In this document: one piece after another, positions 1-64,000 of the stretch
Position numbering within the stretch: position 1 is the first letter of the stretch
How the letters are laid out: each line of letters opens with the position of its first letter
Source: Dysidea avara
Taxonomy: Eukaryota > Porifera > Demospongiae > Dictyoceratida > Dysideidae
NCBI RefSeq assembly: GCF_963678975.1
Contig: NC_089279.1
Span: forward strand, 26,336,004 to 26,400,003
DNA: 64,000 nt
Direction of reading: 5' to 3'
Notes under the pieces: generated by a model
The model's database searches: none
Seen by the model: only the letters and a program-made list of their open reading frames with translations
What the model was told of the DNA's origin: nothing
Translations under genes and position numbers: made by a program

Positions 1-445
1 ATTACAGTTGCAACAGGTGTGCATACATGAAGCCAACATGTCTTAGCTTCCTGATATTAGTACATCCACCCCACTAATGTAAGGTGCATATTACAGATAC
101 AAACCACGTACTACATTATATGGTCACACTTAATGTAATAAATCCATAATCAACCAGCTGATATTGTTCACTTGTCAACTGCCGTCCAGTGATAGTGGAA
201 TTGGTAGATATGCAGGTTTCCATGATTCTCCAGTATAGAGCTTGTCTGCTAGTTTCAATATCATCCATATGAGGTGCCCAAGATGATCTGCATACAAGTG
301 TAGTAACCATGTACTTAAAATATATTCCATTTATTGGCTTCTGTTTCAGGTTCCAGGTAGTGAGTAGGTGATGCAACGACATCAAGCAGGACGTGAAGCT
401 TTATTGATACAGTATCAATTGCTAATAATATTTCTCAAAAGTATT

Positions 446-677
446 TGTGACCAGATTTGACAAAACTAGGCTTCCTCACACATTCAAGTTTTTGACTTTA
501 TCCGCTTGTACAGGTAACTTGACCACTCGGTATGATATTGACCTACAATTTTCACACAATTCTTTCTTTGCACTTTGCAATAGTGGGTAAAAATTTGATA
601 GGAACTCACTACGTTGAGGTATGGTCCAGATTTTGATGTGTGTGGAAACCTGGTTTTTTTTGTCAAACCCGGTCACA
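446..677. mobile_element. MITE with TGTGACC ends (copy 1)
   Basis: The ends are inverted repeats. The left end begins TGTGACCAGATTTGACAAAA and the right end finishes with its inverse, containing TTTGTCAAACCCGGTCACA. A second conserved block (CACACA, then GTGTGTGG inverted) follows in each arm. At about 230 bp with no coding capacity it fits a non-autonomous DNA transposon. At least seven relatives occur in the window. Confidence 0.7.
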
Positions 678-731
678 TTTAATAACTCATGAATGGAATT
701 ATGCTAACAACATTTTGAAATCAATAGCTAT

Positions 732-984
732 TTGAGGCCGGATTTGCAAAAAGGTACCTTTTCCACACATTTGACATACAAGCAAACAAAATGATGTAAC
801 ACTTGACTCCTTATACTGATCAACTTACTCTTTGTATCGAAATGTAGCCAGATACTGTAGCTATAATTCATTGAAAATTTAAAGCAATTATATGCCATAA
901 TCAAAACGTTATGAAGCTTTAAAGTTGAAAAAATGGGTCAAATTGTGTGTGTGAATAAGGTACCCTTTTGCAAATCTGGTCACA
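732..984. mobile_element. MITE with TGTGACC ends (copy 2, diverged)
   Basis: The left end reads GAGGCCGGATTTGCAAAAAG and the right end CTTTTGCAAATCTGGTCACA, an imperfect inverted pair of the same family as 446-677. The interior differs from copy 1, so this is a different subfamily. Confidence 0.6.
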
Positions 985-1547
985 TTTCACCATGCACTTT
1001 CTATAGATATGGCCTTTTCCCAAACTTAATTGTAATGGAACCGAGCTACATGTGTCTGCCCTTCACACCTTTAAATTTACTATATCACTGAGTATCTGAT
1101 TTGTATTTCTCTTGATAGTTTTAAAAGAACTGCACATGTCTGCTCTTCACACCTCTACTAATACATAATTATTATCCAGTGGCATAATTTACTCTTGTGA
1201 GTTTTGGAACCATATTTCTTTTTAAACTGTTTGCTTGGGATCAGTCAAAATGAACATACAGCTGTAAGCTGGTACAATTTTTATGAAAAAGCACAATCCA
1301 TTAGTTTTGGGCTGCTTGAAATGCAATCTGAATCAGGTAACATGTATGTATATATGCATATTAAATAATGTACATAATTATCATAGATAGTTCATTACAT
1401 GGCTGTCATGTTAAGTACATGTGTCTCCAAACATATTCAAATATATGTACATGCATGTACGTATATATGTATACAAATCTAAGATATATTCTGAATTCAT
1501 GACTTCATTATATTAACTGAACTATATAATTCACAGTCATATAGCTA

Positions 1548-1771
1548 CAGTGGAACCTCAGTTATCCGGACCACCCATTATCCTGATTCTCGGTTAACTG
1601 AACTACGAAAGAGTAGTGACTGTTCTATTAGGATAGTTGAAAATACTGATAATTTTAGAATTTTCCTTTGTGCTATTTAAAGTTATTTATACACAGTTTC
1701 ACAGATACGGACTTTTCAGACCTATGGACTACCCCTAGTCCCAAGGGGTTTGGATAACTGAGGTTCCACTG
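1548..1771. mobile_element. pogo/Tigger-like MITE
   Basis: The terminal inverted repeats begin CAGTGGAACCTCAGTTATCC and end with GGATAACTGAGGTTCCACTG, a perfect 20-bp match. The left flank is TA and the right flank is CA, consistent with a TA target duplication that has mutated once. The TIR resembles those of pogo/Tigger elements of the Tc1-mariner superfamily. Length 224 bp, no coding capacity. Confidence 0.8.
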
Positions 1772-2461
1772 CAATTTATTCCCAATATGGCTATATGGCT
1801 TTATTAATAACTTTTCACTATAAACCATTATTGCATTGCTAAATAATTTCTGGGAATGAGCAATTAATTAGTACAGTCACTGATACTGAGTGCTACTGTA
1901 TGTACCAAATACACAATAATAATAGCTGCATATGTTATACATACTGTAATTGCAATACAGTATTTACACTGATTGTTACAAATCACAGTGATAATTAATG
2001 AAACTTCATGTGTCAACTCCAATCATACAAGTGCTATTCCCTTCATATAGCCTTGATGAAATAATATGCAGCATACACAGATGTTGAATCACCTTATTTC
2101 AGAACAAACACAGGTGTTAATGTCACACAGGGACTCCTTGTTGCAACAGTAATTTCACTTTAAAATTATTATATGAAAAAGTTAAAATCAATTTTGATGT
2201 TCAGACTAGATACTATGTAATTCAGTGATATAATAGCAATGTATACACAAACATGATGTACTGTATTAATATACATTCTAAAATCACTGAAGCATATGTA
2301 ACTACGTGCATGATACGCTGATATCGATTTACATCATCACAGATGCCACATAACTGCAACTTCCCTATCTGAAATCTACAAGTGAGCATGATGGTGATTC
2401 TTAATTACCAAGTATGTGAACCACTTAAAGTAACTATAACTTATATTGCTTGAATGTTGGC

Positions 2462-2469
2462 TATATAAG
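2462..2469 (+). promoter_or_regulatory. TATA box of vWA gene 1
   Basis: TATATAAG lies 137 bp upstream of the gene 1 start codon, on its strand. The other three family members also have a TATA-type box upstream of their ATG, which raises the likelihood that it is real. Confidence 0.5.
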
Positions 2470-2598
2470 CTCTGTACATGCAAAGCAATAGAACAACTGC
2501 CCGGTTACAGTTCACAGCTACGTATAAGGATATCTGCTCTATATATAGGTCTTGCCAACAAACCAGGCTGACTGAGGGAAGTTATCTACCATATAACC

Positions 2599-4626
2599 AT
2601 GCATTGTACTGCGTTTGCTGTTGTCTTATGGTCACTGATTGCAGTAAGTCATACTGTGTAATTTTATTGAATACTATAAATTGTGTTATTTTCCTTTCAC
2701 AATTAGGTGCAAGATCAAGGGGTTTCAGGTAAACAGTTAAAACCATAATGTGCATGTGTTGCAACATACTGAACAATGCTATGTACATGTGATTTTACTG
2801 TTCCATGGTTTTAAAGTTGCAAAATCAAACTATCAAAGATGGTGGTCAAGAAATATCATTAATGTCAATCAATATCAATGATGGGAGCCCTGTGTCAATA
2901 TTAAAACTTACTGATGTTAGTATTAGTTTTTTAATGCCACCATTGATTTCACAACTTTTATAACTGTGATTTTTTGATGGATGCACCCATTTTCACAGCC
3001 TTGCTGATATGGCATGGATTGGGAAATTTACTGCTTAGATTCCCAATGGTCTTTGGTGCCTTCAGTACTCCTGCCTAAGGCTTGAAGTGCTTTCAGCTAC
3101 GTACATTATAGTAACGGTTAACATATGCTTTATATACATAGTATGCAAGTGGCACATTTGATTATGTGATGAGTAACGGTTTGTTCAACTTTGTTGTCAT
3201 AACTTATATATGTAGCACTGCCCCATAATAAACGCGAAGAACTTATTACTGATGACATGAAGACTAGCAAGATGGAGGAGATAGTAGCCACCACTGACCA
3301 CACTACGAACTCACTATCAACAGAGACAGAATCAGCTACTCCCACTCAAGAAACATTGAACTCTACCACTCAAACTCTCCCTCAAACTCCATCTGTCAGT
3401 AAGTTTACTTCACATACGCAAAAACTCTATGTAAGTAAAATTGAAAATATTTCTTGTAGCTATACTATGTAAACAGTTGAGAATTTAGAGTCAAGCTGTT
3501 CACCACACATCTCAATCTCTCAGTGAAATGAAACAATTTAAGAAAACAGTAAATGCTATGAAAAAATGTTCTGGAATATATGAATACAGTATGTACATAC
3601 CTGTGCTGAATTTAGAGTGGCCAATAGCTATACATAGCTTATCATGCACAGGCATGAACGTTTCACAGCAAAATATACTATTATTGACATGACCGAGGTA
3701 CAAGCATGTGAAAGAGCAGTATGTATATTCAACTCAACTCAGCCATAACATATACTTGCTGTATAATGATAAAATATATGCAGTATTTGCAAAATGCATA
3801 AAGAAATTTATTGAATGATTGATCAGTTTTTATTTTATGTAGCTCTATTATTTGGCATAACCCTTCTTCATAGGAACATAGCTGCACAAAATGAAAAAAA
3901 AATCAACTACATGCAAACACTCAAGTTACACAGCTATAAAACAGCTACAGAAACAATATAGTACATGTAATACAAATACAGCTACTATAACCACACTATA
4001 ATATTATATGCATAGCTACATTTATTTGAATTTTGTCAACAGATTGTGAAAGTTTGAGTGCAGACCTGGTGTTTATGATAGACACATCTGGAAGCATAGG
4101 CATGGACCGGTTTCAGATGTTTATTAATTTTGTAGGGGACATAGTTGGTAGGATATCTATTGGTTTACAAGAAAGTTTGGTTGGAATAATACTCTTTGGC
4201 AATGATGCTCACCTACACTTCAATGTACGTACATACACTGACAAGACAACGCTTCTAGCAGCCATAAACAGTCTACAGTATTATGATGAAAATACCAACA
4301 CAGCTGCAGCTTTAAGTCTTCTACTTAGGAGTGCTCAAGATGGTACTATGGGACTAAGGCCAGGACATCCCCATATTGCTATTTTGATTACTGATGGTTA
4401 TTCAACTCATAATATAGAACAGACTATACCTACTGCTGAAAGTGTTCACGCATCTAATATATTCAAGCAGGTGTACGCTGTTGGTGTTAATGATGCCAAT
4501 ATTAATGAACTTAAAGCTATTGCTAGTGATCCTTCGCTTGCCCTCTTCTCATATTTGTTTGTAGATGATGTTCTTAAACAACTGGAGCAAGATTTATCCC
4601 ACAATCTTTGTTCATCTTCAAGCTGA
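2599..4626 (+). CDS. Secreted vWA-domain protein with Ser/Thr-rich linker (4 exons)
   Basis: I read exons 2599-2643, 2707-2728, 3216-3398 and 4043-4626, giving 277 residues with GT-AG introns and phases 0, 1, 1. Exon 1 encodes a signal peptide (MHCTAFAVVLWSLIA). Exon 2 is a short exon matching VQGQSDPG of genes 3 and 4. Exon 3 (residues about 23-83) is rich in Thr, Ser and Glu and looks like a mucin-type linker. Exon 4 is a complete vWA domain with an intact metal-ion-dependent adhesion site: DTSGS at about residue 97, a downstream TNT, and ITDG. The protein stops right after the vWA domain, so it lacks the ITIH-type C-terminus of its paralogues. The ATG was chosen because it opens the signal peptide and aligns with them. 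vWA domains usually bind matrix or cell-surface ligands; the ligand is unknown. Confidence 0.85.
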
Positions 4627-4778
4627 ACATTTTTTGTACAAGTGATGTAGTTGTGTAGTTTAAACTACAGGTGTACATTACATGCAGTGTTATTGTACAA
4701 ACAGCCAACTTTGTATAATAATGATAGTGTTAAGGTACAGTACGTGGTATACACATATGAAACTGACATTATGCCAGC

Positions 4779-4784
4779 AATAAA
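4779..4784 (+). promoter_or_regulatory. Polyadenylation signal of gene 1
   Basis: AATAAA lies about 155 bp after the gene 1 stop codon on the same strand, with no competing gene in between. It is the likely 3' processing signal. Confidence 0.5.
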
Positions 4785-5292
4785 ATATAGCTTTTAGAAG
4801 CATTGGGTGTTGTATGTTTTAACATGACAATAGTAACAGTGCTTCTTAATGTTTAAAGTGTGGTGCTGATAAAATCTTGATAGGTATAAACTAGACTGGA
4901 ATTTCAGGTTATAGTTTAGGTACAAAATGAATGCCTATATTCACAGCATATCATTTATTATATAGAAACATGGTTATCTTATACAGGGGCAATGGAGCAG
5001 GCCAGAGTGGGAGAAAGGGTGATTTTGACAGTGACATTTACACAGTAGAATTTGAAGCATATAGAATATATGGATGTTATTTATGGAGGTATGGGGGTTT
5101 TGTACCTAGGAAAATTTCCATATTTTAGAAAGCAGTGTAGATGATTTCACTATGATATTGCAAATAAATCCAGCAGCTACTTAATATTTTAAAGAAATGT
5201 AAAAGCGATAGCTCTAATAGAGCAATTGCCTGTTCTATTACATCTTTCTTACAGACATTAAAGTGTGGGGCTCCATATACTATGTATGTATG

Positions 5293-6478
5293 CAGGGGTG
5301 GATCTAAGATTTTTTGAAAGGGGGGGGGGGGGGGGGGGCTAAGGTGGACAGGAACATACATAGCTACTGAGTCAGACATTAGAAGATACCAAGCCCAGGC
5401 CCTAGTTGTAAGATTCATGTAGTAGCTATCCATGGTCAAATTAGTTATTAGGAATAATGACTACATTAGAGGCATGCTAACCTATGGGGGTCTGGGGGCA
5501 TGTCCTCCATGAATTTTTGAAAATTAGGCCCACTAAAGGAGAATCTGAGTGTTTTTAGCAGCTTTTCAGTGGAAAATAATGGAATGTCAGTTTATATCAC
5601 TATTACTTTTCCATTAAATCAAGACTGATTGCAATACGCATTGAATAGCTACAGTATCATACATGCACGCATGATAATCTTTTTATTAGTAGCTACCAAG
5701 CATTTAGATATAACTAGCTATATACCATAATGCATCAGCTCCTCTTATCCATGCTCTAATCAACTACGAATAGCAAAGTGCAACTATATAATATTTGCAT
5801 TTATGGGCTTTCTGAATTTGCTGTTGTGATAATCAACTTATTTCTAGATCTGATGGCCATGGGTTATGAAGACTGATCTATAGCTAGCTACAAATGCCAG
5901 CACCATAACTCACAGCATGCATGGGGTCAAATCAGAAGGTAACTGATACAAATTTTACATTCATAGACAAAAGTGGGTGAATATGCTATAGCTGCCTTAT
6001 GAGACTGTAAATTGCCAAAAGACTACAGATTGCTAAATGCATATGGCTGAGTTAGTAGCTACATATTACACTGAAGCTGATAACTCAAACCAATTAAACC
6101 AACTAACACTTTTTGAATCATATAATTCATTTTTAAAATATAAAAACCACACTAATCACCCCTTATAGCCATAATGGAAAACACTACTAATCATCTGAAT
6201 AAAACAAAACCCGCAATTAAAACTTTTGTAACTGGAGATGCAACCCACAATCGAAACCTGTTTATGAAGAGCTCTTGAGAAAAAGAAAGCTATATTCTCC
6301 CGGAACAAATTTGAACAATAGGTATAGTTACGTAGACATTATTTGTGTTGGTAGTGATGCATAGTTCTCCTGAACTAAGCTTAAGTCACACATAGAAGAT
6401 ATTTAGGGTTTTAATTGGCCAAATACTAACTTAGGGGGGCTACAGCCTCCTTATCCCCCCTCCCCAAATCCGACCCTA
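5293..6478. mobile_element. DNA element with CAGGGGTGGATC-type ends
   Basis: The left end CAGGGGTGGATCTAAG and the right end AAATCCGACCCTAG are imperfect inverted repeats. Next to the left end is a G run of about 19 bases. An internal block (GGGGGTCTGGGGGCATG) is shared with the element at 34182-35041, which marks them as one family. There is no intact coding region. The span also contains a CTCTAATAGAG motif near 5210. The superfamily is uncertain: the TIR is hAT-like, but no clear 8-bp target duplication was found. Confidence 0.55.
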
Positions 6479-6666
6479 GTATGATACAGTAAGTACAACT
6501 ACTGCTGGAAACATATGACCATTAAAAGTCTAGTTACATTGTATATAGCAGCTACTTTCATACAAACTGTGACAACCTGAATTTGCTTAATGTTCTCTTA
6601 CAGTAGCTGGTTTGTTGCCTACTAATGATTTAGTTTGTCATTTGTCAACAAAGTGTGTGAGTTTTT

Positions 6667-6832
6667 TACTGTAATTTGCTTTATTTCGTTCAAAAACTTT
6701 CGTGTAAAAATATTTCATATGATTTATGTGAGTGACTGCTCTGTTAGAGTAGTGCGATCTTATGTAAAAAAATTGGTGCAAGAAATTTTCGTACAAGTTT
6801 TTCATAATGAAAAAAAACAAATTATGATAGTA
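6667..6832. mobile_element. MITE with TACYGTAATTTGCTT ends, decayed copy
   Basis: The left end TACTGTAATTTGCTTTATTT and the right end AACAAATTATGATAGTA are a worn inverted pair. The copy at 45818-46020 has clean ends and the same interior (TTTTCGTGTAAAAATATTT, a CTCTGTTAGAG block, GCAAGAAATTTTCGT). The small open frames here are by-products of the inverted repeat. Confidence 0.65.
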
Positions 6833-7204
6833 TCTACAACCACTATCAAGCCAACAAGGAATTATACCAAAATCTTAGCTAGCTTCAACCAATAATTTAC
6901 CTCAAGAAATGCTAGGAAACAGCCAGTCACATTGCAGGGTGTATTTGGACCTAATTATAAAGGTATGAAATTTCATTCAGATGGATGCATCAAGACACTA
7001 GATAATGTGTTGTGTGGCCAAGAAAGCTGGCATGTCACACCTAAGGTATGCTGTCAGGAAAAAAGAAAACATAATTTCATGCATGTGTACACATAACCCC
7101 ATACTTCCCAGTGGCAGATCTAGAGGGGTTTCTGGGGTTTCGACAGAAACCCCCTTTTAAATTTAACTCAGTGGCACATAAACATTGTTGCACTGAAAAG
7201 TTGT

Positions 7205-7645
7205 CTTAGCAAACAACTATATCTAATCCAAAACAGCCAAGCTATAAAAAAAGTGTGCGGCCCTCAGAAAGGCTATGGTGAAAAAAGATGTGAAATCCAA
7301 GGTGGCGGCCAAGAAATGGCTGTGATGGTAGGTAAATGGTAAAAATTTAATAATGACAATTCAGGTAAATTTTGTGAAGTGGCACAAAAATTCACCTGAA
7401 TTGTCGTTATTAAAATTTTTACCATTAACCTACCATCACAGCCATTTCTTGGCCGCCACCTTGGATTTCACATCTTTTTTCACCATAGCCTTTCTGAGGG
7501 CCGCACATTTTTTTACAGCTTGGCTGTTTTGGATAAGATTTCATTTCTTTTTGTATTTGTATACCCCAAAGCCGGCCTATGGCCAGCTTTGGGACTTTTT
7601 TAACCTATGTTTTTTTTCTTTACTACAGGAAGAAGAAAAGATGAA
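7205..7645 (+). mobile_element. Foldback element with about 155-bp arms
   Basis: Arm 1 (about 7225-7379) and arm 2 (about 7385-7540) are near-perfect reverse complements with a spacer of about 5 bp. Both contain the block CAAGGTGGCGGCCAAGAAAT or its inverse. A single-copy tail follows arm 2, with CCCCAAAGCCGGCCTATGG and then TTTCTTTACTACAGGAAG. Related copies occur at 17052, 32403, 36473, 44165 and in fragments. The transcript would form one long hairpin. The 98-residue open frame across it is a by-product. Confidence 0.75.
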
Positions 7646-7693
7646 GTAGATGTACTTTAAATATTTTATCAGTAAATGTACAAATTATATATA

Positions 7694-7923
7694 TGTGACC
7701 GGATTTGCGAAAAGGGGTCTTCCACACACATCCAATTTACGAACTTTGGCAGTTCATAATGTCAGATAGGAAAATAGTATTGCCTTGAAATTTGGACAGT
7801 GATATAGGTTAATACATGAACAAAATTTTAGGTTAGTATCTTCTTTGAGCACAAAGGTATGGTCATTCAAGTTCATAGAATTGGATGTGTGTGGAAGACC
7901 CTTTTTCGTAAATCCAGTCACAT
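7694..7923. mobile_element. MITE with TGTGACCGG ends (copy 3)
   Basis: This is the cleanest family member. The left end TGTGACCGGATTTGCGAAAA and the right end, with CCTTTTTCGTAAATCCAGTCACA, are inverted, and each is followed by CCACACACATCCAAT or its inverse. Length 230 bp. It is followed after 10 bp by a second, truncated copy. Confidence 0.8.
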
Positions 7924-7933
7924 ATAATACATA

Positions 7934-8039
7934 TGTGACCGGATTTGCGAAAAGGGGCCTTCCACACATCCAATTTGCCAACTTTGACAATTGATAACTT
8001 CAGATTGGAAAGAGCTATTGCCTTGAAATTTGGGCAGTG
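7934..8039. mobile_element. Truncated MITE with TGTGACCGG end (copy 4)
   Basis: It starts with the same left end as copy 3 and follows it for about 100 bp. It then breaks off exactly where the minisatellite begins near 8040, so the right half is missing. Confidence 0.7.
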
Positions 8040-10195
8040 GTGATTTCTTTGCAGCTGAACTCTCTACATGATGGTTTCTTTGTAGCTGAACTCTCTACAA
8101 GGTAATTTCTTTTAGCTGATCTCTCTACAGGGAGATTTGTTTGTAGCTGAATTCTGTACAGGTGATTTGTTTGCAGCTGAGCTCTTTACGGTTTCTTTGT
8201 AGCTGAACTCTCTACAAAGTAACTTCTTCTAACTGATCTTTCTACAGGGTGATTTGTTTATAGCTGAACTATCTACAAGGTAATTTCTTCTAGCTGATCT
8301 CTCTACAGGGTGATTTGTTTGTAGCTGAATTCTGTACAGGTGATTTGTTTGCAGCTGAGCTCTTTACAGAATGGTTTCTTTGTAGCTGAACTCTCTACAA
8401 GGTAATTTTTCTAGCTGATGTCTTTACAAGGTGACTAGTTTGTAGCTGAACTCTCTACATGGTGGTTTCTTTTTGTAACTGAACTTTCTACAAGGTGACT
8501 TCTTCTAGCTGATCTTTCAATAGGGTGATTTGTTTGTAGATTCACTCTCTACAAGGTAACTTCTTCTAGCTGATCTCTCTACAGGGAGATTTGTTTGTAG
8601 CTGAACTCTCTACAGGTGATTTGTTTGTAGCTGAATTCTGTACAGGTGATTTGTTCGCAGCTGAGCTCTTTACAGAATGGTTTCTTTGTACCTGAACTCT
8701 CTAAAAGGTTACTTCTTCTAACTGATCTTTCTACAGGATGATTTGTTTGTAGCTGAACTATCTACAAGGTAATATCTTCTAGCTGATCTCTCTACAGGGT
8801 GATTTGTTTGAAGCTGAATTCTGTACAGGTGATTTGTTTGCAGCTGAGCTCTTTACAGAATGGTTTCTTTGTAGCTGAACTCTCTACAAGGTAATTTCTT
8901 CTAGCTGATCTCTCTACAGGGAGATTTTTTTGTAGCTGAACTCTCTACAAGGTAACTTTTCTAGCTGATGTCTCTACAAGGTGGCTAGTTTGTAGCTGAA
9001 CTCTCTACATGGTGGTTTCTTTGTAACTGAACTTTCTACAAGGTGACTTCTTCTAGCTGATCTTTCAATAGGATGATTTGTTTGTAGCTTCACTCTCTAC
9101 AAGGTAACTTCTTCTAGCTGATCTCTCTACAGGGAGATTTGTTTGAAGCTGAACTTTCTAAATGATGGTTTCTTTGTAGCTGAACTCTCTACAAGGTAAT
9201 TTCTTCTAGCTGATCTCTCTACAGGGAGATTTGTTTGCAGCTGAACTATCTACAAGGTAACTTCTTCTAGCTGATCTCTCTACAGGGAGATTTGTTTGTA
9301 GCTGAACTCTCTACAGGTGATTAGTTTGAAGCTGAATTCTGTATAGGTGATTTGTTTGCAGCTGAGCTCTTTAAATAATGGTTTCTTTGTAGCTGAACTC
9401 TCTCAAGGTAACTTCTTCTAGCTGATGTCTTTACAGGGTCACTAGTTTGTAGCTGAATTCTCTACATGGCAGTTTCTTTGTAACTGAACTCTCTACAAGG
9501 TAACTTTTTCTAGCTCATCTTTCTACAGGGTAATTTGTTTGTAGCTGAATTCTGTACAGGTGATTTGTTTGCAGCTGAGCTCTTTAAAGAATGGTTTCTT
9601 TGTAGCTGAACTCTCTACAAGGTAACTTCTTCTAGCTGATGTCTCTACAAAGTCACTAGTTTGTAGCTGTGCTCTCTACATGGTGGTTTCTTTGTAACTG
9701 AACTCTCTACAAGGTGACTTCTTCTAGCTGATCTTTCTACAGGGTGATTTGTTTGAAGCTGAACTCTCTACAAGGTAACTTCTTCTAGCTGATCTCTCTA
9801 CAGGGAGATTTGTTTGTAGCTGAAGTCTCTACATGATGGTTTCTTTGTAGCTGAACTCTCTACAAGGTAACTTCTTCTAGCTAATCTCTCTACAGGGAGA
9901 TTTGTTTGTAGCTGAACTCTCTACATGATGGTTTCTTTGTAGCTGAACTCTCTGCAAGGTAACTTCTTCTATTGATCTCTCCACAGGGCGATTTGTTTGT
10001 AGCTGAACTCTCTACATGGTGGTTTCTTTGTAGCTGACTCTACAAGGTGATTTCTTCTAGCTGAACTATCTCTTTCCATAGTTGCATGAACTCCCTACAA
10101 GGTAACTTCTTCTAGCTGATCTCTCTACAGGGTGACTTGTGTGTAGCTGATCTCTATACAGGTTTCTTGTTTCTAGCTGATCTCTTGAATTCTCT
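8040..10195 (-). repeat. 31-bp minisatellite array A (about 2.1 kb)
   Basis: Tandem units of about 31-33 bp read TCTCTACAGGGTGATTTGTT followed by TGTAGCTGAAC, with variants (ACTTCTTCTAGCTGATC). There are about 65-70 units. The unit is the reverse complement of the units in arrays at 37925 and 41035. Variants alternate in partly regular order, suggesting higher-order duplication. No unique spacers separate the units. Confidence 0.9.
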
Positions 10196-11037
10196 TCAGG
10201 GTGACTGCTCTATTAGGATGACTGCTCTATTAGAGTATCTCGATCTCGCACTTGCTGCACCAGGTTGGATTTCGTGTTATAACTCCGTGGCTTTAAGTCT
10301 GATTCTTCTACACCATTGATGAGCCTTTCTAAGATGATTACTCCATCTGTACAATGATTTGCAAAGCATTACCCCAAGCGGTTTATCTGGTAGGCGTGGC
10401 AAGCAGTCGTTTTTTTTATTAGCTAATCTCGATTGCGTAATTGTTACACACTGTTGGTTTTTTCGTTGTATCTTCCTGGTTATTAGCTCGATTTCTTTCA
10501 AACTACAAAAGGTTTGAGGATCAATAGTTAACCTATTCACCCACCGATTTTCAGCTTCTTCCCATACGCGGTTTACCCTGTAGGCGTGACAACATATTGG
10601 TGTTATTTTTCGTGAATAATCGCTCATAACTCTTTGCCTGTTTATTGTATTCCAGCCAAAGTTGGTACCGAGATGCGCCTTTATATCCCCCTTCTGTGTG
10701 CCAAATTTCAAGGCAATCGGATGTGGCGGTCGCGTTTTATAGCAGTTTTTATAAGTGTGCGACAAGAAAAAGAAAAATAAGAAGAAAAAAAACGAAGAAA
10801 CTGAGCCAATTTTTGAAGTCGAATATCTCGGGAACGCGTGAAGCGATTTCGCTCAAATTTGGAATGTTGAGTGCTGCAGTTGGGGGGGCATGTCCACAGC
10901 AAAAATCGTCTTGTTTCATAAAGGAAGCACAGAGCTACGGAGGTGCGAAAATTGCGTTTTCTTTCTTCCTGTCAATATACTCACGGGTGTTACGCGCCGG
11001 CTTCTTGGGCCGCACGACACACTACCGTGTGTCTTGA
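10196..11037 (-). mobile_element. Hairpin-headed repeat unit, copy alpha
   Basis: On the minus strand the unit starts TCAAGACACACGGTAGTGTG at 11037. It carries the hairpin GACACAC-GGTA-GTGTGTC, then GGCCCAAGAAGCCGGCGCG, and a body of about 800 bp with the block CTTGAAATTTGGCACACA. It ends at paired CTCTAATAGAG palindromes beside minisatellite array A. Related copies start at 32769, 36839 and 40168. An A precedes the TC in all four copies. A 162-residue open frame crosses this copy but is not preserved as a clear protein elsewhere. Confidence 0.75.
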
Positions 11038-11698
11038 TACCACTGTGTTTCAGTAGCATGCATGCAGTTGCACTTAACTGACACCATTTATAGGTATTAA
11101 ACCCTCAGCAACACTTCACTTTTCATCTCTCACTGCATTAAAAACGATCGAGATACTCTAATAAAGCAGTCATGTAACTACTCTAATAGAGCAATCAAAG
11201 CTACAGATTGCAGTCACCATCTTGGCCCTATAGTTAGCAATATGTTTGTTTAAAGCATTGGATTTATTGCAATTAGTAACTAAAAATAGCCTGAGATCCG
11301 ATCTCAGAACTTCTAAAGTCTCAAAATTTTCCGGAGAAATGTCATCAGATGCCTTATTCAGCTATACCAACTTTCAGAAACCCCCTTTTAAAAATCCTAG
11401 ATCTGCCACTGCTTCCTCCTCCAAATGGAATGAATTTTATGCTGTGGATTCCCTCCACCTTCGGCATTCCACATACCAAATTTGTCATACTGTACTTTGC
11501 TAAGAACTGTTTTTTGACTGTTGTGGAAATACAAACCCTCAAAGTCCACTTAGTTGTTTTCTTCATCCAGAGGCTTCTTTTTGCACACTACAAATAATCA
11601 TGCATTCAAATGTGCAACTTGTTCAAATTGAAATTTGCTTACAAATTAAGGACGTGTTAAGGAAACTTGAAATTTGCTTACAATTTAAGGAGATATTA
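11038..11698. other. Non-coding stretch with a CTCTAATAGAG doublet
   Basis: This holds two CTCTAATA(A/G)AG-type motifs near 11150-11190 beside GATCGAGATA, and the right end of the 7109-11411 element. A short local duplication (GAAATTTGCTTACAA twice, 11630-11690) precedes the Harbinger-like MITE. No coding exon is supported. Confidence 0.5.
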
Positions 11699-11972
11699 TG
11701 CACCTATCAAAGCTTTGCCCCACCTACCCCCATGCGGGCAAACGAGAGGCATAACGAGGGGATTAGACAAAAATTTCAGCCCCGGGGGTGGGGGCTTTGG
11801 TCTATGCTTGTAATAAAAGATTGTGGATGGTGGCCTCATACATAGGAGGGGGATTAGACATCCAAATTTGCCCCAGGGTGGGGGGATTAGACTTAGAATT
11901 CCGTCAAATCCCCTCCTATGTCCCTTCCTTGCCCGCATGGGGGGTAGGTGGGGCAGAACTTTGATAAGTGCA
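11699..11972. mobile_element. PIF/Harbinger-like MITE with TTA target duplication
   Basis: The ends TGCACCTATCAAAGCTTTGC and the inverse of TGCACTTATCAAAGTTCTGC extend into a shared CCCCACCTACCCCCATGCGG, about 43 bp of TIR. TTA flanks both sides (11696-11698 and 11973-11975). A 3-bp TTA/TAA duplication is typical of PIF/Harbinger. The 274-bp interior is G-rich and repeats GGGGATTAGAC. No coding capacity. Confidence 0.8.
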
Positions 11973-12101
11973 TTAAGGAAACTAAGTTAGATAAATTTGT
12001 GACCTAATTTTATTAGAAAACCGTCGATATACGCACAATAGTACTTTTGTAATAAAACGCATTCAAAAACAATGGGTAAAAAATGGGTGGAATCTATTCT
12101 A

Positions 12102-12172
12102 CGGAACGGAACGGAATGGAACAAAGTGGAATGGAATCAGGGGCTAAATAACGGAACCACGGAACAGAACAC
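12102..12172. repeat. GGAACGGAA repeat block, left member of an inverted pair
   Basis: The sequence GGAATGGAATCAGGGGCTAA followed by ACGGAACCACGGAACAGAAC has an inverted partner at 19321-19391. The block is itself rich in GGAAC/GGAAT steps. The pair could be the ends of a long element or independent insertions. Confidence 0.5.
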
Positions 12173-12261
12173 TATATGATCTTAAATGAAGGTGGCAGCT
12201 TAGTATTACCCTACAACATATTAGCGGCACCTCCAGATGATCAAACTTATCGCACAAGTAG

Positions 12262-12385
12262 ATCGAAATTAGGCTTCTCTTTGTTGAGGTCTGCAATTAT
12301 GTGCATTCGCGGTGCCAGGTCCAGTTTTCGCTGTCCCGTTGCTGAGGCCCCGATTGCTGTGCAGGTCGCTGAGGCCCATATTTAA
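12262..12385 (+). pseudogene. Retrotransposon C-terminal remnant (LLRSAIMCIRGARSS motif)
   Basis: The frame reads GFSLLRSAIMCIRGARSSF and stops after QVAEAHI. Phrases like LLRSAxxCIRGxRSS occur at the end of retrotransposon reverse-transcriptase polyproteins in aquatic invertebrates; this is from family memory, not a search. A second copy lies at 22405-22520. Only the extreme C-terminus remains, with no upstream polymerase motifs. Confidence 0.4.
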
Positions 12386-12464
12386 GTTCACTTGTATTAA
12401 TTTTGCTTATTATGTACTGTTTTATCTTATGTAAAAAATCGAGGGGTCCGCCACTTTCTCGAAG

Positions 12465-12585
12465 GGCGTACGAGATTTCGAAATCACAGTGATTTCTCTG
12501 AAATCAATGATTTTATTAGTGATTTCATGATTTCAATTGTGATTTCGTGATTTCAATTTTGATTTCGTGATTTCCGTGATTTCAC
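12465..12585. repeat. GTGATTTC tandem repeat
   Basis: GTGATTTC(A/G)TGATTTCAAT recurs several times in about 120 bp, next to GCGTACGAGATTTC. A related block with the same GCGTACGAGATTTC edge lies at 15240-15330, so this looks like the end of a dispersed repeat family. Confidence 0.6.
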
Positions 12586-12609
12586 CATGGTTGACTCTCA
12601 TCGAGACTC

Positions 12610-12867
12610 TCATGGAGCTAGAACAGGTCCAGAAGCTTCGTCATCAGTAAACTGGATGGTAAAAGTTATATCTTCACTAGAGTCTAGTTCGTAAGCAAAG
12701 ATGCTGGGGCCAAAGCCGTCTGGCTGAGATGATTCCAGGCACCACGCCGCACCAGTAGTGATGGTTTGTGGTTGTGGTCGTACGGTAGTGCTGATGATTA
12801 ACAGGCAAGCTAACAGTGTAAAGAGGCTGTCTAAAAATGAATAGAACCGTCCCAGAACTTCGTGCAT
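12610..12867 (-). CDS. Hypothetical 85-residue ORF with N-terminal hydrophobic segment
   Basis: The frame opens MHEVLGRFYSFLDSLF, continues with a hydrophobic stretch (LLACLLIIS) that could act as a signal peptide, and has a mixed, gene-like remainder (GAAWCLESSQPDGFGPSIFA). It ends at a stop rather than a convincing splice donor. I do not recognise it. It could be a first exon, a fragment of a larger gene, or chance; its neighbours are all repeats. Confidence 0.25.
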   Translation of the reverse strand: MHEVLGRFYSFLDSLFTLLACLLIISTTVRPQPQTITTGAAWCLESSQPDGFGPSIFAYELDSSEDITFTIQFTDDEASGPVLAP

Positions 12868-12979
12868 AAGTTATATTCTAACAAGGGTAAAAAATAATAG
12901 GCGTGGATCAAGGAATGCCGCACTGGCCTAGATATAGCTAGCCGCCGGCATTTTTACGAGGCAATCCACGACTTATCTG

Positions 12980-13330
12980 CAGCCTATCAATACCATTATC
13001 CTCTTAGCCACACAATGTTCAACTAGACACCACTACCCTTACCACTTCATCCAGGTACTTAGCTACATGAACCGGCATTCCTTCTTTCCAAGAGCTGTCA
13101 TCGACTGGAATAATTTGCCAACTTCAGTGATTGAGTCAGAAAGCATGCATTATCAAAAAGCTACTACATACTTGTACTGTAAAGTAAAATAGGCAATGTT
13201 AGACATTGTCAAGTATCGTCTTTACCGGTAGATATAATAAAGTAGTACTGTTGTCATCTTGTGTATTTTTTTCCTTGGAGCATTACTCACATCCCCTTGG
13301 CACATCGGCATGCCCAGCAATAATAATAAT
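12980..13330 (+). pseudogene. LINE 3' end remnant
   Basis: Translation gives NRHSFFPRAVIDWNNLPTSV, the FFPR-x-x-x-x-WN-x-LP signature found near the C-terminus of many non-LTR retrotransposon polyproteins. About 130 bp of 3' UTR and an AATAATAATAA tail follow. The polymerase core is absent, consistent with a 5'-truncated insertion. Confidence 0.6.
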
Positions 13331-14320
13331 AAAAGTAGCTGATGGTGATACATATGATTAATTAAGTATATTGGAATTGGTTACTATTACATGGTTGCAT
13401 GTGATCAGTGGGTCCACATGATTTCAGTTACACTTTTATCACTGAGTTATGATGAATTTAAAACAGTATCTTTGGTAGGAGATAGACTTGGACTCAATCA
13501 GTAATGATTAGGTAATGAAAAAGGTGTAAAATTATTTACAAAAATAGATAACAAACAAGTACACAGAAAAGTTAAGCACAAAAGAATACAAAGACCAGCA
13601 AATTACAAACTACCACACTAATTACAATAAACTAAACTACTTACAAGCTACACCTACTCAACTACATTATAAAACCTAAACAAAATCTATAATGTCCTCC
13701 GAGCAAAGAGCATAGTGTCTGAGGACCATTTTGGCATTGTATTTTCATAAAGTCACTGATTAGGTAATTGTTCTCCGTAAAATTTGTGTGCTATACACTG
13801 TTAGCTCCAATGCATCCTGCATTATCAGTTCTTCAGATAATATAATGCAAACCAGTGTGATGCATTGTCAGCAATGAACATACCTGCAAAATTTAGCAGA
13901 ACTTATAAACATTATCTGATCAATATGTGATGTATTTAATCTGCATGAAGCTGACTTAGCTATATGCAGAAAGATAGCTACTTGTATGTATTACCTACCA
14001 GTTTTATAATACACAATAGATTAAATCACACCTGAAAGTTGACATAAACAATATCTCTGCTAACATCAGCAACGTGCACATCCCTTCCTTCACAATGGTA
14101 TTGAAAACTGGAATGGCTCTCTGTTAACAACCCTGATCTCATTTCATATTGACTAACAACCACAGTGGCAGGAAACACCTAAGTACACAGTCAACTGATC
14201 TGGATACATCCATGGTCTTCATTGTGTATGCCAGGATTGTTTTATATGAAATGTTTGCTTGCGAGTTATGTAAAGATGTTTAGTGGGTCAGCTGAACAAG
14301 CAGAATCATATTATGTGAGC
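13331..14320. other. AT-rich stretch, nothing recognised
   Basis: No exon, domain or clean repeat boundary was identified. The part at 13530-13700 is A-rich and may be an old retroposon 3' end on the minus strand. Confidence 0.4.
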
Positions 14321-14701
14321 CATAGGCGGCGGAAAGGGGGGGGCTAGGGGGCTAAAGCCCCCCTAGGTCTGCTGAGGGGGGGCTTAGCCCCCCCTCAGAA
14401 TGATATCACACGAAATTATCTTTCTTGGAGTGGGGCTGAAAACCGTGATAAAGATCGAGATACTCTAATAGAGCAGTCACTCTAATAAAGTAGTCAGTGT
14501 GTAGCGAGCTATGTAAGGATTTTTATGTAGTTTATCAGCTAGAAATGGTAGCTGGTGAGGTGGAAAGTTCTTGTGAGTTGGTTGTGACCTTTTTTTTTTT
14601 TTTTTTTTTTTTTTTTTGGTCTCACCTTACCAAACTATAGAAATAAGTCTGGGTCAGCTCAGCGGAGCCCCCCCTCATATCAACTACTTCCTCCGCCGCT
14701 G
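14321..14701. mobile_element. hAT-like MITE with 8-bp target duplication
   Basis: The element is flanked by ATGTGAGC on both sides (14313-14320 and 14702-14709). Its ends CATAGGCGGCGGAA and TTCCTCCGCCGCTG are imperfect inverted repeats. An 8-bp duplication is typical of hAT. The 381-bp interior holds paired GGGGGGCTTAGCCCCCC blocks, a T run near 14590-14618 and CTCTAATAGAG motifs near 14460. No coding capacity. Confidence 0.8.
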
Positions 14702-15001
14702 ATGTGAGCTAATCTTTGAAAAGTTACACCTAGTAGCTAGTTACTAACCAGTATTGACATATATATTTTCTAGACAAGCTGCATAATTATTTGTCCTGAA
14801 GCTAATGCTGGGAACTACTTTCTTTGCAAAAGTGCATGTGCTTATAGTTTGCAGCCCTTCTACATGGTTTACCCGTTTCATCATTAACCCATGCAGTCAC
14901 TATGATGTACCGTCACTTGTGGCTGCGAGTAGAGCCTAAATTGCTAGTTAAAACTGAATAAGATTCCGAGATGGATTCTCAGATCACTCGTGTGGCTCCA
15001 G

Positions 15002-15040
15002 CATAGATTTTAGAGGCGCTTACGCGCCTCTAAAATCTAT
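15002..15040. mobile_element. 39-bp perfect hairpin insertion with 8-bp direct repeats
   Basis: CATAGATTTTAGAGGCGC, a TTAC loop, and the exact reverse complement form an 18-bp perfect stem that borrows one G from the flank. GGCTCCAG lies immediately on each side (14994-15001 and 15041-15048). This looks like a nearly pure double-TIR element inserted with an 8-bp target duplication. Confidence 0.65.
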
Positions 15041-15239
15041 GGCTCCAGTGATGGAAGCTTTTGACCATTAGTGGACTCAGCTTCGGCTGTAAAATTCTAG
15101 AGATTGGCAGCCGAACCAGTGCCAGATCAAGTGATTCGGGCCTTAAATCACTTCTGTTATGTTCCAATTAATAATATCGCGTAATTCAATGCGTCCGTAA
15201 TTTACGGAAATATACGGAGTTTTACGATTTTCGTTTTCA

Positions 15240-15330
15240 AAAAGTGATTTCTGATTCTTTTTGAGTGTGTGATTTCATGATTTCAAATGTGATTTCTGAC
15301 GAAGCGTACGAGATTTCAAGAGTGTCGGAC
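15240..15330. repeat. GTGATTTC repeat block, second copy
   Basis: TGATTTCATGATTTCAAATG and GCGTACGAGATTTC match the repeat at 12465-12585 in the same orientation, followed by a GTCGGACCCCCC block that resembles GGGGTCCGCC near 12445 inverted. The mapping of the family ends is uncertain. Confidence 0.5.
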
Positions 15331-15559
15331 CCCCCGTAAAAAATACTGAAAATTTAAATAATAAATAATTTACAGATCGATTGTGGGTTTAGTTGCCATT
15401 AGTAACGAACTATTAATTGTGGGATTAGTTATCTCAGTATGAAATGTTCATGAAACAGCTGGGGATAAAGGATCTGTAAGAGCTTTTGTTGTTTCTGGTG
15501 ATCAATTTGACGTGATATTTAGACTATAGAAGCAATACCTGATCATTGCTTACCGTCAC

Positions 15560-15800
15560 CAACTCCAGTGTCCTTCACCCGTGCTCAACATCCTCTCAAG
15601 CTAACCCAATTGCAAACAAGAGTTGATGTGTACAAATACTCCTTCCTCCCTCGAACAATTATTCAATGGAACTCCCTTCAAATTCCTAACATCGACACAA
15701 TAGATCTTGAAACATTTAAGAACGCTGTAAGTAATATAATATAATGCGTGATTGTAATGCTCATTAGCGTGTTTCCCCTAGTGGGCTTTGCTAATTAACA
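15560..15800 (+). pseudogene. LINE 3' end remnant
   Basis: The frame reads YKYSFLPRTIIQWNSLQIPN and continues DTIDLETFKNAV, the conserved C-terminal segment of a non-LTR retrotransposon polyprotein. A short 3' UTR and an AATAATAATAA tail follow. Truncated at the 5' side; no polymerase core. Confidence 0.7.
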
Positions 15801-15840
15801 ATAATAATAATATTATATGGGGTCCACAGTTCATATTTTA

Positions 15841-16227
15841 GGCCACTCCAAATAAATTCTCTGTTTCCCGTCCTGGACTCAGGCATATTAGCATGTGGGC
15901 GGGCGGTCCATTTCCATTATTGCATTATAGTATTGGCAGCTTTTCAAGCCATTATTTGCCTGCATGGCAATTGACAAAACCCTAAAAAGCTGCATAAAAG
16001 CATGCTTAAGCTTGTTCTTTCCTTTTTAACTGAGTTGCAAAATAGCACAAACGTGAAGTCCGTGTCGAACTGCTGACACGTAAGCCAACACTGTTTCAAG
16101 ATAGGTCTGTCAGTATGCAAGAATAACCGGAAATAATGGAAGAATACGGAATAATAAAATAATTTAGAACTGGTAGTAACCAGATGCGGGCGGTGGACGG
16201 GAAACAGAGTATTTATTTGGAGTGGCC
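15841..16227. mobile_element. PIF/Harbinger-like MITE (TTA target duplication)
   Basis: The ends GGCCACTCCAAATAAATTCT and the inverse of GGCCACTCCAAATAAATACT extend to about 33 bp of TIR including CTGTTTCCCGTCC. TTA flanks both sides (15838-15840 and 16228-16230). Length 387 bp, non-coding. It is a different family from 11699-11972. Confidence 0.85.
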
Positions 16228-16458
16228 TTACCTTCAGTCAGTTTAAAAATTCAAAGAGCTACCAAGTTATAGTGAGAGAAATTAAAGACTTACAATGAGT
16301 TGGCAGAGTAAACCACCTAAACTTACCATTTCTCAGATATCGACGTCGTAGAAGGGATTTGATTTATATATATACAGACTATTTCATAACATGCTGGATG
16401 TGGATAGCTCATCTTTATTTACCCTTTCAATAATCTGTAGCAAGAGGTCATAATTTAA

Positions 16459-16856
16459 AGATCTACAAACCACTTGCTACCTGCGAATGGTCAATGCTTG
16501 GCAGATGATATATCAGATGTTATTGAGAGCAATATAATGTTACAACATTTGAATCTATCAAATTGTAAGTTATCTGGACTTCGCCTTATGAAGATTACTT
16601 CAGGTGTGATGAAGTTATCAGTGTTAAAGTACTTGGATATTTCTTGCAATGAAATAGCTGATGAAGCTGCTGTTGCAATTGCATCTGCTATCAAAAACAA
16701 TCCATCTCTCCAACATTTGCTTTTGAACAATTGTAATATACAAGAATTAGGAATCAAGAAAATTGCCAATGCATTGAGATGTATATCATCTTTGCTGTCT
16801 CTTGATATTAGCAACAATCAAATCACAGCTAAAATTGAGCTAGAAATTGCTGATGC
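16459..16856 (+). pseudogene. Leucine-rich-repeat gene fragment (ribonuclease-inhibitor/NLR type)
   Basis: About 130 residues show 28-residue-type LRRs: LQHLNLSNCKL, LKYLDISCNEI, LQHLLLNNCNI and LLSLDISNNQI, each followed by a helix-like stretch such as AVAIASAIKNN. This pattern fits ribonuclease-inhibitor-type LRRs of NOD-like receptors. There is no start codon or upstream exon in frame (a stop at 16456 precedes it). The repeats break off at about 16856, where sequence from a different gene on the opposite strand begins. It is most likely a duplicated fragment, not a working gene. Confidence 0.6.
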
Positions 16857-17049
16857 AGTAAATCCTGCTCTACAATTGCATGTGTAGCCATTAACTTCAT
16901 CAATACAAGTTCCATTATTATCATAAGGATCAGGATCACAATCATCAATATCTGTAGTACAGTTAACACCAGTAAATCCTGCTACACAATCACACATGTA
17001 GCCACCAGTGATATTTACACAGTTTCGTCCATTAAGACATGGACTAGGC
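16857..17049 (-). pseudogene. EGF-repeat gene fragment
   Basis: On the minus strand the frame gives PCLNGRNCVNITGGYMCDC, then GFTGVNCTTDIDDCDPDP and CIDEVNGYTCNCRAGFT. This is one EGF repeat plus most of a second with a calcium-binding-type DIDDC start. The second repeat is cut off at the junction with the LRR fragment, and the first is bordered upstream by a foldback element. Such repeats belong to secreted or membrane proteins; here only a fragment remains. Confidence 0.6.
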
Positions 17050-17051
17050 AT

Positions 17052-17375
17052 GAAGTATTAAAAATCTGCTTTGTCTTTTTATTCTTCCTGTGGTAAAGAA
17101 AAAGGATAAGTTTAAAAAGCCCCAAAGCCGGCCTATACAAATACAAAAAGAAGTGATATCTAATCAAAAACAGCCAAGCTGTTAAAAAAGGTGCGGCCCC
17201 TATAAAATTTGGCACCAAATTTACCTGAATTGTTGTTATTAAAACTTTTACCATTAACCTACCATCACAGCCATTTCTTGGCCGCCACCTTGGATTTCAC
17301 ATCTTTTTTCACCATGCCCTTTTAGGGGCCACACCTTTTTTACAGCTTGGCTGTTTTTGATTAGATTATGTTTAG
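17052..17375 (-). mobile_element. Foldback element, one arm internally deleted
   Basis: The tail (CCCCAAAGCCGGCCTATAC) comes first, then a short arm ending at GTGCGGCCCC near 17205, then a complete arm containing CTTGGCCGCCACCTTGGATT to about 17370. Compared with 44165-44620 the first arm lacks about 110 bp. It abuts the EGF fragment. Confidence 0.7.
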
Positions 17376-17689
17376 ATCAGGTTTTTACAAGCTTTGCCTT
17401 CTTACCTGTACCCCCAATAATAATAATATAGTAATAGTATGTATAGCTATTATTACTTCTGCAAGAATATTTTTGGCTAAGGATTGCTTTGATTGGACTT
17501 TTGATTGAATGTTGATAATTAATTATATGTATATATATTTTGTAACTCTTTTTTCCTTGCCACACCCACTCTTGGGGTATAGCCCCGTGAGTGGCAGTGT
17601 GTGTCCGAGGACTCACCTCACATTATTGTTGTTGTAACACATAATTTTCATCAATAAAATGATGGTATTTCTCTCATTATTGGTTAAAT

Positions 17690-18010
17690 AGGGCAGACAG
17701 CTTAGGCTGATTAGGCCCTACAAAGTACAAATAAACATACTGTACACATTACAAACATTCAATTATGGCTTCTGAAAACTTAGTTAAATTGTCCATTTCT
17801 ATCAGTGGTGTTGGCAGTGCATTTCATTCTCTGATCGTCTTTAGGAAAAGCTTGTCATATATGTAGTGGTACTTGTGGATGTTATCATCAGGTGGAATGG
17901 GTGATGTTGTCTAGTATGTTTGGTGATAGTAGTCAGATAGAGATAAGCCGATCAGTCATGCTGTGCATTATTTGTTAAAAGATGTTTGATGTCGTTCCTG
18001 CTCCCACCAG
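17690..18010 (-). pseudogene. LINE 3' end remnant, minus strand
   Basis: The minus strand reads LKTIREWNALPTPLIEMDNL then TKFSEAIIECL and a stop, again the WNALP-type C-terminus of a non-LTR retrotransposon. Frameshifts are evident upstream, where HDRLISI and NDIKHLLTNN appear in other frames. Decayed and truncated. Confidence 0.6.
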
Positions 18011-19320
18011 GACAAATTCTACTGACTAAATATTCACAATGTCTCCCATTACACCTTTGATGCAATATTCGTTTCCACAAAAATATTTTGAAATTCTAGT
18101 ACTCAACTGAGTCAAGCTGTCTGGATCAAGTCAAGTCATTGTTGGTTTTAGCATCTTTCATGTTGTTGGCATCAATTTAAATGTCTTAAATTTACCAAAA
18201 TTTGTACTCTGTGGGGGTTTGCTCCCAGAACCTCTCAAACTCTGCTGTGTACTATAGCAATGTTCATGCTGTGTCCCCCTGGATGTTAAGTCTAGATTTG
18301 CCACAGAAAGTTGGTCTCTCTGCTACATTAACAGTCCCTGTATATATTTCAACTAGAACATTAATTATTTTGTATGATTAGAAATAAAATTTTATTCCTG
18401 TATGAATTGTGATGGTTGACATTGTGATCCCAATAAAAGATAAAGTTTGATGGATGGGAATATGTCAAACAGGCAACACATTACATTAATGCACTAGGTA
18501 GTTGCAAATTAGGCGCTTAAAATTTTTTTGACAGCATGAAGACGCATCAAATATCAGGTCTTAGTTTCAGGTTGTACATTATAAATTTTCTCATTTGGCA
18601 GAAATCCCAGATGGAAACCTTAGCAAGAGAAAAATCATTTTAAGTGGCTATATGGAGTTTTGGGTTGACAATTGATATTCATATCAAATAATTCTCTTGT
18701 TGGTCGCAATAGTAGCTATTGGATTCAAGACTGGAAAGTAATACAATATATTCCTGTGATTTATTATTCAATACTAGTGGCAGTCATAACGGAAAGGTTC
18801 TTTTAACTCACTATTGAGAATACTTATAGCTAATGATAATGCATTCAGGTGTTTTGATGAATCCAATTCTCCATTTCATTGATCATCACAGACTGCATGA
18901 TATAGTTAGTCTTTTTTCTGTTGTTGATAGCTATATAGTGCCTGCATATTTGTTCCTTACACACTTTACAAACTTCCTTAGTTTCATTATACCTTAAACT
19001 GAGTAGGACAGCTATGTTTTCCTATCACCAGCTTTCTAATTGCGACATTAGGTATAATAAAGTTGTAATTTTAAAAGTGAGATCCAGCATATAGTGAGAC
19101 TGATTCAGTGGTAGCATTCTAATTATCAGTTCAGATGTCAAAGCCTAAATCATTACTGTGAGAAATGATCCCACACTTAATATTTTGTTACTAATGACAA
19201 CTAAACCCACAATTGATCTTTTGTTTCGATCCACTGTTTTTGATCATCTGGAGATACCGCTAATAAGCTGCAAGGGAATATTCAGCAATAGTAAGCTACC
19301 AACTTGATTTAAGAAAATGT
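18011..19320. other. AT-rich stretch, nothing recognised
   Basis: No supported exon was found. Part of it (18011-18300) may be further decayed retrotransposon. A block near 19190-19220 (ACTAAACCCACAATTGATC) is inverted relative to 15377-15400, so the region shares dispersed repeats with the 15 kb region. Confidence 0.4.
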
Positions 19321-19391
19321 TCCGTTCTGTGGTTCCGTACTTTAGCCCCTGATTCCATTCCGCCTCGTTCTATTCTGTTCCGTCAATTAGA
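19321..19391. repeat. GGAACGGAA block, right member of inverted pair
   Basis: TTCCGTTCTGTGGTTCCGTA and GCCCCTGATTCCATTCC are the reverse complement of the block at 12102-12172. About 7.1 kb lies between the two. Confidence 0.5.
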
Positions 19392-19947
19392 CCCCACCTA
19401 AAAAAATTTCCATGCTTTTACAGTATGTTTATATTTAAAAAACTTCACAAGTAAAATAACAAGAACAACAAATTAAAAGTAACAAAGAAAGAAAAATAAA
19501 AAAAAGCAATAAGAGTTACTGCTTAATTGATGGGAGTCTTGACTCTACTTGAATGAGGTCAATTGGTGCTGATCCTAAAGAGTGGCCAAAGGACCCCTTT
19601 GAGGATCTAGAACCCCTCAGACATCTAACGCATTTAGCCAAGCTTCAGAAAAAATTTATGCAAGTTTTTATTGCCTTGCTGGTTGGTGAATTGACATTCC
19701 AGTAGATAAATCCTGGGCATCATCGTGTTCCCCTATTCATAGGGAGTTCACAAATCCTTGTTACATCTTTATACACAGACGAATTTCTGAGTTACAGATG
19801 TTTGTTTACGTTGCGGTGACAAAAGAATTTATGACGATTTTTCTTCCTTCCGGATCACAGAAGAATATCTTTGGCAATGAGCAAAGATTCAACTCCGTAC
19901 GCCATAAGTTATGGTGGTTTATGTAAGCACCTGTAGATTACTTGGGG

Positions 19948-20036
19948 GTGTCTATTTTACTGACCGTCGGACAGGAAGTTCCTGCTTAGCAAGCTAAGTG
20001 TTTAGTAGGTCTATTTTACGGACCAGATCAGAAGAG
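19948..20036. repeat. Left member of an inverted pair (ACCGTCGGAC block)
   Basis: GTGTCTATTTTACTGACCGT followed by CGGACAGGAAGTTCCTG and TTAGCAAGCTAAGTGTT is the approximate reverse complement of 22690-22770. The left copy lacks about 15 bp found on the right. The pair may be the ends of a roughly 2.8 kb element. Confidence 0.5.
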
Positions 20037-22404
20037 GTATAATTAAGGCATGCATGCACGTGGATCGATGCTTTCACAATAGTGCATGCTTTTTGAATTC
20101 CGTGTGCAAGGCTCTAAAGGCTGAAAACTTGTGAGAGCTGATGTTTTCGCAGGTTTTCGGGCCCCATTGGGTCATATAAACTTAATTATTAGTTTCTCAT
20201 CCCCACCTGCATCGCCTTGCCTCATCAAGGATTTTTTGCACCACTGGTGGCTAAAGGAGGCCAATTAGCACCTTTTGTAGTTGGTACCTAGTTAGAGCAG
20301 TCTAAGAAAATTGCTATTTTAGCTAAAATAAAAATCCGCTCTGACATTTTGAGAAGGAGGATGAGAAACTAGTATTTAAGTTTATGTGGTAGCTATCTAA
20401 GCATAATGTAGTGTGTCATTGTTTTGAAGTGGACCGTAAAGAGTGAAGATTTAGCCATACACGAAGTCGTAAGACGGTTAATTTAAAGTAATCAATGCAG
20501 GTGATTCAGGTACAGAGATTGCAGATCCATATGCAAGGCCATGTGTGACTTCTCTGGGGAGGCATATTTTAAACCTATAAGAGTGTAGTTCGTGAAGGTA
20601 GAACTTCCACTGTAGCTATTTGTGGCTAATCTTTTTGCCTAGCTATAGACTATATATAGCTAGGTACCACTGAGCTGCTGAGCAAGAATTTTTTCGGAAG
20701 GATAGTTAGCTATTGTTGCATGCCGGAACCAAAAACATTGTTTCAGTGTGTAACCAACTGCAGACTGATTCAGCATTGATCAACACTTTTTCTTCTGATA
20801 CAGATCAAGGATAATTGGCCAGTCAAAATAGCTATGGCCTTTTTTATAATATTTGCAATTGTGCTTTACGTACGTAGCCACATAGCATACTAGACTATAT
20901 TAATGCTGTAATATTGCACAGTTTACACTGTATAGCTAGCTAGCTATACTGTAACATTTTCATGTGATACTGAATATGTTTGTTTGTATAATTATACACA
21001 GAGGAATCTGACCATGCGGCATTGCATACTGGTATCCAAATGGAACAAAAGAACTTTCTGGCAGCGCTCAAGAAGGCTCACAATGTGTGTGTGACACCAG
21101 ATGGAAAAGACATGTGTACAAGTCTTTTAAATGCTTGGCTTGTTAAATATTACCTAAGTCTGATTCATGCGCAATACCACAGTGTACATATAGCAGTCCG
21201 GTTTCCACATGAAACTTATAGATCAGGGTGTCACAGGTATAATTGCTCAAAAAATTCAAACCATACAATGGTTACAAAAAACACACAGGCACATCCTCAC
21301 TTCGAATGAGACACAACAACATGAAACTACAACAATTCGGCTTACAAAACTGAAACTAAGTTATATTACATCAAGGTACATGTGATTTGGTGTAATTACA
21401 AGTAATAATAATAATGTGCATGTATTATTTTACAAGTCATTAGCTACATCTCCTCCTCCTTTAATTGACAGAGCAATTATAGTAAATAATTCTGATACCT
21501 TTTATAGGTTTGGTACAATTATTTCTTGGGTTATGACGTGGAAGAAGGGAGAGAACAGTCTCTGTTATTAGGTCTTCCCCAGTTGATCCAAAAATGGCTC
21601 AGTGACAGTGGCTTCTTGATGGTGTCTTAAATGGTCTTGACGTTTCCATATCATGTCCCCATCTAACAAGCGAACTTTAAATGACAATGGGCCACTCATG
21701 ATTGGGTGTAATTACAGTTAATAATAATAATAATAATGTACATGCATTATTATTATACAAGTCACTATACTCAGAGTTTCTGATGTATAAAGCATGCAGT
21801 GATCACCAAAGGAGCATGGACAAATTGCAGTATTATCAATGCCAGCCAGTTTACCCTGTGCAATCAGCCAAGATATTTTTAATTGACTCACGATGTGCTA
21901 TAATATATACTCAGCAGTCAGTGCTAGTTATATCCAAAAATTTAATGCTACATGATGGTGATAGACATCACTGGCTAATTGTCAGTAACCTGACCAGGAA
22001 TTACATACGTTTATGCTATATAGCATGTAGCTAGCTCCTATGTTTGAGCTTGAATGGATTGTTTGCGACAGACAAATAGTCCATGTATATTCTAAATTTT
22101 GTAGACGTGCATGCATACGTGAGAATCTTGATGACTGTGGCATATAAATTATTAGCATTACTTATTCCATTGCTTTGTTCCTTGGTTGACAACCTGGATC
22201 TTTACTTTATGACCAGCCATGGGAATTTATTGAAATGTCTTCAAAATCAGCACCATAGTTTTCAGTGTTTCCTATAGTAAAGGAAACTTCTATAAGAAGA
22301 GAGCATTTAAAGTCTGACAGCAAAACAATGTGATTCTATATTCCAAGGTAACCAGATGTCAGTGATCTGATGAAAAGTGGTACCCTCAGGTAGTTACCGT
22401 GGCA
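20037..22404. other. Interior of the inverted pair; no recognised gene
   Basis: Open frames are short. A possible exon lies near 21002-21180: after an acceptor-like TTATACACAG, the frame gives EESDHAALHTGIQMEQKNF and then AALKKAHNVCVTPDGKDMC. It has no clear donor and no recognised family. An ATAATAATAATAATG repeat at about 21720 repeats one near 21405, both after a GTGTAATTACA block. Confidence 0.35.
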
Positions 22405-22520
22405 ACAAAGACTGTGGCTAAGTGGGGTTATGAATACTCCGTAGTCCTGGGTTGGCTTCGGTGTTGTGTTGGTTTTTCTCTGCTCCGTTCAGCTATTCAA
22501 TGCATTCGAGGTGCACATTC
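22405..22520 (+). pseudogene. Retrotransposon C-terminal remnant (GFSLLRSAIQCIRGAHSS)
   Basis: The frame KWGYEYSVVLGWLRCCVGFS continues LLRSAIQCIRGAHSS. The same phrase occurs at 12262-12385. The open frame runs on to 22902, but the later part has no recognisable character, so I take only the first 40 residues as meaningful. Confidence 0.4.
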
Positions 22521-22689
22521 ATCCATTGGTACTTACACTAGTGGATATAATGCAAGTGGAGTCCCGCTTGTCAGAGTAACATGCTGGCTGCATTACTCTA
22601 CTTTTCTCGTCTTGTTCAGTTGTCTAGCACGTGCCTTTCTTTGTGCTGGGGGTGGTAGGCAAGGGCAGTCCATCAAGCCTGGGTTAAAA

Positions 22690-22770
22690 AAGAAAATTAA
22701 ACACTTGCGGCTTGCTAAACAGGAACTTCCGGTCCGACGGTCCGGTCTGGTCCTTATTATAAAATGGACA
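22690..22770. repeat. Right member of the inverted pair
   Basis: ACACTTGCGGCTTGCTAAAC followed by AGGAACTTCCGGTCCGACGG and ATAAAATGGACAC is the inverse of 19948-20036, including the CCGTCGGAC core. Confidence 0.5.
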
Positions 22771-24520
22771 CTACCGATTATTTTCTCGATGTCTTCTGTA
22801 CATATTGATTTATTTGCTCGTCTGGGTGTCTACTGCTGTATTTCCCACACTGCTTATCTTATGAAGCTGAAGCTTAGCCAATCCATTCCTCTGTCCCTGT
22901 AGACAACAAAGAACCAATAAAACGAATTTTGATAAATGTGCATATATCAACAGTTTTCTAAAATTAGGTCACATTTATATTCACAGAATTATGGATGATT
23001 ATTTGTGCAAATTAAGACCATTTTTGTCATGCCCAGTTGTAGAGAAGCTAATTATAAATCACTTTAAAAGATAAATGGGAAATCAGTCTATATAAAGGGT
23101 AACCATTGTCAGTGGTTCAAACCTTTTGTACATAAGTTAAAAGAGTTCACAGTGACAGCTACAGAATTACTAGGAGAAAACCAACTGGATGTAAAATTGT
23201 GGGTCGGAAATGCTCTATCGGAAAAGTCCTTGAAAGAAATGTACACTCCATTAAAGAATTACAAAAATAACAGATTTAATAGTTAATTAGAGTCTGCAAT
23301 ACAGTGATAGTGTACCTTTTAATTGACTTTCATAATCATCATCACATCTGTACAGTAGCCCCATTTGATTTCACAACTTTTTTACCCATGCAAGCTTTTA
23401 CCTTTTTACAACTTGACTGGTTTGCCTGAATTTCATTTATTTTTTGTACTTTTTATATGCGTACTTCTAACTTAAAATTTTTGTTTTGGGGTTGTTTTAC
23501 CAAATTTCTACCACTGTTTAACTATGTGTGCACAATCCACTATGCAGATCTACTATAATGCTTAACAGAACAATCATGCCATACCATAATTTTCCACGGT
23601 CATTTTAAATAGTCACAAAATTCTTTGAATCTATCTGTCCTTGGGTGTAAATTACCAATGGGCAAGTAATATTTATAGAATTTCAAGGCTAATATGATCA
23701 TAACTTTGGATTTTATCACCTGTTGACTTCAAATTCCTGCCACACAAATTCATGCATTTTGCATATAATGTACATGTGTGCATGAATACCGTAGCTGTAC
23801 ATTCTCTTTTTGACATAATTATATTATACATATTTTTCAATGGTGCATTATGTTGATAGTAAAAAAAGATTTAAATTAGTTTTAACCGCTGTAATACAAT
23901 TGTATTGGTATAGTGTCTACATTTCTCCAAAGGGTTACATACTAACACTGGGCATAGAAGCATTACATGAATAATATGAGAATGCAGTATAGTTAGTGTG
24001 TACATAGGCAGATCTAAGAGACATGAACAATGTTCAGGAATATGGGAGGTCTGAGGAGGGACCAAAAGTTTATATAGAGATTAATGACCTTTTTTGCTAG
24101 AAAGTGGCTAAACAAGGAAGATCATGATCACATACAGCATAATGTGATGTGAAGTGAAGTTAAATGACACAATATAGTTTCATTATTATAACTTATTTTT
24201 GCATATTTGATTGTAAGGAGTACATATGATAAGCAGTTCAGTTGAAGAACATTGTTAATCTAATCAGATTGGGTCCCCAGACCAAGACCCCTTCCAATGG
24301 ATTCCACCATAGATAGCACGGGTATCATTCCACTGTATGTTTGATGTAACATTGAAGGATGAAGACGGTCAGAATTTAAAAGTAAACATCTTTCTGTAAG
24401 TGCTAAAGCCTGTGGATGTATAGAGGGATTCGTCATCTCTGGAACTAAAACTCTATAGGGAAATATGAATCTGAGGTCATAATTTTCATGCTATGCCTAC
24501 ATAAACATTTGCCATGCATA
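22771..24520. other. Non-coding stretch with a decayed foldback remnant
   Basis: At about 23340-23470 the sequence TTTGATTTCACAACTTTTTT, CTTTTTACAACTTGACTGG and TTTCATTTATTTTTTGTACT matches, in diverged form, the right arm and tail of the foldback family. Nothing else was recognised. Confidence 0.4.
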
Positions 24521-24719
24521 TTGGAACCTCTGTTAAAGGACCTCCATATAAAGGATACTACCTCTCTCTACAACAGACAGCTTCTGAACTCCATAGACAA
24601 TTACCAATATAATTCCCCTCTGAAACGGACAAATAATGGTGCATATTTTCCAAAAATCGGTTGGTCTAAAAGTGTCCATTATATAGTATTATTATTATAT
24701 ATAGCTGCAGGTTCCACTG
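24521..24719. mobile_element. pogo-like MITE with TA target duplication
   Basis: The left end TTGGAACCTCTGTTAAAGGA and the right end GCAGGTTCCACTG share the GGAACCT core of the 1548-1771 element. TA flanks both sides (24519-24520 and 24720-24721). The left end lacks the first few bases of the TIR. Length 199 bp; the 108-residue open frame across it is a by-product. Confidence 0.65.
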
Positions 24720-25305
24720 TATCTAATGCTTCTAAAATGCCCAATAGAAAAACAGGAATCAGGAAGACTATGAAACTGCAGCTGAGTGGTAATTACAAAA
24801 CATCAACACAATGACTCTTTGTACATAATACATATTATGTATGGTTGCTACATGTAAAATACATATTATAATACGTGAAGCTACAATCTAACTAGCATAT
24901 TCGTTTTTCCTTTCTTTAATAGAATGTAGTCTCTTTTGATGTGGTGACAAGGAAGAATCAAAGTTGATGGAGAGGGCAAAGTCCCTCTTTACCTGGTCTT
25001 ATCTTCTATGTGCATACCATGCCCTTTGACTATACTATGCAACTAAAACTAAAATAAACAACCTTTTTTTTCTGTCTAAATATTAAGTGCATGGCATCAT
25101 AAAAGTGTTTCACAAGAAAACTCAATGCTATAGTCAATGCAATTCAGATACGTAGTGCAACACTTGTTGTGGTTTAAATTGTCAATTTGTCATAAAACAA
25201 CTATTAAATCAATATTGTGTACACTGCAACAATGAATATACATCATACCACTAATTTGTTTGTATGTGTAATGTAACTGTTTCATTTAGCCATGTAAGGC
25301 ATTGT

Positions 25306-28300
25306 TCAAAACTTCTTTAGACTAAAATCGTCTTTAAGCAGGCTGGACACCATGTAGTCTAGAACATCACCCTCAATAAGCCCTTCTCCCTGATGGCCAG
25401 GATTCATGGCTTTCCAACATATCTTGCCAGTCATCACATTGTCTAGTTCCACTGCTACTGGGTCATGATTTTCAGGGTAAGTTAGTATCTTCTTTACTGG
25501 ATCAACCGACATTCCTTTGACCATAAACTGACCTGAAAATATAATAGAGTGATGACAAACACAAATTATTGTTAATGTAGCATACCGATTAGTCCATGAA
25601 TTTGAGGCACAGTGTCATATTTCATGTTCCAGTCAACATCAAGATGGTTGCCATAGAATCTGACATCAAAAGTAGCAAACGGTTTTGCATATTCAACATG
25701 GATTATAGGATCACCGGTCTGTTTAGTAACACCTCTAGTGAATTTAACAGACATTTTGCCCATCTCATCAAAGGCCACTGTGTCAACTGCAGCAGCAGTA
25801 AAATGTCCCTGATTGACTAATATAACTTCTTGGTTGACTGAGTCAAATATGACTACTTCAGATTTGTTTGAATTTTGTGGGATAACAGCTAGCTTTCCAA
25901 TCCAGGTTGCAACATTTTCATCACCATTGCTGTCTATAAAGAGAGCATTAATGATGTAGTTGTGATTGTAGATCAAGTTGAACACCAGTCCTGAGAATCC
26001 TTGTATGGAGTAACACAGTTTATCACCAGACACCAACGGGACCATGAAATGTGGGTCTCCCATAGCCACTATATCATCTTCATCATCCTTCTCATCTTTG
26101 TCATCCTTGTCGTCTTTATCATCCTTGTCATCTTTATCATCTTTGTCATCCTTGTCGTCTTTATCATCTTTGTCATCTTTATCATCCTTGTCATCTTTAT
26201 CTTTCTTGTCATCTTTGTCATCTTTATCCTTTTTGTCATCTTTATCCTTTTTGTCATCTTTATCATCCTTGTCATCTTTATCATCCTTGTCATCTTTATC
26301 ATCCTTGTCATCCTTGTCGTCTTTATCATCCTTGTCATCTTTATCATCCTTGTCATCTTTATCATCCTTGTCATCCTTGTCGTCTTTATCATCCTTGTCA
26401 TCTTTATCATCCTTGTCATCTTTATCTTTCTTGTCATCTTTGTCATCTTTATCCTTTTTGTCGTCTTTATCATCCTTGTCATCTTTATCATCCTTGTCAT
26501 CTTTATCATCCTTGTCATCTTTATCTTTTTTGTCATCTTTATCATCTTTGTCATCTTTATCATCTTTGTCATATTTATCATCTTCATCTTTTTTGTCATC
26601 TTTATCATCCTTGTCATCTTTATCATCCTTATCATCTTTATCATCCTTGTCATATTTATCATCTTTATCTTTTTTGTCATCTTTATCTTTTTTGTCATCT
26701 TTATCATCCTTGTCATCTTTATCATCCTTGTCATCTTTATCATCCTTGTCATCTTTATCATCTTTATCATCCTTGTCATATTTATCATCTTTATCTTTTT
26801 TGTCATCTTTATCATCCTTGTCATCTTTATCATCCTTGTCATCTTTATCATCCTTATCATCTTTATCATCCTTGTCATATTTATCATCCTTGTCATCTTT
26901 ATCATCCTTGTCATATTTATCATCTTTATCCTTTTTGTCATCTTTATCATCCTTGTCATCTTTATCATCCTTGTCATCTTTATCATCCTTGTCATCTTTA
27001 TCATCCTTGTCATCTTTATCATCCTTGTCATCTTTATCATCCTTGTCATCTTTATCATCCTTATCATCTTTATCATCCTTGTCATATTTATCATCTTTAT
27101 CTTTTTTGTCATCTTTATCATCCTTGTCATCTTTATCATCCTTGTCATATTTATCATCTTTATCTTTTTTGTCATCTTTATCATCCTTGTCATCTTTATC
27201 ATCCTTGTCATATTTATCATCTTTATCTTTTTTGTCATCTTTATCATCCTTGTCATCTTTATCATCCTTGTCATATTTATCATCTTCATCTTTTTTGTCA
27301 TCTTTGTCTTTTTTTCCTCTTTTAACTCTTTTAACATCTTCATCATTTTTATCATCCTTATCGTCAAATCCCTCCTTTGTGTCTGCATCATTCATACCTT
27401 TGGACAAAATGTATAACTATTATATACACAGTCCTATTAAAAACTTGACATAGAAAAATCATATAATCATTTGTACTGTAGAGCAGCTATGGGGGATCAT
27501 GGAGGTTAGCACATGCACGTTTTCACAAAAATATACTGTCCAGATTACCAGCCTCATGGCACCTTGGCAGTATTGATTAGGTAAAATCAAGCCCAAAAGT
27601 GTCTTCAAAGGGGCCTAAAATGCTTCCATTAAGTTGCTAAAGAATATATATTTAATACTGACTGACGAACTAATTGTACTAACTGCTTGCCTACCTACCT
27701 GATTCCTTCAGACACGATAACTAATGATTAAGGTTACAACCTAAGCTTTAGCCATTATTCAGTTACACCAGACTGAATGCTAGTTACACAGTTTATCAGT
27801 CACTTAGTAGAAAATACCACTGAAGATTTCTTTTAAATCTCATAGCAACCTATTAGAAACATTACATGCACTAAAGGCACTCTTGAGCTTGTTTATATCT
27901 TCTAACCAATACTGCTAAGGTACCATGATGTATTGTGGTGAAGCTAATTTCTGGTGATTATTTTTTCATGAGGAAGCACAAAATCTCCATGATTCTGAAC
28001 ACACTACTATATAGCTTGCATACGTACTTCCTGCATCAGTGCACAGCTTTTGGGATAGCTCTTGTTGTAGTTGTTCAATAGCAGTTCTATCAAAGTCTCT
28101 TGTGCTGAAAACAAGTGAAGGATCACTAGCAATGGCATTAAGTTCATCAACATCAAAATTACCAATGCCAACAGTATACACTTTCTGGAATATATTAGAT
28201 GCATGAATTCTCTGAGCAAATGGTATGGTGCCATCTTCATCAATATTGGATTTACCATCAGTTACCACTATAGCAATGTGAGGATGATTCAATCTCAACC

Positions 28301-28886
28301 CCATACTGCCATCTTGCGAACTATCAAGCAGAAGGCTTAATGCTCCGGCTGTGTTGGTGTACCCTCTAATGTAAGGTAAGTCTGGATTGAGAGCTCTTAA
28401 AAGACTAGTGCGATCAGTGTACTCAAGCAAATTAAACTCAAGCCTGAAACTTGAACTAAACTGTATCACACCAGCCAAACTTCCTTGTGGACCAATATCT
28501 AAAAGCCCAGCAATATTTGCAGCAAATTGTCGGATTAGTTGAAACCGAATTGATCCAATACTGGTTGATGAATCAATGACAAAAACCAAGTCTATTCCTC
28601 TAATTTGGCAATCTGTAATAAAAAATAATAGAAAAACACTTGTAACACTACATCAGTACTTCAGTTACCAATTTGATTACTAAGTTGATACTATAAATAT
28701 ATAATATATTATACATACATATATCATTTAGTATTCTTGAATACGTACCTTGTACATCTTTTGCTAGGCCTGAAACCTAAAGTATAAGAAACAATGCAGT
28801 AATGAAACAAATTAACAATATTGTGGCATATAGCTTACAGCAACAAAGAAACTTGCAATAGTAGCTACTAAAGCTCCACCTCTCAT
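25306..28886 (-). CDS. Secreted vWA protein with Lys-Asp repeat and ITIH C-terminal domain (5 exons)
   Basis: Exons, in order, are 28886-28839, 28776-28749, 28612-28028, 27382-25586 and 25532-25306: 894 residues, phases 0, 1, 1, 1. Exon 1 is a signal peptide (MRGGALVATIASFFVA). Exon 3 is the vWA domain with an intact metal site (DSSTS at about 39, later TNT and VTDG). Exon 4 encodes about 420 residues of KDD/KDDKDD repeat (about 235-655), then MGDPHF at about 661-666 and the first part of an ITIH_C-type domain. Exon 5 completes it (HGLIG-QFMVKG joins across the intron; CW, GEGLIEG and DYMV follow). Asp-Pro-His-Phe is the cleavage and glycosaminoglycan-linkage site in vertebrate ITIH; the equivalent role here is inference. 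There is no VIT domain. Exon 4 could instead start at 27397, adding five residues. Confidence 0.85.
26080..27350 (-). repeat. 18-bp coding repeat encoding Lys-Asp-Asp
   Basis: On the coding strand the unit is AAAGATGACAAGGATGAT (KDDKDD), about 70 copies with variants giving KYD, KKD and KED. A longer period is visible at the N-terminal side, where KDKDDKYDKDDKDDKDD recurs. The length is a multiple of three throughout, so the reading frame is preserved. Long open frames on the opposite strand are a consequence of the repeat. Confidence 0.95.
27413..28027 (-). other. Intron 3 of gene 2 (about 645 bp, with flank)
   Basis: The intron lies between the vWA exon (donor GTACGT at 28027-28022) and the repeat exon. 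It is AT-rich with no recognised element. It is about ten times longer than the matching introns of genes 3 and 4 (59 and 52 bp). Confidence 0.6.
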
Positions 28887-29081
28887 TGTGGCAGAATTAA
28901 GTCTGCTGCAGTATAACTGTATGCAGATTACTAACACAACTGCTGATATCACAGTCAGCTGCTGTCTTATAGTCAATGTTGTAACCATGAAACCATAGCT
29001 ACACACTTGAAGCTATAAACATACTATACTGTAACTGTTGTAAAATCATAAATCATGTTGAAAGTGTGCTATGTTGTAGAG

Positions 29082-29089
29082 CTTTTATA
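29082..29089 (-). promoter_or_regulatory. TATA box of gene 2
   Basis: On the minus strand TATAAAAG lies about 196 bp upstream of the gene 2 start codon. The same octamer stands upstream of genes 3 and 4 at about 100 bp. Confidence 0.45.
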
Positions 29090-29325
29090 TGCATAACTTG
29101 CTGTCACCTGAAGTTGACATAATTATTAGCTTTAAGCAGGATTATGTATTGATGAAGTTTTTAGTCATTAAAGATATCCATTTTTGTCCCATTTCATATT
29201 TCCTGTTTCTATGGTCTACACTGATTACAACTGGATGATGTATCCAGTTCTTTCATCTGAAGAAGATCTCGTGTACTTAGTTGTGTCTAATAAGGATGTG
29301 GATATGTATAGCAGGTATGTATAAT

Positions 29326-29595
29326 TGTGACTGGATTTTGTGCAAATGGGTCCTCCACACACATCTATATAAATTACACTGTATAATTATATGAACCAGA
29401 TAGTAAAAACTACAGGTGTAGTAACACTGAAATGCAAATTTGAAACCTCATCTACCCATTAAGCTATGTTGTTGCTCACTGCACTAACTGGCAATACCCT
29501 CAAATATATAGCTTATTTCAATGCAAAGTTATGGATTGCCATAATTGATAACGTAATGTGTGTGGAAGGGACCTTTTCAAATATCTGGTAGCAAA
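29326..29595. mobile_element. MITE with TGTGACTGG end, decayed (copy 5)
   Basis: It begins TGTGACTGGATTTTGTGCAA and TCCACACACATC and ends with GTGTGTGGAAGGGACCTTTT and a worn terminus. Interior resembles the 7694 copy loosely. It is directly followed by GT-rich simple repeats. Confidence 0.55.
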
Positions 29596-29599
29596 TGTG

Positions 29600-29762
29600 A
29601 GTGCTGTTGCTGACTTGCTGTTGTGTGTGTGTTCACATGTGTGTGTGGTGTGTGTGTGCATTTGTATATTTGCATTATGTGTGTGTTGTGTGTGTGTACA
29701 TGCATTTGTGTGTGGAAGACAGGCAAATGTATTATAGATGGCTGATATAGATAGATAGATAA

Positions 29763-29841
<79 letters not shown>

Positions 29842-29842
29842 C
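29600..29842. repeat. GT-rich and GATA microsatellites
   Basis: A GTGTGTG-rich segment (about 29620-29715) is followed by an uninterrupted GATA run of about 95 bp (29743-29840, with one AATA unit). Open frames on the minus strand here (YLSIYLSIYLS) only translate the microsatellite. Confidence 0.95.
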
Positions 29843-29915
29843 ATGAGCCAGTAAAACACATTTCTTGGAATCTATACTTCTCAGAAAAACTAAAAGAATT
29901 CCTTTGTACATAATA

Positions 29916-30144
29916 TGTGACTGAATTTGACAAAACCAGGCTTCCACACACATCCAATTCTTTGACTTTGACCATGATCTTCCAGCATGCTATTGACCTG
30001 AAATTTTCACACAATGGTTCTATAACATTACAAAATGACAAGAAAAAGTGTGAAGCTGATGACGTACTCCTGCACTCAGTTATCATCTCTCAAGGTTGTA
30101 AAACTAGATGTGCGTGAAGCCTGGTTTGTCAAATTTGGTCATGC
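29916..30144. mobile_element. MITE with TGTGACTG end (copy 6)
   Basis: The left end TGTGACTGAATTTGACAAAA and the right end TTTGTCAAATTTGGTCATGC are inverted, with CCACACACATCCAATTCTTT inside. It resembles copy 1 at 446-677 more than the 7694 copy. Its right end lies at the start of the 3.4 kb tandem duplication. Confidence 0.7.
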
Positions 30145-30642
30145 ACATATAAAGAACATGTAGTCCTGGTAACAGTACATGTAGCTCATAATTATGAAGA
30201 ATTACGTACACATGCAGCTATGATTAAAGATGCCTTAGCAATGACAAATCCAGTAAAGTGCATTTACAACTGAAGCAGTGCTACATCACATATTGAATTT
30301 ACAAAGTCAACAGGTGTTAAAATATGATACATAGTTTCAGGAGCCAAATGTCACATCAAACTTGGCAACCACTTTTCAACTGTAATTACCTCGCTGTTCA
30401 GTATGTCATCAGCCCAGGCTTCACCATCAATAGACTTAAGCATAATGGCCTTATAATCTGGTCTGTATTGCCTGTAGATTTACAACTCTTATTTAAATTA
30501 CTAATTAATTGGAAGTCTTATGGGTAGAGTACTGGAAGGAACTGAGGAATTATTAGGGTAAGCATTTGATGATAGAGCACCACAGTTATTCAAATAATTA
30601 CAATATTATATCATAATTATTGGCTACAGTGTAGTTAATATT

Positions 30643-30894
30643 TGTGACCGGGCCTGCAAAAACAAGGCACGTGGGCACAAACTACACCTTGTCACGCTAT
30701 AGATCATATCTCAGTAGTGGAACAGAATATTTACATTCTGTAATCTACATCATAAAGCCAACTAAACTCGTACTAAGAGCTGAAAATTGCATTGCCATGG
30801 GACAATGGTAGAAAAAAGTTGTGAGTGATGAACGTTTGAAAAAGTAGGCAAAAATCATTTGCCCACATGCCCTATTTTTGCAGGCCCAGTCACA
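30643..30894. mobile_element. MITE with TGTGACCGGGC ends (copy 7)
   Basis: The ends TGTGACCGGGCCTGCAAAAA and TTTTTGCAGGCCCAGTCACA are inverted, followed by GGCACGTGGGC and its approximate inverse GCCCACATGCC. The duplicate in unit 2 (34079-35194) is split by another transposon. Confidence 0.8.
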
Positions 30895-32295
30895 TTTAAT
30901 GCCTTATAATCGCTCTTAGCTGTCAATTAATACTGTGCAACATACCACTAGGTCACAGAATACCTACTCTGTTTGGACTCAACTACAAGACTATATACAT
31001 CATGCCATAGAGTGATGATGTATGTCCAATATTGTAGTAAGTCATCATACCATATACAATTGTGTGTGCGTAATAAAACTACTATTATATTTCAGTAAAC
31101 TGTAATTGTATCCACTTTCTGTACACAACAGTTTAAATAATTATTTGTAGGAATTTAGAATAATCCTTACCAATCTATTATGTACATATTTGAAGTACAA
31201 TAATATTAGCTTTGGTCAGGTGCCATCTATAGGCTTTGTGAAATAATGTCACAACATCATGAACTACACAGATAGCTACCATACTGAATTAAAAGTGGTT
31301 ATTCTTAATAATTCATGGTATACATATGTCACCTAACAGAGATGTTTTATCTTGTAACCCACAGCAACTTGGAGGTATATATAGAATGAGCATATATGGT
31401 AAATGTACACAAAATGTAATTCACCTGATAGTCACTGATGGAGTTGTGAATTGTAGAAAGAAATGTATGTCTGCAGTAGATTTCAGCATTGGATATGCTG
31501 TATAGGTGCACCACCGGTAGGGCTTGTTCAATACAATATTTCATGTGTGCATATAGCAGTGATCATAATCTGATGAGCTTGTTATAAATACTGTCTAAAT
31601 CTTACTAAAGCTAGCTTTTTATACAACATGAAATTGTAATCAGAGTGCGATAAATACAACATCATGAATTTAACTGTAATCAGAATGCAATACTTTTAAT
31701 GGCTGAGAAAACATTGCTTCTAATGTCTATGTACGTCACTTAAGTGCCTATATACAAAACCTGTTTAGCTGTATATAACAACACACTATAATACAGACTC
31801 CTATATGCATGGTAAACTATCTACAAAGAATTTGGAATGGCTAGCTGTTGTCGGTCATATATAGGGTGAAGCCTCACATCATTTCTATTTCAGTTTAAAC
31901 ATCTAAATACCATATGTAAATAGGCATATAACCATATATGTGTCCTTAACTACTAACACCAGCAGTTTTTGGATTTTATATTTATCACTTGATATATTAG
32001 TTATTAGTAGATAATTAATTGTTGGTTATTTCATCCATATTTAATTTCAGGAATTCATTACATTTATGGTAGAGAACCCTAGTCCTAGTCTGCATGTCTC
32101 CATCATCCCACATTAATTGCCATGAAATTAATGTGAGCAGCTATGTACATGCATATCCACCACAAATAACTAATATATTCCCTAAAGCATTCTATTTAGT
32201 TTAGCTGTAAAGTTCCATTTTTGATGAGCATGGCTGATTGCATTCTAACCTAAGGAATTTAGCTACATGCCTAACAAATGTAAGTTCACTGTATC

Positions 32296-32375
32296 TTTGA
32301 GCAGGCTGTAGGACCAGGTGTCCTACTGACCTTCAGCACTTGTGCTGTAAAGCATTAATAAATAAATATAAAAAA
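32296..32375 (+). mobile_element. 80-bp retroposon tail insertion with GTATC duplication
   Basis: Compared with unit 2, unit 1 carries an extra 80 bp ending GCATTAATAAATAAATATAA and flanked by GTATC on both sides. A related sequence (TGTGTTGTAAAGTCTTAATA) lies at 51640-51690. The A-rich end and target duplication fit a severely truncated LINE or SINE inserted after the tandem duplication. Confidence 0.65.
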
Positions 32376-32402
32376 GTATCGTATACGTATACACCATGCA
32401 CA

Positions 32403-32766
32403 TAATGGTATCCATACAAAAACAGTCAAGCTGCATAAAAAGGGTGCAGCTTTAAAACCCTGAGTGAAAAACTGAAGTTGTGAAATCTAAGGTGGAGGCC
32501 ATGCAATGATGTTGATGATAACATTTTTTTAATAATGGCTTTGTGCATTATTAAAATTTGCTATCATTAACATAATTGCAGCCATTTCATGGCCACCACC
32601 TTTGATTTTTGCCCAGGCTTTTGAAGGCTGCAACCTTTTTATACAGCTTGGCTGTTTTTACATGGATTTCACTCCTTTTTGTATTTTAAATGGCTACCCC
32701 AAAGCCAACCATATAAACAGGCTTTGAATTTTGTTTTTACACAAATCATTGTTCTTTTTATCTACA
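32403..32766 (+). mobile_element. Foldback element, unit 1 copy
   Basis: Arms with AAACAGTCAAGCTGCATAAA and its inverse TTTATACAGCTTGGCTGTTT surround a short centre (TAATAATGGCTTTGTGCATT). A tail with CCCCAAAGCCAACCATATAA follows and ends CTACAG directly against the hairpin-headed unit at 32769. It is a diverged subfamily of the 7205 element. Confidence 0.7.
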
Positions 32767-32768
32767 GA

Positions 32769-33539
32769 TCAAGACACACGGTAGTGTGTCGTTACCGTGT
32801 GTCGTGCGGCCCAAGAAGCCGGCGCGCCACACCGTGAGTATATTAACAGGAAGAAAGTAAACGCAATTTTCACACCTTTGTAGCTCCGTGATTCCTTATC
32901 CGATTGACACCAAAGTTGCTACAGACGTGCCGGCTAGGTAGGGTAGTCCACATTTCAAATTTGAAGAACATCGCTCCAGCAATTTCCGAGATACGAGCGG
33001 CCAATGTTTGGGGATTTTTTGTTTTGTTTTTTTCTTCTACTTCTTTTCGCACACTTTACAAAGTCTGCCATAAAATGCAAATACGTGCTCCGACCAAGCT
33101 GACATTTGGCACACTTAAAGGGCTCATTATACCAAATCTTAGTACCAACGTTGGTAGGAATCCGATGAACATTTAACATTCACGGAGTTATAATCGATTA
33201 TTTGCTTAAAATATGGTCGAAGGTCTGTCACGCCCACAGGGTAAACCCCTTGAAGGAATGTGCTGAACATTGCTATGTAGATGGAGTATCCATCGTAGGA
33301 GTGTCTTTGTGTGGTTTGAAAAGAATCGATATAAAGGCCATCAAGATATGACACAAAACCCAACCTGTGTCACAATTAAACGATCGATTTTTATGAATAA
33401 AAAAACTATTAGTTTTCACGCGTACCATGCAGGCAAACCGCTTAGAGTAATGAGCTGAAAATCGGTGTGTAGCTGAAATAATTATCATAGAAAGTCCTTG
33501 CAGTAGTACAGAAGAATCGAATTACAAACCACTGAGTTA
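32769..33539 (+). mobile_element. Hairpin-headed repeat unit, copy beta
   Basis: It begins TCAAGACACACGGTAGTGTG and has a 13-bp extra copy of part of the hairpin (TTACCGTGTGTCG) absent from the other copies. The body matches copy gamma closely. It ends early at ACTGAGTTAT, where the tandem duplication joins, so the terminal palindromes and minisatellite are missing. Confidence 0.75.
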
Positions 33540-34078
33540 TGCAAAGTTAACCTCTGTATATTGCAAATTTGGTCATGCACATATAAAGAACATGTAGTCC
33601 TGGTAAAAGTACATGTAGCTCATAATTATGAAGAATTACGTACACATGCAGCTATGATTAAAGATGCCTTAGCAATGACAAATCCAGTAAAATGCATTTA
33701 CAACTGAAGCAGTGCTGCATCACATATTGAATTTACAAAGTCAACAGGTGTAAAAATATGATAACATAGTTTCAGGAGCCAAATGTCACTTCAAACTTGG
33801 CAACCACTTTTCAACTTTAACTACCTCGCTGTTCAGTATTTCATCAGCCCAGGCTTCACCATCAATAGACTTAAGCATAATGGCCTTATAATCTGGTCTG
33901 TATTACCTGTAGATTTACAACTCTTATTTAAAATTGCTAGTTAATTGGAAGTCTTATGGGTAGAGCACTGGAAGGAACTGAGGAATTATTAGGGTAAGCA
34001 TTTGATGATAGAGCACCACAGTTATTCAAACAATTACAATATTACATCATAATTATTGGCTACAGTGTAATTAATGTT

Positions 34079-35194
34079 TGTGACCGGGCCTGCAAAAACA
34101 AGGCACGTGGGCACAAACTACACCTTGTCACGCTATAGATCATATCTCAGTACTGGAACAGAATATTTGCATTCTGTAATCCAGGGGCGGATCTAGGAAT
34201 TATAAAGGGGGGGGGGCTAACTCAAGGTACTAATCTCTTGGGTAAAGGTGTGTGAAGCATGCTGGAACTAGGGGGGTCTGGGGGCATGCCCCCCAGGAAA
34301 ATTTTGAAAAATAGATGCTAAAATACTGCAATTTGAAGACATTTCCACATAAAATTCATAATATTTTCTTCCTGTAGATATTTTATATACTGCCTTTAGA
34401 TTATAGGTATGGCTTTCTGACTCTGAAGTAGCTATTTTGCTAATGGAAAAGTTTGGGTAGGTACAGGCAACCAAGTACATGATGCACCCCTCTCACAATT
34501 GCACAACACTGAATATGTGCATATTAGAATAATAATGTTGAAAGTGGAAAATTTTGAAATTTGAACAATACAAGATTGAATCTGAGAGCATTTTCAATGG
34601 AAATTGTGTACCTGAATTAAGTATTGTCATACATATTAACTACACAAGTAGATGAATGAAGCCCTTTAAACAGACCAATGCACTTCATTGTATGTATATG
34701 TGCAGGCAGATTTGGAAAAATTCCATAACAGAACCAACTACATGTTTCCAGTGAATGTTCTATTAGAGTAGGTAGCTGACTGCTCTATTAGAGTATCTCG
34801 ATCTTGTACACCTCCAATGCTGATCCGGGTCCTTGTTGCATAAACTTTAGCATAAATCCACTGATAATACCTTGGAAAAATGTTTATAAGGTGGTTTTAT
34901 GAGTATTTGTATTATTAGTGATCATATAATTATGCTAAGACAAAATTTCATTATAATACTCAGCATATTGATCAAGTAAAGCTTAAATATGAAGGGGGGA
35001 GCTTCAGCCCTCAACCCCCCCCCCCCCTGGATCTGCCCCTGTAATCTACATCATGAAGCCAACTAAACTCGTACTAAGAGCTGAAAATTGCATTGCCATA
35101 GGACAATGGTAGAAAAAGTTATGAGTGATGAACGTTTGAAAAAGTAGGCAAAAATCATTTGCCCACATGCCCTATTTTTGCAGGCCCAGTCACA
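34079..35194. mobile_element. MITE with TGTGACCGGGC ends split by insertion (copy 8)
   Basis: The duplicate of 30643-30894. Its two halves (34079-34181 and 35042-35194) are separated by the CAGGGGCGGATC element. Confidence 0.8.
34182..35041. mobile_element. DNA element with CAGGGGCGGATC ends inserted in a MITE
   Basis: The ends CAGGGGCGGATCTAGG and CTGGATCTGCCCCTG are inverted. Unit 1 of the tandem duplication gives the empty site, CTGTAATCTACATC, so the boundaries are exact to a few bases: TAATC is duplicated, and up to CTGTAATC if the terminal CTG is shared. G and C runs flank the interior at each end. It contains GGGGGTCTGGGGGCATGCCC as in 5293-6478 and CTCTATTAGAG motifs near 34750-34800. 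No coding capacity. Confidence 0.85.
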
Positions 35195-36472
35195 TTTAAT
35201 GCCTTATAATCGCTCTTAGCTGTCAATTAATACTGTGCAACATACCACTAGGTCACAGAATACCTACTCTGTTTGGACTCAACTACAAGACTATATACAT
35301 CATGCCATAGAGTGATGATGTATGTACAATATTGTAGTAAGTCATCATACCATATACAATTGTGTGTGCGTAATAAAACTACTATTATATTTCAGTAAAC
35401 TGTAATTGTATCCACTTTCTGTACACAACAGTTTAAATGATTATTTGTAGCAATTTAGAATAATCCTACATATGTCACCTCACAGAAATGTTTTTATCTT
35501 GTAACCCACAGCAACTTGGAGGTATGTATAGCATGCAAGAATGAGCATATATGGTAAATGTACACAAAATGTAATTCACCTGGAGTTGTGAATTGTAGAA
35601 AGAAATGTATGTCTGCAGTAGATTTCAGCATTGGATATGCTGTATAGGTGCACCACCGGTAGAGCTTGTTCAATACAATATTTCATGTGTGCATATAGCA
35701 GTGATCATAATCTGATGAGCTTGTTATAAATACTGTCTAAATCTTACTAAAGCTAGCTTTTTATACAACATGAAATTGTAATCAGAGTGCGATAAATACA
35801 ACATCATGAATTTAACTGTAATCATGAATGCAATATTTTTAATGGCTGAGAAAACATTGCTTCTAATGTCTATGTACGTCACTTAAGTGCCTATATACAA
35901 AACCTGTTTAGCTGTATATAACAACACACTATAATACAGACTCCTATATGCATGGTAAACTATCTACAAAGAATTTGGAATGGCTAGCTGTTGTCGGTCA
36001 TATATAGGGTAAAGCCTCACATCATTTCTATTTCAGTCTAAACATCTAAATACCATATATAAATAGGCATATAACCATAATATACAGGTGTATGTGTCCT
36101 TAACTACTAACACCAGCAGTTTTTAGATTTTATATTTATCACTTGATATATTAGTTATTAGTAGATAATTAATTGTTGGTTATTTCATCCGTATTTGATT
36201 TCAGGAATTCATTACATTTATGGTAGAGAACCCTAGTCCTAGTCTGCATGTCTCCATCATCCCACATTAATTGCCATGAAATTAATGTGAGCAGCTATGT
36301 ACATGCATATCCGCCACAAATAACTAATATATTCCCTAAAGCATTCTATTTAATTTAGCTGTAAAGTTCCATTTTTGATGAGCATGGCTGATTGCATTCT
36401 AACCTGAGGAATTTAGCTACATGCCTAACAAATGTAAGATCACTGTATTGTATACGTATACACCATGCACAT

Positions 36473-36837
36473 AATGGTATCCATACAAAAACAGCCAAGC
36501 TGCATAAAAATGGTGCGGCTTTAAAACCCTGAGTGAAAAACTGAAGTTGTGAAATCAAAGGTGGCGGCCATGCAATGATGTTGATGATAACATTTTTTTA
36601 ATAATGGCTTTGTGCATTATTAAAATTTGCTATCATTAACATAATTGCAGCCATTTCATGGCCACCACCTTTGATTTTTACCCAGGCCTTTGAAGGCCGC
36701 AACCTTTTTTATACAGCTTGGCTGTTTTTACATGGATTTCACTCCTTTTTGTATTTTAAATGGCTACCCCAAAGCCAACCATATAAACAGGCTTTGAATT
36801 TTGTTTTTACACAAATCATTGTTCTTTTTATCTACAG
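36473..36837 (+). mobile_element. Foldback element, unit 2 copy
   Basis: Duplicate of 32403-32766 with a few substitutions that improve arm pairing (AAACAGCCAAGCTGCATAAA). It again abuts a hairpin-headed unit. Confidence 0.7.
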
Positions 36838-36838
36838 A

Positions 36839-37680
36839 TCAAGACACACGGTAGTGTGTCGTGCAGCCCAAGAAGCCGGCGCGCCACACCGTGAGTATAT
36901 TAACAGGAAGAAAGTAAACGCAATTTTCACACCTTTGTAGCTCCGTGATTCCTTATCCGATTGAAACCAAAGTTGCTACAGAAGTGCCAGCTAGGTAGGG
37001 TAGTCCACATTTAAAATTTGAAGAACATCGCTCCAGCAATTTCCGAGATACGAGCGGCCAAAGTTTGGGGATTTTTTTTTTTTTTTTTTTTTCTTCTACT
37101 TCTTTTCGCACACTTTACAAAGTCTGCCATAAAATGCAAATACGTGCTCCGACCAAGCTGACATTTGGCATACTTAAAGGGCTCATTATACCAAATCTTA
37201 GTACCAACGTTGGTAGGAATCCGATGAACATTGAACATTGAACATTCACGGAGTTACGTATATACAATCGATTATTTGCTTAAAATATGGTCGAAGGTCT
37301 GTCACGCCCACAGGGTAAACCCCTTGAAGGAATGTGCTGAACATTGCTATATGTAGATGGAGTAACCATCGTAGGAGTGTTTTAGTGTGGTTTGAAAAGA
37401 ATCGAGATAAAGGCCATCGAGATATGACACAAAACCCAACCTGTGTGACAATTAAGCGATCGATTTTTATGAATAAAAAAACTATTAGTTTTCACGCGTA
37501 CCATGCAGGCAAACCGCTTAGAGTAATGAGCTGAAAATCGGTGTGTAGCTGAAATAATTATCATAGAAAGTCCTTGCAGTAGTACAGAAGAATCGAATTA
37601 CAAACCACTGAGTTATGATTCGAAAGCCAACTACGTGTAGCAAATGTGAGATCGATACACTCTATTAAACAGAACAGAAC
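36839..37680 (+). mobile_element. Hairpin-headed repeat unit, copy gamma
   Basis: It begins TCAAGACACACGGTAGTGTG after an A. Body as in copy beta, but it continues through ATTCGAAAGCCAACTACGTG to GAGATCGATACACTCTATTA. A T run of about 20 bases lies near 37070. An ATT microsatellite and A-rich sequence (37683-37860, possibly a minus-strand retroposon end) then separate it from minisatellite B. Confidence 0.75.
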
Positions 37681-37924
37681 AGTATTATTATTATTATTAT
37701 CAATTTTACCACGAGGGAAGGCATACACAAAGGCAAAGCCTGTACAAGGTGTCAGCCCAAAATATAACATTACAAAAACAACAAAGAAATTTACAAAACT
37801 ACACAAAATACAAAATACACTGAAGCAAACAAAAGCAGAGATACAAAACATCAATTAACACACACATAACAGTCACCCTAATAGAGCATTCAGCTACGTT
37901 TAAAACTTACTCCATTATAGAATT

Positions 37925-38835
37925 ATATTGCATTGCAAGTTATTCTGTAGGGAGTTCAACTACAAGCAGTTAATCTTATAGACAATTCAGCTACAAGCAA
38001 GTCACCCTGTAGAGAGTTCAGCTACAAATAAATAGCTGTAGAGATTCAGAACATTACAAGTCATACTGAAGAGAGTTCAGCTATAAACAAGTCACCCTGT
38101 AGAGAGTTCAGCTACAACAAGTCACTCTGTAGAGAATCCAGCTACAAACAAGTCACTGTGTAGAGAGTTCAGCTACAAAGAACCTACCCAGTAGAGAGTT
38201 CATCTATAGAAGAAATTATCTTGTAGAGAGTTCAGCTACAAAGAACCCATCATTTAGAGGGTTTAGCTGCAAAGAATCCATCATTTAGAGAGTTTAGCTG
38301 CAAACAAATCACCCTGTAGAGAGTTCAGCTATGAAACGATCACCCTGTAGAAAGTTCAGCTAGAAGAAGTCACCTTGTAGAGAGTTCAGCTGCAAACAAA
38401 TCACCCTGTAGAGAATTCAGATACAAACAAATCACCCTGTAGAGAGATCAGCTAGAAACAAGTCACCCTGTGGAGAGATCAGCTAGAAGAAGTTACCTTG
38501 TGAGAGTTCAGCTACAAAGAAACCATCATGTAGAGAGTTCAGCTGCAAAAAATATCACGCTGTAGAGAGTTCAGCTACAAACAAGCTACCCTATAGAGAG
38601 ATCAGCTAGAAATAAATCATCTTGTAGAGAGTTCAGCTACAAACAAATCACCCTGTAGAGAGTTCAACTACAAATAGATAACCCTATATAGAGAGTTCAG
38701 CTAGAAACAAGTCACCCTGTAGAGAGAATCCTGTAGAGACTTCAGCTACACACAGATCACTCTGTAGAGAGTTCAGCTACATTTCAAGTCACCCAGCAGA
38801 GAGATAAGCTGCATGCAAGCAAGTTATCCTGTAGG
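37925..38835 (+). repeat. 31-bp minisatellite array B (about 0.9 kb)
   Basis: Units of about 31 bp read TGTAGAGAGTTCAGCTACAA followed by ACAAGTCACCC, about 29 copies with frequent variants. Same family as arrays A and C. After it comes AATATATATAATTTGTATAA and ACTGATGAAATCAAAAATA, the spacer that also follows array C. Confidence 0.9.
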
Positions 38836-38919
38836 AAATAATTGGCATTTAATAAATATATATAATTTGTATAATTACTGATGAAATCAAAAATAGTTTA
38901 AGTATTAAAAATCTGTTTT

Positions 38920-39850
38920 CAATCATTTAGGGCACTGGACTTTGATTAAGTCCATGCATATCTTAGATTATGCCAGTGTATATCTAATAAGTTCTTAAAC
39001 ATTGAAATGGAAGCTGTTGAATTGGCCTCTTCAGGTAAGGAATTGCAATCATTAATGACCGGGTTAGAAAAAAAGTTAGTAAATGGCAAAGAAAATTTGT
39101 TCTTATAACTTTATATTAGCGTGTGTCCTCTTGTTCGTGTTTCAAATAGGGTAAGAAAGCACTCTGGGTTAATGGATGTCATTGACTTTAAGATTTTGAA
39201 AATTTCAGTAAAATCTCCTCTCTTTCTTCACAATAAATTCTAATGAATATAAATCGAGATATCTTAGTCTATCCTCATAGAATAGTGTAGCAATATTCTT
39301 TACAAGTGTAGTAGTTCTGCATTGAACTTTTCTAATATGTCAATGTCTTTAATTAAATAAGGGTTCCAGAGCTAAACACAATACTCCAAATGTGGTCTAA
39401 TGTAAGATTTGTAAACTAGCAGAAAGGATTTCTTGTTTAAGTTTCTCTTGGTTATTCCAAGTGCCTGTGTTGCCTTAGCTGATGCCTTTTGGCACTGTAA
39501 TGAAAAATTATTTGAGGTGCCACCCAGACACCAAGGTCTCTAGCTGATGTTACATGTGATATAACTGTTCTAGTGCCATCTTTTTCACACAATGTATCTG
39601 GTGAGTTACCCACCTGCATTACTTGACATTTCCTACCATTAAAGTTCAGTAACCAGAGCCTAGACCATGAAGCAATATAATCTAAATTCAATTGCAGTTG
39701 CTGACTGTCTCTTACATCACAAATGACAAACCTATCACAAACTGGATCCAAATTGTGAAGTTGCAGATATCTAGCAAGTGTAGCTACCTCACCGGGACTA
39801 AAACACTTCAGCTCTGAAATAATTCTATGGCATCTAAACATGCTGCTGAA
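38920..39850 (-). pseudogene. Decayed LINE reverse-transcriptase C-terminal half
   Basis: On the minus strand the frame gives LQLNLDYIASWSRLWLLNFN, GRKCQVMQVG and ARDLGVWV, matching the thumb-adjacent region of non-LTR reverse transcriptases. In other frames follow LIRPHLEYCV, LWNPYLIKDID, RGDFTEIFKILKSMTSINPE, TRGHTLI and VINDCNSLPEEANST, the usual C-terminal order. Several stops and frameshifts make it inactive. The catalytic core and endonuclease are absent. The A/T-rich 3' side borders minisatellite B. Confidence 0.8.
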
Positions 39851-40167
39851 AGAAAGTGTTGATACGGAAAATCAACGCTTCGATATAGTTTCGTTGGATG
39901 AAGTAGAAGACAAGCAACCTGATTGAAGATAAATGAAAGGCAAGGTGCAGAGGGCCTACACTAGTCGGAACCCCAAAAGGCACATCCCACTGGTGAGTTT
40001 ATCATTATGGCATAAAATGGTGGCCATGAGCTGCTTCGTTTGGCCTCTATCCTTGCGACTGTGGTCAGGCAGTGAGGCAGTCAGTGAGATTAAATTCAAG
40101 TTTTGGCGATTTTTAAAAAATTCTATATCCGGCCACCTGCAAGTGTTTTGTTATATTTAATGCTGTA

Positions 40168-41000
40168 TCAAGACACACGGTAGTGTGTCGTGCGGCCCAA
40201 GAAGCCGGCGCGCCACACCGTGAGTATATTGACAGGAAGAACGAAAACGTCATTTTTACACCTTTGTATCTCGGTGATCACTTATCTGATTGGAACCAAA
40301 TTTGCTACACAGTTGCCCGCCAGCCAAAGGAGTCTACATTCCAAATTTGAAGGAAATCGCTCCAGCCATTTCCGAGATACGAGCTGCCAAAGTTTCGTTT
40401 TTTTTTTCTTCGTTTTTTTTTTCTTCTTCGTCTTTTCGCACACTTGCAAAAATTGCTATAACAAGCAAACGCGTACTCCGATCGCCTTGAAATTTGGCAC
40501 ACAGAAAGGGAGTCCAAAGGCGAATCCTAGCATCAAATTTGGTACAAATCCGATGAATGGTTCAGGAGTTAAGACCGATTATTCGCGTAAAACAAGATCG
40601 GTTTGTTGTCACGCCTACAGGGTAAACCGCTTCATGGAATGAGTTGAAAATTGCTATGTAGATGGAGTAACCATCGTAGGAGTGCCTTTTGGTGGTTTGA
40701 AAGGAATCGAAATGAAGACCACGGAGATATGACACAAAACCCAACCTGTGTCACAATTACGCGATCGATTTTTATGAATATCAAAAGTATTAGTTTTCAC
40801 GCCTACTAGACAAACCGCTTAGAGCAATGAGCTGAAAATCGGTGTATAGCTGGAATAATCTTCATAGAAAGTCCTTGCAGTAGTATACAGAAGAATCGGA
40901 TTACAAACCACTGAGTTATGATTCGAAAGCCAACTCCGTGTAGCAAATGCGAGATCGAGATACTCTAATAGAACAGTCACCCTAATAGAGCATTCGGCTA
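40168..41000 (+). mobile_element. Hairpin-headed repeat unit, copy delta
   Basis: It starts TCAAGACACACGGTAGTGTG after an A and contains GGCCCAAGAAGCCGGCGCG. The body has CTTGAAATTTGGCACACA. It ends GATCGAGATACTCTAATAGA followed by a second CTAATAGAGCATTCGG. This is the most complete copy, with minisatellite C and a foldback following in order. A 150-residue open frame across it resembles the frame in copy alpha around PIALKFGTQKG, but no family was recognised. Confidence 0.8.
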
Positions 41001-41034
41001 ATTTATTTACTCCATTATAGAATTTTATTACATC

Positions 41035-44000
41035 ACAAGTTATTCTGTAGGGAGTTCAGCTGCAAACAGTTAATCTTTTAGACAGTTCAGCAAGAAGACA
41101 GTCACCATGTGGAGAGTTAAGCAAAAATACCACCATAGAGATTCAGAACATTACAAGTCACACTGAAGAAAGTTCAGCTATAAACAAGTCATGCACTGTG
41201 TAGAGAATTCAGCTACAATTAAGTCACTCTCTAGAGAATTCAGTTACACAGAATTCTGCTACACACAAGTCACTGTGGAGAGAGTTCAGCTACAAACAAA
41301 TTACCCTTTAGAGGGATCAGCTACAAACAAAACACTTTGCAGGGTGTTCAACTGCAACAAATCAATTACCTTTAGAGCGATCAGCAATGAACAAATCAAC
41401 ACAAATCTACCTGTAGAGAGATCAGCTAGAAACAAACCACCCTGAAGAGAGTTCAGCTACAAAAAATCACCCTATAGAGACATCAGCTAGAAACTAGACA
41501 CAATGTAAGGAGTTCAGCTACAAGAAATCACCCTGTAGAGAGTTCAGCTAAAACAAACCAACCTGCAGAGAGATCAGCTACAAACAAATCACCTTATAGA
41601 GAGTTCAGCTACAAACAGATTACCTGTAGAGAGATCGGCTACAAACAAATCAACCTGCAGAGAGATCAGCTATATACACACAAATCAACTTGTAGAGAGA
41701 TCAGCTACAAACAAATCACCCTGTAGAGAGATCAGCTAGAAACTACACACAATGTAAGGAGTTCAGCTACAAACAAATCACCCTGTAGAGAGATCAGCTA
41801 CAAACTAGACACAAAGTAAGGAGTTCAGCTACAAGCAAATTACCCTGTAGAGAGTTCATCTACAAACAAATCAACCTGTAGAGCAATCAGCTAGAAACAA
41901 ATCACCCTGAAGAGAGGTCAGCTACAAAAAATCACCCTGTAGAGAGATCAGCTAGAAACAAATCACCCTGAAGAGAGGTCAGCTACAAAAAAATCACCCT
42001 GTAGAGAGATCAGCTACAAACAAATTGCCCTGTAGAGAGATCGGCTACAAACAAATCAACCTGCAGAGAGATCAGCTACACACAAATCAACTTGTAGAGA
42101 GTTCAGCTACAAACAAATTACCCTGTAGAGAGATCGGCTACAAACAAATCAGCCTGTAGAGAGTTCAGCTAAAACAAATCAACCTGCAGAGAGATCAACT
42201 ACAAACAAATCACCTTATAGAGAGTTCAGCTACAAACAAATTACCCTATAGAGAAATCGGCTACAAACAAATCAACCTGCAGAGAGATCAGCTACACACA
42301 AATCAACTTGTAGAGAGATCAATTACAAACAAATCATCCTGTAGAGAGGTCAGCTAGAAACTACACACAATGTAAGGAGTTCAGCTACAAATAAATCACC
42401 TTATAGAGAGTTCAGCTACAAACAAATCACTCTGTAGAGAGATCAGCTAGAAACTGGACACAATGTAAGGAGTTCAGCTACAAGCAAATCACCCTTTAGT
42501 GAGTTCAGCTACAAACAAATCAACCTGCAGTGAGATCACCTACAAAAAAGCACCTTGTACAGAGTTCAGCTACAAACAAATTACCCTGTAGAGAGATCGG
42601 CTACAAACAAATTACCCTGTAGAGAGATCGGCTACAAACAAATTACCCTGTAGAGAGATCAGCTACAAACAAATTACCCTGTAGAGAGATCGGCTACAAA
42701 CAAATCAACCAGTAGAAAGATCAGCTACACACAAATCAACTTGTAGAGAGATCAGCTACAAACAAATCACCCTGTAGAGAGATCAGCTAGAAACTAGTCA
42801 CAATGTAAGGAGTTCAGCTACAAGTAAATCACCCTGTAGAGAGTTCAGCTAAAACAAATCAACCTGCAGAGAGATCAGCTACAAATAAATCACTTTATAG
42901 ACAGTTCAGCTACAAACAAATTACCTTGTAGAGAGATCGGCTGCAAATTAATCAACCTGCAGAGAGATCAGCTACACACAAATCAACTTGTAGAGAGATC
43001 AGCTACAAACAAATCACCCTGTAGAGAGATCAGCTAGAAACTAGATACAATGCAAGGAGTTCAGCTACAAGCAAAATCACCCTTTAGTGAGTTCAGCTAC
43101 AAACAAATCAACCTGCAGTGAGATCACCCACAAAAACGCACTTGTACAGAGTTCAGTTACAAACAAATCACCCTGTAGAGAGATCAGGTAGAAGAATTCA
43201 CCTTGTAGAGAGTTCATTTACAAAGAAACCATCATATAGAGAGTTCAGCTACAAAGAAATTACCCCGTAGAGAGTTCAGCTAGAAGAAGTCACCTTGTAA
43301 AGAGTTTAGCTACAAAGAAACCATCATGTACAGAGTTCAGCTACAAAGAAACCACCTGTACAGAATTCAACTACAAACAAATCACCCTGTATAGAGATCA
43401 GCTAGAAGAAGTTACCTTGTACATAGTTCAGCTACAACAATTCACCCTGTAGAAAGATCATGCTAGAAGAAGTCACCTTGTAGAGTGTTCAGTTACAAAG
43501 AAACCATCATGTAGAGAGTTCAGCTGCAAACAAATCACTCTGTAGAGAGTTCAGCTACAAAGAAACCGCCATGTAGAGAGTTCAGCCTCATACAAACCAC
43601 CTAGTAGAGAATTCAACTACAACAAATCACCCTGTAGAGAAGAAGTTACCTTGTAGAGAGTTCAGCTACAAAGAAACCACCATGTAGAGAGTTTAGCTGC
43701 AAACAATTCACCTGTAGAGAGTTCAGCTAGAAACAAATCACCCCGTAGAGAGATCAACTGGACGAAGTCACCTTGTAGAGAGTTCAGCTACAAAGAAACC
43801 ATCATGTAGAGAGTTCAGCTGCAAACAAATCACCCTGCAGAGAGTTCAGCTACCAAAAAATCACCCTGTAGAGAGTTCAGCTAGATGAAGTCACCTTATA
43901 GAGAGTTCAGCTACAAAGAAACCATCATGTAGAGAGTTCGGCTATAAAGACACCACCATGTAGAGAGTTTAGCTGCAAACAATTCACCTGTTACAGAGAG

Positions 44001-44095
44001 TTCAGCTACAAAGAAACCATCCTGTATATAGTTCAGCTACATTTCAAGTCACCCAGTAGAGAGATCAGCTGCAAAAAAACTCCTGTGGGGAATAA
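41035..44095 (+). repeat. 31-bp minisatellite array C (about 3.1 kb)
   Basis: About 98 units of TGTAGAGAGATCAGCTACAA followed by ACAAATCACCC. A longer period is visible in the first two thirds, where a variant unit (AGAAACTAGACACAATGTAA) recurs every several units. The last third has a different variant set (AAGAAACCATCATG). No unique spacers. Confidence 0.95.
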
Positions 44096-44164
44096 TGAGC
44101 ATGTAATAAATATATGTATATAATTTGTATAATTACTAATAAAATCAAAAATAATTGAAGTACT

Positions 44165-44620
44165 AATATTCTTCTTTAAGTTCTTTTCTTCTTCCTGTGG
44201 TAAAGAAAAAAACACATGGGTTAAAAAAGCCCCAAAGCCAGCCATAGGCCGGCTTTGCAGTATACAAATACAAAAAGAAGTGATATCTAATCAAAAACAG
44301 CCAAGCTGTAAAAAAAGGTGCGGCCCCCGTAAAGGCCATGGTGAAAAAAGATGTGAAATCCAAGGTGGCGGCCAAGAAATGGCTGTGATGGTAGGTTAAT
44401 AGTTACATTTTAATAACGGCAATTCAGGTGAATTTTGTGCCACTTGGTCTTGGCACCAAATTCACCTGAATTGTTGTTATTAAAATGTAACCATTAACCT
44501 ACCATCACAGCCATTTCTTGGCCGCCACCTTGGATTTCACATCTTTTTTCACCATGTCCTTTATGGGGGCCGCACCTTTTTTTACAGCTTGGCTGTTTTT
44601 GATTAGATTATGTATTATAT
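44165..44620 (-). mobile_element. Foldback element, complete copy
   Basis: The tail (TTCCTGTGGTAAAGAAAAAA, CCCCAAAGCCAGCCATAGG) precedes two arms of about 165 bp, 44284-44448 and 44455-44620. They are near-perfect reverse complements and include GGTGGCGGCCAAGAAATGGC and its inverse. It follows minisatellite C after a 60-bp AT spacer. Confidence 0.8.
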
Positions 44621-45700
44621 GGACTTATACTACTCAGTAAGGTGATTTTTGCCACGTAATTGTCTCTAGGATGATTTTTAAAGGCAGAATTTTGGGAGGT
44701 GTGCAAAATTTTCGAGGGAATCCCTACTTAACCAGTACAAACTTACGTAACATTTCATAGGTACTTTCATGGCAAATTTATGATGAGGTTATTTAGTAGT
44801 GATACTTGCATTATATTATTTTACAATACTAGTGTAAGTAAATCCTCTCTATATGCTCAGTGCATACATTGTCCCAGTTATGAGTGCACAGTGTTTGGTT
44901 TATATAAATATTATATGTACAAAATGTAGAAGAGGCAATTCATTCTAATCAATTTATTGCCAAATTAACTGTTTAATTAGGGCAGTTGGATGTTGTTTTA
45001 GGATATGCATTGCTGCATTATACACAACTTCACAGGAATTCGTGGACTTATTTCTTCTGCAAAAGTTGCAGCCATGCACTGGAAACTAATTGTCTGTAAT
45101 CCATTTAATCTATTGATAACAAGTTCAAGTGAGCCCCACCCACTTCAGTGTGAAGTACATTAAATAGCTGCTGGGAAAGTCTTCATTATGATAATGTTAG
45201 TATGACAGTAATTGAGGTAATTGTAGAAGAATGTCCATTAGGCCCCATAGACCATGGTGTGTTCAGATGATAGTCATCTTTCTTACATATAGACTACATG
45301 GTCACAAAGTTGCTATCAACAACCTAATACCATATTGCTAGTTTTTTTGAGAGGGAAGATTTTCATGGTCTGACAGCTATATCTGTTCATTTACTGAATA
45401 CAATTCCAGTATCTCATTCCATTAAAATGGCATTGCTATTTATTAACAGTAAAGTAAGATCATATTAATAATGTGTTTCCACCCTGAATCCCAGGATTTA
45501 TTGGTTGGAGCATCTTTTAGACTTTCACTTGTATTTTAACATTTGTTTGATGTTGATGGTAAAAGTAATGGGCTAACTTAAGTTGCAGTTCGTTGTGTAG
45601 GGAGTGAATGTTGTGAAATGTCAGTATTGGAGATAGGAATTGATTTTACATTAATGACCTTTCTCTCTATCTTAGAAGTTCCAAATGTTTCTTATTTGTC
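44621..45700. other. AT-rich stretch, nothing recognised
   Basis: No exon, terminal repeat or tandem repeat was seen. It may include older retrotransposon sequence upstream of the LINE remnant. Confidence 0.4.
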
Positions 45701-46690
45701 AAAGTTTTCCAGAGAATTAATCAGCAGGAAGATACTATTAACTTACAGTTAGATCTTGACTTTCTTTCACTCTGGAGTCATGATACAGATTTAATCTTTA
45801 ACACCATCAAAAGTAACTACCGTAATTCGCTTTATTTTCATGCAAAAAAAATTCGAAAATTCGAGATAAAAATTTTCGTGTAAAAATATTTTCGTATGAT
45901 TTATGTAAATGACTGTTCTATTAGAGTAGTTCGATCTTGTACAACTTTCGTGCAAGAAATTTTCGTATAAATTTTGCATACGAAAATTATTTTACAACGA
46001 AAAAAAAGCAAATTACGGTACTTGAGTTTTAAATGTTAGTTTCATGCTCAGTATCACCAAGATGGTTCTAATATTCCTATAAAGCAATTACAAGTTGACC
46101 TAGGAATTTCTATATCTTCAGACCTGACATGGACCTCTCACATTTCTTACATAACTGCCAAAGCATACAAAAATTTGGATTTGTGATGGAAATTTGGCAA
46201 TTTGTATAACTCTATGGCTAAGATAAAGCTCTATTTAGCTTTAATTTGGTCAGGTGACAGTTATCTTACTGTTCACCAGTTTGGAGGCCTCACCTATCAA
46301 AAGACATAATTATTGTTATTAGAACAATTTCAAAGAAGATCTACCAAATTTATATTACGTAAGTAATTATCACTCTTCTTATTTTGATTGCCTAGTTAAT
46401 CTCCAAATACTGCCATTACTGTACACATTAAAGCTTTTTGATATTGTATATTGCTTGAAATCTTTGAAGTCACCACCTATACATATTAATGTTCACAACT
46501 ATATTGCATTTGCTACAGGTCCTACTTGCAATTGGTCATCAATGTTCAACACAAACTTGTCTTGAACAATGTTACTCACAATTCTCAGTTTTACAGACTA
46601 GCTTGGCTCTGAAACTCCTACCCACAATTGACTGTACTCTTTCTGTTTCATCAGACAAGTAAATAGTTTACAAACACCTATGGAACATGT
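45701..46690 (+). pseudogene. Decayed LINE reverse-transcriptase C-terminus interrupted by a MITE
   Basis: Before the MITE the frame reads INQQEDTINLQLDLDFLSLW then DTDLIFNTIKS. After it come VDLGISISSDLTWTSHISYI, TAKAYKNL, KIKLYLALIWS, QFQRRSTKFILR, LQILPLLYTLKLFDIVYCLK and a final LPTID-like segment, in shifting frames. The order is that of non-LTR retrotransposon polyproteins after the catalytic core. Stops, frameshifts and the insertion at 45818-46020 show it is dead. Confidence 0.8.
45818..46020. mobile_element. MITE with TACCGTAATTYGCTT ends, inside a LINE
   Basis: The ends TACCGTAATTCGCTTTATTT and AAGCAAATTACGGTA are inverted with one mismatch over 15 bp. The 203-bp interior contains CTATTAGAG and long A/T runs with TTTTCGT steps. 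It splits the LINE coding frame between NTIKS and the following segment. A decayed relative lies at 6667-6832. Confidence 0.8.
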
Positions 46691-46774
46691 ACAATGGCAA
46701 AATGTGTTTATAAATATAATAGCAATAAAATAATTGTTGCATGTACAGTATTCTGCACTGTCTTGAAGTTTTTC

Positions 46775-48463
46775 TTAGAACCTTTTGAACTTGAAATCAT
46801 CTTCCAGCAGATTGGATACCATGTAGTCTAGAATGCTGCCCTCAATAAGCCCTTCTCCCTGATGGCCAGGATTCATGGCTTTCCAACATGTCTTGCCAGT
46901 CATCACATTGTCTAATTCAACTGCTACTGGATCACGACTGTCAGAGTAAGTTAATATCTTCTTTACTGGATCAACTGACATTCCTTTAACCATAAACTGA
47001 CCTGAAAACCAAATACATAGTATAAATGTGTCACATTGTCTAGAACTTACCAATTAGTCCATGCATCTGAGGAACATTGTCATATTTCATGTTCCAGTCT
47101 ACATCAAGATGGCTGCCATGGAAACTGACATCAAAGGTGGCAAATGGTTTGGCATATTCAACATGGACCAGAGGATTACCAGTCTGCTTAGTAACACCTC
47201 GAGTGAATTTGACAGACATTTTTCCCATTTCATCAAAGGCCACTGTCTCAACTGCAGCCGCAGTAAAATGTCCCTGATTGACTAATATAACTTCTTGGTT
47301 GACTGAGTCAAACATTACTGCTTCAGATTTGTTAGAATTTTGTGGGATAACAGCTAGCTTTCCAATCCAAGTTGCATCTTTCTCATCACCATGGCTGTCT
47401 ACAAAGAGAGCATTAATGATGTAGTTGTGATTGTAGATCAAGTTGAAGACCAGTCCTGGGTATCCTTGTATGGAGTAACACAGTTTATGACCAGACACCA
47501 ATGGAACCATGAAATGAGGGTCTCCCATAGCCATTGTATTATTTTCATTGTCTGCAAACATGTTACCATGTAACTGTAGTAAATATGATACAGAATGTTA
47601 ACCAACTCACCCTCGCACAATCTCTGGGAAAGAGTTTGCTGCAGTTGTTGAATAGCTGTGCTGTCAAAGCTGTTTGTATTGAAAACAAGTGAAGGATCAC
47701 TAGCAATGGCATTAAGCTCAGTGAGGTCGGCATTACCAACACCAACAGCATACACCTGCTGGAATATATTAGATGCATGTACACTCTGAGCATTAGGTAT
47801 GGTCTGTGCTGAGTTAACATTTGATTCTCCATCAGTGATGACAATAACAATAGCAGGATGTCCTGGTCTCAGCCCCATTGTGCCATCTTGAGCACTGCTA
47901 AGCAAAAGACTTAAAGCTGCAGCTGTGTTGGTGCTTCCAGCATCATATGGCAAGTCTGGATTTATGGCTGTTGAAAGAGATGCAATATCAGTATGTGTAG
48001 GTAAATTGAAATGAAGAGTAGCATCAGTGCTGAACAATATTACTCCAGCGAGACTATCCTGTAGACCGATAGTGAGCAACTGGACTAATCCCTCAGTAAA
48101 CTCTCGGATCATCTGAAACCGACTTGAACCAATACTTCCCGAAGTATCAATCACAAAGACACAATCAATTCCCCTAATTTCACATTCTGTAAACAAAAGT
48201 TTGTGCATGAATCTAACACAGTTTACCATTAAGTATGTAGTAGTATATAAACACTACATACATGTAGTGTGCTATATAGTACTACTATAACTGTGCAGAT
48301 GCTAACACACAAGTATATAGATATACAGCCTTTAGCTCACCAGGGTCACTTTGGCCTTGCACCTATAAATAAGAAAAACAATGACATTTGGTTAGTATTC
48401 ATTGCAACTTACTCCAACAAGTAGGCATAATGCAAAAGTTGCTATAAGAACAGCACAGTTCAT
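46775..48463 (-). CDS. Secreted vWA-ITIH_C protein (5 exons)
   Basis: Exons, in order, are 48463-48413, 48362-48341, 48186-47611, 47551-47051 and 47001-46775, giving 458 residues; introns are 50, 154, 59 and 49 bp, phases 0, 1, 1, 1. Exon 1 is the signal peptide (MNCAVLIATFALCLLVG). Exon 3 is the vWA domain with an intact metal site: DTSGS at 38-42, a TNT, and ITDG. Exons 4 and 5 encode the ITIH_C-type domain, opening MGDPHF (D227) and containing HGLIG-QFMVKG, CWKAMNPGHQGEGLIEG and DYMV. Exon 2 (VQGQSDPG) is shared with genes 1 and 4. There is no VIT domain or EGF. A glycosaminoglycan-linked matrix role is inferred from vertebrate ITIH. The nearest paralogue is gene 4. Confidence 0.9.
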
Positions 48464-48482
48464 GATGATGATGATGATGATT
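48464..48482 (-). repeat. ATC triplet repeat touching the gene 3 start codon
   Basis: On the coding strand six or so ATC triplets run directly into the ATG. The gene 4 5' UTR has the same repeat with fewer triplets, so its length has changed since the duplication. It is non-coding in this reading. Confidence 0.8.
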
Positions 48483-48565
48483 CAGTAGCTTGTTGGCTTA
48501 GTAGTTCTTGACAGATTCTTTTTCACTCACTGGGTTATACATGCTACACTGGAGTGTTGTGTGTA

Positions 48566-48573
48566 CTTTTATA
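48566..48573 (-). promoter_or_regulatory. TATA box of gene 3
   Basis: TATAAAAG on the minus strand, 103 bp upstream of the ATG. The same site and spacing occur upstream of gene 4, and the sequence between is conserved. Confidence 0.6.
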
Positions 48574-49495
48574 GCAAATTTGTAGACAATAAAGGTGCTA
48601 CCTACTAAGGATGTTTCACTAGAAAGAATCACTACCAGACTAATGTTTTCAATATTTGTAGGATTTTACTGTTATGCTGTCTTAGTTTGGTCTCTGTTTT
48701 TAAATTATAGCATCACTGTCTTGTGTGCTTCGGTTGGTTTAGAAATGCACTGAAGATTTACTGCACTTTATCTTTAATGAGTATTTGCATACATACATCA
48801 TATGTGTACATATTTACATGTATATTGTTACTCCACTTTTTGCTAGTCTTATTTCAATTGTATGAACACATGTATAGCTGAACTCAGTAAACTTAGCCAT
48901 TAAACAAGCATGGTTACAAATTAAACCAACAACAATGCCAACTGAGAATCACTGAACATTGAACCTGCATGGAACTGTGCAGTTACCAGGCTACTGTTGT
49001 CATCACTTGGCTAAGGTACCTCATGAACATACATATATATAGAAGTTAAAATAATTTATGTTCTTCAACCTCTATCCGTAAGCATTTACACAGTCTTCTG
49101 TGGGTCACTACTCCTGCCCCAGGAATATTTACATGTGGTATATAAGTACCCTCCTGCACCTGTATAAAACAGCACTATCAATTGCTGTTAATTTGCTTAC
49201 GCGTAATGTGTACACATGTGCATGATGCCAGAATATATGCGTATGCATGTACCGAGAGTATGTGCTAAATAATTGTGTTTAAAATTATAAAGTTTTCTAC
49301 ATCTGTGTACTTACCTATACACACGTGTACAGGTTTGCACAGAGTTCCAACTAGCTACATGTACAGCTTATAGGCACATAAGTGTCACCATAATACACAT
49401 TACAGACGAATAGCATACCAAACCCAGGTGTGCTTTAGTAATGATGCTCAAACATTGCAATTGGAATGTTGAACCATGCATATATAAGTACCTAC

Positions 49496-49642
49496 AATCC
49501 TACAAACTTGGTTACAAGGTTTTAATTTAAGGCAATAATTGATTGCCTGCATACTGAAGAATGCACACCTTGTACACATACCAATATATAGCATACGGTT
49601 TAGTAAGTGTGATTAGGTAACTTTCCTAGTTGTTTAAAATAC
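49496..49642 (-). repeat. Left arm of a 150-bp inverted repeat, extra in copy 1
   Basis: AATCCTACAAACTTGGTTAC through ATTTAAGGCAATAATTGATT to TTGTTTAAAATAC is the reverse complement of 49807-49969. Copy 2 of the segmental duplication has only the right arm (60766-60930) and joins cleanly across this site. Confidence 0.85.
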
Positions 49643-49806
49643 AGTCCACTCCAGTTACTATGTTTGTACATGTGTGAGGTATCATAATGTATACCATAAC
49701 TATAGGTAGAGATGAAATTACATGTATGTGTTGTTGATTCCAATTATATCACATTAATTCTTGTGGAAATCTTACTATTGCATCAACCTATGAAGTAATT
49801 ACAAAT

Positions 49807-49969
49807 GTATACTTTAAACAACCAGGAAAGCTACCTAATCACACATACTAAACCGTATAGCTATATTGGTATGTGTACCAGGTGTACATTCTTCATTATG
49901 CAAGCATCCCATGGTCAAGCAATCAATTATTGCCTTAATTTAAAACCTTGTACCCAAGTTTATAGGATT
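49807..49969 (+). repeat. Right arm of the inverted repeat
   Basis: GTATACTTTAAACAACCAGG through TTTATAGGATT. It has a counterpart in duplication copy 2 at 60766-60930, so this arm is the older one. Confidence 0.85.
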
Positions 49970-50319
49970 GAAGGTATGAATTATATGAAATTACCTACAT
50001 AGGAGGATCTAGGAGAAACTGCTAGGATGAGGAAAGAGGAGAACAGAAGACCTGAAGTGGGCAACAAGAAAAATATGCTGATTGGTATATTGGGTGCTTA
50101 TTATGTGCTGCAGGTATGTGTAAACCAGCACCCGCAATACAAATTAATTGATTGCATTTCTTAGTCATTACTATAAGTGTATTTACAATCATCTCGAGCT
50201 CTATAGATCAACTCTGTTGTACTTACTAACTTTCTTTCTCATCTCTATGTATGTATATTGATGTCATAAAATGGTTTCTATGGTAAACATGTGGTATAAT
50301 ATGCACACGAAACTGGTTA

Positions 50320-50505
50320 TATATGAAATAATAAAGACCTAGCAATGTGACAGTTTGTGAGAGGCCACACATGCAGGAAAACATCATATATATGTGACAG
50401 CTAGAAATATGCATTTTTATAAGTACTTTAAAACGTAATGTTGAAAGAGGAAAGTTGCTTATCTTGTTAGGTGCACTGTTAAGTAGTATAATGCATAATT
50501 CCAAG
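50320..50505 (+). repeat. Dispersed repeat (GTTGAAAGAGGAA family), member 1
   Basis: Blocks AGAGGCCACACATGCAGGAA, AGAAATATGCATT and AATGTTGAAAGAGGAAAGTT recur at 53100-53420 and 54590-54910 in the same order. Ends are not defined. Confidence 0.55.
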
Positions 50506-50818
50506 AAGCACTAGTATAGGCCACTAACCATAACATGCTCGATGAATTAATTGTGCTATAGTCACATTCTACAAAGATGTTTGTCATTTATAATTAACAA
50601 ATAGTTCTGCATATTCACCAAAAAGACATTATAGTCATATTTCAAGTTTAATCTGAATCTTAAGCATGTGTCTGTATATGGCTATATATGAGGTTCTCAC
50701 TTCTAATACAGGTTGTTTATACATACTATATTATAATTATTGTGCGCATACAAATTTTCACATGCACAAAAAGCATGTATGCATGACGCATACATGACTA
50801 AACTTTGTAGCATAAAAG

Positions 50819-52518
50819 GGGAAAGTCATACGATACAATGTTCCTTTCGCTTCATTTTTTCACCATGGGTACATTATAACAATCATGCAAGCTTGTTGCA
50901 ATAGAAATAATCAAGGATAATAAGGGTTCATACCACAATTAAAATGTGCATGCAGTATCCACCTAATATAGCACCATAAATTGCATTGTATAGTATGAGA
51001 TCTCTAGACTAAGAGATAGTCACCCTTTTGGTAGAACTTTAGCTTAGCAATTTCTTGACTATCATCTGAAGGCTTTTGAAGCCAAAACCTTTTGAAGCCA
51101 AAACCAGTTCATCACATGTCTGGATCTGCCACTGCTGCAGTTCTTTTGGCTAGGAACTATCCATCATTCTAAAATGTATTGCAGTTGAACTTGTTAATCA
51201 GGACACTTGAAACTGATAACACTTGTGTAATCTGAACACTTGGTAATGGTCCCAGAAGTAAACTTCAGCATGTTTAACCTGGAGAATAAGGACACCAGAA
51301 CACTTTGGTTGGTCCCAAGGTGTCCGGTTTCACATGCATATGTATAATTATTATGGATGGCATTCTGTAACAGTTCTGGAAATACATTGTTAGTATTTAA
51401 ATTTATAATAATATTCCTTGTTCCTCTATAAAATTAATAGTTTGCAAGCTATTTATAAATTCAATTATAAACCCCCCAGTGCTAATTTATGCTTTCTATA
51501 TTTTATGCAGATCAACATGACTACCTACATATCAACATGCACATATTAAAAAAGTAAGAGGCAATCAGCAGCTAGTATGGTCATACATTACAGCATACAT
51601 ATGGGAAAGCCATATATATCAAGTTAGCTTTCACTGTGGGATCAGGTGTCCAGTACTTGTGTTGTAAAGTCTTAATAAAAAAAATCTATATAGCAGCATG
51701 CAAGAAAATAGAATCCAGTTGTCTACAGTAACCTAAGCCACATAATACCCTTTAAATAATCACTATGCAACAAGAAAATACATATATTATGTACAAATGC
51801 ATATTTGGTGTTGCTGATTTATACTACAGCTTAAGTCACCAATTAAATGTCGTCCTGTATGCATAACTGTGCCTGAAGTACAAAATTGAATGATAGCACT
51901 TCTATGAGTAAATTTGCAAACATCTACTTTGCTTGCTAAATCTCTCTCAAGCTTGTTTCTATGTGTATTACTGTACAAGTGAGGGACAGTGTGTACTATA
52001 TACACACAAACTATACACCAATTGGTACGTAGTTCCTATTGTATCCTTAATAATAAAATGGATACTTTTTAGTCTTTATTCATAAATGGTGCACGAGATT
52101 TTATACATTGTCTACATAAGCATTACTGTTTCAGGGGGTATTATAACTTTTATGCACTTAGTTTATATTATTAGCTACAGTATATGTGTAGTACAGAGCT
52201 AGGGGTGTACTGTATGTGCATAACTTTACATGTATAATATGTATAGACTTGCATATTGTACTGTACCTTAGAAATTGTATCAAGAATGTTTGATTGTATT
52301 GTGGAAATGCTGTATCATTGGCTTGAAATATAAGAAGGCATACATATTAGCAATAATATTATTGCGCATGTACATTATGTTGATTTACCATGGTGATCCA
52401 GTGTGCTGTAAATTGAAAAGCCACATGCATACATGTATTGTGTATATACAGAATCTCATGGAATTCAATTGTCAGCCCAATTAACTTGTAGGTAGGAACG
52501 TAGGTGGCCTCAGCAGAT
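50819..52518. repeat. 1.7 kb block present only in duplication copy 1
   Basis: Copy 2 jumps from CATAAAAG (61744) to GCATGTATTA with only a few bases between. The block contains a transposon end CTGGATCTGCCACTG (51120-51134), a pogo-like stretch (51180-51345) and a retroposon-like tail (51640-51690). It is either an insertion here or a deletion in copy 2. No gene seen. Confidence 0.7.
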
Positions 52519-53099
52519 GTGCATGTATTACCAATTAGAGACCAGTTAACTGATTTGCTAGGGCAAACAATAACCATAGAATTTACTATTATCACTGGAA
52601 GAATACTGGACAAGAAATGTGCAGTACAGGGCTTTAGGCTTCCCTGAACAGTTCCTCCAATTTCCAGGAACCGATCAGAAACTGCTCAGGAACGTCTACA
52701 GAAAATTCTGCACTGCACTGCAAATTTCTTGTTAATATTCTTCCAATGTATAAAACAACTTATCATTAATCAGAAAAATGCCATACTATTAGCAAAGCAG
52801 GAACAGAAGTATGTGTGTCCATGTGTTAGTTTTGTTTATAGACGCATGCAACTTCAGTGAAAGTACTATAAAACTATAGCTTGCTACTATAGTGACATGC
52901 ATAGTTCATATCCATTACATAGCTATATGATGTAAAACAGCTTAGGTTGTATTCAGAGAGCATATAATGATCACTTAAGCACTTAAGCATATAGAAATAT
53001 GGCTTCAATAATTATTGTAAAACATATTATATTTTACCATTGGTAATCATAATTCATAAACAATGTCCGAGTCTTAAGTCATTATACTCACATTCATTT

Positions 53100-53420
53100 C
53101 ATTAAAGCAAAATCAGTATCTGTACAAGCACTAGCATGCACAAGTAGCTGAATAATGGTAATCAAGAAAACTGGTTTGTTGAGTAAGGGTTCTAAAGACT
53201 TAGAAATGTAACAGACTGGCCAAGTCCACATATTCAGGGAAAGCAGTTGATATGAAGGATTCCAAACTATGATAATTAAACCCTAGGAATATACATTCCA
53301 TAGGTTACATGGTCATAATAATAATGTTGAAAGAGGAATTGTTATTGTGTACTGCTAGTAGCTATGATGCTTCATGCCCAAAAGTGACAGTAGAGGTGGA
53401 ACTGTACCAAGCAACTAAGT
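53100..53420 (+). repeat. Dispersed repeat (GTTGAAAGAGGAA family), member 2
   Basis: Contains ACAGACTGGCCAAGTCCACA, ATACATTCCATAGGTTACAT, GTTGAAAGAGGAA and GCTTCATGCCCAAAAGTGAC. Also present in duplication copy 2 at about 62250-62550. Confidence 0.6.
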
Positions 53421-54545
53421 AGTTTGTGAGTGTTCAACATATTGTTCTTCATACATATGCTACACAAAGTGCTCCCAATATTGTTTATGATAAAGTCCTA
53501 CTTGGACATAGAATTAACCCTTAGTCTCCCAGTATCTATTTTCAATAATTTTTTTGCATCTACCTGTAATTAATAATTTGATATTGTTTTTTGTTTTTTT
53601 AGCTGGATGGAAAGTATTTTGTATAAACCACCTGGCCATTTGTATAACTAGAAATATAAATTTCCATATAAGGGTCTTGTTTATACAAGGCGATAATAAA
53701 TTGCCATTTATATTCTTATTCTTTCATGTGCCAATGAATATTCTTATTCCTGTCATAAAATCATTATAGAATATCCTTTCTGCGCCAAGTTTTTCTGCTT
53801 GTAGCTGATTACTGTGGCTATCCAATGTAACATCAAAAAGTGCCAATAAAGCTATTAGTAAAAATTTATTGATAATATATTTAAATCTTTCACAATCCCA
53901 AGTGGATTATTCTATGATCACACCAAAGTTCTCAATTGGTCACTGGACAGTAGAGAACTAGTCCTAAAAATTTCATCATGATTGCTCAATGTATGTAGGA
54001 GATATAAAGCAATATGTGGAGTAGTGTAAAACGATTACACGATACTTGGGAGATTAAGGGCTAAGCAATTGCAATAACAATGTATGTCTGATGTGGCTTT
54101 ATATTCCCACACTCAATGCAGGCCTATGACATACTTATGTATACATGTACTTGTACAGAAAGCAAGTGGGTATCCAACTAAAGTTTATTGTATATTGCCA
54201 ATATTGGTTTATCACATGTTTATAGTTTAGAGGTGTATTGATAATTGGTTCAGCTATTGTACATCGCCCTTGTTTTTGCATATCAGTATCAGATCAGTAA
54301 CTTATACATACAAGCAGCAGATGCAGTACAGATTTTCATAAACAACTGTTGATGGGTACCCATGCTCTAGTAATATCCTACCTAGCAACACCTATTTAAT
54401 ATGTAATGTCAACTATTAATTAAAGTCACTTAATAACTAAATTTAGAGTGCAAATTGTTAGAGAAAAGGTCTATGCTACCATATCAGATCGGCTTTGTTT
54501 ATCGGTTTGATATAAATTATTTTATATCGGTTGTTGGAATATTGA

Positions 54546-55179
54546 AAAATACCTCTGTCCCCCACATTCATTATGGCTAAATCATTATCTGTCATGCAGC
54601 ATATACATGAGCATAACTAACTTAATGTTAAACAAGAAAGCTGGTTGCATGTGTAAGGATTACTTAGAAAGTGACAGTCTGGGTGAGGCCACACATGTAG
54701 GGAAATTGATGAAATGATTTATGTGAAGAATCCTGATTAGAAATATACATTCCATAGGTCTGTACATGTACTTTACTACATTATCATCACATCTCTAATT
54801 GAAAGAGGAAAGTTGCTGATGTTGCTAGGGTACACTCTTAGTATAATTATGCTTCATGCCCAAAAGTGACATCAGATATGGAACTGTACCATTAACCCAA
54901 GCAACTTATTTGTTAAACTGCTGGCTAGAGTTCTATGAATTGTGGTTACAAGCATCATTCATGCAACAAAGGAACTTAACTAGTTAAAATAAATTATTCT
55001 GCTGAAATCATAAAAATGATGTGTATTGCATCTTACATAGCTACCTCAAACAAACCATAATGTTTAATTGCCTGTACTACATGTGCATGGCTTTGAAGTT
55101 TACACACTCAATTTCAATGCAAGTGTCCAGCATAACAATAATTTTAATGCAAACTATCACATGCATACCATACCTTAGC
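54546..55179. other. Non-coding stretch with dispersed repeat, member 3
   Basis: At about 54590-54910 GAGGCCACACATGTAGGGAA, ATACATTCCATAGGT, TTGAAAGAGGAAAGTTGC and GCTTCATGCCCAAAAGTGAC repeat the order seen at 53100. The rest is plain AT-rich sequence. Confidence 0.5.
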
Positions 55180-55480
55180 ACACCATGGGTATATTGACAG
55201 GTAAAACATGCAATTTTCACATATATATAGCTCCATCCCTTAATCAACTGGAACAAAATTATTATTTTGTAAACATTCCCAGTTGGTAGGGGAGTCCACA
55301 TACCAAATTTGAAGGAAATTGCCCCAGCCATTTCCAAGATATGAGTGGAAAAACTTTTGGGTTGGTTTAACAAGTCACCCTGTAGAGAGTTCCACTACAT
55401 ACAAGTCACCCTGTAGATAGTTCAGCCATAACAAGTCACCCTGTAGAGAGTTCAGCCACAAATAAATCACCTTGCAACTA
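55180..55480 (+). mobile_element. Degenerate hairpin-headed unit plus short minisatellite D
   Basis: GGGTATATTGACAGG, TAGCTCCATCCCTTA, GGGGAGTCCACATACCAAAT and CCATTTCCAAGATATGAG follow the body of copies beta to delta. From about 55370 three to four minisatellite units (CAAGTCACCCTGTAGAGAGT) follow. The hairpin head itself is eroded. Confidence 0.65.
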
Positions 55481-55554
55481 CATTACAAGTTGCTTTATAG
55501 AGAATTAAAACACAATATGTACGTATACAGACATAGTCAAATACACATCTTTAT

Positions 55555-55655
55555 CTTCTTCTTGTTGTAAAGAAAAGACATTAAAAAGGAAGCTTCAAGC
55601 CAGCCATGGGCTAGCTTTGGTTTACAAAAAGAAGTGACATCTAAATCAAAAAAAG
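55555..55655 (-). mobile_element. Foldback element tail fragment
   Basis: CTTCTTCTTGTTGTAAAGAA, AGCCAGCCATGGGCTAGC and AAAGAAGTGACATCTAAATC match the tail of the foldback family. The arms are missing. It follows minisatellite D as the complete element follows minisatellite C. Confidence 0.55.
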
Positions 55656-55813
55656 AGGAGGGATGATGTAGAGCTCTCTATATACCTCAATGATATGGTT
55701 ATCCATAATACCCAACTCTTCCACTTTGCAGATGAGGATAATGTCTCTGATGAATGTGGATGACAACCTTGTTAGGTCAACGATAACATAGTAAACACCA
55801 TAATAATTATAAC

Positions 55814-56302
55814 CAATGGCGGATCCAGCATTTAGTATTTGGGGCAAATTCCCCCCACCCCTCTCACCTTGTGGAGGAGCCATGCAGCCATGCTTCTGAT
55901 TAAAATAGCTACTAAACTTTGTATCAGGCCAAGATCAGTTTATTACTGTATCTCATGAAAATATGCACACTTTACTAGCATTTATTACAAATTCATGTGA
56001 AACCAAAGCAAACCAGTCAAACTAACTATAAAATTGCCACCCCACCACTTTCGTGTGTATTAAATGTCTCTAAAATTAATTATCGTGTTGCTGCATGTTT
56101 TAAAGATATTCAGAGCCTTTTAAATAGCTTTTAATACTTCACAGGAAAGACCGAAATGGCAAAAATTAACTGTGAGACACTACTAAGAAGTGATTATTTG
56201 TTGCTTCAAAAATGCAACACTGAACTAGAACATCTGGCTCTCTCCCACCACCTACAACTTAGCCTGTGCCCCTCCCCTTGCCAGCTCCTGGATCTGCCCC
56301 TG
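55814..56302. mobile_element. DNA element with CAATGGCGGATCCAG ends
   Basis: The left end CAATGGCGGATCCAGCA and the right end CTCCTGGATCTGCCCCTG are imperfect inverted repeats. ATAAC and ATAAT flank them, a 5-bp duplication with one change. It belongs with the 7109 and 34182 elements by its ends. 489 bp, no coding capacity. Confidence 0.65.
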
Positions 56303-57827
56303 ATAATTTCCATTACATGCACAAAAAAGTTGTAGCAATTTGATGGGAGGAAGTAAACAATTCATATTATAACAGTTTCTTCAAAATGTATTCATAGTTA
56401 TAATAAGCATTAATTAGTTTAACTTAAATGTGACAGGCTAAGTGAAAATCAACTATGTTTATAACACACACTGCAATCACAGTATATACAAAACATTAGT
56501 TTCATTCACGTGCCACATACTATTTTCTATATACAGCCTAGCACTCTGGAGATATATAATAATAATTAAGAATCCATAATGGACTCTTATTATGGACTCT
56601 TGATAATGTATATAGCTATCAGGTTGCGTATCCAAGTTATTACTACATCTGCTTAGTATAAATTGTTATTCCTGGGAAATGTGAGGCTCTAGCTACATAT
56701 ATGAGAATCTCAACATCAAAATTAATGTTCCACACAATGATAAGATAATTAGAATTCAGGGTGAAAATAACCAGAATAATTATGTTTTGAATATTAGGAT
56801 GTTTCATTGGAGTGCATTTTAACTGATCCTATAAAAATTAAAGTCTTGACTTTTAACATCCAGCTTTATGTTCAACTGATGTCTGGTTGGTTTGTCTTGT
56901 TCTCTTTATACCTTTTTATTGATTTAGAAAATCTGCACACCTTGCCAATCCAGTTACAACAGTTAACAGAGTTGATCTCAATGTGACACAGAATAAGAAC
57001 AACTGCATAGGAATATGATGATGCAGTTGTTGAGATGAGTTTTTCCTGCAGTGACATGACACACAACACTTGCTATGCAATCTGAGACTTATGTGTAGCA
57101 GTTAACTAAGTGAGATCACTGCTGGTAAGCAATGCATCATACCACCATCCATCAGTGCTTGTACAATAAATTGTCTGAATTGTGAATTCAGCTACATCTC
57201 AAAAGTAGAGCAAAATATGCTTAGCTGGCTGTATAGTGACTGTGACTAATTACGTACTTTCCAATTCTGCCAGCTTAATTTTGAGCATAATTGACTTTTA
57301 TGGGTGCACCTGTTTTAAAGCCAAAGTGTCCTTGCATGGATGAAAACTTTGCTAATTATAATTAGTTGTATTAAGATTGATTCTTGGCCTTTCCAGATAT
57401 CAGCTCTAAGTACTACTTTAAGTTACTTACTTTCATGAGGTCTTTCTTTACAAGTGAACTGGTTTTTACATTGGGTTAAAAGTACTAGTTTCTTGAGTGT
57501 GCTATTTTTACAGCAAACTGTGTTTTTGGGTTGATATACATACATAAGTAACGGTATATTCTTACAGAACTCTAACAGAACATTCAAACACAAAAAGGCA
57601 TACTGGTTATGATACTCACGTAACAGATGTTAGGATAACAAATGATAAAAATCATTTTAACAGTACTGCAAAGTTAAATATATCCAGCTTATAACATTTA
57701 AGTAATCACAATGTAAACATTGTACAACAGATCATACAGTATACAGAAAACGTATTTTTGCTTACAGCATCTACATTAAAGTGTACATGTAATATTTTTT
57801 ATGCAATGACAGTGCATGTGTAGATGT
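56303..57827. other. AT-rich stretch, nothing recognised
   Basis: No exon, terminal repeat or tandem repeat was identified between the CAATGGCGGATC element and the second duplication copy. Confidence 0.4.
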
Positions 57828-57897
57828 ATATAATTATAATAATAGCAACCAAATAATTCTTGCATGTACAGTGTACTGCACTGTCTTGAAGTTTTTC

Positions 57898-59581
57898 TTA
57901 GAACTTTTTGAACTTGAAATCATCTTCTAGCATATTGGACACCATGTAGTCGAGAATGCTGCCCTCAATAAGCCCTTCTCCCTGATGGCCAGGATTCATG
58001 GCTTTCCAGCATGTCTTGCCAGTCATCACATTGTCTAGTTCCACTGCTACTGGGCCATGGCTGTCAGGGTAAGTTAGTATCTTCTTTATTGGGTCAACTG
58101 ACATTCCTTTAACCATAAACTGACCTGAAAAGAAAATAGTATAAATTCGTCACACTGTTTAGAACTTACCAATTAGTCCATGCATCTGAGGAACATTGTC
58201 GTATTTCATGTTCCAATCTACATCAAGATGGTTGCCATAGAAACTAACATCAAAAGTAGCAAATGGTTTGGCATATTCAACATGGACCAGAGGATTACCG
58301 GTCTGCTTAGCAACACCTCGAGTGAATTTGACAGACATTTTTCCCATTTCATCAAAGGCCACTGTGTCAACTGCAGCAGCAGTAAAATGTCCCTGATTGA
58401 CTAATATAACTTCTTGGTTGACTGAGTCAAATATAACTGCTTCAGATTTGTTAGAATTTTGTGGGATAACAGCTAGCTTTCCAATCCAGGTGGCATCTTT
58501 CTCATCACCATGGCTGTCTACAAAGAAAGCATTAATGATGTAGTTGCGATTGTAGATCAAGTTGAAGACCAGTCCTGGGTATCCTTGTATGGAGTAACAC
58601 AGCTTATCACCAGACACCAATGGAACCATGAAATGAGGGTCCCCCATTGCCATTGTATTATTTTCATTGTCTGCAAACATTGTAACTTTAGTAAATATCA
58701 TACAGAATGTTAACCAACTCACCATCGCACAATCTCTGGGAAAGAGCTTGTTGCAGTTGTTGAATAGCTGTGCTGTCAAAGCTGTTTGTATTGAAAACAA
58801 GTGAAGGATCACTAGCAATGGCATTAAGCTCAGTGAGGTCGGCATTACCAACACCAACAGCATACACCTGCTGGAATATATTAGATGCATGTACACTCTG
58901 AGCATTAGGTATGGTCTGTGCTGAGTTAACATTTGATTCTCCATCAGTGATAACAATAGCAATAGCAGGATGTCCTGGTCTCAGTCCCATTGTGCCATCT
59001 TGAGCGCTGCTAAGTAAAAGACTTAAAGCTGCAGCTGTGTTGGTGCTTCCAGCATCATATGGCAAGTCTGGATTTATGGCTGTTGAAAGAGCTGCAATAT
59101 CAGTGTGTGTAGGTAAATTGAAATGAAGAGTAGCATCAGTGCTGAACAATATTACTCCAGTGAGACTCTCCTGTAGACCAATAGTGAGCAACTGGACTAA
59201 TCCCTCAGTAAACTCTCGGATCATCTGAAACCGACTTGAACCAATGCTTCCCGAAGTATCAATCACAACGACACAATCAATTCCCCTAATTTCACATTCT
59301 GTAAACAAAAATTTGTGCATGAATCTAACACAATTTACCATTAAAGTATATAAGCAGTACATATATAAACACTACATACATGTATTGCACTATGTAGTAC
59401 TACTATAACTGTGCAGATGCTAACACACAAGTATATAGATATACAGCCTTTAGCTCACCAGGGTCACTTTGGCCTTGCACCTATAAATACGAAAAACAAT
59501 GACATTTGGTTAGTATTCATTGCAACTTACTCCAACAAGTAGGCATAATGCAAAAGTTGCTATAAGAACAGCACAGTTCAT
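57898..59581 (-). CDS. Secreted vWA-ITIH_C protein, duplicate of gene 3 (5 exons)
   Basis: Exons, in order, are 59581-59531, 59480-59459, 59298-58723, 58670-58170 and 58124-57898, giving 458 residues, the same exon lengths and phases as gene 3. The signal peptide is identical at the protein level. The vWA domain has the metal site DTSGS at 38-42; nearby changes are conservative (CVVVID for CVFVID, ESLTGV for DSLAGV). The C-terminal ITIH_C-type domain opens MGDPHF and retains HGLIG-QF, GEGLIEG and DYMV. No stop or frameshift was found, so both duplicates look functional. Introns are 50, 160, 52 and 45 bp. Confidence 0.9.
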
Positions 59582-59680
59582 GATGATGATGATGATTCAG
59601 TAGCTTGTTGGCTTAGTAGTTCTTGACAGATTCTTCTTCACTCACTGGAATATACATGCTACACTGGAGTGTTGTGTGTA

Positions 59681-59688
59681 CTTTTATA
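59681..59688 (-). promoter_or_regulatory. TATA box of gene 4
   Basis: TATAAAAG on the minus strand, 100 bp upstream of the ATG. Conserved in sequence and spacing with gene 3. Confidence 0.6.
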
Positions 59689-59699
59689 GCAAATTTGTA

Positions 59700-62600
59700 G
59701 ACAATAAAGGTGCTACCTACTGAGGATGTTTCACTAGGAAGAATCACTACCACACTAATGTTTTCAATATTGGTAGGATTCTGGCTGTTATGCTGTCTCA
59801 ATTTGGTCTCTGTTTGTAAATTATAGCATCACTGTCTTGTGCACTTCAGTCAGTTTAGAAATACACTGAATATTTACTGTACTTTATCTGTAATGAGTAT
59901 TTGCATACATACATCATATGTGTACATATTTACATGTATAATGTGATTCCACTTTTTGCTAGACTTGTATAAACACATGTATAGCTAAACTCAAATCATT
60001 TTAGCAAACTTAGCCACTAACCAAGCATGGTTGCAAACTAAACCAACAACAATGCCAACTGAGTATTGAACCTGCATGGAACCGTGCAGTTACCAGACTA
60101 CTGCTGCCATCACTTGGCTAAGGTACCTCATGAATACAGAAGTTAAAATACTTTACGTTCTTCAACGTCTATCCGTAAGCATTGACACAGTCTTCTGTGG
60201 GTCACTATACTCCTGCCCCAGGAATATTTACATGTGGTGTATAAGTACCCTCCAGCACCTGTATAAAATAACACTATCAATTGCTGTTAATTTGTTTATG
60301 CATAGTGTGTACACATGTGCATGATGCCAGAATATATGTGTGTGCATGTACCGAGAGCATGTGCTAAGTTAATGTATATAAAATTATTAGGTTCTCTGCA
60401 TGTGTATGTATTGTATGTTTATACTTACCTATACACACATGTACAGGTTTGCACAGAGTTCCAACTAGCTACATGTACAACTTATAGGCACATAAGTGTC
60501 ACCATAATACACTTAACAGAGGAAACAGCATACCAAACCCAGGTGTGCTTTAGTAATGGTGCTCAAACATTGCTATTGGAATGTTGAGCCATGCATACTG
60601 TGGTCCACTCCAGTTACTATGTTTGTACATGTGTGAGGTATCATACAGTATACCATAACTATAGGTAGAGATGCAATTACATGTATGTGTTGTTGATTCC
60701 AATTATATCACATTAATTCTTGTGGAAATCTTACTGTTGCATCAACCTATGAAGCAATTACGAATACATATTTTAAACAACCAGGAAAGCTACCTAATCA
60801 CACATGCTAAACCGTATAGCTATATATTGGTATGTGTACCAGGTGTGCATTCTTCATTATGCAGGCATCCTTCATGGTCAAGCAATCAATTATCACCTTA
60901 ATTTAAAACCTTGTACCCAAGTTTATAGGATTGAAGGTACGTATATATGAAATTACCTACATAGGAGAAACTGCTAGGATGTCGAAGGAAAAGAACAGAA
61001 GACCTGAAGTGGGCAACAAGAAAAATCTGATTGGTATATTGGGTGCTTATGAATATGTGCTGCAGCTATATGTGTAACCCAGCACCTGCAGTACAAATTG
61101 ATTGATAGCATTTCTTAGTCATTGCTATGAGTGTATTTGCAATCATCTCTATAGATCAACTCTGTTGTACTTACTAACTTTCTCTCTCATCTCTATGTAA
61201 TGTATATTGATGCCATAAAATGGTTTCTATGGTAAACATGTGGTATACACAAGAAACTGATTGTGTATGAAGTAAGAAAGACCTACAGTCTGTGAGAGGC
61301 CACACATGCAGGAAAAAATCATATTTATGTGATAGCTAGAAATATGCATTCTCATAAGTACTTTATAACATAATGTTGAAAGAGAAAATTTGCTTATCTC
61401 ATTAGGTGCACTGTTAAGTAGTATATGTATAATTCCAAGAAGCACTAGTATAGGCCACTAACCGTAACATGTTGAATGAATTAATTGTGCTATAGTCACA
61501 TTCTGCAAAGATGTTTGTCATTGATAATTAACAAATAGTTCTGCATGTGCACCAAAAAGACACTATAGTCAATTTCAAGTCTAATCTGAATCTTAAGCAT
61601 GTGTCTGTATATCAGTGGCTATGAGATTCTCACTTCCAAAACAGGTTGTCCAGTATACATACTATAATTGTGCACATACAAATTTTCACATGCACAAAAA
61701 GCATGTATCCATGATGTATGCATGACTTAACTTTGTAGCATAAAAGTGTTTCTTTCTCTGCATGTATTATCAATTAGAGGCCAGTTAACTACTTTGCTGG
61801 GCAAACAATAACCATATAATTTACTATTATCACTGGAAGAATACTGAACAAGTTGCAATACAGAGCTTTAGACTTCCCTAAACAGTTCCTTCAATTTGCA
61901 GGAACTGTTCAGGAACTGCTCAGGAATTTAAGTCTTTAGGGAATTCTGCACTATACACTGCAGCTTTAAGGAAATTTTAATATTCTTCCAGTGTATAAAC
62001 AACTTATCATTAATTAAAAATGCCATACTATTGGCAAAGTAGGAACAGAAGTATGTGTGTATGTACATCCATGTATCAGTTTTGTTCATAGATGCATGAA
62101 ACTTTAAGTGAAAGTACTATAAAACCAGCTGACCACTTAAGCATAGAAGTATGGCTGCAATATTATTGTAAAACATATTATATTTTACCATTGATAGTCG
62201 TAATTCATAAACAGTGCTTGAGTCTTAAGTCATTATATACTCACATTCATTTCATTAAAGCAAAATCAGTATCTGTACAAGTACTAACATGCATAAGTAA
62301 CTAATCAAGAAAACTGGTCTGTTGTGTAAGGATTCTAAAGACTTAGAAATGTAACAGACTGGCCAAGCCCACATATTCAGGGAAAGCAATTGACATGAAG
62401 GATTCCATATGATAATTAAACCCTAGGAATACACATTCCATAGGTTAGTACATGATCATAATAATAATGTTGAAAGAGGAATAGTTATTGCATACTGCTA
62501 GTAGCTATGATGCTTCATGCCCAAAAATGCATGACAGTAGATCTGGAACTGCACCAAGCAGCTTAATATATACATTAAGTAGTTTGTGAGTGTTCAACAT

Positions 62601-63697
62601 AATATTGTTCTTCACACATAAGCCACACAATGATGCTCCCATAATATTTTTGACAAAGTCATACCTGCATGGACATAGAATTAACGCTTACCCATACACT
62701 TTTTTGCATCTAATTGAAATGCGTTTTTTTGTAGCTGGATGGAAAGTGTTTGTCTAAACCACCCCAGCATTTGTATCAGTTCAGTAACTTCTTAACAAAA
62801 GCTAGAAATATAAGTTTCCATATAAGGATCTTGTTTATACAAGACAACAATAAATTTCCATTTACTGTATATTTCTATTCTTTCATGTGCCAATGAATAA
62901 TCTTTTCCTGTGATCAAATAATTATAGAATATCCTTTTCGACTCCAATTTTTTTTTGCTTGTAGCTGAATACTGTGGCTATTCAATGAAAAACCAAAAAA
63001 TGCTAAATAAATCTACCATACTTTTAGTAAAAAAATATTGAAAAATCTATCTCAATCCCAAAGTGGTTTATTTTATGATCACACCAATGTTCTCAATTGG
63101 TCACTGGTAAATTGGTCACTGGTAGAGAACTAGTCCTGAAAAGTTCATCATGATTGCTTAATAGGAGATACAAAGCAATATATGTGGAGTAGTGTAAAGA
63201 CAATTGTGCAATGCTTCGGAGATTGAGGGCTGAGCAATAACAGTGTATGTCTGATGTGGCTTTATACGTAGTCCACACACTCAATACAGGCCTTCAACAT
63301 ACTTACTTGTACAGAAAGCAAGCTAAAGTTCATTGTAGCCAGCATCGGTTTATCACATTTTTATAGATTAGATGTGTATTGATAATCGGATCGGCTATTG
63401 GTTATCATCTATATTGCCCTTGTTTTTGCATATCAGTATAGGATCAGTAACTCAGTTATGCAAGCAGCAGATGCAGTACAGATTTACATACACATCTATT
63501 TATGGGGCACTCGTGTTCTAGTAATATCCTAGCAACAACTGTTTAATAAATGTCGACTGTTGATTAGTCTCACACTGTTACTTTTAAATTTAGAGTGCAA
63601 ATTGTTAGAGAAAAGGTCCATGCTACCATGTTGGATTGGCTCTGTTTATTGGTTTGATAATATTATTTTATATATATTGGTTATCAGAATATTGGCT
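59700..63697. other. Upstream non-coding part of duplication copy 2
   Basis: No coding exon was found. Corresponds to 48600-54545 without the two extra blocks. Confidence 0.5.
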
Positions 63698-64000
63698 AAA
63701 AGTCATATCGGTGCACCTCTAATATATACAGATCTGATAACCTTCACATCTATTGATTGAGCACTTATCACATGCATACATACACATTCTTGTTATCCTC
63801 TTTGATTGCTTTTACACAACTACTCTAATGGTTATATGTAGTTGCACTATTTTAGCAACTGCACGGTTAGATAACTGATCTTAATAGATAGCAGCGAGGA
63901 AATACTCATCTAAATTTTAGAACCACCACTGGTTCACAATTAGTTAGAGTTCACAGACTCCTCCTAGCTGTCACCAAGAAGTAATAAAAGACAAGACACT
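63698..64000. other. Window end, nothing recognised
   Basis: Unique-looking AT-rich sequence after the duplication ends; no exon or repeat seen. Confidence 0.4.

Follow-up and report, generated by a model that had tools for sequence, protein, structure and literature searches.

VIT-less vWA-ITIH_C genes in the sponge Dysidea avara as a probable joining of two expanded families

How a vWA domain came to precede the C-terminal domain of inter-alpha-trypsin inhibitor heavy chains (ITIH_C) in proteins that have no VIT domain is the question raised by three genes in a 64,000-nucleotide stretch of the Dysidea avara genome (the window). Gene 2 (28886-25306; 899 aa), gene 3 (48463-46775; 458 aa) and gene 4 (59581-57898; 458 aa) all lie on the minus strand, and predicted splicing gives each of them five exons: exons 1 and 2 (28886-28839 and 28776-28749 in gene 2; 48463-48413 and 48362-48341 in gene 3; 59581-59531 and 59480-59459 in gene 4), a vWA exon (28612-28028, exon 3 of gene 2; 48186-47611; 59298-58723) and the exons of the tail. 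The last are 47551-47051 and 47001-46775 in gene 3 and 58670-58170 and 58124-57898 in gene 4; in gene 2, exon 4 (27397-25586) carries an Asp/Lys spacer together with the first tail exon (DPHF...HGLIG) and exon 5 (25532-25306) is the second tail exon. All modelled introns are GT..AG, intron 1 being in phase 0 and introns 2-4 in phase 1, and the proteins of genes 3 and 4 are 95% identical. TATA-like boxes precede the ATG by 107 bp in gene 4, 110 bp in gene 3 and 203 bp in gene 2; with 0.45 expected per 400 bp, they lend slight support to complete 5' ends. Gene 1 (2599-4626, plus strand, 277 aa; exons 2599-2643, 2707-2728, 3216-3398 and 4043-4626) is predicted to encode a leader, a Thr/Ser-rich linker and a vWA domain with the stop codon behind it, and its model contains no ITIH_C tail.

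The predicted order in genes 2-4 is a leader, hydrophobic as judged by eye, then vWA, then a tail reading DPHF...HGLIG-QF...CW...GEGLIEG. The vWA domains match PF00092 at 119-125 bits (Pfam; cut-off 23.8), and their metal site, read by eye, is intact and has the MIDAS pattern DxSxS / T / TDG. The tails count 231 residues from PHF and contain GDPHF; only 11 residues lie between vWA and DPHF in the models of genes 3 and 4, and a spacer of 449 residues (259 Asp and 156 Lys) fills this place in gene 2. An earlier sequence-only reading had proposed this architecture without VIT, with intact DxSxS sites and the tail motifs in this order, and the spliced models, the Pfam vWA matches and the bridging profiles given below agree with it.

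That reading's assignment of the tail to ITIH_C failed in the direct comparison but held through intermediates. Against Pfam ITI_HC_C (PF06668; cut-off 27 bits) the gene 2 tail scored 12.1 bits (E 0.15), no match was listed for genes 3 and 4, and two sister tails elsewhere in the genome likewise fell below the cut-off (12.8 bits and no match). Two further tails of the same genome pass, one of class B at 40.7 bits and a canonical one at 57.1 bits. Over their full length the window tails can be aligned with class B tails (hhalign E 1.4e-24) and with canonical tails (E 7.5e-10), and a single-sequence genome search reaches canonical tails at E 9e-8 to 1.1e-7. Window, class B and canonical genes also have in common, in DNA read by eye, a phase-1 intron between HGxxG and QF and a phase-1 acceptor preceding DPHF, which in gene 2 precedes the Asp/Lys spacer rather than DPHF itself. 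By these profile and intron comparisons, the window tail is homologous to ITIH_C through bridging intermediates. A PDB sequence search with one tail gave no match, and PDB searches with the tail profiles A3, A4 and A6 gave none or matches at chance level. Pattern scans confirmed no prokaryotic kin among 32 candidate stretches of genome contigs and no viral kin among 6 candidate stretches of viral contigs. Like the ITIH pro-domains, of 239 residues in HC1 and 244 in HC2 (PMC7170535), the tail is C-terminal, opens with DPHF, is of similar length and follows a vWA domain with MIDAS. Unlike heavy chains, genes 2-4 have a tail scoring under the direct Pfam cut-off, no VIT, no post-vWA region and a vWA from another group.

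A VIT HMM run over the six frames of the window found nothing significant (best E 4.7), its positive control on contig C7 being partly contained in the HMM's training set. The Pfam VIT profile, run independently over the genome, gave 27 matches, and on contig C8, which holds the window, these lie only near 2.06-2.09 Mb, with none near the window at 26.34-26.40 Mb. Contig C7 of the same genome carries canonical genes, which combine VIT, an ITIH-type vWA and ITIH_C. The post-vWA region of heavy chains, common to the C7 proteins and human ITIH4, is absent in genes 2-4, where the 11 residues or the Asp/Lys spacer stand instead. In a vWA tree whose long branches were flagged by the tree program, the window and C8 vWAs group with collagen VI and PTMP1, apart from ITIH and VIT-vWA proteins (100/97); the ITIH vWA groups with VIT-vWA proteins and not with the window vWA, and a topology test rejected a grouping of the window vWA with ITIH (p-AU 0.030). 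Support for the window and C8 vWAs as a separate group is low (38/29). By tree and topology test, the window vWA belongs to the secreted matrix type and not to the ITIH type; genes 2-4 share vWA kinship, leader and MIDAS with matrix proteins such as collagen VI and PTMP1, which are not known to carry an ITIH_C tail.

Head and tail also occur apart. The tail was found at at least 116 loci of the genome; at 8 of the 116 tail loci found, a window-type vWA precedes the tail on that strand by no more than 3 kb, and 130 of the 139 window-type vWA loci found have no tail within 10 kb, the locus counts being lower bounds because the genome search scored only the best candidates. In the loci read, the tail sits C-terminally behind different heads, and the other tails sampled adjoin NIDO, VWD-C8-TIL, EGF or IgGFc-binding frames. 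The joined vWA-tail form occurs at seven loci, three of which the window contains, in one cluster on C8 (26.219-26.418 Mb). There is perhaps an eighth on contig C5 at 24215300-24218400, judged from its neighbourhood only, and it may represent a second, independent joining. In a midpoint-rooted tree of 34 tails, those of the seven C8 loci cluster as a single clade (100/100), and the window tails stand far nearer to tails that follow other heads than to the canonical one. The C8 cluster has a tandem duplication period of 11.1-11.7 kb. In comparisons among genes 2, 3 and 4, the vWA and the two tail exons show a dN/dS of 0.13-0.25; values are higher, at 0.30-0.75, in some comparisons with the neighbours L029, L030 and L037, several of them based on fewer than 10 changes. 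Between gene 2 and genes 3/4, dS is 1.09-1.13 in the vWA and 0.28 and 0.44-0.47 in the tail exons; judged by this synonymous divergence, gene 2 parted from genes 3/4 at different times in its head and in its tail.

A model that could unify these data is that genes 2-4 encode secreted collagen VI-type vWA proteins to which an ITIH_C pro-domain was joined C-terminally, two expanded families having been brought together by exon shuffling and the product then partly spread by tandem duplication. In the gene models the vWA occupies a single exon flanked by phase-1 introns, and the tail cassette extends from a phase-1 intron to the stop codon; joining therefore keeps the frame. We regard the joining of head and tail, taken alone, as quite likely. 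After it, the vWA head with its intact metal site would bind a matrix ligand, and the tail would fold in the secretory pathway and then break the Asp-Pro bond of GDPH. The cleaved head, now ending in Asp, might stay bound to the tail, be freed, or be esterified to an acidic polysaccharide, a step modelled on vertebrate heavy chains. For the whole chain of events, self-cleavage included, the chances appear evenly balanced.

The motif behind the putative cleavage is conserved in all three window tails; of 24 full tails, 18 have it and the other 6 lack its G (counted by eye). The window tails share GDPH with VWD domains such as those of FCGBP, MUC2, SUSD2 and RGMB; VWD domains cleave by themselves at this motif, and a VWD-like topology is predicted for human ITIH3, 5 and 6 (PMC10880436). 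Profile comparison of the tails with VWD gave no significant match (hhalign E 0.013-0.16, with 2 of 20 column-shuffled controls above the real alignment for the full set), and an AlphaFold2 model of the first tail exon, built from three near-identical sequences, was discarded at a mean pLDDT of 36. The motif suggests Asp-Pro self-cleavage of the tail, a suggestion that rests on GDPH itself and on the remark about human ITIH3, 5 and 6, because a VWD sequence link was not found and the predicted structure is unusable.

The tail could also be a structural or assembly domain only, nicked at GDPH or not, with a head that is never transferred to a polysaccharide. In FCGBP, GDPH cleavage has been shown to render the domain more resistant to proteolysis, as would suit such a role (PMC10880436), and the vertebrate transfer employs the chondroitin sulfate of bikunin and hyaluronan (PMC7170535). 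Yet the tail belongs to a domain that in vertebrates is removed as the chain end becomes esterified (same source), and its C-terminal placement behind different heads in the loci read resembles a processing signal. We give a purely structural tail a little less than an even chance.

The sequence-only reading had suggested that genes 2-4 might represent a simpler version of the family or one reduced secondarily; reduction would mean the loss of VIT and the post-vWA region from heavy chains. Heavy chains do share the order of vWA then ITIH_C, and the canonical genes on C7 are a possible source, but those genes coexist with the short ones, and the head is kin to collagen VI and PTMP1. Most of its vWA kin have no tail, the post-vWA region is missing together with VIT, and the tail belongs with tails of the same class behind other heads, its seven C8 members forming one clade among them, and is more distant from the canonical tail. 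Reduction is accordingly very improbable. That the vWA-ITIH_C order is ancestral and canonical heavy chains arose by addition of VIT is compatible with one genome and trees without an outgroup root, but under midpoint rooting the C8 tails come out as a single derived clade within the 34 tails, and the vWA of ITIH proteins sits with VIT-vWA proteins and not with that of the window, which leaves this reading scarcely credible.

Joining of a matrix-type head to a tail from a larger pool also bears on the tail itself. ITIH_C is known mainly as the heavy-chain pro-domain, and its many loci and, in the loci sampled, several unrelated heads make it look like a mobile module, not the accessory of one family; the age and generality of heavy-chain-like glycan linkage thereby become testable. 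In Hedgehog/Hog proteins, too, various N-terminal heads share one C-terminal processing domain; this is an analogy only, the plan of many heads on one tail being alike but domain and chemistry unrelated, and processing here is putative. We found no published description of ITIH_C as such a module, in a search of titles and abstract starts that reached few subscription journals or preprints and is weak evidence of absence; for inter-alpha-trypsin inhibitor and Porifera nothing was found beyond ascidian work, and the main text of PMC4224354 does not mention ITI domains. It is a speculative and rather doubtful extension that ITIH_C serves this animal as a portable self-processing module at the C-terminus, GDPH cleavage handing each head, by way of its new C-terminal Asp, to acidic matrix polysaccharide. 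The heads so covered would be vWA, VWD-C8-TIL, NIDO, EGF, IgGFc-binding and undescribed Cys-rich modules, at about a hundred loci. If the extension is true, a protein-glycan ester linkage would be a general route of matrix building, and the heavy chain-hyaluronan system of vertebrates one specialised survivor of it.

Genes 2, 3 and 4 lie on the minus strand at 28886-25306 (899 aa), 48463-46775 (458 aa) and 59581-57898 (458 aa), and each is predicted from consensus splice sites to have five exons with one common intron phase pattern (0, 1, 1, 1). The leader takes up two short exons, the vWA domain one, and the tail, by which we mean the C-terminal domain that starts at DPHF, the last two. The vWA domain is clear in all three (PF00092, 119–125 bits), dN/dS among their domain exons is 0.13–0.25, and genes 3 and 4, at a distance of 11.1 kb, are 95% identical. 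Exon 4 of gene 2 carries, besides its part of the tail, a spacer between vWA and tail (26092-27397, minus), an alternating polyampholyte of 449 residues of which 259 are Asp and 156 Lys; this alternating composition also leaves several frames open on the opposite strand. Gene 1 (2599-4626, plus) encodes a vWA of the same group followed by a stop. Elsewhere in the window, two open frames (10277-10852, minus; 40184-40642, plus) have in common a stretch containing CCHAYRVNR, which probably represents a dispersed repeat or a mobile element.

The direct Pfam check did not identify the tails as ITIH_C: against the PF06668 cut-off of 27 bits, gene 2 scored 12.1, and genes 3 and 4 had no match. A search of the whole genome (550.8 Mb in 108 contigs, including the window at C8:26336004-26400003) returned 15 PF06668 matches over cut-off, on contigs C1 (2), C3 (9) and C7 (4), and none inside the window. 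The assignment holds when bridged through tails that pass Pfam, namely class A (C7, 57.1 bits) and class B (C1, 40.7 bits). With hhalign, full-length alignments connect the window tails to class B (E 1.4e-24) and class A (E 7.5e-10), and the two classes match each other at E 1.1e-14. Twenty-two columns, including DPHF, LCY and HG..GQF, are invariant across 13 tails, most of which were cut out by a pattern that included DPHF. By our reading of the DNA, the tail classes share two phase-1 splice positions, an intron at HGxxG|QF and an acceptor ahead of DPHF.

The sequence-only reading of vWA plus ITIH_C-type tail without VIT is thus sound as an observation, VIT being found neither in the window nor near it on C8 in a genome search with 27 VIT matches in all. 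In the same search, VIT adjoins ITI_HC_C on C7 (14.89–14.95 Mb). Open frames follow VIT in three copies there. One of them (545 residues) was searched and hit human ITIH4 (E 3.1e-48) and ITIH1 (E 4.8e-42), and ITIH_C exons lie 1.6–2.5 kb beyond the ITIH-like frames. The fourth C7 ITIH_C copy has no such post-VIT frame within the 70 kb read. From VIT, ITIH4-like frames and ITIH_C exons on C7, we infer that heavy-chain genes of the usual plan (VIT-vWA-ITIH_C) are present in this animal, the exon junctions being a reading from DNA. Arrays of VIT-vWA genes, together accounting for 14–27 entries in the genome's list of VIT matches, lie at C9:17.998-18.222 Mb and C11:20.13-21.79 Mb and look like genes for VWA5-type proteins.

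The closest solved relatives of the window vWA are collagen VI alpha-3 and mussel PTMP1; the 60 best of 64 include no ITIH. In a tree built from 17 vWAs, the window and C8 domains group with those of collagen VI and PTMP1, apart from ITIH and the VIT-vWA proteins (support 100/97), and a topology constrained to unite window and ITIH vWAs is worse by 11.5 log units (p-AU 0.030). Because long branches meet on the window/collagen VI/PTMP1 side, with a program warning, and the window/C8 vWAs have low support as their own group (38/29), this evidence against an ITIH-type head is good but not final. The vWA of tailless gene 1 pairs with that of L037, a tailed C8 gene (92/94); a tail has therefore been lost or gained within the cluster.

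Searching the genome with the gene 4 tail exon (E up to 1, fragments merged) gave at least 124 matches in 116 loci, some of them fragments or copies with stops, and 71 loci at E up to 3.5e-13; the gene 4 vWA gave at least 142 matches in 139 loci. The two sets hardly overlap. Of the 116 tails, 8 have a same-strand window-type vWA no more than 3 kb upstream (seven on C8, 26.219–26.418 Mb, and one on C5) and 9 have one within 10 kb; of the 139 vWAs, 130 are more than 10 kb from any tail. The vWA loci occur on C1, C5, C8, C11 and other contigs, with a dense C5 array (21.1–21.8 Mb, 50–60% identity). A tree of 34 tails unites the seven from C8 in one clade (100/100), next to which C5 tails are weakly placed (83/69); tails of C8, C5, C2 and C6 together make up a larger set (100/100), and the canonical tail is very distant. 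The tail and window-type vWA at C5:24215559-24218273, 1.7 kb apart and outside the C8 cluster, are possibly a second joining. Broken ITIH_C fragments with stops lie in the C8 cluster left of the window (C8:26248945-26249434).

Pfam scans of the upstream frames of eleven other tail loci gave candidate heads above cut-off, all of them same-strand neighbours of the tail, at five and none at six. These heads comprise VWD, C8 and TIL domains (120, 73 and 43 bits; L034), NIDO (64 and 114; L036), EGF (51; L048), IgGFc_binding (148; L066) and EGF_CA with TIL (L067); L065, one of the six, shows a Calx-beta hint below cut-off. Small Cys-rich modules of the form C...C...CC...SF...C..C precede many tails (L038, L039, L041-L042, L045-L050, L063, L064), without a Pfam match at the loci scanned, among them L039, L063 and L064.

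Head and tail differ in age inside the window as well. Compared with genes 3/4, gene 2 has a dS of 1.09–1.13 in the vWA (69% DNA identity) but of 0.28 and 0.44–0.47 in the two tail exons (90% and 87%); this difference would be accounted for if the tail had undergone gene conversion or the head had been exchanged. Genes 3 and 4, in contrast, are more alike in the vWA (97%) than in the tail exons (96% and 93%), as would be expected from gene conversion. Genes 3, 4, L029 and L030 form a tandem array of near-identical genes (C8:26383052-26418324, period 11.1–11.7 kb) that extends beyond the window's right end.

GDPH motifs of VWD domains undergo a spontaneous Asp-Pro break, and GDPH of ITIH3, 5 and 6 lies inside a domain with, according to the authors of the same paper, predicted VWD topology (PMC10880436). 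Heavy chains have pro-domains (239 and 244 residues) that come off upon esterification of the chain end to chondroitin sulfate (PMC7170535). The window tails carry the exact GDPH and measure 231 residues from PHF; by manual count 18/24 full tails have GDPH, another residue preceding DPH in 6/24. The tail thus likely cleaves itself at GDPH, between Asp and Pro, and transfer of the head to a glycan may possibly follow. Two results count against this: no sequence link from tail to VWD was found (E 0.013–0.16, with shuffled controls scoring equally high), and the predicted structure model of the tail was useless.

With a vWA that groups with collagen VI and PTMP1, an ITIH_C tail widespread in the genome and canonical heavy chains present, the proposal of a simpler or secondarily reduced ITIH form should give way to one in which genes 2–4 would couple a matrix-type vWA to this tail. 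Even more surprising is the tail family itself.
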